A stretch of DNA of 64,000 nucleotides, from the NCBI GenBank assembly GCA_002189035.1, contig NEEC01000004.1, positions 1,798,001 through 1,862,000 of the forward strand, read 5' to 3'. This document shows, piece by piece, positions 1 to 64,000 of this stretch. The stretch comes from Utricularia gibba. Taxonomy: Eukaryota; Streptophyta; Magnoliopsida; Lamiales; Lentibulariaceae. Position 1 is the first letter of the stretch, and each line of letters begins with the position of its first letter. The notes under the pieces were generated by a model, which saw only the letters and a program-made list of their open reading frames with translations, did not search any database and was not told the DNA's origin. A program made the position numbers and the translations under genes.

Positions 1-818
1 GAATAAGAAAAAAGAAATTTCATCAATAAAATCTCAATCACTAACAATTGATCTCCACAATTTATTTTATAATCATCCTTTTTCATAATCATTTATAAAT
101 ATGGTTATCGTTCCATTCTATCTCACACATACCAATAAATTTTTTTGATTGCATATTATCATTTTTCTCACACATTGAAAAGAGAATGACCATATTTCTA
201 ATAAACCTCACTTTCCCAATGTTCATAATTTATTAAAAAATATTAATTCTGCTCGTGCATCAATATCAGGGATTATATTTAATGAAGAAAATATCATTAT
301 CGGTTGTTAAATGAGGAGTGGCGACCCATCGGACGTGTGAACTGCAAGCCGCTTTCACCACGTAAATGTGAGGGAGACGAGGACGATCTAGTAAAATGCA
401 CCTATTGCATCGGCCGGCCCATTCTTCTTATTGGGTGGGCTGTCCTTTGCGTTTGTGCATTTTGCAGGAATGGCCCTCTATTGTTAGAGCCCATTTAGAC
501 CTAACTTGCGTTGCCCTGCAGCCATTTTCATTCTGTTTATTATCCATCGTTTAATGGGCCAATTTCACGACACACCATTTGGGTGCATTTGGTTGGTTGG
601 ATATGTATTGTTTGGATTTAAATAATTTGGGTATAATTTATTTGGGTTTAGCTGGGTTGAACCCAAATGTTGTTTGGTTAATAAATTAAGGGTAACCCAT
701 TCAATTTTTTTGGTTAGATATTAATATTTGGGTATTAGGGAATTTTGTATTCAAATTACCAAAACAACCTTATATTTTAATGAATTATTAAACCTCATTC
801 TTCCTTTGATATCATTTA
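1..818. other. Intergenic, AT-rich, no gene seen
   Basis: No reading frame here resembles a known protein. A short GC-richer patch lies at about 304-530. At 576-735 the word TTTGGGT and variants recur in a form common in plant MITEs, but I could not find a matching pair of ends. Confidence 0.5.
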
Positions 819-823
819 GACAT

Positions 824-2102
824 TGTTGCGTGTCGTTTACTCAAAAAATTTTAAATATTTATAAAACGTAAAATACAAAGAGCGTAATACGAGTATCGAT
901 TTAGGGGAGTAGGTTTTTGGTGAAAAGTGTTTGTAAGAAACTTTTACAAAATGTCACGGTTTTGTAAAATGTAGTTTTTAAGATGTAGAAATAAAAATTA
1001 CAATCTAAGTAACGGGCCTTGACTACGGTACGCAGTTTCTAGGAATAAGATTCCATCTACTTCCTTTGTCCGTCCTTGTCTCAGTTTTCACTGATTTCTT
1101 CCGAATAGTTGGTTATAAGAGCAAAAAATAGCTTACTCTCCCTTACACTTTGATTGACAAAGAGTCACGAGAATAGACTTATGTGATTGCCCTTTGAACG
1201 ATTAGGAAGACAAGAGGATTGACTTCAATTGCCTTCAAAACCGAATTGTGCGCATGTGCCCAGCTGTTGCCAATGGTCAGTGGAAGGTCCGAGGTCACAA
1301 CCTATCCACTGTCGCGGTACCTAGTCCATAAACAATCTACTACTTTCCTTTAACCGGCATGGTTGGAGTTGGTGCTATTCACCTTGATCTTTAGGTAAAT
1401 CCTCAAAGAGTGGCATGCTACTCATGGACATTGACTACGAACCGTTACAAAAAGACTGCGACAATACGCTTAAAAGTATGCAGAATCCGAATTGAATTCA
1501 GCGAAGAACCGAGTGTATTACTCATGATTTGGAAGGAAATTTCATCTACTCCAGAAACTAAAGGGTTTTAGCCACAAAGGGTCATGAAAACAGAAATGAA
1601 ATTGTAAGCTAAGTGTTCTTCTTACTTGAAGGGAGGAAGAACTCAAAAATTCTAAGTTTAGAAAAGAAAATGACAAAAGTCTCAAACTAAGTGCTATAAG
1701 TTGCTTTTATATCACTCCCCACGTGCCTTAACTTCTTTGGCTTTTATTGTAACTTTCCTTTGCATGCAAGTTAGTGCACAATCATTGCTACAGACTCTGA
1801 CATGCCGTATGTCATGGCCTTGACCAATGTCAGTCTTCCGCCCACAATCGTTCCAAGTCGCGTACAAGACACGAAAAGTCAGAGTCTGACCACCTATAAT
1901 ACTCCTGTAACACTCCATGACAGTCTCCTGACATGTTTCGATCAAAGTGTGAGAAAAAAGATATAAAATATACACAAAATGGGATAATAGGAATTTTCTA
2001 ATAAAATCAAATACTTAATAATAAGACTTTTAATTTGAACGACTTCATACATAATTAACACATAATAATACCTAATAATTAACTAAAAAATGATACTTAA
2101 CA
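824..2102 (-). mobile_element. Old solo LTR, same family as the LTRs at 16678 and 22093
   Basis: The segment begins TGTTGCGTGTCG and ends GATACTTAACA. Over its full length it is homologous, in inverted orientation, to the two LTRs of the element at 16678-23377. No internal retroelement sequence lies on either side, so it is a solo LTR left by unequal recombination. The flanking pentamers are GACAT (819-823) and GCCAT (2103-2107), a target duplication with one mismatch, which fits an old insertion. Reading frames inside it are not genes. The TATA-like ATATAAAAG of this family falls on the minus strand near 1710. Confidence 0.85.
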
Positions 2103-3051
2103 GCCATATAGGGTATACTTCCCATTAATAAGAAGAATTCATATGATCAAGTAACATTTTGATTTGTGGCATTTAGTTTAAGTATGTAATGGATTTTTAC
2201 ACCATCCAATGTGGATAGGTCATGGGTTTATGAATGAATTTTCGTTTTGGATGATTTTGAAATTAGTACTTAATTGTCATCATGAATCATCATCATTACA
2301 GAAAACCATACTCATATGCGTACTCAATTTTGAATAATAACTAGGCTAAATAACAGGGCTTTCACTTTAATGTATTCTAGTTTCATGATATCATCTCATT
2401 CTTATCATGAGTGTTTGTAAAATAGTTTTTATTTAATGCACTATTATTATTAATATGATGATTTTGTGATTCTATTACTGATTTAATTTCATGTCTTAGA
2501 TATTCTTTCGATAAAATTTTATTAAAAGCATATCTATCTATATATATTTGATTTATTTGTATTACACAATTGACAAGTTATGGATTCCAATATAATCAAT
2601 AAAAAAACGTCAAAAGAGTTCACAAGAAAAAAAACAATTGGTTGTAGCATTCAAAACAATTATCGAAGAAGAATGAAAAGTTTAAAATGATTTTCGAGCA
2701 AGATACCATGTATCAATTTTCATAGCAAAGTAACATCTGATCATCTTATATCAATTCTCATAGCAAAAGTAACAAGAAAATAAAAAGTCAATAGGAAATG
2801 CAGATTTTATGATGGAGTTAAAAGTTTTTAATAAACGAACAACTATTGTCATAGAATTAGCTACCCCTAAATTTCGAGGTGGTGAATTAGTAATGCAAGT
2901 GAAATAACATGTAAGAGTTACCTAGTTGCAATATGCCTATTGAAATTTCAATTTCCCAATTAACCAAAATTTGTGAGAATATTTTCACAAATAAAAAACA
3001 TAAATTGGAATTAAAATAATAACTTTCCAATAAAAACAATTTCATTGATGT
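2103..3051. other. Intergenic, AT-rich
   Basis: AT-rich sequence with many homopolymer runs. I see no gene, RNA or delimitable repeat. Confidence 0.5.
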
Positions 3052-3056
3052 TAACA

Positions 3057-3553
3057 TGTTGAAGGCCAAAATCGGTGTGCCGGTTTGGGGCCGATTTTCG
3101 CATTGCTGGCGGTACCGTTTTCCTTGTTTACCGTCCGTTGGTTGATCGAATGCAATAGAGATAGATGGGGATTTTTTACGTGGAAACCGCCTTGAGGTCG
3201 AAAAACCACGGAGCTGTCGGAGCTCATCGGAGAGAATATTCACTAGGTCTGGACTGTGAAAAAAAGAAGTCCCATAAAGATTGTTTGCCCCGTTTATTTA
3301 TAGGGGAAGTCAGCCTATCCGATTCTGTGTCCCCGCGGGCTTCGGTTACCTTTGCACCTGCTATGCGACCTTGCTTTTCCAGATACCGTAAGCCTATTCT
3401 GCCATAATTTAACCACTTTTCAAACTGCGTCATACAGCCGCCGTTGCAGATTTCTGACATACATCGATCTGTCGACAGTCACCTTTTTCCCAAAGCCTCC
3501 TTTTACAGTCTTTTCAGAGACCGATTATCTACGCCCTAATTTACACCCCATCA
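3057..3553 (+). mobile_element. Solo LTR with perfect 5-bp target duplication
   Basis: It starts TGTTGAAGGCC and ends CACCCCATCA, with the canonical TG...CA ends. It is bracketed by the direct repeat TAACA (3052-3056 and 3554-3558). A related copy lies at 6026-6567. Both share GGGCCGATTTTC-like words, a block reading TTTTTTACGTGGAAACC followed by AAAACCACGG, and the CCCCATCA end. With no internal domain present it is a solo LTR. The superfamily cannot be assigned from an LTR alone. Frames across it (for example 3165-3407) are not genes. Confidence 0.88.
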
Positions 3554-3558
3554 TAACA

Positions 3559-3875
3559 ATAACTAATATAATCAAACTTTCATCTATTATGAAATTATTA
3601 GGTCATACACAAAATCGAAATAAAAATATTTAAATTACTGCATGTAAGAGTTACCTTGGTTGCTGAGCATCTTAAGAATTACTAATGGACTTCATCAGAT
3701 TCCACTGATTGTCGTCAATCTTTCAACAAAATATATCAAAGTAGGCCATTCAACGTTCTCTCGAACGATGATTGTCGTATGTCTTTCATCTATTGCCTAT
3801 TGCAATAATTGTTTTTATTTTTTTCAATTTTTGGATATTGAAAAGGGTATAATTGTCGAATTTGAAGTAGATACT
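3559..3875. other. Intergenic, AT-rich
   Basis: Short AT-rich spacer between the solo LTR and the MITE. No gene is supported. Confidence 0.45.
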
Positions 3876-3885
3876 CTCAAAATAC

Positions 3886-4453
3886 GAAAAAATTGATGAA
3901 ATACATACTTTCCTATTTATGATTTGTAAAATATATCTTTTGGGATTGAGTTAGGAAAATACATCAGTTTGTATAGAAAACTAATTGTGCAAGTTGAATT
4001 TACTCAGCTTTACAAAAGATGTGCATCAAAACATTGAAAAAATACAAATTTGGAGCATATTTACATTTCCAAATCTCTTGATAAAAACTTCCAGCACAAC
4101 TCAAAAGCATCATGATTTATCAAATGTTTAAGTACTCTTCTGCAAGAGTCGAATGGGATGTGGGTTATGCTTCCTATACAAGTTAAAGTAATGAATCACA
4201 TCAAGAATAAAAACTGTGTCTAGATAAATTATCATTAATGTAGAAAGAACTGAAATTTCATATCTCTGTTTTTACATTTTTTTCAAGAATTGCTTCAAAA
4301 ATCTCATAAGCTATGACATTTCATAACCAAAAATAGTATATAAGATGTAGTTTGCAAATAAAACATGTAAAATGATGTATTTTCCCAACATTACACAAAA
4401 AGATGTATTTTGCAAACTAAAAATAGGAAAATATGTATATGACTAAGTCAGCC
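3886..4453. mobile_element. Mutator-type MITE with long terminal inverted repeats
   Basis: The two ends are inverted copies of each other over roughly 80-90 bp. At the left, about 3901-3977 carries ATACATACTTTCCTATTT and GGAAAATACATCA. The reverse complement of about 4363-4440 carries ATACATATTTTCCTATTT and GGAAAATACATCA at the same spacing. The 10-bp direct repeat CTCAAAATAC sits immediately outside both ends (3876-3885 and 4454-4463). Long inverted repeats with a 9-10 bp target duplication are typical of MULEs. There is no transposase, so it is non-autonomous. Confidence 0.78.
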
Positions 4454-4463
4454 CTCAAAATAC

Positions 4464-6020
4464 ATATAATTAGTGGATTTAAAAAATACTCTCAAATTAA
4501 ATTTATAAATGATTCTATGTGAATTTTGATTTAAATACTAGTTACATATTTAGTGCTATACCAAATAAATATTTCTTTTATTAACTCACTTATACCAATT
4601 TTTTATATACAAACTAAACGTACCTTTATATATATAATATATTGTTTTTTTTAGTGTTCATATCATTTGCATGCTAATTTAAATAAGAAAACATTTATGA
4701 TCCAATAATCAATTTCAATGTCCAATAAATAAATTTAAATAGACTTAAAAATGTATATGTTTTTAATTATTATGATTTATATATTATTATAGAATATTGG
4801 GGGAGAATTGATCGAAAACAAAGTTCATTTACAAATCTGATCATCTCATAAAATAAGATAAAAAATTAAAATTGAGTATGAGTAGTTTTATTATTACAAG
4901 GTGCACCTGCTACTCTGGTCCATATGCACGTGCCCTTGTGCTTGTTTTAGAAGCATCAACATTTTGGAAGGTAAAGACAAATATAATAATCATATCGGTA
5001 GCCTTCTAAATTCAGGTTTCGTCGGGATCAGGGTGCGTGTGTGGGTCCCACTACCCCGTACCTACCTTCCCACGTGTATTTATTGATAACCTAATTCACC
5101 TCAAAATATCTGCTCAACTTGTGGCCTGGGGCAACACTTAAATGAAAAAAAAAAAAAACCCTCCCACGTGCATTTATGATAACCTAATTCAGATCAAAAT
5201 ATCTGCCCAACTTGTGGGGCAAAACTTAAATGATAAAAAAAATTACCATATTTCTATAAAAATCTCATCAATTCAACTACAATCATTTTTCATGATAACC
5301 AATAGCAAAACAATATCCAATTCTCTTCCATGTTTAATTATATTTATTTTTTAATTTTCATTTATAATTTAATTTAAGTTTATTAATTTATAGATAATAT
5401 AAAATATGATATTCAGATATTAATATCACTTGTGAATTATACTATGAATTATTTACAATTACTATAACTCTCTATTGTGGTCCAAAAATTTGGTTGTTTG
5501 TTTAGCTTCTTTCCATAAGCAATCAATTGTGCACAATCTTATTTGTACAAAAAATAAATTGAAACGAGACATTGCTCGGTGGTGTTTTGGATGAGAGTTT
5601 AACTCTCAATCCTATGATGTAGAAAATGCATGGATAAAAAAATGTGGGGTGATTTTGAAAAATAACCTCTGTGAATTGAGGATGTTAGAAATCTAAACAT
5701 ACTATGTATATTTTTTTGTGCATAGTATGTGAGAGAGAAATGGAGGGTGGGTAAATTTCAAAACGAACTCGTTTGAGTGTGCACATCCTATTCAAACAAG
5801 CAGATTTGATGAACTTACACCAGAGAAGATGCATGATGTCAAACCATAAGCTCCACAAATGAAACCCATGAAAATGAGACTCTATCCAAGATCATTTAGA
5901 AAAGTAATCATATTAATTTTATCTCTCATATACTAATATTAATTTTTTACACATACGATAGTTATTTTTGTTACATGAAGAGGATTACTTTTCTTTTTAT
6001 CCACATGAGGAGTTAAGTTA
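4464..6020. other. Intergenic, AT-rich
   Basis: No gene is supported. Apart from the tandem duplication at 5066-5236 this is AT-rich sequence without recognisable structure. Confidence 0.5.
5066..5236 (+). repeat. Tandem duplication of about 85 bp containing CCCACGTG
   Basis: Two adjacent copies, about 5066-5151 and 5161-5236, share TCCCACGTG, GATAACCTAATTCA, CAAAATATCTGC, CAACTTGTGG and ACTTAAATGA in the same order. The copies differ by small indels and substitutions. Each carries a CACGTG hexamer (the G-box core), but no gene lies close downstream, so a regulatory role is not supported. Confidence 0.75.
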
Positions 6021-6025
6021 TAGAT

Positions 6026-6567
6026 TGTTAAGGGCGAAAATCGATATCTGAGAGAGGGCCGATTTTCAAGTTATGGGTGCGGCTGGATGTGCCGTACCCA
6101 GTTGCGGCTTTGGTGTTTTACTTGATTCGGTTAGCAGAAATGGAGATAGACTGAGGTTTTTTACGTGGAAACCGTCGATGAACGGGAAAACCACGGAGGT
6201 GTCAGAGCTCGCCGAAAAAAATCTTCACTCGACGGAGATGGGGGAAAATACAAGATGGAGTACTTAGAGTTCAACCCCTTCCACTGTAATGTTTCTTGCA
6301 TTTATAGGTGAGTTGAGACTGGCTGAATTCTGAATTCTACAAGTGTCAGTTGTTTTTTGCGTTTGTTGTACATACTGTGATTCTGCCTTCATATAGTCAT
6401 TGACTGCACTGTCATTGTCGTAATTCGACTACTTTTCAATCTATCCAAAATGGTGCCGCTGACAAACCCTGATAGTTATCAATTTGTCGACTTGCATTAG
6501 GGTGTTAGAACACCCTTTTAGCTATTTTTCAAAGACCAGTTAACCTAGTCCTATTTGGACCCCATCA
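6026..6567 (+). mobile_element. Solo LTR with perfect 5-bp target duplication
   Basis: It begins TGTTAAGGGCG and ends GGACCCCATCA, flanked by the direct repeat TAGAT (6021-6025 and 6568-6572). It is homologous to the solo LTR at 3057-3553, somewhat longer and clearly diverged, so the two are separate insertions of one family. No internal retroelement sequence is present. The apparent frame at 6073-6267 lies wholly inside the LTR. Confidence 0.88.
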
Positions 6568-6572
6568 TAGAT

Positions 6573-9500
6573 ACTCGGTGATTGTGCTAGAAAGGTATGT
6601 TGAATATATATTTAGTATATGTTTTATGATCTCTAGAATATAATAATATCTTAATATATTGGTATTATATCTAGAACATATCGAATAATAAATTTACTCT
6701 CAAAATTCATAAGACACACCTTGGATCTGTAATACCATATTAAATACTACGATTATGTTTTGATCGTTTATCAGATTAGTTCATTCAGTTTTAATGAAAT
6801 CAATTTGATTTGTATGCTCAACAGTCTCTCGATTCATACTTCATGTTTCTAGGGCACCAAAAGTTTGTATCTTTGTCTTTGCATGTTTTGATCACAATCA
6901 TATACTAAATACATACAATGATCCTCACAAAAGTGTTAGCAGGATTGTGATTGCAGAAATAGGGGTTCCGGGGGCAATGGGGGTGTGGGTGGATCGACCA
7001 TACATTGAGGTTTTGGTAGTGTGGATCCTTCTCTGAATCATCGCCTGAATATCTTTTAAGGATGATGTGGATTGTTACATGATTCGCCACATGAATTCCG
7101 TGTACAAGTTGGACAGTTGAGTTTGATAATATATATGCCAAAGAAACCCCTCATTTGGAAAAGTTGCACGCATCATTTGAACTCCCCACCGGCCGCCACA
7201 TTTGATCGGGGACCCCCCGGCGCGTCACGTGGGCTTTTCGGGGACTCGGACACGGTCTGCTTCTTCTTTTCGGACGTTCATCTTCGTAAAGCCTGCCTCC
7301 TCCAGACGGCAGCAAAACGTTCATCCCTTCAGATTTTTCTGGTTTTTTTAGGATCCGATGAATCTGGTGAACATGCATGTAAATATCAAATACATAAAAA
7401 ATATAAATCATATTAAAAAAAATTAGACTCAATTAATTATTAATAATCTACAATCTTTTATATATTTAATTATTTCAATTTTATTTTTCGATGTGGTATT
7501 GTGTATTATAATATACCCAAATGACCCTGTTTACTAAGCCATATTTTTGGTTGATAGTTCCGGGTGCTCTCGGATGAATCACCGCTTACTTCAGTGGATT
7601 CCTTCAAAATCAATTAAGTCCGATTATAAAAAAAAAGTAATATTATTTATCAATAATAAGATTAATTATGTTTTTATTTGAGAGTATAAAAACTTGGATA
7701 TGATTTTCTAAAGATAGTGTGTGTTTGCATGAATTAGATTGAATTGAATTTTCAATTAAAAATGTTGTGTAGGGAATAAAGTAACACATGTTGGTATCAC
7801 TACTGTGGCCGATGGATAGCCGTCAAGTAAGAAAAGAAACAAGTAAGGATGCACAAATTGGGATGGGCGATGGGGGTCTACAAATGTGAACCTGGGCCGA
7901 TCACAGACCTGAATCTCGAAAGGAGAGGTGAAGATCGACAGGATATTTGCTTTGCTCTCTGAGTTTTCTGACGAGCTGCGGACATGAACCAGTGCACTGT
8001 AATGACACGCCAGCAAACTGAACTCGAAACTTTCCTGGGATTCTTTTGAATTATAATTATGTTGGAATATTATATTAGAGAATGGGGTTGACAATTTTAC
8101 ATTGCTAGTTAAAATTTATTTCAACCAATTTATATGAGAGTTCAATCCAATATTTTTGATGGGATTAACAGTGAGCTATGTGTCAGGTGTATGCATATTT
8201 CTAATTTATTAGATTTGATTGGGATTCCTAAGGACCCTGAAACCCAAAAATGACTAAGTACAATAGGGGTGTAAACACACTCAAAAGCCTCTAGCATGTT
8301 TTGATTCTGAAGATCTGAGTTTTGCTTAGTTTTATCTCAAATCTATTAAGATTTACGGTTCATGTATATATTTGACTGATTTTTAAAATCAATAAGCATT
8401 TTTCAAAGAGACTCTTGAATACTGAGGTATTATGAAATATTTTAAAACAGTGTTTTACGTGACTTAGGTTTTTGATATTTTATTATTCTTTGTGATCGAT
8501 TTATAACAAATTATTAGAAATTTACAAAGTAGAGAGCGATACATGAAATCTTTTTCTGCGGTGTTCTCTCAGATCTTTACACATTTTAATGCTGATAGTC
8601 TCGTAGCAGCAGTAGAATGGGAACAAAAGTCAAAGACTGGAAGCCCGCCCATCCACCACGTTGGTGATAATTTTCTTTTCTTAATTGAGAGTTCATGGTT
8701 CCATACCCCAACCGAATATCGCATTCCAACGAATGATCCGTATCTGCAACGTTCAGGCGTGGAATAGAGATGGATTCATACAAGGGGCATGGAAAGAAAG
8801 AAAGGAGGGAGGGGGGGATATAATGTAAAGTGGCAGTAATGTGCATTTATTGCACATTCATCGTCTCCTCACATTTACTGGGCGCAAGGCCAAGGTGCAC
8901 GTTATCGGATGCAGATGCAGTCGGCCAAGTGGTCTGCACCCTACATTCAAAGCGCCACCCCTACCCATCCCTCTGTCTAACATCCAACCTCTAACCAGCC
9001 TCCATTTACTCCCATCACTCCCACCCCCCCCCCCCCCCCCCCTCTTGATTCCTACCCATCCTTTCCTCCTCCCGTAATCAATTCCACAGGACTCGGTCAT
9101 CGAAACATATCCATCCATCACTTGTTTTCACTGTTCCATTTCTTCTTAAGCGAACGAGAGACGTCACCAATCTCTTCCACCAAAATGCACTTCTGCTACA
9201 TGCTCTCTGCTCACACTGTCTGCATCGGGTCGCGGTTCTTGGTGAAAGATCAGGATCGTGTTTGCAGGGAGACACAACAGCTGACACGTTTTCTGTATCT
9301 CATCCTCCAGACACGAGACTGGCCATTGACTTGGGGTTTTCCATCGCAAACCAAACCCCATGCCAAAAAAATATAATTTCTAACACGTCTTCAGGTTTGT
9401 CATGTGGCAACTTACACCAACATGCATTCCCAATTTTCATCTTTGTTTTTGTTGGCTGAAAAGTAATAAGAACATGCAAAAGTAAGAAACCATATGTTTG

Positions 9501-10785
9501 ATAATCTGATCTACTAAATGTATTTTTGATCACTCAATCTATGAGCCATTTTAAGATTCAAATGGTTTGTTATATAGGATGCAACCGAATTCACAAAATT
9601 AGTAAATGATGAGATCTAATCTCATTCCTGGTATTACGCAAGATTAGGAAGACTAGGATGTTGGTTTTGGTCATCCAAGACCAATAATTATTAAATTAAA
9701 CTTCCTGGAAATAGCCAACAGTTTCAACGAATCATCATGTCTTATTTTGCCTTTCAGGCAAATAAAGCAGAGCTGAAATAAGTGATAGTTGTGTGGCGTC
9801 CATGGGTTTTACGATATCCATTATTCAGACAGACCTCTGGCTGTAAAAGGTAAAAAACTACCAGAATTATAAATTAGGAAGAGTATGGACCCCTTGTTCA
9901 AAAATGCAGTTTGACCCAAATAATTGAATGAAGAGTCATTCGGTCCCCATTTGTTTTATTCAATTGCCCGCATTTGTGGAGTATTTTCTTAATTCATTAC
10001 AATAATTTGGCCATTTTTTTTATTCTGTTAGATATATCACCCCAACAGACACCAATGTTCCAAGCCATTCTCCTACAACATATATATATGCTGTATTTTG
10101 TGGGAACAAGTGGACATCATCCTCATTTAAATACAAAGAAAGGAATTGGGATCTCACACATTTTATTTATTTATATGTTCCAATGTATTAAATCTGGAAT
10201 AAAAAACGTGAATTGTTTCATGGTTTGAACAATTCGAGTAATTCAAATTGTGTTTTAAATTATTTATTTTAAAAAAAATTAATATTTTTCTATAAAAATA
10301 TCAAATCTTAATTGAATCACAATTGAATCATGGTTTCAAATTTTAATGTATTTGATATTTTAATAATAATTATTATATATGTTGTTAGTATAAGATATAA
10401 ATAGGGTAAAATCATATATTTGTAGCTAAAAATAGTGGTTGAAATTTCAATTATTCCCTCTAAATTCTATATTTTAGCCAAAATCCAGAATTCGGAAGTT
10501 TTTTGAATTTTAAATCTTTCGTTGAACTATGATTGAGGCAAAATTCATTTTTTTAATTTTAAAATAATTTAAATATAGTTTAAAGGCGCAATCAAATTTA
10601 TTCAACAATCATGGTTTTGTTTTTTAAAAAAATGTATTCAGGAGGTGTCTTTTCCACTTCCCTCCACATCTAATACCGGCTGAAAAAAATAGATGGCTGG
10701 GCTGGCGAGTGGTTTGAGTTTGCACACAGATCCGCTCCCATCCGATCCCAGTGCAATAACTCTGACAGGCGGTTGCCGGTATCAC
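6573..10785. other. Long intergenic region with GC-rich islands
   Basis: No protein family is recognisable in any frame. Base composition is uneven. GC-richer patches at about 7172-7340, 7790-8010 and 8600-9400 stand out from AT-rich surroundings and could be remnants of genes or promoters. A solitary TAGGGGTGTAAAC at about 8267 resembles one end of a hAT element, but I found no partner end. Confidence 0.45.
9024..9042 (+). repeat. Poly(C) tract of 19
   Basis: An uninterrupted run of 19 C within a C-rich, pyrimidine-biased stretch. The exact length is likely to be unreliable in any assembly. Confidence 0.9.
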
Positions 10786-10789
10786 CGGC

Positions 10790-10798
10790 TTATTTAAC
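10790..10798 (+). promoter_or_regulatory. Possible TATA element of the first CYP96 gene
   Basis: TTATTTAAC lies about 55 bp before the ATG at 10852. The other two CYP96 genes have a TATTTAA or TATTAAATA word at 40-60 bp before their ATG, which supports a shared core promoter. The transcription start is not visible. Confidence 0.4.
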
Positions 10799-10851
10799 TC
10801 GCCCCTTACGTGTAACCGGAGCAAGAGTCCTCCCTCCTCCAAGCTTCGAAA

Positions 10852-12377
10852 ATGTCGTTCGAAGAAGCTGTTTTCTCAGCCCTGTCGCTTCTCTTCCTCT
10901 TCATCGTTTCAAGGCGTTGCATGGATTTAATCTGGACATGGGCACACTCCATTCGCCCCATCGAATGGCCCCTCCTCGGAATGATGCCGGGGTTGTGCCG
11001 GAATGTTCACCGGATCCACGAGTTCGCGACGGAGGCGATGCAGGAAGCCGGCGGCACGCTCTGGTTCAAAGGCCCCTCGTTTGCCAACATGGATATGCTC
11101 GTCACCTCAGATCCCGCTAATGTGCACTACATTCTCACCAAAAACTTCGCCAACTTCGGGAAGGGCCCTGAGTTCAAGAAGATTTTCGATATTCTGGGCG
11201 AAGGGATTTTCGCGGCGGAAGCAGAATCATGGGAGAACCAGCGAAAGGCTGCCAAGTTGTTCCTAACCAACAACGGTTTTCAGCAGTTGGTGGCCGAAAC
11301 AACTTGGAACAAGGTGGAAATGGCACTCTGCCCTGTTTTGGAATCCGCTGCAAAAACAGGGGATACGAAGGGCTTCGAGGTGCAGGAGGTTTTCCAGCGT
11401 TTTGGATTCGACTGCACTGTGCTTATGATCTTCGGACACGACCCACGATCTTTGTCCAATGAAATGCAGCAGTTTCCAGAAGTAAAAGCCTTTCACGATG
11501 CGGAGGAAGCTGTTTTCATCAGGCACATTTTGCCGGTTGGACTGTGGAGGTGGCTGCAGTACCTACAAATCGGATCTGAGAAGAAGATGACTCGAGCTAT
11601 GGATATAATTAACTCATTTGTGGCAAAATGCATCGGCTTGAAAGAATCCAAGTTGCGTCTTCAGTCTGCATATGAAAATGATTACGACATGTTCGCCTGT
11701 TACAGAAGAGCCATTTCAGAGAAGCATGAAGCTGTGAAGATCTCAGAGGAGGTTTGGAGAGACGCAACATTGAACTTTCTTATAGCGGGAAAAGATTCTG
11801 TAAGTACTACTCTTTCTTGGTTCTTTTGGCTGCTGGCAAAGAATCCAGATAAGGAAGAGAAGCTCCGCAGAGAATTAGCCACACATTTTCCCTCCGGCGA
11901 ATGGAGATTCACCAGCTTGGAACAGCTGAAAAATCTCGTCTACCTCCACGGAGCTCTCTACGAAACGCTTCGCCTTTTCCCCCCATCGCCCTGAATCACA
12001 AAGCGCCCCTGGAGTCGGATACTCTGCCCTCCGGCCACCGCGTGGAGCCGAACTCCAAGATCGTGATATCCTTTTACTCCATGGGAAGAATGGAATCCAT
12101 CTGGGGTGAAGACTGCCTTGAGTTTAAGCCGGAGAGATGGATCTCCGAGCGGGGGTCGGTCATCACGGTGCCGTCCTTCAAGTTTCCGGCGTTCAACGCG
12201 GGGCCAAGGACATGCTTGGGCAAGGAAATAGCATTGATTCAGCTGAAAATCGCGGTGGCCGCGGTGGTCAGCCGGTTCAAGATAGAGGTGGTTGAGGGTC
12301 ACCCTGTTACTCCAAGCGGCTCAGTCATCCTCCACATGAAAAATGGAATGATGGTGAAAGTGAAGAGATATGAGTAA
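10852..12377 (+). CDS. CYP96-type cytochrome P450, one-base frame break
   Basis: This intronless gene encodes a microsomal P450 of the CYP86 clan, closest by recognition to CYP96, whose studied member MAH1 hydroxylates wax alkanes mid-chain. An N-terminal membrane anchor (about residues 8-22) precedes a proline-containing segment (WPLLGMMPGL). The I-helix reads AGKDS, with Ser where the relatives at 24774 and 29494 have Thr. ExxR is ETLR, the PERF-like motif is FKPERW and the haem loop is FNAGPRTCLG with the axial Cys. The first frame stops at 11994. The second half continues in another frame from about 11985 to the TAA at 12375. The break falls in a run of six C (11979-11984), and one extra base there would give about 508 residues. 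The flawless rest of the gene makes assembly error as likely as a true pseudogene. Substrate is inferred from family only. Confidence 0.88.
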
Positions 12378-15300
12378 AGTGTAAACGTGGTACTGGAGGA
12401 GGACATCTCCCCTGTTGGCTCTCAATTATTTCACTTGGAATCAAATTGGTAAGTTGAGGAGTGATTTAAAACCACCTTTCAGTTCCATAGTCTTTTTATA
12501 TTCCTCTGATATCTCCATTACTGCAACCAACAAATAGCTGTGAGTATATGGATATGATAGTTATCTTCCCCCAACCAACTCCCTTTCTTAGATATTCTCA
12601 AACAAATTACAAATAATCTAATATCGATATTTAAAATTAAAATAATTAAATATATAATAACTTATAAATTAATAATAATCAATTGAATATAATATTTTCT
12701 AATATATTTCATATTTATTATATATTTGAATTTCAAGTGTACTTGTTTGTCGGATTATTAATTTTAATAGAATATTAAAATGTTTATCTTATGGTGTGTT
12801 TTAGATGGCTAAGATGAATTTTATATTAATTTGAGTTTCGGTTAAAAAACAAGTAAATGGGGTTAGGCAATAAAATTAGATCGATTATAATTCAAGAACT
12901 ATCTACCATCATACAAAAAAATAAATTTTAATCAAATCAAAGATCAATTTGATTTGAGGGTGAGTATTAAAATAAAAAAATTCCATATTAAGATTTGAAA
13001 TTAAAATAATAAAATATATAAGAAAGTATAGATTATTAGTAACATGATAAATCTAATATTTGTTAATGTGATTCATGTTTTTTAAATATTAGAATTTTAT
13101 GTATGTTTGTTTGATTCATTATATTCTTAATTTCAATAATTCATGTTCTCTTATAAATAGAAATATTTCAATCTTTTTTTTACATTGAAAAACATTTGTC
13201 AATCACATATTTTAATAATATCATATACAAATTTAATTATACAATTTTCTAATAAACATATGATAAATAATCCTTTAATAAATAACAATCACCATAAAAT
13301 ATATTAATGTTTTTCAAATTACTTATTTTAATTTAAATTAATCATATTTACATTCAATATCAAACAAATTAATAAGCAGGGCTTGATATTGCACAAAGTG
13401 TTGATAGATTGGTGATGCGGCATCATGCAATGCAATCAAAAGCGGGAGGACGTCACGAAGCATGGCGCATATCATCTGTGACATTCATACAAAAGAAACA
13501 TGGGAATGTTTTGCTCTTGGAGCAATTAATAGTCGGGCAAAAGGTTGGGGGAGATTGGAGTACATCGCTTTAGACTTCAATTCCTGGGCTAAACTACGAA
13601 CAACAAACAAAAGAAGAAAGAGGAAGTCTGAACGATGGTATCAGCAGTTTATCAGCTCACCCAACTTAAACAGACATGGAGTCCAGATTTGCATAAGCAT
13701 GATTCGGATCGGATGTCCCAATCTCCTTAAAAATAGCATGGGAGAAACCGATGTGGGCACTCATCGATGTCTCATCATCCAGCCACCTGTGCCTATTGGG
13801 GCTTGTGCACAGTTGCGGAGATGCTCCTTGTCTCTTCTTGATTCAAAATGGATTTTCGAGATGAACTGATCATCGGGAACGACAGACCTGTTCTTGAAAT
13901 AGTAAATATATATTGAAATTCAGTATCCGATATATAGAACAAACACATCTGATATCAAAGTATATAAAAAATGTAAATCACATTAAAAAATATTAAGTTC
14001 ACCTAATTAATAGTAATTTATAATTTCTTATATAATTTATTATTATAATTTCAAATCTGGATGAGTGATCATATATTCTAATAATATTGCCCACAAAAGC
14101 TGGAGGATGAGATGGAGTAGGGGCATCGCAGGTTCATTTTGAAAGGTATCCATTGTCCATTTCTCTCATACATACTAAGCACAAAAAAATACACGTAAGG
14201 TGAGTAGTTTTCTAAACACACACAGTGGCTAGTTTTCAAATTAACTCCATCGCCAGAGTCATTCTTACATTTAGCAAACTTCACATCGTGGATCAGCAAC
14301 TGCGCCTCCCACACACACCTCCAAAGACGCATATCTCTCACATATTAAATTAAAAAATTTACACTATATGATCAGATGGTTTCGACCTGTATTCAAGTGA
14401 GTAAATGGTTTGACAACTAAGAATAAGAGTTACATGCTTATTGTTTAAAACCCACATTTTAAAGAATTTTACATAGAATGCAAATAAGTCATTAAACAAG
14501 AACCAGTGAAAAAGGGGTTATCTTGCCTATCTCCTCCGTATTACCCTCATGTTTTTTCAAAGTATTCGCACCTCCGCTTTGAATGTGAGTCTCACTGAAA
14601 ACTAACTGACAATTGCTGATACTGGAAATAGCCTTTTTGCCCTCTCGTGGTTACAAAATAAGAGTGTGTTCTATATATATATAATATATTGAATTCTCAT
14701 TCTACAAAATGAATATGTAGAAAAAAAGCATAAAACATATTTTTTATTCTTTATTTTAAAAAAAATTAAATTCTTATTCTTAAAAAATACATTATTTTGG
14801 AGAATGCGAAAATGATCTCATACTCATTTTTAGTAAAATGATAATGTAAAATGAATATACTGTGCAAAACATGTCCTAAAATAAATACACTATCACTATC
14901 ATCGATAATAATCATATTTGTCAATAATTTTCTATATTCATATTGAGAAAAACTTGATAACTTTAATGTAAAAGATCCATCTTTTTAAGTTTCAAAAGTT
15001 AAACCCTGTTTTGTAAATTAAATATTTTTAAGTGATTTTGTCTAAAGTTTATAGATTCCAATCTTATCATATTTTATGAGAAAATTAGATATTCAAATTC
15101 TGAGATCAATTTAAAAAATTATTAAATTTCTTAAATTTATGTTTCAATGATTAAATAAGAAATTAAGTAATTTATAATATTCAATTTATATGTATTTCAA
15201 AAATATATTTATATTTAAATTATAGAATAATTTAATCTATTATCTTATTAAACAATTTATAATATAAAAATTGAATTTATTCATAATGTTTTAAAACTAA

Positions 15301-16677
15301 TTCTATTTTACATAAAAATATAAAATTATATTGCTTGTATCGTGTTGTTTTTTTAACTTAAGGTGCATACTCTTTTACACAATACTTGCAACATGTTTTC
15401 AATTTAGATTTCTATGCATCCATTGCATTTTCAACACGCATTTCATCAAAATGATACAAGAAGATTATCTACTATTAATAATTTTAGATATTGTGCTTTT
15501 TTTTTCTGTATAATCTTATTTCTTCTTTTTTACACTAGAGATCTTGACTTACAAAATCATCATTTTAGAGGTGGTTTGAATGTTGAACTATGAGTATATT
15601 CACCATCCCTCTACTCAATAGCCTTATTCTTTTCATTCTCCATGAATGTACCTAAATCCAAAAATTTCAATCACAAGTTAGCTTCACAAAAATGAAAAAA
15701 AAAGGCAATATGAAAAATCTAGATTAAAAAATTCTTCTACACTCTCAAGCCCCAAAGAATACAATTCAATCGAAAAAAAAATAAACCTAAGAGCTGGTGG
15801 ATTGATGCATATTGAAAAAATCTTGCATGAGTGGAGTAATCAACACCCACAAACGATAAAGAAATGAATAGCGGTAATGAAAAGCTTTTGAAGAGAAAAA
15901 GTAAAGAGTGCGAATTAAAAGGGTCAAGGATCACCATGAGGGAGAGGGGTTGTTTAATCACAATTATTGATTATTATTTAATAAATATAAATGTTGACCA
16001 GTTGGCAGTTGGATAGCTTTTAAAATTAAAATCCACCATCCACTTTTTTTTTTATTGTATGATAATTATGAGACTGCGGGTTTCTAGAAGGGAATCGGGC
16101 AAGTTGGACAGTCAGGTTTGTTTTGCTGGCTCCTAAATTAGATAACCTTTGGTGAAGACAAGGGAAATCATGTCTTCTTACATCCAAATAGATGAATGAT
16201 CCAATTGGTGGGAAAGCATCCACGAGCGCGCCTCATGTCCAGTAGCCGGAGATTCATGGTGTTTGTGGTCGGTATAACATTCTTCTTGAAATGATGAATA
16301 CACACATATGTTGAGTTATGGGATTGGTTGCGAGTATAGTTGGAAGAATATCATTTCATTTAATTTCTCGTGTCATTTGTTATTTGTTTTGGTATCCTAC
16401 TAACGAGTTTGATAAAACAATCTCATAAGTAAAAGTTTAAAATTACTTCATATTGTATTAGTAATTATATGAAATAATATCTTTAAATAAAGGGATTTGA
16501 GTAGAGTTGTTGACGCATATCGTAACTCTTGAGTCTTGGGATGAGATCAGGTCAGCGTTCCTTCATCACAATGAAAATAAAAGAATTATAATTAAATCTC
16601 AACCATATAAGAATAAAATAAACTTTTTCGTCAGCCACAGGCTTCTTTATCGCAATTGAGTTATCATGGATGAGCTC
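12378..16677. other. Intergenic, strongly AT-rich
   Basis: No gene is supported. A GC-richer patch at 13384-13870 contains a 135-codon frame without any recognisable motif, which I do not call. At about 14660-14880 a block bounded by GTGTTCTA and ACATGTCCTA could be a decayed MITE, but its ends do not match well. Confidence 0.5.
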
Positions 16678-17100
16678 TGTTAAGTGTTATTTTCTAGTTA
16701 TTTATTAGGCATTATTATGTGTTAATTTAGTATTAAGTCGTCCAAATTATGAGTCTTATTATTAAATATTTTATTTTTATTAGAAAATTTTTATTTTTCT
16801 ATTTTGTATATATATTTTATGTTTTTTTTCTCACATTTTAACTAAGACATATCAGGAGACTGTCGTGAAGTGTTACAGAAGTATTGCAGGTGGTCAGAGT
16901 CTGACTTTTCATGTCTTGTACGCGACGTGGAACGATTGTGGGCGGAAGATTGACACTGGTCAATGCCCTGACTTAAGGCATGTCAGAGTCTATAGCAATG
17001 ATTGAGCACTAACTTGCATGCAAAGACAGGCTACTGGCGCACGCAAGACAGAAAGAATGATGGGAAGAGGACTCAAACGAGTTAAGCCACATGGGTAATG

Positions 17101-17109
17101 ATATAAAAG
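17101..17109 (+). promoter_or_regulatory. Probable LTR TATA box
   Basis: ATATAAAAG is preserved in both LTRs (right copy at 22502-22510) and, on the minus strand, in the solo LTR near 1710. That is conservation of a promoter word against a diverged background. Confidence 0.5.
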
Positions 17110-17170
17110 TCACTTGAAGCACTTAGTTTTGGACTTTTGCCATTTTCTTTTCTAGACTTAGAACTTTTGA

Positions 17171-17198
17171 GTTCTTCCTCCCTTCAAGGAGGAAGAAC
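17171..17198 (+). other. Conserved 11-bp hairpin in the LTR leader
   Basis: GTTCTTCCTCC and GGAGGAAGAAC are perfect complements around a six-base loop. The same hairpin is at 22571-22598 in the right LTR with one loop change. In the solo LTR at 824-2102 the stem has accumulated mismatches. It lies about 60 bp past the TATA word, so it would sit near the 5' end of the transcript. Confidence 0.65.
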
Positions 17199-17995
17199 AT
17201 TTAGCTTACAATTTCATTTCAGTTTTCATGGCCTTTTGTAGCTAAAACCCTTTAGTTTCTGGGAGTAGATGAAATTTCCTTCCAAGTCTTGAGCAATACA
17301 CTCGGTTGTTCGCTGAATTCAATTCGTATTCTCCATACTTCTACGTGTATTGTCGTAGTCTTTTTGTAAGAGCTCCTAGTCAAAGTCCATGAGTAGCAAG
17401 CCACTCCTCGAGGATTTTGGTGAAGATCAAGGTGAAAAGCACCAACTTCAACCCTGCCGGTTCAAGGAAATTAATGGATTTTTTGTGGCCTAGGTACCGT
17501 GACAGTAGACAAGTTGTGACCTCGAACCTGCCATTGGCCATTGGTAACAGCTGGGCACACGCGCGCAATTCGGTTATGAAGGCAATTGAAGACAATCCTT
17601 TTGTCTTCCTAATCGTCCAAGGGGGAATCACATGAGGATATTCCCATGCCTCCTTGTCAGTCAGAGTGTAAAGGAGAGTAGAATATTCTTTGCTGTTATA
17701 ACCAGCTATTCGGAAAAAATCAGTGAAAACCGAGGCGAGATAGACAAAGGAAGGTGATGAAATCTTATTCTTAGGAACTACGTCCCGTAGTTAGAGCTCA
17801 TCACTTAGATTGTAACTTTTATTTCTGCATCTTAAAAACCCCTTTTTTGCAAAACCATGACATTTTGTGAAAGTTTCTTACAAACAATCTTCACGAAAAA
17901 TAACTCCCTCAGATCGATACTCGTACTACGCTTTTTGTGTTTTACGTTTTATAAATATTTAAAATTTGTTGAGGAAACGACACGCAACAAATTTT

Positions 17996-18009
17996 TGGCA
18001 CCGTTGGGG
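17996..18009 (+). other. Gypsy-like primer-binding site
   Basis: TGGCACCGTTGGGG begins six bases after the left LTR. It resembles the TGGCGCCGTTGCCGGGG that follows the 5' LTR in plant Tat/Athila gypsy elements. It is on the opposite strand to the copia gene inside the element. Confidence 0.5.
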
Positions 18010-18129
18010 GGAAGTTGTGTATTTTTGTGTTTAGTGTTATGTATAGTTTTTCTTTTTCTTTTCTTTTTCTTTATTTCTTCTTGTTTTTATTTTGTTTACA
18101 TTTTGCTGCTGTTTTCTCTGTTTTTATGC

Positions 18130-21100
18130 ATTCAGAGATAACATGAACGGCATAGGCCAAGTCTGGTCGAGTGCAGGTAAGATAGACAAGCCTTCCAACC
18201 AAACGCCGAAATTTGTCAAGATCTTTCAAGAAAGCTGCCTTTGACCTTGCTAGATTATGATTAACGTCCATAGGAGTAGCTGACGGCTTGCAACTACTCA
18301 AAGTAACTTCCGAAATATTGTCAAGAGCGTACTTCCGTTGGCTCAAGTAGATACTGCTGGTACTACGAGCAACTTCAATACCAAGGAAATACTTCAACGG
18401 ACCTAAGTCTTTCATGTGAAAGCATGAATTCAAGTAACCCTTGACAGTGTTTACCAACGCAATGTTGCTGCCGGCAAGTAGCAGGTCATCCACATAAACA
18501 AGAACACGCACATCACCATCACGAGATGAGAGGCTGAAGAGACTATAGTCCAATTTGGACTGTTGAAACCCATATGATTTCAGAGAGGTGGCTAGTTTGG
18601 TAAACCAACACCAGGGAGCCTAGCGAAGACCGTACAAAGACTTTTGCAAGTCGCAAACTTTGACTACGCCTCCTTCAGAGAATCCCGGATATAGTTGCAT
18701 GTAAATTTCTTCGTTAAGATCCCCATGGAGAAAGGTTATTGACATCCATGTGATGATTTGCCCATCCACGATTCACAGCAATTGTGAGAAGAACATGAAT
18801 AGTAATCATTTTGGCAACTGGAGCAAACGTTTCTTTGTAATCAATTCCGGCAACTGTACTATTGCCCATGATAACAAGCTGAGCTTTATATCGCTCAACC
18901 GTGTCATCGGACTTGTATTTAATGCGGAAAACCCATTTGCTTCTTAAAGTGTGCTTACCAGGAGGAAGAGTAACAAAGCGCCAGTTCTTATTTGCTTCCA
19001 GAGCTCGGATTTCATTTGCCAAGGCTTCACACTAGTGCTGATCTTTGATAGCTGCATATGGATTCGTAGGTTCTTTGTGATGATTGATAGAAGCCATGAA
19101 GCCTCGATGAAACCCATGGAACCGATGAACAGAATCAACAGAATGAAAGGGATAACGAATCGAGCTCTTCGGAGGGTTATGTATGACTGTGTCGATCCCA
19201 CAATATAATCTTGGAACTTCGAAGGTGGCCGTCGATCCCGCTGACTACGCCGGGGAGACATGGCGGTCGTAGGCGGGATAGCTATTGAAGGCAATACTGG
19301 AGTAGTTGATGCACCAGCCCGGTCACTTGAGTGCGTAGAGATTTGAGGCATTGAAGGCCCAGAGATGAGTGCAGGCCCAGGGGACGCAATGGGTCTAGTA
19401 GGTTGTTCAAGAGTGTCATTGGAATGAGAAGGCCCATAGATGGGCTGAGATGCATCATCAGGCCTAGTCAGGCCTGAGGGAGAGTCCAGCCCATCATCAA
19501 TATCACTGGGGGCTGATCCCAATGCGATTGGGCTCCCTTTCGCATTTGGGCCTGGGCAAAAGGGAACGAGGTTTCAGCAAACTAGGCATTAGCACAACAA
19601 AAAACAGTTCCCGATTCGATGTCATAAAATTTCCAAGCTTTGATGCTAGCCGGATATCCAATGAAGACGCATCGCCGACTTCGAGTTTCGAATTTATCGA
19701 ATAATTTCAGAACATGATAAACATAAGCAAGGCACCCAAAAGTACGTAGGGCGGAGTATGTCGATGGTTTTCTGGACAATTTCTCTAAAGGGGTCATTCC
19801 CTTTAGTACGGCTGATGGTGTGCGATTCATAAGATAGACTACAGTGCACACACAGTTATCCCAAAAATGTTTGGGAAGATGACCTTGAAACATCAAAGCA
19901 CGGGCAACGTTTAGGATATGACGATGTTTGCGTTCCACTCTGCGATTTTGTTGTGGAGTACCGACGGCAGATTTTTCTGGGAGAACTCCATTAGCAGAGA
20001 AATATCTGGTCAAGGGATGAAATTCCATCCCATTATCTGTTCGGAATATTTGAATCTCTTTCCCGAATTGGGCACGAACCCAGGCACAGAACCATTTCAC
20101 CCGGGATGGAACTTCAGACTTGGCTCGCAAGAGGTGTATCCATGTGGTTCGTGAAAAATCATCAACCAAAGTTAGAAAATAGTGAGCACCACAATATGTG
20201 GGAGTACGATAAGGCCCTCATAAATCACAATGAAATAACTTGAAGGGTGATGAAGCCATCGAGCCAGAAATCAGAAATGAGATTCGAGTCTGTTTAGATA
20301 AACAACAAGTGTCATAGATGGAAAATCTAGAAACGGTAGAGGAGTTAGCAACGGAGAGTCCAGGAATAAATCAAGAACAGAATAAGAGAGGTGTCCTGGA
20401 AGTTGATGCTAGAGATCTCGGTTCATTTCAATTTTAGAGGAGAACGTAAGTGAGACTTTCGGCATGCAAAACTGATGCACTTCTCTAATGGGCTTACCAA
20501 TCCCAATCATCACCATCGAAGCTCGGTCCTGAATAATAAGGATAGGAATACATAGAGAAATCAGATATCGTCGATCGGAGATAAATCCAAACAGAGATAA
20601 CAGATTGCAGTGAAATCCTGGGACATAAAAAAACGTTATCAAAGTGAAAGGTGGTCCCAATGCGCATAGTCCCAGATTGTTGGGCATTCTCCAGACCGCC
20701 ATTAGGCATAGTGATAGAGCAAGAAGCATCAAATCGAACATCAGATAACCATTCAAGATTATGAGTCATATTATATGAGGCACCACTATCGATAATCCAA
20801 GCACTGTATGTAAGCATAACATAGAGGCTATTGGAGGAGGCATGTGCGGAGAGTAGTTGTTTCAGCTTATGACACCGAGCAGCACTCAAGGTAGGCACTT
20901 GTTTTCTGTCATCGGAATTAAGGACAATTGGAGGTCCCAAGGATTGACCACCATTGTGAGCCATGTTCGCTTGACCAGAGGTGCTTGGTTTTTCTTTTGT
21001 CCCAGATTGCGCGCGAGCCGTGGGAGCCCTTGTGTCACGAACTGGGACCCGTGCTCCAGCATGCACCAGTGTGCCTTTTCATCAAGTTTGAATCGAGTTC

Positions 21101-22059
21101 TATCACCCCACCAGTCCGGATACCCGGTTGCCACAAAGCAAGAATCCTCAACATGACTTGTAAAGCCACAAATTTCACATGGAGAGTGAGATTTCGATGG
21201 TTTCGTTCGTTTTTCCTATACTGGTTTGGAAGAATGACGAGCAGCAAGAGCAATAGGTTCACTTCGTGGCTCCTCACTCTGCTTAATGTTATGATGTTGA
21301 TCCTCTCGCACAATGTGGTTGTAGATTTGGTTGAACAAAGGCATAGGTTCTTGACTTAAAATTTGATAGCAGATGGTCCCATAGACACTATCATTGAGCC
21401 CCGTCAAGAACTGATGAATTTTATCAGTTTCCCTTTTGCAGCTGAGTGCAGCATTCACGTTGCACTCACACTTTCCACATTCACAAGAAGGAAGATTATC
21501 CATGACAACATAATCGTCCCAGAGCTTTTTAAGAAGCCGAAATACTGAGTTATACTTTCGCCAGATTGATGACAAGAAGCAAGATCACGCTTTAGTTGAT
21601 GGAGACGAATGCCATTGTACACACAGAAGCGTTCCTTCAGTTCATCCCAAAGCAGTTTCACCAAATCAGGTTCAGTTATAGTGGATCTCAATCCAGGATC
21701 AATAGAGTTGCATATCCAAACCACCAATAAAGAATTCACTTGTTCCCAATCTTCAACATAAATAGATTTTTGGATGTTTGGATATTATACCGTCAAGAAA
21801 GCCAAAATTCTTCTTGACTTTAAGAGAGATGCAAATTGCTCGGGCTCATTCATCATAATTAGACCCGTTCAATTGCACATTGGTTAAGGGACGCCCAGTG
21901 TGATTTGTAGCGGTGATTGAGAAGGGAGAAGTGGCATTCTTTGAACCTGCATCAGCAAAACTGAACTGCAATACCGGCAAAGCTTTAGCCTAGACATTCT
22001 TTGGCCTCCACTTTCTTCATGGCTTTTGCAGCCGCTTCAGGTTCATCATCGTTGGCCAT
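18130..22059 (-). pseudogene. Copia gag-pol, broken and lacking RNase H
   Basis: Reading the minus strand from an ATG at 22059, fragments of a copia polyprotein appear in order but in several frames. They are a gag domain (about 21740-21216), an aspartic protease core (WIIDSGASYNMTHN, about 20800), integrase (VDDFSRTTW, TDNGMEF, GTPQQNRRVERKHR; 20200-19582), a low-complexity linker (19522-19080), and reverse transcriptase (KWVFRIKY, then VYVDDLLLAGSN; 19022-18140). Stops and frame changes are frequent, for instance within gag after about 20 codons and just before the integrase at about 20218. The homology ends abruptly after TRPDLAYAVHVIS at about 18130. Beyond it lies a pyrimidine-rich leader-like sequence, so the RNase H domain is missing. 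It cannot encode a working polyprotein. Confidence 0.9.
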
Positions 22060-22075
22060 CGATTACAGCAGGGGT

Positions 22076-22088
22076 CGCTTTGATACCA
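22076..22088 (-). other. Copia-type primer-binding site
   Basis: On the minus strand TGGTATCAAAGCG begins four bases after the LTR end and 29 bases before the gag ATG. This is the usual initiator-tRNA-Met complement of copia elements with one change (A for G). Confidence 0.8.
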
Positions 22089-22092
22089 TGAT

Positions 22093-23377
22093 TGTTAAGT
22101 GTCATTTTCTAGTTATTATTTAGGTATTATTATGTATTAATTAAGTGCTAAGTCGTCCAATTAGGAGTCTTATTATTAAGTATTTGATTTTTACTAGAAA
22201 ATTCCTATTTTTCCATTTTGTGTATATTTTATGCCTTTTTTCTCACACTTTGACCGAGGCATGTTAGGAGACTGTCAGGAGTGTTGCAGGTGGTCAAACT
22301 CTGAGTTTTCGTGCATTGTACGCGAGTTGGAATGATTGTGGGTGGAAGACTTACACTGGTAAAGGCCCATGACTTACGGCATGTCAGAGTCTGCAACAAT
22401 TATTGTGCGCAAACTTGCACGCAAAGAAAGGCTGCTGGCGCACGCAAGACAGAAGGAATGATGGGAAGGGGACCCAAATAAGTTAATGCACGTGGGAAGT
22501 CATATAAAAGCCATTTGGAACACTTAGTCTAGGACTTTTGAACATTTTCTATGGTACTTAGAACTTTTGAGTTCTTCCTCCCCTCAAGGAGGAAGAACAC
22601 TTAGTTTCTTTTCGTTTCTGTTTTCCATGGCCCTTTTGGGCTAAAACCTTTAGTTTTTGAGAAGTAGATAAAGTTTCCTTCCAAGTCCTCAGCAATACAC
22701 TCGGTTCTTCATTGAATTCAATTCGGATTCCGCATACTTCCACGTATCTTGTTGCAGTGTTTCTGTAGCGACTCTTAGTCAAGGTCCATGAGTAGCAGGC
22801 CACTTCTCGCGGATTTTGTTGAAGATCAAGATGAATAGCACCAACTCCAACCCTACTGGTTTGAGGGAAGTAGCAGATTGTTTGTGGCCTAGGTGTCGCG
22901 ACAGTGGACAGGTTGTGACCTCGGACCTGCCATTGGCCATTGGCAACAGCTGGACACATGCGCACAATTCGATTTTGAAGGCATTCCTCTTGTCTTCCTA
23001 ATCGTCCAAGAGGTAATCACATGAGGCTATTCCCGTGCCTCCTTGTCAATCAGAGTGTAAGGGAGAGTAGGCTATTCCTTGCTCCTATAACCAGTTATCA
23101 AAAGAAATCAGTGAGAACCGAGGCAAGGACGGACAAAGGAAGGAGATGGAGTCTTATTCCCAAGAACGGCGTCCCGTAGTCAAGGTCCATCACTTAGGTT
23201 GCATCTTTTATTTCTGCATCTTAAAAACCCCTTTTTGCAAAACCGTGACATTTTGTGAAAGTTTCTTGCAAACACTTTTCACGAAAAATAACTCCTTGAG
23301 ATCGATACTCGTACTACGCTTTCTAGTGTTTTACGTTTTAAAATATTTAAAATTTTTTGAGGAAACGATACACAACA
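22093..23377 (+). repeat. Right LTR of the element (1285 bp)
   Basis: It runs from TGTTAAGTG to CACAACA and is homologous over its length to the LTR at 16678-17989. It carries the same TATA word (22502-22510) and hairpin (22571-22598). It is oriented as a direct repeat of the left LTR. Confidence 0.85.
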
Positions 23378-24773
23378 ATAATAGTATTGAAGAAAAGAAG
23401 AAACTGAAAATTGTTCTAGGAAAGTTCCTCACGTTTCATTCACAATGGCTAAAGTTATAGAATTATAAATTTGCTATTTTGGGGAAACTGAATTATACAA
23501 GTTAATCCCGTATTCTAAGCAGTAATCTCAGATATGATCTTTTGCCAATATCTTCCAATAATTTGTATTGATGTTGGATTAAAATATCAAGAATTTGATG
23601 TTATGGAAAATTTAATCAACTCACTATGCCCTATGTGCATCAAGTTTTTTCATCTTCCTTATCACTCTCTTTATTTTTTCACAAACCCCGTTGCGAAATG
23701 ATGTATCCCGAGCAAGCTCGGCCAGTTCATTGCCATTAGCACGCAGACGACAAGCAGAAAAGGTAGCGCAGAGCGAAGGGGAGCTTGAAGTGAACACCCT
23801 GCGAGTACCACTGCCAGTACCAGCATCTTCTTGGATAAAATATTGGGGCGAAATGAATTGGGCCGATTGATTCAGAAGCAGCCCATCAGCTTCATAGATA
23901 TTACAGCATCGCTGTCCAAATATTGAAGAATTTATGTTATTATGAATTCCCCTTTTGCTCAACGGTCAGACTCGAGGCTTTTGATTCGATTGCGTATCCA
24001 AAACTATAGTAGTGTTCTGGAAAATTTTTGAAAAATAAAAATAAAAAGTAAAATTAAATAATTCCTTATTTTTCAAAAAAATAATTTTTGCCGTATAATT
24101 TTAAAAGTGTTTTTAATAGAATTAATTTTACAATTAAAATTATTCTAAAATAAAATTATTTTTATTTCTGAAAAATAAAAATAGGTTTTAAAAATTTTTC
24201 AAAACATTATATGTTTGCTGAATTTATTGAATATTCACCCTATTAAATTCATGATTTTATGTATTGAGCGAGTATATGAAACCAATTACATAATAAACAT
24301 AAATTCTATTAGAAAAATTAGATTTAATTGATTATTAATTATTTTTAATTTATTATGAAATTATTTGTTATATTCTGTAGAAAAAATTAAATTCAATTAA
24401 TTACTATTCATTTTTAATTATTATGAAATTATTTGTTATATTCCGTAAGTCCAAGAGGTATTTACGTCCCGGAATTAATATGCTTGGCTTAATATTGCAA
24501 CATTCATTTAACGCACACCCAACGCCTACGTACTATTCACTCTTTTATTTTTCAATATCCGAAGTAAAAAGTAAAATTTCAAGTACAAGGATCAAATTTC
24601 GAAAATATTTTTTTCAGAAAATATTCGAAATCCTCAAAATATGAAATTATGAACGTACGAAATATTTTATTAGGGTGACTGTTTTGCTTGATATTACCAG
24701 ATACGACAATGATTTTGCAACGTAGTTACCACAAGAGCAGATTATTACAAGTGCTTCCCATAGCCGCAGGTAT
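23378..24773. other. Intergenic between the retroelement and the second CYP96 gene
   Basis: Mostly AT-rich. A GC-richer patch at about 23640-23950 has a 112-codon minus-strand frame (23962-23624) that I cannot assign to a family. It may be a remnant of a gene. Confidence 0.45.
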
Positions 24774-26303
24774 TCATTCAACGCGTGAGACGTTTACCTT
24801 CATCCCGTTTTCCATGGACAGAATCACTGAAGCCTGAGGTGAGATACGGTGACCCGGAACCACTTGAATCTCGAACCGGCTGACAACGGCGGCGGCCGCG
24901 ATTTTCAGCTGAATGAAAGAGACATCCTTCCCCAAGCAAGTCCTCGGCCCGGCATTGAACGCCGGAAACTTGAAAGCTGGCACGTTAATAATGGTTCCAC
25001 GATCGGAGATCCATCTCTCAGGCTTGAACTCGAGACAATCTTTACCCCAGATGGATTCCATTCTTCCCATGGAGAAAAATGATATCACGATCTTTCTGTT
25101 TGGCTCCACCTGGTGGCCGGTGGGCAGAGTATCGAGCACAAGGGGAGCTTTGTGGTTCAGGGCGACCGGAGGATACAGGCGAAGCGCCTCACAGAGAGCT
25201 GCTTGGAGATACACAAGATTTTTTAGCTCATCGAGGCTGGAAAATCTCCATTTTCCCGTGGGGCATGCTGTTGCTATTTCTTGCCGTATTTTTGCTTTCT
25301 TTTCAGGGTTCCTCTCGAGAAGCCATACGAACCAGGAAAGAGTAGTACTGATTGTATCTTTTCCGGCAACCAGAAAATTCAAGGTCGTATCTTTCCAAAG
25401 TTCTTCAGGAATTTTAACCGCTTCTTGATTTTCAGCGATAGCTCTCTTGTAACATGCGAACATGTCGTTGTCGTTTCCATTTCCTTGCTCGAGACGCAGC
25501 TGCGATTCCCGCAGACGGATGCAGTTCGAAATAAATGAGTGAACCGTTTCCTGAGCTTTCGACATCTTTTTCTCCGACCCGATTTGCAGAAACTTCTGTA
25601 GCCTCCAGACGGCTTCAGGGAGAACGTGCCTCTTCAGAATCGCCTCTTCAGCGTCATGAAAAGCTCTGACTACAGGAGCATCGCGCGAATCTTCGCTAAG
25701 AGAACGTGGGTCGTGGCCGAAGAGCATGAGAACAGTACAATCGAAGGCGAACCGCTGGAACACATCCTGCAAATCCAGCTTCTTTTCGTCTTCTATTTCC
25801 ACGGCTGATTCCAGGACTTGTAAGAGGTGAGAGTCCACCTTTTTCCAGGTGGTTTCAGCTACGAACTGCTGGAAACTCGTGTTCACCATGAAGAACTTGG
25901 CGGCTTTTCTCTGAATCTCCCATGATTCGTCTTCCGCCGCGAAGATTCCCTCGCCCAGAGCATCGAAGATCTTTTTGAATTCAGGGCCTTTGCCAAAGTT
26001 GCCGAAGTTTTTTGTGAGAATGTAATGAACGTTAGCAGGATCACCAGTGATCATCATGTCCAAGTTGGAGAACCAGGGTCCTTTAAACCAAAACGTGCCG
26101 CCGGATTCCTCCAAAACCTCCGTCACGAATTGATGGATCCGGTGCAAGTTCTTGAGCAACCCCGGAAGCATTCTGACGATCGGCCAATCTGTAAGCACAC
26201 ACTTTTTTCTCCAGATCCCAATGAAATCTGAGCAGGATTTCAATATCAATAACAGAAGAAGAAGAAAAGCAAGAGCCGAGTAAATATCTTCCTCGTAAGA
26301 CAT
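24774..26303 (-). CDS. CYP96-type cytochrome P450, intact
   Basis: This intronless 509-residue P450 is the only one of the three cluster members whose frame is open throughout. It has an N-terminal hydrophobic anchor (residues 9-22), the hinge WPIVRMLPGL, the I-helix oxygen-binding motif AGKDT, ExxR as EALR, FKPERW, and the haem-binding loop FNAGPRTCLG with the axial Cys, in the usual order. By recognition it belongs to CYP96 in the CYP86 clan: fatty-chain hydroxylases at the ER, of which Arabidopsis CYP96A15 (MAH1) makes secondary alcohols and ketones of stem wax. CYP96T enzymes of Amaryllidaceae act on alkaloids instead, so the substrate is open. It points in the same direction as the gene at 29494-31025. 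Confidence 0.93.
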   Translation of the reverse strand: MSYEEDIYSALAFLLLLLLILKSCSDFIGIWRKKCVLTDWPIVRMLPGLLKNLHRIHQFVTEVLEESGGTFWFKGPWFSNLDMMITGDPANVHYILTKNFGNFGKGPEFKKIFDALGEGIFAAEDESWEIQRKAAKFFMVNTSFQQFVAETTWKKVDSHLLQVLESAVEIEDEKKLDLQDVFQRFAFDCTVLMLFGHDPRSLSEDSRDAPVVRAFHDAEEAILKRHVLPEAVWRLQKFLQIGSEKKMSKAQETVHSFISNCIRLRESQLRLEQGNGNDNDMFACYKRAIAENQEAVKIPEELWKDTTLNFLVAGKDTISTTLSWFVWLLERNPEKKAKIRQEIATACPTGKWRFSSLDELKNLVYLQAALCEALRLYPPVALNHKAPLVLDTLPTGHQVEPNRKIVISFFSMGRMESIWGKDCLEFKPERWISDRGTIINVPAFKFPAFNAGPRTCLGKDVSFIQLKIAAAAVVSRFEIQVVPGHRISPQASVILSMENGMKVNVSRVE

Positions 26304-26350
26304 CTTAGACTTTGGGGAGTTCTCTTCATTTTTCGGTTTCTACATGAAGC

Positions 26351-26360
26351 TATTAAATAA
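26351..26360 (-). promoter_or_regulatory. Possible TATA element of the second CYP96 gene
   Basis: On the minus strand TTATTTAATA lies about 50 bp before the ATG at 26303, matching position and wording at the other two CYP96 genes. Confidence 0.4.
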
Positions 26361-27367
26361 AGAGAGAAATGTACTTCAGTGATGGGAAAAAGGTCTCTAT
26401 AAAGTTGCAGTCATTGAGTGGCCCTCAAACCGGAGAAGTGTCTAGTGTGTAGATCACCGAAATCACCACACGTTGCTTTTTCTTTTTGGTAATAATTAGG
26501 GTTTACTCACCAATCGTTGATCCATGGGAATGAGATAAAATGAATTTAATTTATTTGAATTTAAATAAAATTGATATATTTAGATTAAGTTTTAAGTAGT
26601 ATTTAGTTATTGGGATTAAAAGTGAAATTAATTGGTTTTAAGTAAAGGAAGAAAAAGATGTAATTTTAAATAAACCCACATATATGAGATTAAAAAAACC
26701 CATATAATTCCAGATTTATTTGAACCTATAAACTATACATCTTATAATTTATAATCTTAATTTTAAACCCATATAACCCCATAAACGAAACACACTCTAA
26801 AAGTGTTTTCTTCTTCAATGACATACAAAAAGATATATATCCTTCCCTCCCATCCCATCAACGTTAAAGTTTCAACGCAAGTTCAATTATCTTATTCGAT
26901 TGAGAGTTTTTTGTGTACTCTAGCGAAAGCTGAGGTTCAATGGATTGCCCTAAGTGAGAGTACGTGTGACGCAGAACCATTGTTTATATTTTTCTTGGGA
27001 CAGCCAATTGCTTTGGAAGAATTTGTCTTGAGAGTTCTCTTGCTATGGCAAACTCGAACTCCTCCGCAGTTCCCATGTCCCTCCATAGTGAGACAAACTT
27101 TTGTAACCCACTCAGATTAGTCTGTGCAGTGAAATTGCATGGGGAAGCCTGTGTGGGTTTTGCCAACACCTCAAATGCACCAACACACTACTATTTTGAA
27201 CCCTTCCGGAGATGCCGGAGGCCGAAAAGCACTGCCTGTGAGTGTCGACACTCCTATTCCCAAAGGGCGCTGTCCCAAGTAGATATGGTTGGACACCCTC
27301 TCTAAGGGCCCCAGCTCCTAACCAGACAGGCCTCTGCCATCGAGAAATGGGAACCTATCTTAGCAAG
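26361..27367. other. Intergenic upstream of the second CYP96 gene
   Basis: It contains an AT-rich block (26530-26800) whose ends (GGGAATGAG and ACGAAACACACTC) hint at a decayed MITE. A GC-richer block follows (26930-27340) with no recognisable protein. No gene is supported. Confidence 0.45.
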
Positions 27368-27370
27368 TTA

Positions 27371-27670
27371 GGGTGTATTGTGTGTAACTTAATAAACAAC
27401 TTCTAATTAATTCATAAATAGAGGTTATTGTACAAGTAGATGTAAAATAAGTAGAAGCAGTTTATTTGAAATTAATTAATTTACTTACTAAATAAGTCAC
27501 ATTTTCTCAACTTATGTGATAAGTAGGTGAAGTATTTAAAATTGGAATAAGTTAAGAATAAGTAGAAGTAGAAATTAAGTTTTAGAACAAATAAAAATAT
27601 TCTGTAAAACACTTAATTTTACTTTTATTTTAAGTTATAAGTTACAAAATAAGTTGCACATACTACACCC
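27371..27670. mobile_element. Tourist/PIF-Harbinger-type MITE (300 bp)
   Basis: The left end reads GGGTGTATTGTGTGTAACTT. The reverse complement of the right end reads GGGTGTAGTATGTGCAACTT, giving terminal inverted repeats of 20 bp with four mismatches. The trinucleotide TTA flanks both ends (27368-27370 and 27671-27673), the target preference of PIF/Harbinger elements. The interior is AT-rich and non-coding, with repeated AAGTAGA and AATAAGT words. AT-rich sequence at 33760-34750 uses the same words and may hold older relatives. Confidence 0.8.
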
Positions 27671-27673
27671 TTA

Positions 27674-28211
27674 GTCTCAAATCCAAAGCCAGTCAGATGA
27701 TGAGCTTTTGCCCTAGACCACCACGCCAAAGCAAGAGAGCTGCTGGAAGGAAATAACTGGAAAAGAAGCCAAGTCGGCAAGTCGGGTGTAGGGCTGATGC
27801 AGCGTAAAATGTTCAGATTATCCTGCTTAACTGCCGCGATACAGTGCTGTAAGAAAGCCTTTTAGCGGACTATCCACCCTGCAATGACTGATGTCACACA
27901 GCGCACAAACATTGTACAAGGACTACTCATAAAACTAAATACATAAATAAAAAAACGTTGTACAAGTACATGCTTTCATTAAACAATGCCTAACTGATAA
28001 GAAAGGGGACGTCCTTTATGTTTTTTTTTTCTTTTTTTATTATTTTATTGTGAATATTTTTTTTACAAAGAATGTATATTGCTAGTTAATTATTCTAATA
28101 CTAACGACATGTGATAGTTTATTCCAAAGTATTTAGGTTCGCTCCGCACAGGGCTGACTCTATCTTTTCTCTTTGATCTGTCACGATCAGATGAATGATT
28201 GTTCTTGGTTG
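27674..28211. other. Intergenic between two MITEs
   Basis: No gene recognised. A GC-richer part at 27674-27910 has no open frame of note. Confidence 0.45.
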
Positions 28212-28219
28212 ATGTCGAG

Positions 28220-28808
28220 TAGAGATGTTAATGGTTCCGGATAGTTTGGTTCCTATAATATGATTTCATGGTTCGGTTTGGAAACTAAAAAAAATAGAAA
28301 TCACAAAAATATGGTCAGGATTTTAATATTTTATAGTTTCAAATTGGAAAAATCGAATATTTGACAATTTGCTATTATATTAATATAATATCAATTATCA
28401 CATTTTTAAATTAATACAATAATTATTAATGATAAGGATTATGTCACTGTGAAAATGATGTTGCTACTATTTTTTATTATGTTTGAATGCCTTTGTAATA
28501 TACTAGCATTGCATTTTTGCTTTTCAAACTATTATTTTAGATTTTCAAATCTATTTTTCTTTTCCTTAGATGTGCATCAGATGATGGAGACTGATAATTG
28601 ATTTTATAGGAAGTTCATTGACGTAATATCAATTATCGGGTAAGAACTGAACTAGAACAGACCGGACCGGACCGGAACTATTTAGTAACCGATTCGATTA
28701 GGAACTGAAGATTCTGGTTCGATTCCAGATACTTGTATTATTTTTGAGCTTTGTCCGGTGCCAACTATTACATGATACCCGACTGAAGCCAGACCATCAA
28801 CATCTCTA
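28220..28808. mobile_element. hAT-type MITE (589 bp)
   Basis: The left end TAGAGATGTTAATGGT and the reverse complement of the right end TAGAGATGTTGATGGT differ at one of 16 positions. The 8-bp direct repeat ATGTCGAG flanks the element exactly (28212-28219 and 28809-28816). An 8-bp duplication with TAGAGATG ends is the hAT signature. No transposase is present. The interior contains GGACCGGACCGGA and related words that do not encode a protein. Confidence 0.85.
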
Positions 28809-28816
28809 ATGTCGAG

Positions 28817-29493
28817 TTAAGTCTTACAAAATAGCATCTTCTGAAAACTCCAGGGCAGCACCGAGTGTGGCTTGAGGACGGGAGGGAGCTCTAGCCTCGA
28901 TCAATCAGCTTGTTTTCGCCCAGCGAGAGGTTGGGCGAAGAAAATAGGCCGTCGGTTTCTGAGCGTGACCGAACAATCGCAATCACCCAACCGATGGAAG
29001 ATGAAAAGGCATAATAAAAAGATCCCAAAATGGAAGAAAGAGGGGGTGCTTGGAATCACCAAAACGCCCATACTTCATCTCGGCTTCTTTTGTTCCTTTT
29101 TACGTGCTATTTTTCTTATCTTCTGGAATTTGCAAGACTTGCCATTCAAACTTCTTAGATATCGTTGATAATAGGGTATTAATATGTTTAATTATAGTAT
29201 ATTTGGATTTGTATATATTTAAGTGTAAATTATAGAACAAATTATAAGTATTTATGATTTTTAATACAAATTTACAGAAATATAAATACCTTTTCAAAAC
29301 CATTAATTTCCATTTAATAATAAATAGAAGTTGGCCAAGACACAGCCTAAACTGTTCTAATTTAATTTTTTTAATATGTGATTGATTTTATAACAAAACC
29401 ATTAATACAGATGTTGTGTACGGAATTAAAACACGTGACTTCGATTATTAATGCAACTGTAGTTCGCCTCCCCTAGTCAGGGCTTGACGGTTG
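28817..29493. other. Intergenic, downstream of the third CYP96 gene
   Basis: A GC-richer patch at 28850-29100 has a 98-codon frame without recognisable features. The rest is AT-rich. No gene is supported. Confidence 0.45.
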
Positions 29494-31025
29494 CTACTCG
29501 TAGTCATCCACATTCACCTTCATTCCATTTTTCATGAGGATAATGACGGCAGGGCTTGGTGAAACACGATGCCCTTCAACCATCCGAATCTTGAAACGGC
29601 TGACCACCGCGGCGGCGGCGATTTTCAACTGAACGAAGGCTATTTCCTTCCCTAAGCAACTACGTGGCCCGGCGTTGAATGCTGGAAACGTGAAAGACGG
29701 CATATTCACGATGGTTCCGGTGTCGGAGATCCATCTCTCCGGCTTGAATTCAAGACAGTCCTCCCCCAGATGGACTCCATTCTTCCCATGGAGTAGAATG
29801 ATATCACTATCTTGGTATTCGCCTCCACGCGGTGGCCGGACGGGAGCGTGTCGGATTTAATCGGCGCCTTGTGGTTCAGGGCTATCGGAGGAAAGAGCCG
29901 TAGCGTTTCGCAGAGAGCGGCATGAAGATACACAAGATTCTTCAGCTTTTCCACGCTGGAGAACCTCCATTTTCCCTCTGGATAATTCGAAGCCACTTCC
30001 CGTCGGACTTTCTCTTCCTTTTGGGGGTTCTTCTCCAGGAGCCAGAAGAACCAGGAAAGAGTAGTGCTTATCGTATCCTTCCCGGCGAAGAGGAAATTCA
30101 AAGTGGCGTCCTTCCAGACGTTGTGAGGAATCTTCACCGCTTCATGATTCTCTTGAACGGCTCTCATGTAACATGCATACATGTCGTGATCTTTTTCCTG
30201 TGCAGTGCCTCTTGGAAGACGCAGCTTCTCCTCTTTCAACTTCATGCACTTCTCCATGAACTCACGAATAGTTTTCATGGCCTCCGTCATCCTCTTCTCA
30301 GCACCGAATTGAAGAAACTTCTGCAACTTCCACACCGCCACAGGAACGACGTGTCTGATCAACGCCACTTCTTCAGCATCGTTGAAAGCGCTCACTTCTG
30401 GAACATCACGCAAATCCATACTCAATGTTTGTGGGTCGTGTCCTAAAATCATGAGAACCGTGCAATCAAACCCTAACCGCTGAAAAACCTCCTGTAAATC
30501 GAAGTTGCTGCTAGTTCCGTGACCTCCATTTTTAACAGCGGATTCCAAAACCGGAAACAGGGCAGTTTCCACCTTTTTCCACGTGGTTTCCGCGACGAAG
30601 TGTTGGAAACTAGTATTCCCCATGAACAGCTTCGCCGCCTTCCTCTGGCTCTCCCATGACTTCCCCTCCGCCGCGAAGATCCCTTCACCCAGAACGTCAA
30701 AAATCCTCCTGAACTCAGGGCCCTTCCCAAAGTTGACGAAGTTCTTGTTAAGAATATAGTTGACGTTGGCCGGATCGGAGGTGACCACAATGTGCATTTT
30801 TATGAGCCAAGGACACGGGGATCTGAACACGTAGGTGCCGCCATAGGCCTCCATCACCTCAGTCAGGAACCGGTGGATCCGGTGGAGGTTCTGGAACAGC
30901 TTCACCACTGGCAACTCCTCCGCATTCTTCTTCCATTTTGCGATGAAATTCCTGCAGTAACTCAAGAGTACGGAGGCGAGTAGAAAAGCTAGGGCTGGGT
31001 AAATAGTTGCTGCTACGTAAGACAT
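29494..31025 (-). CDS. CYP96-type cytochrome P450, one-base frame break
   Basis: This is a third intronless CYP96 relative. The first frame (31025 down to 29706) carries the N-terminal anchor, the I-helix AGKDT and ExxR as ETLR. It then loses frame after SMGRMESIWG. The second frame (to the TAG at 29494) carries FNAGPRSCLG with the haem Cys. The break lies in a run of five C on the plus strand (29763-29767, G on the coding strand). One extra base would rejoin the frames into about 510 residues, including the FKPERW region. A second oddity is the hinge: where its neighbours have a WPxxxMxPGL segment, this protein goes from ELPVVKLF straight to QNLHRIH and lacks the proline-rich hinge that helps orient P450s at the membrane. 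It may therefore be decaying even if the frame break is an assembly error. Confidence 0.87.
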
Positions 31026-31062
31026 TGAAAAAAAAATTGAATCCCTCGGCCACCACGTAGGG

Positions 31063-31072
31063 ATATTTAATA
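31063..31072 (-). promoter_or_regulatory. Possible TATA element of the third CYP96 gene
   Basis: On the minus strand TATTAAATAT lies about 40 bp before the ATG at 31025, parallel to the other two cluster members. Confidence 0.4.
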
Positions 31073-34000
31073 ATGGACTGTCCTATGACTTCAGATTGTA
31101 GCAGTTGGGAATTAACTGCTCCATTCATTTCGAGATTCTGCATGGATTGCGAAAATATATAAACAGATGGTGAAAATATTACTTGGATTATTTTGAAAAT
31201 AACGATAATAACAACACAGAATTTAAAGAATCACCCCTTTTTTTAAATGTATTTGAATAAAACTAAATTAATATTAAATACAAACTAAATTAATTAAATC
31301 ATATATATATATATATATAATAAAAAACATAAAAATTATGTTCGATCACAATCCAGTAGGCTTAGTCACACTCAATAATTGGGATCGAGGGTTTTGAATT
31401 GCGCATGTGACTAGTGACCGCGATTTTGAAGCGGAGCCCACAGATACGTTCCTAGGTGAATGTGAAATGTTTGTCGTTTTGTCGCAACAACCATTTAACG
31501 CACACCTAAACCATACCAACTACCTGGCCATGTGTTTTATGTCATGGTTCACCATAACTGTCATTTGTGCAAAAACAATCACCGACATGACAAGATTCTT
31601 TTTTTTTTCAGAAAACTGGCACCCCAGAAAAACACAGAAAAAAAACACAAATCATCAGGTAATTTGAGGTTTTCCGTACACAAGCGTACGGACTTCATTC
31701 GTCTCATTATTGGGATGAATTAAAAATTTGGGCATATGTCAGACATTGCATGAAAAAATGACAACTTTGTGTATTTTTTTTTGTTTTAGTATATGATATA
31801 TAATGTAATATGAGATAATTTTATAAATGACCCTCCTATTATTGTGACTTGTGAGGCGTCGCCATCACGTTAAATGTGTGGGAGAAGCGATGGAAATATC
31901 GTCTGGCCAAAAGAGGAAAGACAACTGTCCACAACGTGCTTTCCATTTTTGAAAACTATGAAGGTGAATAATGTAGAGCAATAACGTTTATTTCGCAACT
32001 CTTTTTTCTTTCTAACCAAATACAAAACATGCAACTAGTGCAAATCATGTTCGAACAAATCCTGAGATAAATTAAATACCGTAGCCATTGTGTTGGAGCG
32101 GTTTCGGACCAAAAATTGGAGCTGGGCGGACCGGAAAACTATTTTTCTTTTTGTTTGTGTTATTAAATGGAAGAGGTGTTCCAACTGCCCCCTGCATTCG
32201 TGTACTTGGGATAAGGACCAATAACTGCCCATGCTTTATCATTCAAACGTCACTTGCCCGCCAAATAAATGCTGTCCTCTCATCTCATTTCTCAAGTAAG
32301 GAACGTGAGTTTATTACACACTACTGTAATATTTCTTTCAAACATCAGGGTTCGTGCTTATGGTTGCAGTAACTGGTATCTCCGTACGCTTAAAATTGGT
32401 GCAGCTTTGAATTACTACACGCTTTCTACTGTTGGCGGTGCGAAGCGAAAGCACCCCATGAGAATGCAATACCCTTGCAATAAGTGTCGCTGGAGATGGG
32501 AGGAGAGGACAAAGGATCGGTCGCTCTCTTCAGAAAAAAAGTCATTTGTAACAGAGCTTCTTCGTTTAGGTTAGCTCAGAGGACGATTCCACAGAAAAAA
32601 AGTAATTTGCAACTAGTGCCATTCCAATGAGCTTCTAGTTCGATGAAGGCACTGGTGCCTGTCCTGTTGTAACTGCCTTTGCCTTCTTCATGCATGCAGC
32701 AGAATGTCACCGGGCTGATCCACCTCTTCAACGCGGGCCGCATTAATTTATAAGGCAGAGGCCCAATAGATTCTTCGGTTTGGAGATGGAGTCTGCTTGG
32801 ACTTGAGCTCAGTGACAACTGCCCGCATACCATGGAGACTGGGTATTTGTCATGAAAATGTATTGGGCCAGGAGGGAGCCCGAAAATATTTGGGCGATAC
32901 ATCTTATGTATATTAACTAAGAGTAAAATAAGATCATTAAAATTATGTATATTGATAATTTAAATCATCTTTAGGTTGTGTGTATAACAAATAAAAATAT
33001 AAAATATAAAATATGTAAAATCAAAATATTGATATTTTTTATTATTTGTTGATGATAAAAAGTCATAAATATTTAATTCTGGATATAAAATTTAATTATA
33101 TTATTCAAAGTATTGAATGTATAGATTATGCATTTTTTAAATTACCAAAAATATTATTAATTTTCATTTGTATCTATTATTAACTTATAGGTTGTATATT
33201 TTCTAATAACTCCCATAATGAACATTTGACTTATTTGAAATGTTTGATTTTTTTATTCTAAAGAAACTCGATGTTATTTTAACTTTCAAAAAGATCTCTT
33301 GTGAAATTTTCAATAAGATATTATTTTTTCTTCTGACTGGTTTGTGGTTGAGTCGTTTGATCTGGTTTAGACATTTGTTGGTCTTGGGTAGTGTTTTAAA
33401 AACGGATTCAATTTATCATCGTGATTATTCTTAAGTTGGGTTGAACTTTTTTTTATAATGGGTTGAATTCTTTTTAGCTATATTTTAATATGAATATATT
33501 ATAAAAAAATAAATATAATTATGTAAATTTAATGTTTTTAAATTCCAGAATTTTTTTACTTTTTTTAATAAAAAGTATTGAACTCGAATTCAAAAAATTA
33601 TGAGATAAGATTGAATCGGATCGAACTTTATTCATCCTTAAAACATTGGTAAAGCATGTGTTTTGGTAAAGGAGGGGTTGTTTGACCATGAGATTTAAAT
33701 ATTCTGAAAATATTTTAATATAGATATTTACATAAGAAAATAAATATATGGATGAGATTAAAGCTATAGTCCATGCAATTTTTTCGTAACTTCTACTTAA
33801 GTTATAAGTAAAAATTATTAGATAAGTAGATGGAAACTAAATAGTAATGATTTGCAATGTCCACTATTTAAACATAAGTTATATTTAAATAGTTGAAGGT
33901 AAACTATAAATAAGTATAAGTAGATTATAAATTATGTTTATACCTTTATTTTTAAGAGTAAACTAAGATAAGTTAACAAACTAAATCTAAAGAGATTCAG

Positions 34001-35100
34001 TTCATCCGAAAATTCCTGAGAGTCTTTTAAGATTGGATTTAGATTTTAGGAAAACAATTTTATAATCAATTGAGTATAAAGAATGAGAAAGAATGAAGAT
34101 GAGAGAAAATAAAACTGAATCGAGCAATGCTATTCTCTATAGAGGGTAGGATTTGGAAATTTCTAAATAAGTTGTTGCTTGTGGAAATAAATAGCATTTT
34201 GGTGATTTATAAAATAAGTCAACAAATAAGTTGATTATAATTTAAAATATAATAAGCGTATAATTTATACGATTTATTTCATAATTTCTACTTAATTAAT
34301 ATATAGAATTTATTAGATAAATAGAATCTAAATAATTAGTTGTGGTCTGTACAATTTATTATATATTCACCAAGAAATAAATGTATTTTGCTCTTGCTCA
34401 AATGTGGTATAATGGAGGTGAACTCATTTGTTGGAAAAGTTGATGAATTATTTAAATAAGTAGGACAAACAATTTATAATGTAAGTTGGGTTTTAAGTTG
34501 AAATGTAGTCAAATTTAAAATAAATAGAAGTTAAGTAAAATTTTGAGTATGAATTACAGATAGATAAAATCTAAGATAATATATAATGAATAATTTTAAC
34601 TTATATTTTAAGTAAAAATATGTATAGTGAATAAGTAAAAATGGAAGTGAAATTTGAAAAAAAAAAGTAAAAGTTGGAGTAGTGTATAGAACGGTTTTTA
34701 ACTTTTAATTTAAATCATAAATAAAAAATAAGTCATACATGGTGTAGACTAAATATTTGATTGATAAATTAGAAATATGATGAAAATGTGTTTCAAATGT
34801 TTAAAATATGTAAATTTTATCTAAGATATTAAACTCTAATATCAATTATTCATAAATCTTATTATATAAACATGAAATTTTAATATATTTATTAATATTT
34901 TCCATGTAATACTATTTACCAAATATAGGGGAAGTGCATATCACCAATTCTGAAAAGCAAAATTGAATTAAGCGGAAATATATTGTTGGGAGGGAAACTA
35001 GAAATTCAAATATAGGAAATTAATAAAACAAAATAAATAATGTCGCCGTAGGATTCGACACTCGCTCACGCTCAGCTGGCTCTGGCTCTGCGCCCTTCTG
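31073..35100. other. Intergenic, mostly AT-rich
   Basis: A (TA)n run lies near 31300. A GC-richer stretch at 32080-32900 has frames of about 100 codons but no recognisable domain. From 33760 to 34750 the sequence is full of AAGTAGA and AATAAGT words like those inside the MITE at 27371. It is probably a mosaic of old MITE copies, though I cannot delimit any. Confidence 0.5.
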
Positions 35101-35190
35101 ACCGAATTGACATAAAACAAAAAAACCAAATTCAGAATTCCGAATTTCAACGTGCTGCTCGATTCTCACTCACTCAACGCGACGCGGGAG

Positions 35191-37346
35191 ATGGCGAATG
35201 CCGGCGGCGATGGGAGTCGGGATGCGCGGCCGAACCTCGATCTGCCGGATGAAATTCTGTCTGTGATACCTACGGATCCGTACGATCAGTTGGATCTGGC
35301 TCGTAAGATCACATCCATGGCGATAGCTTCACGTGTTACTAAGCTGGAGATGGAGTCGGAAGAGCTCAGGCAGAGGCTCTGTGAGAAGGATAGGGTGATT
35401 GAGGAACTGGAGAATAAGGTGTCGCGGTTAGAGGGGAGAACCAAGAAACTGTGCTGCGACTGAAAGTTACTCGCGAGGAGAATGTGGGTTTTTGATTTCG
35501 AATCGCATTTAGGTAATTGTTTTGTTAGACTTGAAGGTTGGTTAAGACCTGGGATTTGGGTTGCAGATGAAGCTGTGGAAGGAGAGGGATAATTTAGCCT
35601 TGACTGTAAAAAAACTCAGTCGCGACTTGACTAAGGTATTTACTTTCTGCATTTCATTTTGAAGAATGACGTGATTCCGAGATTGTGAATCATTAGGAAC
35701 CCGGCTAATTGTTTCGATGTTTCTTCGAATATTAGAAGTAAAAAGAAAGTGTGGAAGTGTTCTAAAGGTTTATAAAGCGGACTTCAGAATTTTTAGGTTA
35801 TTTCTAGATTATCAATTTTGTGAAAAAAGTTTGGAACATTACTTTAAACATGCCATCATGGTAGCTTCTAGGTTTCAGTTTCCTTCCCCTTCATCTGCTA
35901 TGGGTTTATATTTTGATGGAAGTTTCTAACATTGTTCATTCTACAGCTAGAGACCTTTAAACGCCAATTGATGCAGTCGCTGAATGAAGATAGCTCATCT
36001 GTATGGTTTCCATATGGCATTTTCGTATTTTAGTTTTGAATTCGTGAAGAAGATAGGTAGTAGACTGTTTTCATCGATGCTAAGTCTAAATTACCTTATT
36101 TTGCGCCAACTGGCAGAATGAAACTGTAGAGATTGGCACTTGTGATCAATCAGCGCCAGAGACAAATTCAGTATTTGGTAATTTTCGTATCCTCAAGATT
36201 TGTATATGCCGCATCCTTACCTTTAAATATCTGCTAGGCATTTGCGTCTCATACTTTTGCTTTTGCTTTTGCGGTTCTTTTTGACCTTCACTGCTTGACC
36301 GATTTTGTTTCTTCTTATGTAACTTAGATGAGTCTATTAGCTTAATGAGGTATCGGCCATATAATGGATCTGACAGCATTGCAAGTAGTTGAACATAAAA
36401 GCAGTTTGTTATTCCATCTAATTCCATGTTTGTGGTATGCAAGCAATGGTTGAAGTTATTTTTGGTTCAGCGTCTAAGCAGGCCGAGCAAAAATATTCCA
36501 TCATGCCATATGGCATGACCCCACGACTCACTCCTACTGGAACTCCAAATACCATGTCAACAAATGCATCGCCAAGAAAGTATTCTGCTGCTGTCTCTCC
36601 TCAGAAAGCTTCCGGTGCTACTTCCCCAAAAGCCCATCCCGAGGGGAGGGTAGGCTCATTTTCATCATTTTTCCCATCCAGCCAGCAGTCATCAGCCGCC
36701 AATTCGCCTCCCCGGGGACGCCAGATTCCAGGTACACAAATTACTGCAATGCTGATATCTTAACCTTCTGCTTATTCCCAAGTTGTGTCAAGGCTGCATC
36801 GTTAAATGAAATTTAATGCACTTGTGATTGGACTGTCTGAAAGCATTTTCTGCCGCTGCTGCTACTGATTCTGGATTTGTTCTTGTGAATTTGGTGTTGA
36901 TGAACCTTAGGACGCACTGCTAGAGTTGATGGAAAGGAGTTCTTCCGTCAAGCAAGGTGATGCACCACTTTTTAAATCATGTTGACCACAACCAGTCTGA
37001 GCAGCGATCTGTATTTGAGGGTTCTTTTGTTGATCAAAGCAGGAGTCGTTTATCGCTAGAACAGTTCAGTGCGTTTCTGGGTAACGTGAAAGAATTAAAT
37101 GCACAACGGCAGTCCCGTGAGGTATCAAATAAATTTATCCGAAGCATAACCATCTTTTTTCAAAGACCACCCACATCCATATGTTTTCCTGATTACATGG
37201 ATATCTATTTCCTTGTTTTCACTGACGCGTGACCCTGAATCTCTTCTTTCCAGCTAACATTGAAAAAAGCAGAAGAGATTTTTGGGCCAGAAAACAAGGA
37301 TCTCTTTCTGTCGTTCCAAGGACTGCTTAGCCGCAACGCCCGCTGA
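35191..37346 (+). CDS. At4g15545-like coiled-coil protein, frame break in exon 1
   Basis: Eight exons follow GT-AG rules: 35191-35483, 35567-35635, 35947-36000, 36117-36177, 36471-36731, 36911-36956, 37043-37121 and 37254-37346. The product matches my recollection of the plant family of Arabidopsis At4g15545. It has an N-terminal signature (LPDEILSVIPTDPYDQLDLA), a coiled coil spanning exons 1-3, a Ser/Pro-rich middle (exon 5, TPTGTPN and SPRKYS repeats) and a conserved C-terminus (FFRQARSRLSLEQFSAFL). The molecular function is unknown. Exon 1 starts in one frame but must reach its splice site in another to join exon 2 (EEN then MKLWKERDN). The slip is at the G run 35433-35436, and one more base would restore about 318 residues. 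All other exons fit perfectly, so I suspect an assembly error. Confidence 0.88.
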
Positions 37347-37875
37347 GACAAGGAAGGCCTTCATGTTTCTAGCCGATGTTTGCAACTGGTAACTTTCTTC
37401 AACTGCCCCTCCCTCCATTCCTGGAGTCGACGTAGCTAGACGCAGTCATTTGGATATGGTGTTCCTTTCATGTAATCCCGTTGCTGCAAGTTGAGAGGGG
37501 TGAGAGGCACCAGGATTCCATTTTTATGTAGTGTTGCATCAGAACGACAACGAAGCTCCTTTTCTTTTGTGCTCCACGTCTCTTTTGGTTCATTTAATTA
37601 GCCATGTTCTGTTAATCACTCCACAGATCTTGTCTTGATGCCTAATAAATTTTATTTTATTTTATTTTTTTGGTATCAAAATATTTGTTGGTCATTAAAT
37701 TTTAATATAATGCAATTACAAAATTTACAAAAAAATAGGATGAACTTTCTTCCTAAAGGAAAAAATGAAGACGGATAAGCCGTACTTGTCAACCCCCAGT
37801 CCGGCTAATCTCTTCTCATCCTACGAGCTCTCAGCGCTTCTTTCTTTACGGTTTCTTCAGCGTTGAAGGGCCGAC
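37347..37875 (+). other. 3' region of the At4g15545-like gene and sulfurase promoter
   Basis: It presumably holds the 3' untranslated region of the upstream gene, then an AT-rich stretch (37620-37740) and the short promoter and leader of the sulfurase gene. The two genes are in the same orientation about 530 bp apart. Confidence 0.5.
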
Positions 37876-40800
37876 ATGGCTGGTGATCTTGAGAAGGAAC
37901 GGTTCTTGGAGGAATTCGGAGCTGGTTATGGGTATCCTGATGGGCCTAAAAACATTGATGAGATTAGAGCTACTGAATTTAAACGGCTGAATGGTTTGAG
38001 AGCCCCCGCCCGCCCCCACCCCTCCCAAGTTGCATGTTTATAGTCAATTATGCACTTAAAGATGCGAGTTTTTGTGGTTCCTGTTGAAAAAGTATAATTT
38101 GTTTGACGAAGTCATTGGAAAGTACGGATAAATTGAACAAGTAGCCAGTTCTTTCTGTTTTTGTTTATGTGGGAGTGAATTTCTTGAATCTGAAAACTAC
38201 TGGAACTTGTTTGTAGGTATGGTGTATTTGGATCATGCTGGGGCGACTCTGTATTCCGAGAAACAAATGCAAAATGTTCTAGAAGATTTAAATTCTAATA
38301 TCTATGGAAACCCTCGTATCCTAACCCTATGGTCTTGTTCTGGAGTCCTTTTTAATTGAGGTTGCTCTTTTGCACTGATTAGATTCTAGAATTTACCCCA
38401 TTTTCATTTGAGACTTTACTATTTTCTGACTTTTTCTTAGATAGGAATCATGCATCCTGAGGTTGATCCAATTTTCGAGATCTAAAATAAATACCAAGTT
38501 CAATCAATGCTTAAATAGTATAATCTTGTACCAAGTTCAAGAATGCATGTGAAAAATTGTGTTATGGCTTTGCTCGTTTGTGCATTTTAGTGGATGTCTT
38601 AACATGATGATATCATAGATAGCCTGGGTAACTGCGGCTTGGCAGCCTCTGGGTTGATAGAAGAGGCTCGTCTTCAGGTATCGTAGTCTTTTTTTCTGAT
38701 AAATTTTGGAGATTTTTTTTTTCTGAAATTCTGAAGTAGAAGAAATTGGTCAGGAAGGTGTTCAGAAGGGGTGTTTATGAGGTTAATGCACTAAAAAAGT
38801 CTTTTGAATTTTTAAGAGCTGCCATTTGGACTTAAGTTTGGAAAATGCAGGGTGTGTGATCTTTTTTCTTGCAAACCCTTTAGCCATTACCAATTCATGA
38901 CCATCGTCGATTTATGTTTGCCATTGACTCCTTTTCTCGCAAATGCTCAGTTATTACTGGGAAATGATTCAACTTCAATTCACCTCAGCTTTAGTGATGG
39001 AGTTGGAGTTGAATCGTTTCGTTTATGCCTCCATTTGGACATCGATGTGAAATTCTGATACAGGTCCTTAGATTTTTCAATGCATCCCCTGGAGAGTACA
39101 AGTGTATCTTCACTTCTGGAGCAACATCAGCCATGAAGCTTGTTGGTGAGACATTCCCATGGAGTTCAGGCAGTGTTTTTATGTACACGATGGAGAACCA
39201 CAATAGTGTTCTTGGAATTAGAGAGTATCCTTATAATCGAAGGTCACATAGACTACAACCATTTTACTGTTTAACAGGATTTCAACCTGAAAATTTTGTT
39301 ATTTTATTTTTTGTAATAATCTAGCATCAGTATCTTGATGACTTTCTACTGCATAAGCGGCAAATGCTTTCTCCTTCAACATTTTCTTTCAAGGTATGCC
39401 CTTGGCAAAGGGGCCTCAGCCTTTGCAGTAGACATTGAAGATGCTACTGGGAGCTCTGGGACTAAAATAACTCCACACAGTATACAAAGAAGAGACACGG
39501 GAAAAGCTGAGCATACAAGTTGTATTCCATGCCTTTTTAATTGGAAGCATGTTTTGCACTTCTATGGCAACTACTTTTTAACAGACAATGTGCTTTTATT
39601 AAGTAGTGGAATCTGCAAGAATTTTAAGACAAATATGGGTTGAAATATCATCGTCCAAGCAATGCCATATTTTATTTTCTTTTATTATTATCTAGAGCAT
39701 GATGATAAAGAATTCTCACTTTTTTTTTTATTTCAGGTGAAACATACAATTTGTTTGCATTTCCATCTGAATGCAACTTTTCTGGGTCAAGATTCAAACT
39801 CGATATTGTAAATGACATTAAGGAAGATTTGTATGAACTGTCTGCAGCTTCTCAGAAGCCCAGGTAGCAAAAATACCATGCCCAACCTTTGTTTCCCCCT
39901 GACACTGGTGATTGATAGGCAAAATTTTTAGCACTATGATTGTTAAGATGCATAAGGAATGCTAGAGGTTCTTGTAATACTGTATTCCTTGTTTTTTTAC
40001 TCTCTTAAAGTGCACGTCCTTGCTACAGGGGTAAATGGAGAATTCTTATTGATGCTGCTAAGGGAAGTGCAACTTCACCTCCTGATCTGTCAAAACACAA
40101 GGCAGACTTTGTTGCCGTGTCCTTCTACAAGGTATTCATATAAAATAACCCCAAAATTCTAAGAGCATGGAGCTGTTGCGTTACCCATCACTCTCTTTGT
40201 TTTCTCCAGCTTTTTGGCTATCCAACTGGGATTGGTGCTCTTATTGCAAGAAACGGTAATCATTGTTTTCTTTAAAGACGATAACTTTTAGGATTCTTTC
40301 AGAAAGTGAACCCATTTCTTGTAACTGCTTTGAACTTTAGCCTAGCCATGAAACTGACATCCTCCCCTCCCCTTTTGCCCCATAAACACAATTCAAAGCA
40401 GAATCTGCCAACTTGTTGAAGAAGACCTATTTTGGTGGAGGTATGCCGTCAGCGATTATCATTCTCCAACGTTAAGCTGTTTTATTTTTCCATCGTGTCT
40501 TTGACTTTGAGAATCTTTCAGGTACAGTGGCTGCATCAATTGCTGATCTTGACCTCTATAAAAGAAGAGAGAGTATTGAGGAATATCTTGAGGATGGAAC
40601 CATAGCTTTTTTGAGCATTGCCTCACTTCGCCATGGATTCAGAATCCTCAATCAGTTAACGATGCCTGCCATTCAGAGGTATTAATAACTCTTTCAATAT
40701 ATGTAAAGAGCACAACAATTTATATAGCTCTGTACCTGTAAAACTCAAACCCTCTTTTATTAAGGTTATAGCCAAATATTAGGCTGGAATGGATGTTACA

Positions 40801-43800
40801 GATGTTTGAAACACCAGGATGGTGTGATTTTTCAATCACATCACTGAAATAACACGATTTTACAAGAATTTTTAGTGGATATAGTTTTCCCGTGAATATT
40901 TTTAGACCACACTTCCCCATGAAACCAAAAAACATGAGGTCTTGTAATTTATTTTTTCAGAAATTGTTAAATGTGTTACTCATCTGTTTGATTGACTTCG
41001 CATGGTTATAATCTAGCATGGATTCTGCTTTCTGAAGGCACACATCAGCGCTTGCATTATATGTGAAGAATGCTCTTGTGAATATGAGGCACATGAATGG
41101 AAATCATGTTTGTACGATCTATGGAGTACATCAAGATAAGGTTGGCACAGTATTCAAGAAAATAGATACTACATAAAATGTTGCGTATGCTGCTGCCATA
41201 AGCCTGAAGTCAGAATGCAATGATTCTTCTCTCAGCCGTTATTTGATGGCATGGGTCCAGTTGTGTCATTCAACTTGAGAAGGTCTGATGGATCTTGGGT
41301 TGGGTACCGGGAGGTTGAGAAATTAGCATCCTTGTCAAACATTCAGTTAAGGGTAAGTTTTATATCCTCTGCAGATAGTGTACCATCTTTTTGCTACAAA
41401 GACATTATTTTATGTTCAGATTATTTCAACAGTTTTTTTTCTCTAGCTTGCCTAATGTTACTGGAAGTCTCTTTAAATAAATGTAGCTTCATATAAAGAA
41501 GAGTCTTTAGGAGTACAAAATGAGGAGGAAATTGAGCTAATATATATGTGTCAACTCATGAAACTGAACTTGGAAGCTGCCCACCATTTCAATTCGTGAG
41601 TTGATGCATCTATGCTGCCTCAATTTCCTCAGTCACTGTATTGCAAGTTCTGTTGGTCATGTTATCTTTCAGGAACTTTATAGTCTATCCATCTGGCAGC
41701 ACAATTCTTTATAGGGGATGCAAACAACATTAGCCAATTTATAAATCTAGGTCCATCTTGATAATTCATATGATGAGGAACTAGAGGATGTCTCTATTGT
41801 GATTAGAAAACTGAAATTGCAAATCCTTGTATCAAATTTTTTTAGTCCAATGCAATCAGTTCCATTTTTTTCAACGTTGTGCATCTTAGACAGGATGCTT
41901 CTGTAATCCCGGTGCTTGTGCCAAGCTTCTTGGTTTGTCTCATGCAGATCTCCTATCTAATATTGAGGTAAATTATTTGTCTTTGATTCCTCTGAGATCT
42001 GGTAACTTTATCAATAGGTCAACTATTTTTCCTCTGTTTGAAGGCAGGCCATGTTTGCTGGGATGGTTTTGATATTTTGAGGGGAAAACCAACTGGTGCA
42101 GTTAGGGCCTCATTTGGTTACATGTCAACATTTGAAGATGCAAGAGTATTCTCCTATTTTAGTGTTTGGATGATTTCTATATTTCTATTTTTTTTTCATG
42201 CAGTCCCCCTTGAGTGTGGTTTCCACAACTTATTGTGTATTCTTTGAAGTGTAGAAGCCAAATCATTTTAATTATATGGTACTTTTGGGTGCTGAGTACT
42301 TCATGCCTTTGGGAGCATTAAGGCTTGTGTTTTTTTATAAAAATGAGCTTTTAAACCTCAAACTGGTCACTTCTCCTTTTATTTTACCCCCATAGCCATC
42401 TCCATGATTCTTCTCTTCATTTTCGTCCACTGATTTTTCTATTGCATAATTCTTCTCAAATTTCTGTTCAGAAATTCTTGCAGTTTATTGAGAGATACTT
42501 CGTATCATTGCCTCATGATTTGTTTGGAGGAAAGCCTTCTAATCTTCTCAATGGAGGTCATTATCTATTAAGTTTGGCTAATTGCGGTTGGCTAATTGCG
42601 GTTGGCTTGCTTAATCTTTGCATGATTTCTGTTCTACTCAACGTGTCTTCTTTTTTTATGACTACCATCTATAGCGTATAGAAACCCACTGATTTGCCTT
42701 CTTTTAACGTTGCAGGGATTAAAAGAGTTGCTGACGCGCTCTTCCTAAGATCAGTTACTGTTTACCCAATAAAATCCTGTGCAGGATTCAGCGTTGATAG
42801 ATGGCCTTTGTGTGACACTGGTATGGATATGTTCAGTTGGACGAATGACTTGCTGTGAAACAGGTTTTTAAAGAACATGTACACTATGCTGCAGGGCTAT
42901 TACATGACAGAGAATGGCTTCTGAAGAGCATGGTCGGTGACGTGTTGACACAAAAGAAGGTTAGCTTTCATGAAACACCAAATGCAAGTCCTCGATGTAT
43001 ATCTTCTTGTGATTTTTTTGATGGTAATCTGCATTTAGTGTCGTCTTGAGTTAGGTTCCGGAAATGGGGCTTATCACGACATTGATTGACCTGAAGCTAG
43101 GATTACTTATTGTAGAGTCACCAAGGTGCAAAAAGAAACTAAAGATTGAACTCGTCTCAGACCAATGCTCAACTGAAAGTGGAGTGATGGAAGTATACTC
43201 TCGAAGGTAGAATGGAGCTGTCTCATGTGACGGTCTATTATTTTTTGTAAGTAACGGGCACAAAAAAGTTCAACAATCAAATGGCTTGGGATTACCAAAT
43301 ATACATTGCATTATTCTTCTGGTGTTCCTTACTGAGTTTCTGTTCAGGCATGAGGTCCAAGGCTACTCCAACTCCATCAATCAATGGTTTAGTGATGCAG
43401 TTGGTCGTCCCTGCATGCTCATCAGGAGCGGTTCTTCTCAAAAGCCTCTATGCTCAAATGGGAATGGTGGCAATGGAACATGCAGAGATGCTGAGAGCAG
43501 ATTGAATTTCGTCAACGAAGCTCAGATTTTACTAGTATCAGCAGAGAGCGTTGCTGACTTGAATAATAGGCTGAAATCAAGTACACCCCTCAAACCTCAG
43601 TCAAGTTATTTTCATTACTGAGCTTACTGGTCTGAATATTGAGATCTAGTATAGAAAATAGCCAGGAATATTGTAGGAATGTAAGATCACATTGATGCTG
43701 GTTCACTTCATTCAGTTTTCTTACTTTCACTAGAGCTGCAGAATGGTGCCAGCAACCAGTGTCAAATTATTCAAGTCGATCCAAGCAGATTTCGCCCGAA

Positions 43801-44267
43801 TCTAGTTGTGTCTGGTGGCTATCCCTATGCTGAGGATCAATGGAGAAGTATGACGATTGGAGGGGCAACGTTCACTGTAAGTTGATGCAACATTTTCTTG
43901 CTTTACTCCACATTCCCTTAAAAATCACCAACTGGCAGTAGTTAAATGAACCTCTCTCGTTCTGCAGTCTCTGGGCGGGTGTAATCGTTGTCAGATGATC
44001 AACATGACACCCACAGACGGAACGATACAACGATCAAACGAACCATTGGCTACCTTGGCGTCTTTCAGAAGATCAAAGGTAAGGAAAGCTACTTCTTCCT
44101 TTTCCTCCATTCTGTATGTTTATGTAGTTCAGGCAACTCTTATGCCTCTGCAACCTCGGATGCAACAGGGGAAGATCTTTTTCGGGATATTGCTCAAGCT
44201 ACAAGACCGCACAGAACCAGGCACATGGCTCAGTGTTGGGCAGGAAGTAGTAGCAAGTGCAGAGTAG
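37876..44267 (+). CDS. Molybdenum cofactor sulfurase (ABA3/FLACCA type)
   Basis: The enzyme takes sulfur from cysteine and adds it to the molybdenum cofactor of aldehyde oxidase and xanthine dehydrogenase. The former makes abscisic acid, so the gene is needed for ABA synthesis. Twenty-two exons can be followed: 37876-37993, 38217-38315, 38619-38677, 39064-39224, 39394-39518, 39737-39863, 40029-40131, 40210-40255, 40402-40440, 40522-40678, 41038-41140, 41236-41352, 41890-41967, 42044-42145, 42472-42556, 42716-42820, 42895-42959, 43055-43206, 43348-43580, 43734-43876, 43968-44078, 44169-44267. All phases agree and give 808 residues, near the usual length. The N-terminal NifS-like domain has VYLDHAGAT, the PLP-lysine motif SFYKLFGYPTG and the persulfide-cysteine loop [10 protein letters not shown]. 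The C-terminal MOSC part has VYPIKSC and [10 protein letters not shown]. Exon 20 needs the AG at 43732-43733, because the later AG breaks the frame. Confidence 0.96.
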
Positions 44268-44449
44268 TGTTTGTTACCCTGGAAATTATGGGATTGTTTA
44301 TGATTCTACCCACTTCAACCATTACCTCTTATACAACTATCCATCCTATATACAAGATATCTATCTAGCTTGTTTAATTTTTTTTTAAAAAATATATAAT
44401 CGACTTTCAGCTCTTTGGAATTAGACAAGGCTATATATATAGGGATTAG

Positions 44450-44524
44450 TCACAATAATTTTCATAGTCTTCGAATACTAATTCCATCATGTAATCGAAT
44501 TTTGCAATCTGAAAATTATTGTGA
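44450..44524 (+). other. Perfect 15-bp inverted repeat downstream of the sulfurase gene
   Basis: TCACAATAATTTTCA (44450-44464) and TGAAAATTATTGTGA (44510-44524) are exact complements around a 45-base loop. It begins about 180 bp after the sulfurase stop codon. It may be a small MITE remnant or a stem in the 3' untranslated region. Confidence 0.6.
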
Positions 44525-47500
44525 TTTAATATAGTTCATTTTATACATTATTATGTATGTTTGAAAATAGGATAACAATATAATCATTTTTTGAATATAT
44601 ATAGATATATTAAAGAGCAGCTAAAATAGCTTAGCAAATAAAGTTGGTATATAGCCACGCAAGGCATACAAATAAGATCAAAACCACATCTAGATTTTTG
44701 CATAAAAACTTATATTTTTGTTTGCGTTTAAGTATTTGTATTTTTAAATCTTTGTTAAAAATGAAAATATAATTTTTAAGTACTATAAAATAAAACTAGT
44801 ATAAAAATAAGCAATTGTAACAAAATATTTTGTTTTTGTCACAAAAAATTATACTTGGTTTATTTAAAATCAAATATATAACTTAAAATTATGTTTTTGT
44901 TGAAATCACTTGATTTTAATAAACAAATATACACAAATATTAGAAAATGACGTTGGACTTGTTTGCACACATTTTCAATGAGATCATGGAGAAGAATATA
45001 TGATGACCTGGAAAATTTGAAAGTTGAAGATGCTTTTCACATTAAAATTGATCGGAAGTTTCACTCTTGACACGACTACAGAGTAGTTTTAGACTCGCGA
45101 GGGGATTTGATTTGAAGCGTTGCTCAAGATGTTTTCTGCATACAATCAGCGCACACTGTGCATTAGAAGACGATCCAAATAACCAAAGGACTGCGCGAGG
45201 ATGCTCGAAAGTGTTTTGGATTTACATCCCAAGAGAGTGTTTGGTCACCGAAATTTCCGGTTGGATTCCAAGGATCTCAGCATGACTTCTTTTACTATTG
45301 AGCCATTTAATCACCTGAAATTTCAGGGAGAGAAGATTCAAATTAGATGTGATGTATGAAAGGCAATGGAAAGTTCTCTCTTTTTTTAGCCAAACTCAGA
45401 CATGTGGTAGTTGCACTGATTATGTGACGGAGATTGCATAAACTAATTGAAAGCGAATCAATCAAAAGAAACGATGAAGCCAAAACATAAAGATTATGAA
45501 GTATATCGTTATCAGTAATATTTGTTTTGTTCATGTTTATTTGGTTGAGCCACACTCTAAGTAACTAGGATTTAAATAGATGCAGGTCACTCCGTTGAAT
45601 ATTGACAATAAGGCAACAATATCAATTGTAAAGGATCCAACTCATTTTGGAAAAACAAAATACATTAATATTAAATATCATGTGATTAGAGATTATATCA
45701 AGAAATGATAAATTTTAGTAGAGTATCTACCTTGGATATTCTCAAGTTACAAATCCTCTCACGAGAAACCAATTTCTTGATTTCAGATCCAAATTGGAGG
45801 TAATGGATGTGATAACATATCTTTTTTTTTAGTAATTTTAAGTTAAAAAAATAATTGTTATCATCATGTAAAACTATGATTTTGTTAAATATTTGACGTT
45901 TTTGCGATTAGTAGTGCTGATTTTATATTTTACTCTAGATTTTGACTAAATTCTAAATTTAGTCTCAATCTTTATTTTAGTCACTTTTTTTTAAACAATG
46001 CAACATGTTTTTAAGAGTACAAATCCCAATGAGTCAAAAGTGAACAATAAAAGTGATAGAAGATTAGGACAAAAAATTAAATGAAGTATTCAAAATCCAA
46101 AGAGATAAAAAAAATAGATTTTTGGATATGATAAGATAATAGAAAAATATCTTACTTTATGAAGAACAAGAAACCATTCTAGATAGGGAGTTGGGAAAAA
46201 AGTTACAGAGAACCGCAATGAAGGAGGATGAACAAAGAACTCAAGGGAACTTGGAGATTTTCTTTTCATTAGGAGCACCACTCTCAGCTTGGAGTAGATC
46301 AGAAACACGATTTCAGTGTTTTATTGAAAATTATTTCAATTCTATACTATTATTTATTTTCTTTTTATTGAATTGTAATATAAATATGTAGATGATGATA
46401 TTCTATGCATTCATTTTGTTATGAATAACTAAACACCAAATGATGTCATAGTAAAAAGGAGGGTAAGCATGTTTATTATTCATTAAATCAAACTTATCAA
46501 GTAATCACATAATTTTCTTAATAATTCAGAATATATTCAAAAGATGGAGGTAATGATATTCATTGTAAACAACTCTAATTAGAGATAGATCAAAAATTAG
46601 AATAACACAAGGATTTAGATAAAATTAAACTCTTATTTGTTAAGTGAATGATTTTTAATTAAGGTGGAATAGTTGTAGAAATTAGTGTATTACTCTTGAA
46701 AATCTCAAAGCATCATTTCATTTCTTTTTAGGCAACAATTGAATTCACAAGTTTTTTGTTTTACTTTACTGTATTTTATCATATATCTGAGTTAACCTTA
46801 ACTTAAATTTAATCTTCAACCGTGACATATACTGAATACATTAGCTTTCATATAACAAATACAAACTTCCTCGTGTTAGATCCTAATCACTATTCTCATA
46901 TTTGTTTTATAATTAAGTATGCATTAGATTTATAAATTTATTTTATATAAAAGATTTGCATTTCTAATGATATTTGTAAATTTTAGTTCATAGGATGAAA
47001 AAGAATTTATGGATTTAATGGTCTTAGGCCGTGGGAGGAGTGATGGAGATCACCGTAAAATAATTGAAAGCCAATCACTCAAAATAGAAGAAAAAGTAAT
47101 ATTTGTTTTACTATGTGTATATGTATTTTGTTTTATGGGTTTCTATAAGAAATCTGCTTTTTTTTTTCTTTTGCAAAGCATCAAACTCAACATAATGGAG
47201 TCAAAAAGTGTTTGTAGGTGCCTGGGGCAAGGACATTGTTTACCTCGCGGGTGTTCTTTGATGTTGAAGGAAAAAGAACAAGAAATCAATAATTCATATC
47301 CTAAAAGTATTTTTTATTATACTTTTTGATTAATGGGCTTCACTATTCAAATTTTTGTTAGAAAATAAATACCCTTTTTTATAGAGTAAGAACAATCTTT
47401 TTAATAAAATGCAATTGTAATGAATTGATTGAGTCATTATAACCTTATCTCATTTCTCATATAAAATTATAAAGATTAAATTGAGTTTGTATAAGGCCCA

Positions 47501-50480
47501 TCCAGAACCAACTTACATAAATCCCACATTTATTATAGAGATAATGAAGAAGAAATTAAGTAGAATTATTCAATGTATAAAAGGAATAATATAATAAAAG
47601 AGTCATGACAGTTTGTTAAATGATCTATTATTATTAATCTATTACATATTTTACCTTTAGAGACAGATATCTTTTGATTTGTTTATAATTTCTAGAACTC
47701 CAAATGATTTCACTACAACGTTCACGAAGCTTTCAGGCCATGCCACACGGCTGTCGAAAATGGATGACACGCTGCAGCTTCTCGGTTGTTTCTTTGGAGG
47801 AGGGCGGGGCGGGTCGTCCTCACGGGTCGACGGTAAGATATTTTGGAAGCGGCGAGGCCAGGCCAGTCAAGCCGAAACGAAAGCGATCCGAGTCAAGAAT
47901 GTGCTTCTCTCTTTGACATATCTGCAGACGCTTTCAAACCCTATTTCTTTTTCCTTCCCGCCGGCCAACTTCAATGTAATCATGTGAAGCCAGCCATCCC
48001 GGACAAGGTTCTTGATCGCACCCAATTCGACCAACAAATGGATACATATTCCTACATTACGAATCTTGTGCTTGCTGTCTTTTCTTAACACGAGCGAGTA
48101 CGGGGCATCAGTCCACACTGACCTCACATTCGAAATGGGCTTATCCAAAACCGTAGGTTCTTTCTGGTTTTCAAAATAAGTGAATAATGGGAACGTGATG
48201 TGTTCCAACTTCCAATACAGTACCGATTAAATGATGGAAAACTCCGCACCCATCTCCGAAAAGTTCGCACACCTTTGACGAGCAGACCTGGTCGTAATTT
48301 TCCAAGGCAGAGGTCATCCTACTTTCTTAGATTGGGAACAGAACCCAGACCCCGCTCGCGCTTCGTGGAAACGGGAAACATCATCATAGACTTTATTTCG
48401 AATCATGCTCCCACTAAGTAACATCGGAATCTGGTTTTCATCTTTCCAAGCACATGGAGCAATGAGTGTATAATCAGCTTCCAGGAAAAAACGCTTGATT
48501 GCGACCTATTCACAAAAAATTTCATCTTTCTTCCTGCGCAGCTGGTCGGGACGAGAGACTTCCGCATGCAAAATCAACATGTCTTATCTTTCGCTTTTCC
48601 CAAGTTTACACTTCAGAGGACATTTCGGTTTAGGGTTTACGTGTCGGATAAAAGACGAAAGATATTTTTCTCTTCTGTCTTTTTGATGACCATAGACATT
48701 CGATGGCTTGAAACTTGAGAAAAGCCAGAGGCAAGCGTCCCCACGAAGATGAAATGATGAGCCCAATATTGTGTTTTGCTTCTTCAAAATCATATTTCCA
48801 GAAATTATTGTGGAAGATGGATGTTTTAGAGACAAAGGGACTATTTTTGTTTTTATAATTTATTGAATTGATTGTGTTTAATTTTATCTTTTTTTTGGTA
48901 AAAATAAAAATTCATATTATGAGAAACTAAATTAAAAAAGTATTAAATTTATTAAATATCTGATTCAATATGAAATAAATTAATGCAATTATAAAAATAT
49001 CTTTATATATCTTTAAAATATATCAATATCATCACATTAAATTAAGCATATTAATTTAATCGGATAAATTTTAATATAATATAATTTTATATTATTTAAC
49101 AAAAAAATTATAACATTAAAAATAATTCTGTTCTACGTAATATAAAGTACATGTTCAAAACAGATAATATGTTCAAATTGTTATTAATTCTACCGTTTCA
49201 TAATTTGTATTTGTTAAAAAAAATATAATTAATTGTTATTTTACATTCAACTAGTTGCTATTAGTCTTTTTTTCAATCTTCAACATGTTTTTTTCAGTTA
49301 AATTTAATAAATGAAAAATTCTTTAGGAAATTGGTTTTATTTCATGATTCTTCATTCCAATCTTGACTAGTTGAATTTGCATAAATTAGACTTGAATGAT
49401 GGATTTTTTTTTTCACAATAGAACAACAATTTTTTTATGTGGATGATAAATTGGATAATATACAATATGTAAAATTTGTTGACGGTCTTATGAAACTTTA
49501 TTTTTCTAAATTTTAGTATGTAGACCTTTTTAAAAATAACTTGATAAATACTGTTAATAAAATAGAATTTGAGGATTTTGATAGATTATTAGAAAAAGAA
49601 AAAAAAACCCTGTTGGTTTAACCAAATTACTTCTTGATCATTTTTCTGAAGCTATTTAAAACAAGTAGAACAAAATATAATAAGCAAGCTAAAAGTTACC
49701 TAATCCATGAGTTTGTTCTATAATTTGAAGTACATAAATAAATAAAATAAAATCAGTTTTGAAATTGTAAAATTATTTCGTGAGATGATATAAAATTATA
49801 TTATAAATTTAATAAAATAATATATATTGTAAAACTTAATATATTAAATTATTATATATTTAATGTTATAATATGAATATATTTTTAAAATATATAAAAA
49901 TTATATAATATAATTTTTCTAATTAATATTATATTTAAGCACTAAAATAAAGTTTCAAAAAAATTAATAATTTATTAAGCTAATTATAAAATCTGAATTT
50001 TTGATTTTATAATGAGTAATTAAAAATTAAAATCTGAAAAATCAATTTAGTAAATTAATAAGAAAAACTTGTATTAAAACCACAGAAACGCTGTGACTAG
50101 GAATGCGTGAGGGATGCGTGATCATAGTGACGCCTAAAAGACGTCATCATGACCATGTCTATATTGTAAGATGATGGTAAATTTTAAATAAAATAATATT
50201 TCTCCTTATTTTCATTTAACTTTAAATTTTTGATTAGGGTAAAATTGTGTGTATATTCTTTAGATTTAGGGATAAGAACATGTTAATCAAAAGGTTTTAA
50301 TAGTCTACACAAAAAAGGTTACTTGGGGTTTAAGAAGGAGCGAGCACCTCTCTGAAGACTAAGTCAATCCATTGACTTGACTCAACCACCACGACACACA
50401 TCAAGGCCCCACTTTTATTTTTCTTTCACATTTAAAATATAAAATCCTGCGAAAATGTACGATAAGAAGGGTCTCGGGTA
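44525..50480. other. Long intergenic region between the sulfurase and NAC genes
   Basis: AT-rich throughout, apart from a GC-richer patch at about 47690-48420 in which I recognise no protein. It includes one copia fragment (45595-45708). No gene is supported. 48840-50100 is extremely AT-rich. Confidence 0.5.
45595..45708 (+). pseudogene. Copia RNase H fragment
   Basis: The plus-strand frame reads DNKATISIVKDP, then KYINIKYHVIRDYI, then a stop. This is the conserved C-terminal RNase H of copia polyproteins (DNKAAI...H...TKHI.I..H.IR). Copia-like residues continue past the stop (VEYLP). No LTR or other domain was found nearby, so it is an isolated relic. It is not the missing RNase H of the element at 16678, which lies 22 kb away and on the other strand. 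Confidence 0.75.
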
Positions 50481-50533
50481 CATCATCTCCTACTTGCCGT
50501 TTGTCGCACAAGAGCACGACTACACTTCCTGCC

Positions 50534-51802
50534 ATGGAAGTGGAGAATAGCGGCGGTCCTACGGAGGAGACGGTAGATGCAGACTATTCCGACCTGCCGG
50601 GGTTCCGTTTTCACCCCACCGACGAGGAGCTCGTCGGGTTTTATCTCCAGCGAAAAGTGGAGAAGAAAAGGCTGAGACCGGAGCTCATCAAGGAGGCGGA
50701 TATCTATAAGTTCGATCCCTGGGATCTTCCAAGTATGTATCGTGTTGTACTCGTCTTCTCTGATCACCCTTGTGATTATTTTATACTCTTTTCTGAGCTC
50801 GATACCTCATGGGGCAAACCTTCCAAAATAGAACATACATGGAATTTGTTATACGTGTGAACACTCCTTCAGTGTTCCTCCATTTCAATGGTAGTTGAAA
50901 GTAAAAGCAAAAGAAGATGTTCATCAGCTTTATTCATCTTTAGCATAATTTGGACCTCGATTACGGGGAAAAACGTGCTGTTAGATGCGCAATGTTGTTC
51001 TGTGTGGGTGAGTGAATGATGAATTTGTTGTGGTTGATCTCAGGGTCGAGCAATGGCGGGGCGGAAAAAGAGTGGTATTTCTTTTGCAAACGAGGAAGAA
51101 AGTACAAGAACAGCATCCGTCCCAACAGAGTCACCAGCTCCGGGTTTTGGAAAGCCACCGGCATCGACCGGCCGATATACTCTTCCTCCGGCGACATCAT
51201 CGGCCTCAAGAAATCACTCGTTTACTACCGCGGGAGCGCCGGTAAAGGCACAAAAACCGAGTGGATGATGCATGAGTTCCGGTTGCCACCGCATCAAGCC
51301 GACGAGAATTCCATTCCTCAAGATGCGGTAAGATTTGCCTCAATTTTATTTTGATAAAGATCATATCTTTTTGCATGTCACAAACTTGATGTTCATGTAG
51401 GAGGTTTGGACCCTGTGCCGAATACTAAAAAGAAGCACTTCTCACGCCAAGTGTTCATCTTCATCCCAATTGAAAGCGTCTGCTTCCACCTTCAGCCCCG
51501 GAATCGACCCTCCCTCCGATCACAGCAGCCCGGAAACCGTCAGCATCGCGTCCGATGAACATAACATCAATCTTATGAAAGCCATTGCAGCTTCCCACAA
51601 ATCGCCCACATTCAGCCATTGTATAGGCAATGAACAAGATTGGAGCCATTCATCGGCTCCAACACTGATTCCTCAAGCCCAGCGGACGACGGTGTGGTCA
51701 TCATTTATGTACGACGAGATCGGGAACCCATCGGACTTTCGAGATTGGGATCTCCAGTCTATAGTAAACCATGCATCATCCTCTCCTACGTTCTACCGGT
51801 GA
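50534..51802 (+). CDS. NAC transcription factor, JUB1/NAC042-like
   Basis: A plant NAC transcription factor acting in the nucleus. It has the usual three exons, 50534-50732, 51044-51327 and 51401-51802, giving 294 residues with all phases consistent. The NAC DNA-binding domain shows its subdomains in order: [37 protein letters not shown]...[32 protein letters not shown], then EVWTLCRI at the start of exon 3. The C-terminal activation region is short and ends with DWDLQSIV near the end. A similar tail occurs in Arabidopsis NAC042 (JUNGBRUNNEN1), a hydrogen-peroxide-responsive regulator of stress tolerance and ageing. Assignment to that subgroup rests on the NAC sequence and this tail and is moderately sure. 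I chose the ATG at 50534 because no in-frame ATG lies upstream. It is convergent with the SR45 gene. Confidence 0.93.
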
Positions 51803-52531
51803 ATGTCTTCACAGCTTCCACCATGTTTCATAAAGAGAAATTTAAATAAATTAGTGACATTAGACTCTGATATAGTGTATGGATTACATCTATGAGCTTG
51901 TACGATGATAAACTAACTGCCTTTGACAGTAGGGAATGCGTACAAGATAGGCATGCGAAGCAACTCATCATCTTTTTTGTTTTTTATTCCCCGCAGTCAA
52001 TTTTGGAGAGCTCTGATTTTTCTTAACTTCCACGGTTGCGATTGACCTGGTAAAGAACAGCACACCTTTACATGTGCCGTCGTTCGGGAATTGTCTTGTG
52101 AGGATGATACTAAACAATTTAGAACATGTTTTATAGAGTTCAGGAAAGGTATGTGTAATACGCTGTCTTGATATACTTCTCATACTCAAATAATCAGAAA
52201 CCATATCAAACACAAGATCACGAATAATTTTTTAGCAAACCATCAACCAGGGACTAAGATTACTAAATAAGAAAAAAATGTTGCTTCCAGATAGAAGGTG
52301 CTTGCTAATAGTTGTCAACTAATTTAAATCCAACAAGATTGTGAATGTCGGGAAAAAGTGATCATTTGTCAGGATAGTGCAGGAGACTAATGGTTTACAA
52401 GGCAGGGAAAAGTGCGCTTTAGTTCAACGGCGACGAAAGTGCAACACACTACATGCGCCTTCACAACTCAAAAGACTAACCAACGCCACATAGAGAGCAA
52501 TGCCGCCACGCTGTAGTGGACTGGGAGGTGA
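51803..52531. other. Convergent 3' regions of the NAC and SR45 genes
   Basis: This 730-bp spacer must contain the 3' untranslated regions of two genes that point at each other. No further coding sequence was recognised. Confidence 0.5.
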
Positions 52532-55056
52532 TCATGGCTTGCGCGGAGGGGAACCGCTGCTGCTCCTGCTGCTGCTGCTAGGGCTTCTACCTCGGACAGG
52601 CCTGATCACAGTGTCTCTAGTTAGAACAGGTGAAACAACACTACAAAAAACAAAAGGAGTAGAATACGCCAAAAAGTGATTTTTTCATGGTTTACAATGA
52701 CCGAGAAAAAAGAGCAGGGTGGTGGCAGTTCATGTACTACCTTCTAGGGCTGCGACTTCTTGATACTCTCCGTGGGGCCTGAGGATAAATGGTTCATAGG
52801 TAACAGAAAGCATAGCTGAATCACAAACAATAAAGAAAGAGAGAGACAGCTCAAAGAGACCAACCCTTCGTGGGCTGGGTGATGAAGAGTAAGAAGACGA
52901 TCTACCACGCCTGGGAGGTGGCCCACGCCCTCTGTGGAACATGAGAAAACATTAAATAGACTCTTGACGCTGTCAATAAAGGATTATGATTGTTTTTTTA
53001 AACAATAATCAATTCAGATACGACAGCTGAGAAATTTGCAAATCACCTTCTCGGAGATGGTGATCTTGATGGTGAACGTGCAGGCCTCCTAACAGGAGAG
53101 CGGCTGCGCCTTCTACCAACTGGAGACCTTCTAGGAGGGGTTCTGGCACGTCTTGGAGATCTATAATGATATTCCAATCATTAAAATAGTATTTTTGCTT
53201 TTCAAGGATAAGAGAGTTTCGTTAATTGTGCATCTGGACCTGCTCTTCAATAATTAAAAGGCAAGATAAGATAAAAGCCAACCTTCTCCTAGGCGGGGGT
53301 GGGGAACGCCGACGAACAGGACTACCACGCACTCTTCTCAGAAGTTCCATGGGATTTAACAGTAAGAAACACCAAAATGAGATGCATTCAAGTCAAAATA
53401 CACTACAATTTCAAAAAAATTTAGAACCTTATAGGTGAGCGGAAACGCCTTGGGGGTGAGGAGGGTGAACGTGCCCTCGCAGGAGACAGAGGTCTTCTTC
53501 GAGGTGGTGGACTGTCACCTCGTCGATAAGGGGATTCCACACCACGTCGTGGAGGTGAATCAGCACGCCGACGTGGTTGTGGTGGAGAATCTCGATCCCT
53601 TCTTGGAGATCCTCTTCTTACTACAGGTGAACGACGTCTAGGTGGAGGAGATGGAGGTTTCCGGCGAGGAGACACTGAAAAAACAAATATTTTCTTGTTT
53701 TAAGAGATGAAGTGAAAGTACTTTCATGGCATTGCTTATAACCTTACATTCTTGTGGCTGCTTAGCTTCATCCTTTCCATTGCCAACTATAGCATCTTCA
53801 GATTTTGGGGCGTCCCTGCCAGAAATGGCTGCAGGAGGTTTTGAGGGAGAAGAAACCTTTTTTCTCTCTGGCAACGTAAACTTGGCTCTGACCACCTTGC
53901 CATCAATTTGAGCCTGCGTAAAATTTAGGAAAAGATTGGATAGCCGTAAAGGATTAATGTGCATCCTCATGAAACATAGACAGTGACAAGACTTACGCCA
54001 TCCATGTACAACTGGGCCTTTTCAGCTTCAGCCCTGTTCTTGAACCTAACATATGCAAATCCCTTTGGAAGGTTTACCTGTAGTAAGAATAGCATCATTT
54101 CCAAGAATGTATCCTGCATCACATTACCTTGCCATATGCTAAAATTAGTACTTACAGAAGCATCGATAGCCAGTTGCACGTGCACAATCTCACCAAAATT
54201 ACCTGTACAAAGCAGCCCAAGAGTAAACGAAAACATAGAAATTTAACACGCGGCAATGTCTCTTGAAGAGTCCATGAGCCGGAATCAACAATGAGTATAC
54301 GACATGCAACATGAAAAAACACATACCAAAAATTTCTTTCAAATGATTCTCATTCACATTCCTGCTAAGCTGGTCCACATGGAGCACAAGTGATTCAGGA
54401 ATGGGAGAGGCTTTCCTGGATTAAAATAAAGGAAGATTCACATAAACTGTAAACATGGAATACGTTAACTGGGGCGTTGCTGAAAAGAAATGAATACGTA
54501 GAAATCTGAATAATTTGCATGTTTTAGTATAACGGATACCCACAAGCCTGTTAGCTACAACTCTTCTAAGTAGCTCTGTTGATTTTTTAGTATACCTTGG
54601 AGGTGGTGAAGCTTTTTTAGTCTGAGCAGGTGGAGAGCGACCCCGTCTACCCCCATCAGCAGGACTGAAAAAAAAAAAAAAAAAACAGCACACAATCATA
54701 ACTACATCCATGGCACCTAAAAGAAACAAGGAATCACAACAAAAATAATTATTTGTTTAATTGGTCAATGCAATGCTATAGTTCATACACGCCATAAGCC
54801 CATGTGAGCGCCTGAAATTTCTGTGAAATCAAAAACAAAGAAATATGAACCTTTTACGTGGAGGAGGGCTACGGCTGCGAGGGCTTCCCTTGGGGGAACG
54901 AGACGAAGACGAGGAGAAGGACCGTGAGCGGGACCTAGACTTCGAACTAGATCTCGAAGAGCGAGAGGATGAACGCGAGCGCCCCGGCGACGGAGAACGA
55001 GATTCAGAAGATGAGTGCGAACCCCGCGACGGCCTACCGCGTCCAGCTTTCGCCAT
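52532..55056 (-). CDS. Serine/arginine-rich splicing factor SR45
   Basis: SR45 is a nuclear speckle protein and relative of metazoan RNPS1. It acts in splice-site choice and exon-junction complexes and, in Arabidopsis, in flowering, glucose and ABA responses. Twelve exons on the minus strand: 55056-54851, 54664-54596, 54415-54327, 54202-54156, 54077-53997, 53913-53748, 53674-53428, 53336-53283, 53160-53047, 52931-52865, 52778-52741, 52616-52532. Phases agree and give 420 residues, close to the 414 I recall for Arabidopsis. The order is typical: an N-terminal RS domain (starting MAKAGRGRPSRGS), one RRM (SLVLHVDQLSRNVNENHLKE, then GFAYVRFKNRAEAEKAQLYM), and a long C-terminal RS domain rich in SPRR, SPPRR and RSRSP. 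The last exon has an AGC-repeat serine run and ends SPPRKP. Exons 10-12 are short and fit only with the chosen AG and GT sites. Confidence 0.95.
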
Positions 55057-57362
55057 GATTGCAGTTCGGAGCCCGGTGGAATCCAAGATCCAACAACAGA
55101 AAACCCTAGGGCACACAACCAGCGAAGTGAACTCCGCCTCGCTGGTCGCCACAGATAGTTGGGCTTTAAGGCCCCCCAAACGTAGAACTTCAACCGCATG
55201 GCCCAAAAAGAATTCTAAAATAAAACTATTTTATTCAAAATAAATACAAAATTATTACTTTATATTTAAATATTTATGTTTATTACATAAAATTTAATTC
55301 ACGTGCCCCCAAATGAAAAATTTTAGTTGGTAAAATTTCAAAAACCTAATTATTTTCATAATTTTATTTCAAATTATACATATGGTTCATTCAATTGCGT
55401 CAAATGTATTTAAATATTAATATTTATTCTAAATATATTTAAATATTTATTCTAAATATAATTAAATATTTATTTTTCTTATACATGTGTAGAACTTGTG
55501 CATGTGTATGTACACACACTCCCAAATTGATAAAATTTTTCACATCTAAATAACCAATTTCCTCTTGAATTTGAATAAATAAATTCCTTATGGGTTTGTA
55601 TTTGATTCATCTAAATCATTCTAGTAAAAATCACATTAAGTATAAAATATCTATCAACCACATGTTACTTTACAAATTTAATTAAACTCATGTACAAAAT
55701 AGGTCATGAATGGAGCCGGAAAATTAGCAAAATACACAATTTAAAAAAATGATTGGAAAAATACATAACATTGAAAAATGCTTTGTAACACATGTTTTCC
55801 ACTTTTTTTGTATGATTGTCAGTGAATCTTAGAGTTCAATTTGTATTATCCAACACAATTACAAGTTGTAATTATTACATTGTTACACGTAGATCATCTT
55901 TCCCATGTGAGATATTTCAAACTAGACGGAAATGGAGTCGGTCTGGTTCAAAACCCATATTTGACCGGTCAAATCCGGTGTTGACCTGTCACATCCGAAT
56001 TAATACAAAATATTATAATTTTAAAAAGTATATTAAAATGTTATTAATATATCAATTATCAATATTAAACATTAATAATATAATGAATATATTAATTTTT
56101 AATAAGAAATATCATGTGTAATTTCATTCATATAAATATAAATACTGAAATATTTTATCTATTTAATAAAAAAATAAAATTAAAATAATTTGCACATTAA
56201 TTTTTATATGTAAAACATAGTATGAAAATCATTACCCTAAATAAATCATATTTTTTTTCAACCACACCAAATGATACAATGATCAAATTGAAATATATTT
56301 TAAAATAATATTTTTAACAAAATAAATTAATTTCTTACATTATATAAATATTTCGAAATCCAAATTTTTAATTATTTTTTAATTTAAAATATTATTGTTT
56401 AAAAATATGTATTGTTATAAAAATGCATATTATTATTTATAAATACATCATACTAATATTTTTCAATGCATATTGTTGTTTAAAAATTATTTATTTATTT
56501 ACTTGAAAATTTTTCTGTTATAAATCTAATGGAGTGATCAGTATTAGAGTTTTAATAATATTATATTGATAAGTTGTTCACTTCATACATCATTTTTATT
56601 GGTTTATAAATTTTTCGATTTTATGCTTTTAAGGGATGAGATGCATTATTCATTATTAGATTTTAATTATATTTGTAAATTTTTAAGGTTATATGATCCT
56701 ATGAAGTAGTATGCATCGTTTAATATTAGGTTTTAATTATGTTTGTAAATTTTCAGATTAATATGTTTGTACATATATCAATTTTATCTATAAAATATAC
56801 TTATTAGTGTAACTAAAATATATTAACATGTGTGAGGTTTATTTCATTTGCAAAAATATATGTTTTGCAATTAACTTTTTTTTATAAAATATGTTTTATA
56901 TTATCAAATAACATATATAAAACTTAACATCATACGATATTAAAATTTTAATGTAACTATAATTTTTTATTACACATTATATGTAGTAGGGTTCAATATT
57001 CATTATTGGGTTTTAATTATTTTTAAAGATATTTTCAATTTTATTATCCTAATGAGTTGGGTGTAGAATTCATAATTATTTTATTTAAATTTGTTAAGTT
57101 TTTTCAGTATTGAGTTTTATTTATATTATGTTAATAATTTTTTGTTTATAAATCTATATTTGTTAATTTATAAATTCTATTAAAGGGGGTGATTCAATAT
57201 TAGATTTAATCATAGTATTTATAAAACTTTGATATATGAAAAAACTGAAAATTTTAAAAAGATTGATATTTTATTAACAATACTTATAAAACTGGTACAT
57301 TGATAACAATTTTATGTCATTTTTTTCTTGGATATTACAATTTTCTTTACCATTGCTTTTCT
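55057..57362. other. SR45 promoter region, then AT-rich repeats
   Basis: The first 150 bp or so are GC-richer and should contain the SR45 leader and promoter. The remainder is AT-rich with no gene. A degenerate tandem repeat occupies part of it. Confidence 0.5.
56635..57120 (+). repeat. Degenerate AT-rich tandem repeat, unit about 65-75 bp
   Basis: Successive segments share TTCATTATTAGATTTTAATT, GTTTAATATTAGGTTTTAAT or TTCATTATTGGGTTTTAATT, followed by TATTTGTAAATTTT-like sequence and GATCCTATGA- or ATCCTAATGA-like words. Units near 56641, 56710 and 56998 are the clearest. They differ by many substitutions and indels. Confidence 0.55.
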
Positions 57363-60300
57363 TCAGCTAACAAATTTACTTTTTTGCTTGCTTGATTGTG
57401 GCTGGGAGCTTGATGTAAAATCAGATGGATGGAGGTGCGATATTGAATTTCGAGCAGGGGTATATGAAGACTGGGTTGATGTGGCTGATGGTCCGTCATA
57501 GGAAGAGTGCCGCAAACTGAAGAAAGATGATGGATGGAAATCTAGAGATAGCAGATTACTATCTCGTCCAGAAGGTCGTACTAAAGTGAAGTCATTCATC
57601 AAAAGTTGGGAGGCATGATCCAGTAATTGATTATCATGATCAGGAACTGAAGGCGACAATGCATTCAAATCAATTAGATTGAATGTCTAGATCTTTTTAG
57701 GTCTACCCTTCTTTTTCTTTTATTATTGGTAATCCATAGGTCTCTTGTGCCTTGTTGCTTTATGCCAACCCAATTTGATTCGCCGTTTAGAGGGATCAAC
57801 ATGAAGGTGAAAAGCTGGTGGTGCCAAATCTTGTTCATCTCTTATAGGATGAACCTCACTATTATAAGTCCTCAACATTGACGATAGTCTTTAATAATCA
57901 TTGGTTTTGTCCTTAAGGTTCATCCGAAACTGGTGACATGCCTAATAAAGAAAAGTTAATAGATTTGAGTTATAAGTTATATTGAAGATAGAGTTTTTTC
58001 GTGTACCTTTTATGCACGACTACAAGGATATCGGTCTAATTGCCACACATCACAATCGTAGTGCTGGTCTTCAACTCTAACCCTTCGAGTTTCAATGATG
58101 CAATTGGTCTCTAGTTTGACATCTACCACATGAATTCGTTCATCATATACAGTGCAGGTAAGTCAAGGTACTAGTCTTAATCCTGCCTCATAGGCCTCAT
58201 GCACCTTGTCACTAAAAGTTCGGTCAACTGATCTCCTTGCTAGAGCTTCTGCCCTGTACTTTTCAAAATAATATCGACTTTTTTCTAAGGTGACCTGCAT
58301 AGATAGGTATACCCATGCTATTTCATTTACATGAATCTATATGTATTAAAAGTTTTCACCTTTGTAATAGCCTTTGGAGGTAGATGACGGGCATCTCGTA
58401 ATGCTCCATTCAAGGCCTCCGCATGATTCGTAGTCATGATCTCATACCTAATAAATTAGGAAATCAGAATGACAATGTAATTCGTAGTACCTAATTACAA
58501 GAATTCACGTACCGATGACTCCCATCATGTGTCAAGGTCCAATCAATCAAAGGAATATCCATCATGTAGCGATATGCTTTTGGACTGACCCTTGCAAGGT
58601 GATTCATTACTTGTGTATGTTTGAAGTCATTCCTAGAGTAGGCAGCCCTGTAACTAATCGTCGATACCTCCTTGAATTTTGATTTAGCATGGTTCATGCA
58701 ATTTTTTCGAATGTGGAAAACATAGAAACAATGAACACCATATGAGGGAACAAACTCTTGGTATCGTCTGTACATAGCTAACAGTTCAGATCCACGATCA
58801 CTGATGATACATATTCCCATTCTTCCCTTGATTACATATTGAACCAATTACTCCATAAACCAAATCCAGTCCTTGGCACTTTTACCATGCACAAATGCAT
58901 ATCCCAATGGGACTACATGGTTACTTGCATCAATAGCAACTGCTACAAGTAACTTGTAGTCGTAACTACCATATAAGTGCATAGCATTCACGCACATGAC
59001 TGGTTGACAATGCATGAAAGCTTTTATTGAAAAGCCAAAAGCCCAGAAAACCTACTTCAAGAGACGATCACCATGAACATTGATCTTATGGTCCCATGTC
59101 ACCACTGTCCTGGATTTTGCTTTCGAACCTCTTTAAGATAGATAAGTAGTTGGACACAAGAAGTCTACCATATACCATAATGAAATTCATAGGCTTGTCA
59201 CATACAAGCCCAAACATGCCACTTAGGTATATCATAGGTAAATAGCTCCGTGATGATACGTTGAACACCTAGAATTGTTAACTTTGGGCTTAGATACGGA
59301 ATAAGCCGAGGAGCAACATATCATATGTTTAGGTTGGCGTGAGTGGATGCTGCTTCTGACGTTAGTTCACAGGTATAAGACTCTATTAGCTTTGTTATCT
59401 TCCACATTCCTAATCTCTTTTAATAAGTTGCTCTAAACTTAAATGGGAAATACTCCTTCCCACTATAAGTCTACAGACATATCACCTCAAACTGGTACTT
59501 ATCACTTTTGCATGTTCTGCATTCTCGCTAAGCAATGGTAAGATGCCACTTCACAATTGCATCCATGACAGTCTTATGATCCTTGAGTGTCATACCCTGC
59601 TGAAGAATTCCAGTTCTCTCATCGTAATAATCTCCTGGAACGAATGCATCCATTGAATCAATATAAACATCTGGTTCGTCCTCTTCTTGAGTTGGTAAGG
59701 AGATTCCTACATATGTCTCATGAATCTCAATGTCTGGAGGCAAGCCAGGTAAATCTTCAACCTCCAATTCTGCAAATACCTCCTCAAAATCTGGGCCAGC
59801 TGGCATACTATCATCATCAGATAAATTGTGTGCCTCATTTGGATATATGTCATCTCCAACTAGAAAGCCATGGAAGTCATCTTGGTAGTCATAATCCCTA
59901 CTTTGGTCATAATAATTAAAGAAAGGATCATGGACAAAATGACCAGTTTCATATTGATAGTCCATGCCATGACTAGTGTTGTAGTTGTGATCAATCGAAA
60001 ATTGAGGGATCGAACCTAAAACTGATGGAAAATACAAAATCAATGATATAGTCAAATTTACAATCTTTATGTATAAAATCATTTTATATCTTCCAAATGA
60101 TAATAAGACTGTTACGAATCTTCAAATGGATTAAATTCTTCATACGGATATTGTGAGTAATCATATTGCTATGGATATTGTGATTGCTGTTGAGTAAGCG
60201 ACATTGCAAATTTTTAAAGAATAATTATTAAAAATTAAATATCTACATCTTTAAATCGATTTTAAAGCATTGAAAGTAATTATTATTAAAAAAAATTTAT

Positions 60301-61497
60301 AATTAATATTTCATTATAACAATGTATATGCTAGTTTTGAATCGTATAAAATATCACAATAATAAAACTTCTAATTTTATAATAAAAATAATATATTCAA
60401 ACTACTTCTACATATTTATAATTTTTTAAAAAAATTATTGTGACTAACAACCAATCAAATTAGTAAAAATATTCTTAACTAAATATGAATTAAATTAATA
60501 TTGATATTTTCATGTAAACACTATAATCAATAAAAAAGATATATATATTTATGAAATAATCATTATTTAAAAAGTTAAAATACGAAAAAAAAAGAAAATT
60601 TCATTAAAACCATCAGATTTATTTTTCATTTTCAATTTTACCATCAAATTTTTTTTGTTTCAATAAAGTCATTAAACATATCAAAAACTTTTGATTTCAA
60701 ATATAAATATAAAAATTGATTTTTTTTTGTAATTGAAAAAATGATAATAAATCTGATTTAATAAAATACATGAAATATCCATAAAATTTTATTTTCATCG
60801 TAAAAAAATTAATCATAATTAAATCATACAAAAGTTATTACCAATGTAATAACTATTTTGTTTATAATCAAAAAAGTAAAAATATAATTTTTTTTTCATA
60901 AACAAAAAAATAATCATAAAATTTTATTTTCATCAAACTTATCTTATATTTTTTTTATTATAAGATATTTCGTTTAAATAACCATTTTCTGTTTAAATTT
61001 CGTTTAATGACTTTCAATATATCATTTTGACTTAATTAAATTTTCCCAAAAAAAGATTAAAAATTCTATAAATACAAATTACTTAATTTCTTTTTGAAAT
61101 TCAAAAAAAATTATATAAAATTCATAGGAATCAAAATCAAATACTAACCTGAGTAAGATGATGATGAACAACCTGTTGTGTTATGTTGTGAGATTAACAT
61201 TTCAATACCAAAATTAGATTTTGTGGGGTCCATAATGAACGAGAGATCTGTTGAATCGTTAACATTAATATAATTTGCTGTGGAGGAATTGATTCTGTAG
61301 AACTTGGCACATAATCGAATATTATCGCAATTCACTTTGATTCCTAACTCACTTTCAATAGTATTCAGTAACTTATTCTAGGAAATATTTCGTTTCACCG
61401 CTAAAATTTTCACCGGTTTTGAAGCAGACGTATGATGGACTGATGAATCATCCAATATTGGACCTCCAATATAGAATTTCATTTTAGCTTTCGTCAT
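57363..61497 (-). pseudogene. Mutator-like (MULE) transposase, decayed
   Basis: Reading the minus strand from an ATG at 61497, the parts of a plant MULE transposase follow one another. They are a PB1-like N-terminus (MKFYIGGP..., 61497-61144), an acidic linker ending GMTLKDHKTVMDAIVKW (60082-59528; the start of the MuDR DNA-binding domain), the MULE transposase core (59035-58491), a SWIM-like zinc finger remnant (CDVWQLDRYPCSRA, about 58045) and a Ser/Pro-rich tail (57668-57363). The core reads PVMCVNAMHLYGSYDYKLL, VPLGYAFVHGK and ICIISDRGSE. The usual first catalytic aspartate (as in IDGTHL) is replaced by Asn-Ala. In-frame stops occur, for example about 39 residues after the PB1 start and just before 58847. 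The SWIM histidine is lost. It is a dead transposon gene. Terminal inverted repeats were not located. Confidence 0.85.
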
Positions 61498-62499
61498 TGA
61501 TTCAAGAATCCGATAACTGAATGCAAAGTCTGAATTGAAGGTGGAGAAAACAAAAAAAATGAAAAAAGAGGAATCACATAAGGAATGATAGGAATACCTA
61601 AAGAGGGGAGGAAGAAGTCAATAGTCAAAAGGAATCTAAAATGTGAAAGACACTGAAGAGAAAGTAAAGAATAAGGAAGTGATATCGAAGTAAGTTAGGT
61701 ACAACTATATTGAATTTTAATAATAAAAGCTTAATTGTCAAAATGATATTATAATTTAATTCAATGGTATTTGATTCACTACATTGATAAAATTATACTA
61801 CAGTATTGACACACCCAAAGAAGCATGTCTTTTACGAATGTTTAATAAAAATATATACCTAATCAAATTCATTAGAGAAAAATTTAAAATTTAAATAAAT
61901 AATTTCTTTTTTATATTTTTTCCATAAACTAATTTAAGAAAAAATATCAAATCACATTTGTATGTATCTAATTTGGTCATATATCACATCGAATGATTGT
62001 TAATATAAAAATTTGAAATATTTAATTACATGTTAATATTAAATTTTATAACGAATAATTTCTTAATCATCTTTTTCCACGTACACATGTCTAATATACA
62101 TTTGAACACAAATGTTAAAATCATATTTCAAGTCAGAAAATAAATGTTTGAATATACATTTGAATAAATATAAAAATTTACATATAATTGATGCAAATAA
62201 TGAAAATCTTATTATATTTGAAATAAAATATCCAAAAAATCTGTTTTCAAAAAAGTACAAAATGATTGTCTCGGCAACATGTGTGGAGTGTGAGTTGGTG
62301 TTATAATCCATTTGAATCGAAACTTTTTTGGTTGTGGTTTCGATTCAATTTGAGATATTTGGAACCAACGAACTATTAATTCTGACTCGTGCAAAACTCT
62401 TGAACCAATGATTTGAAACCGTAAACCATTAGTTTATGTGTGTCTAGCCACCCATATGCCATTAAGGGTGTATGAAATAATCATGAAAAATATAGAATA

Positions 62500-62830
62500 A
62501 TTCTAAGTCACTCATATAAGTCGTTATATATATATATCTAAAAATAGTATTATATATTCTTAAGAGTTATTATGATAACTTGAAAAAACAAATGATGTGT
62601 TTTCCAAACATCCATAACATCTCACATGAGTGTGTTTAAAAATATATTTTATTTTTTATAATTGTTTATGAATATCATTAACATTTATTATAGAAGCTTA
62701 AAAAAATATTTAAAAAAATAATATGTTTCAACCACACATAACATCTTATATGCGTGTTTGTAAAACATTTTATATTTTTCAGAATCATTTTTAAATATCT
62801 TTAACAGTTATTATAAGAATTTGAAAATAT
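62500..62830 (+). repeat. Three degenerate tandem copies of about 115-125 bp
   Basis: Units begin near 62502, 62615 and 62739. The last two are clearest: TAACATCTCACATGAGTGTG and TAACATCTTATATGCGTGTT, each followed by an A/T block and by ATTAACATTTATTATAGAAG or TTAACAGTTATTATAAGAAT. The first unit keeps CTCATATAAG and GAGTTATTATGATAACTTG at matching positions. Confidence 0.55.
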
Positions 62831-62929
62831 TCAATTTTGATTCAATTCAATGGTATCGATTTCAATTTCGATTCAATTCAAAATTTAAAAATTCAATTTT
62901 AAATTGAAATTGAAATCGAAGTATACAAT

Positions 62930-62967
62930 AAACCGTTTAGGGTTTAGCAACAAACCCTAAACGGTTT
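62930..62967 (+). other. Perfect 16-bp palindrome with a telomere-like core
   Basis: AAACCGTTTAGGGTTT (62930-62945) and AAACCCTAAACGGTTT (62952-62967) are exact reverse complements with a six-base loop. Each arm contains one and a half units of the plant telomere repeat TTTAGGG. The AAACCG and CGGTTT words recur on both sides (62995-63036). Confidence 0.8.
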
Positions 62968-63179
62968 CAACGATTTATAAATCAACGGTTTATTGAAACC
63001 GTTTGATTCCAAATCGAAACTGATGAGTTTCAAACCGATCGTTACTCTAGGAGTGAGCAAGAGGGTGAACCGATGCCGTAGATGGGGGCCGGTGATACAT
63101 GCCGATCGGATGCGGAAAGGCAGGAGCCAATCCGCCGGTCGACTGGATGCGCGGACCAACACGGATCGATGCGGCGGCA

Positions 63180-63322
63180 CAAGCTCGTGCCGAGGTGCGT
63201 AGCTTTCTTGGACTTCCCGGTACTAATCGTCGATTTATACAGAACTTTGCCAAGTTGGCACTGCCCCCGACCCGTTTGACCAAGAAGGGGGTTCGTTTTG
63301 TGTGGGACGAGTCACGCAAAAT
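63180..63322 (+). pseudogene. Ty3/gypsy reverse transcriptase fragment
   Basis: The plus-strand frame contains EVRSFLGLPGTNRRFIQNFA and TRLTKKGVRFVWDES. This is the thumb and RNase H junction of Ty3/gypsy polyproteins (VRSFLGLAGYYRRFI...PLTRLTRKG..F.W). The normal preceding residues are lost in another frame and the homology ends soon after. It is a short, isolated relic in unusually GC-rich sequence. Confidence 0.8.
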
Positions 63323-64000
63323 AATTGGTTCATTATAAATATTTTTTTTATTACATCTGGAATCAACGAGCGGCTGGTTCCATGGTTTGGACCTTGGACA
63401 AATGGTCGTTGTCATTAATTTAATTAAATAGTTTTTTATATGAAAATGATTTTATGATGTGTGAGTTTTATGGAGAAATTTTCAACGGTCCAATTCAATT
63501 GAATGGTGGAAATTATAAATTGGGTATTTTGTGTTAGTGTACGGAACTTCTAATATTAGTTAATTAATAATGGAATGATCCATTAATAAATTATTATAAT
63601 AACAGAGTTTAACGTCCAGGTTAATCTTAAAATAACTTTATAAAAATAACAAATCATATGCTGTGGGTCCCATGGGGACTTATCCACGTGGATTTTGTTT
63701 TTGTTTGACTTTTTCAAAACACCGGCGACACAATCCTTTTCTTTAGCTTTCCCCATCATTCATCGTTGACGTCCTCAGCCTCAGCGCGTTGGCCAGCGAC
63801 CTGTGTGTTGGCTTGGTGGCATGCATATTATACTCCTTCCTTGTCAGCTGTGAAGTGAAGAAATCCCCAGATCAGAAAAAGCATTTCCTTTTCTTCTCCC
63901 TTTCTATTGTCTTTCGCCTGGAGCGTGGTGCAGTTTCGGAAAGGTTCTTTTCTCCAGTTGTGTTTGCTTCAAATCTCCCTGTTGGCTCATTGCTTGCGTT
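63323..64000 (+). promoter_or_regulatory. Probable promoter and 5' leader of a gene beyond the edge
   Basis: After AT-rich spacer (63323-63650) the sequence becomes GC-richer and pyrimidine-rich (63740-64000), with TCTTTTCTTCTCCC-like runs typical of plant 5' leaders. No ATG-initiated frame of note begins before the edge. A possible TATA word, CATATTATAC, lies near 63825. The direction is inferred only from this composition. Confidence 0.3.

Follow-up and report, generated by a model that had tools for sequence, protein, structure and literature searches.

Three genes in a 64,000-nucleotide stretch of the Utricularia gibba genome (C413:1798001-1862000; hereafter the window) each lose their reading frame once, which raises the question of whether the plant has lost three genes or the assembly has lost three bases. 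Two of the genes belong to a tandem group of three CYP96-like P450 genes, A, C and B, of which C is intact and A and B are each off frame once. The third is a gene that we take to be At4g15545-like (Table 1). The assembly as a whole comprises 100.09 Mb in 516 contigs, and a search of it for further copies of the three window sites found none. We put at about 0.93 the probability that the window breaks are long-read consensus errors and that all three genes are intact in the plant itself. The opposing reading, that all three are genuine young pseudogenes carrying one real single-base deletion each, starts from the presence of the breaks in the given sequence, and from the observations that plants with reduced genomes commonly lose genes and that tandem CYP copies often decay. 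We consider it unlikely, for the reasons set out below.

Table 1. Features of the window discussed in the text (positions within the window).
Feature	Position	Strand	Remarks
CYP96-like P450 gene A	10852..12378	+	intronless; one frame loss
Missing-base interval of gene A (T4C6), site 1	11975..11984	+	several positions possible, C6 at 11979-11984 among them
CYP96-like P450 gene C	24774..26303	-	intact paralogue, used as reference
CYP96-like P450 gene B	29494..31025	-	intronless; one frame loss
G5 on the coding strand of gene B (C5 on the plus strand), site 2	29763..29767	-	Trp-Gly-Glu codons; the true run is probably G6, with one G dropped
At4g15545-like gene, first coding exon	35191..35483	+	frame lost once near 35433-35438; GT donor at 35484
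G4 run of the At4g15545-like gene	35433..35436	+	likely place of the missing base (placement inferred)
At4g15545-like gene, second exon	35567..35635	+	continues the frame that follows the break in exon 1
ABA3-like molybdenum cofactor sulfurase gene	about 37877-44268		intact; read by eye
NAC gene	in the window		intact; read by eye

A sequence-only reading had proposed that each gene is broken by one base missing from a G or C run. The C6, C5 and G4 runs that it named lie exactly where it had placed them, and its count of one net -1 break per gene was confirmed. Frame-aware alignment showed that genes A and B align to paralogue C from end to end with exactly one -1 step each. In the At4g15545-like gene, the frame that opens at the ATG and the downstream frame (NQETVLRLKVTREEN) are one base apart; the downstream frame runs straight into the GT donor and continues as MKLWKERDNLA... 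in the second exon. At all three sites the net step is therefore -1 (or +2). When the two halves of A and of B were joined with an X, each product matched the Pfam p450 family (PF00067) in a single stretch over nearly the whole profile, with 211 and 195 bits, respectively. Both contain the ETLR, PERW and FNAGPR[TS]CLG motifs, the last being the heme-binding Cys motif. The window genes thus resemble CYP96-type P450 proteins (CYP86 clan, wax biosynthesis) in being intronless, in their length of about 509 amino acids, and in their p450 profile and heme motif; the frame breaks are their sole oddity, and the subfamily name is putative. The expectation that one added base would restore a family-typical protein accordingly held for A and B. 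It did not extend to the third gene, whose protein matched no Pfam family above the cut-off and for which a search of the genome found no paralogue. Between genes A and C, at 18071-21784, lies what appears to be a decayed Copia-type retroelement with many frame changes.

The precise position of the missing base was less certain than its existence. At site 1 the gap in the paralogue alignment falls inside CT-TTT and not in the C6 run, so the loss is confined only to about 11975-11984 and could involve any base there. Paralogues A and C read GGGG-T-GA and GGGG-T-AA at site 2; given this T after GGGG, a missing T is equally good by protein score. A fourth CYP96-like gene, paralogue D (L012, C4:2339093-2343433), is otherwise full length and has three -1 breaks, at runs of four C, four G and five G. 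At C4:2340593 it reads GGGGGAAG without the T and shows the same -1 at the same codons as site 2, and a CYP96-like copy on contig C412 is also broken at these codons. These shared breaks favour, for gene B, a G6 run that was read as G5. Placement in a G or C run is thus compatible with sites 1 and 2, but neither forced nor unique. This tempers the earlier claim that each base was lost from such a run, as the CT-TTT gap and the possible T leave other positions available. It also weakens the argument drawn from three breaks in three G/C runs, two placements being ambiguous. The genome-wide -1 bias and the run context nevertheless show the pattern to be more than chance.

The direction of frame breaks was examined in the same genome in five largely intron-poor or intronless gene families (GRAS, KCS, BAHD, HSP70 and UGT). 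A break was called where adjacent same-strand matches abut in the profile and leave no room for an intron. The chaperonin family was left out as too intron-rich, and P450 loci F, G and H, which have introns or real indels, were excluded from the counts, save for one exon compared between contigs C376 and C413. Across 146 kb of matched sequence, intron-free junctions numbered 29 in class -1 and 2 in class +1/-2, a bias with a one-sided p of about 2e-7 against a 1:1 expectation and of 2e-4 against a 65:35 deletion bias. One of the two exceptions, the GRAS gene L050, has in fact lost two G residues, each a -1 step, in a span of 30 bases. Real decay is deletion-biased, but less strongly than this. 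That the same type of lesion recurs throughout the assembly with a 29:2 bias, including in PRP8 and HSC70 genes, argues against young pseudogenes in the window, as does the presence in each window gene of a single lesion and nothing else. Some frame breaks in the assembly are probably real, for example a +1 step at TTTGCTCACAGAGGTATGG common to two tandem P450 copies on contig C3 (L015/L016, 3.426-3.436 Mb), which is perhaps an inherited real lesion or a short intron.

Some breaks fall repeatedly at the same place, as would be expected if genuine frame changes were tolerated through programmed frameshifting or RNA editing. Gene B and the copies on contigs C4 and C412 share a break at the same Trp-Gly codons. 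Likewise, five GRAS genes (L050-L053 and L065, on C244, C375, C142, C2 and C1) are all broken in one conserved Arg-Pro-Gly-Gly-Pro-Pro stretch, which is rich in G/C runs. However, the common feature is simply a conserved G/C run; A and C, in which the run is interrupted by T, are unbroken at that point, and the other breaks lie in unrelated contexts. We therefore give tolerated frame changes a negligible probability, the smallest of any explanation considered here.

Frame-aware alignment to intact relatives showed that the missing base adjoins runs such as GGTCCCCCACT, GGCCCCCCAAG, TGGAGGGGAAA and ATGGGTGC. Of 25 -1 events (window genes A and B included), 20 could be repaired acceptably by extending a G or C run to a length of 4 or more, compared with 11% of 1040 simulated random deletions judged by the same rule. 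Acceptable here means within 5 score units of the best repair, a tolerance chosen after divergent references were seen to penalise run placement. Under a strict tolerance of 2, 9 of the 25 events fitted a G/C run of at least 4 against 3% in the null, so there is an excess at both tolerances. In most of the 25 events codon degeneracy leaves the identity of the missing base open by protein score alone.

Loci that were assembled twice offered a direct comparison. Contig C376 repeats C413:5.387-5.412 Mb, and a comparison of the two across 20 kb revealed 5 substitutions and 11 single-base indels. Nine of these indels are in G or C runs of 3-7 and only two in A/T runs; the shorter version is that of C413 in six and that of C376 in five, so the window's own contig has candidate losses of this kind elsewhere. 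In one P450 exon (LVPVLDMVAEKGVVIDLQDIFQRF) the consequence is explicit: the G5 of C413 reads through, whereas the G4 of C376 leads to a stop. Disagreement between duplicate contigs at just such runs is a further point against young pseudogenes. It could also be read as biology. We consider it very unlikely that G/C runs are really contracting throughout the genome, with many conserved genes a mixture of intact and broken within a clone, and slightly less likely still that the plant has a truly high rate of one-base G/C-run contraction (for example, from defective mismatch repair) and that the duplicate copies sample clonal or allelic variants. Some real variation is indeed present, as indicated by the 5 substitutions and by a nearly identical duplicate GRAS locus (L036/L037; C316 and C412:853 kb), in which several longer indels in the A+T-rich flank outside the gene suggest a true haplotype. 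Yet in an A+T-rich genome slippage should be no rarer in A/T runs, which are longer and more common, and these account for only 2 of the 11 indels. A third pair of contigs, C241 and C304, shows 16 mismatches and 2 indels in 4 kb; an HSP70 copy near an intact one has an identical -1 junction in both contigs (L085/L086; C241 and C304:2.2345-2.242 Mb), which is either a real lesion or a systematic miscall.

Indispensability provided a further test. The genome contains one PROCN match, which marks its PRP8 gene (L087, C412:507140-508327 with flanks). This only PRP8 gene found has a -1 break at a run of four C (TTTGCCCCAGACCA / TTTGCCCCAGACCATTC), and its two halves, joined by X, align without gaps to solved PRP8 proteins. 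PRP8 is a core spliceosome protein that a plant cannot lack, and a plant in which this break is fixed is therefore not credible; nor would real contraction of G/C runs leave such a break fixed in a gene of which a single copy was found. Two conserved HSC70 genes (on C496 and C451) show the same type of break. The -1 breaks thus strike genes regardless of dispensability.

We also examined selection on the CYP96-like genes. Pairwise dN/dS among A, B, C and D was 0.12-0.20 overall and 0.12-0.25 after codon 378, which shows that these genes are under purifying selection. Beyond its break, gene A retains an excess of third-position changes (4:4:13 by codon position). Changes specific to gene B after the break were distributed 6:2:1, without the third-position excess expected under constraint, and to this extent are what a young pseudogene would show, in a small sample (n = 9). 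Neither the several lesions nor the relaxed selection that characterize a pseudogene was found, as each of the broken window genes has one lesion and the pairwise values are low.

Together, the 29:2 bias, the G/C-run context, the disagreement between duplicate contigs and the breaks in PRP8 and HSC70 strongly favour consensus error, and on this point the sequence-only reading was upheld. Across the assembly, the breaks have the attributes of homopolymer-type consensus error: loss in one direction (-1), location in homopolymers, indifference to dispensability and disagreement between duplicate assemblies. We infer that the three window sites belong to this class and that each is an error. The consensus would have dropped one base per gene, as elsewhere in the genome, through a systematic shortening by one base of G or C runs that are often 3-7 long and sometimes 2. 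The cause is presumably an uncorrected long-read (PacBio-type) consensus; the U. gibba PacBio assembly was produced with HGAP at 88x, with a contig N50 of 3.4 Mb and 581 contigs (review PMC5793159). With high probability, then, the window breaks are an artefact and represent nothing biologically new.

In practice, the three window genes are best regarded as probably functional unless reads show the contrary. Without error-aware annotation this assembly will give wrong gene-loss counts, pseudogene lists and family sizes, and in gene-loss studies that use it each case needs checking against accurate reads. The matched coding sequence had at least one break in every 5 kb or so (29 in 146 kb, a lower bound), or at least 2e-4 per coding base, from which we estimate that false breaks may affect about a fifth of ordinary-length genes. 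In the window itself, inspection of about 9 kb of coding sequence (the three P450 genes, the At4g15545-like gene, and the ABA3-like and NAC genes) revealed 3 breaks, where about 2 would be expected. The window's rate fits that of the assembly, and the cluster of three needs no special explanation.

Residual indel errors are addressed for small genomes in PMC12007338. In plant BAC assemblies made with HGAP/Quiver, the indel rate was lower, at 2e-5 to 6e-5 per base, and homopolymers showed no concentration of indels (PMC5873921), which speaks to some extent against consensus error here. The present assembly resembles such long-read-only assemblies (PacBio HGAP/Quiver and others) in that single-base indels outnumber substitutions and intact genes acquire false breaks, as reported for plant loci (PMC5873921). 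It differs from them in that nearly all of its indels are losses that fit a G or C run and in that the rate per coding base is several times higher.
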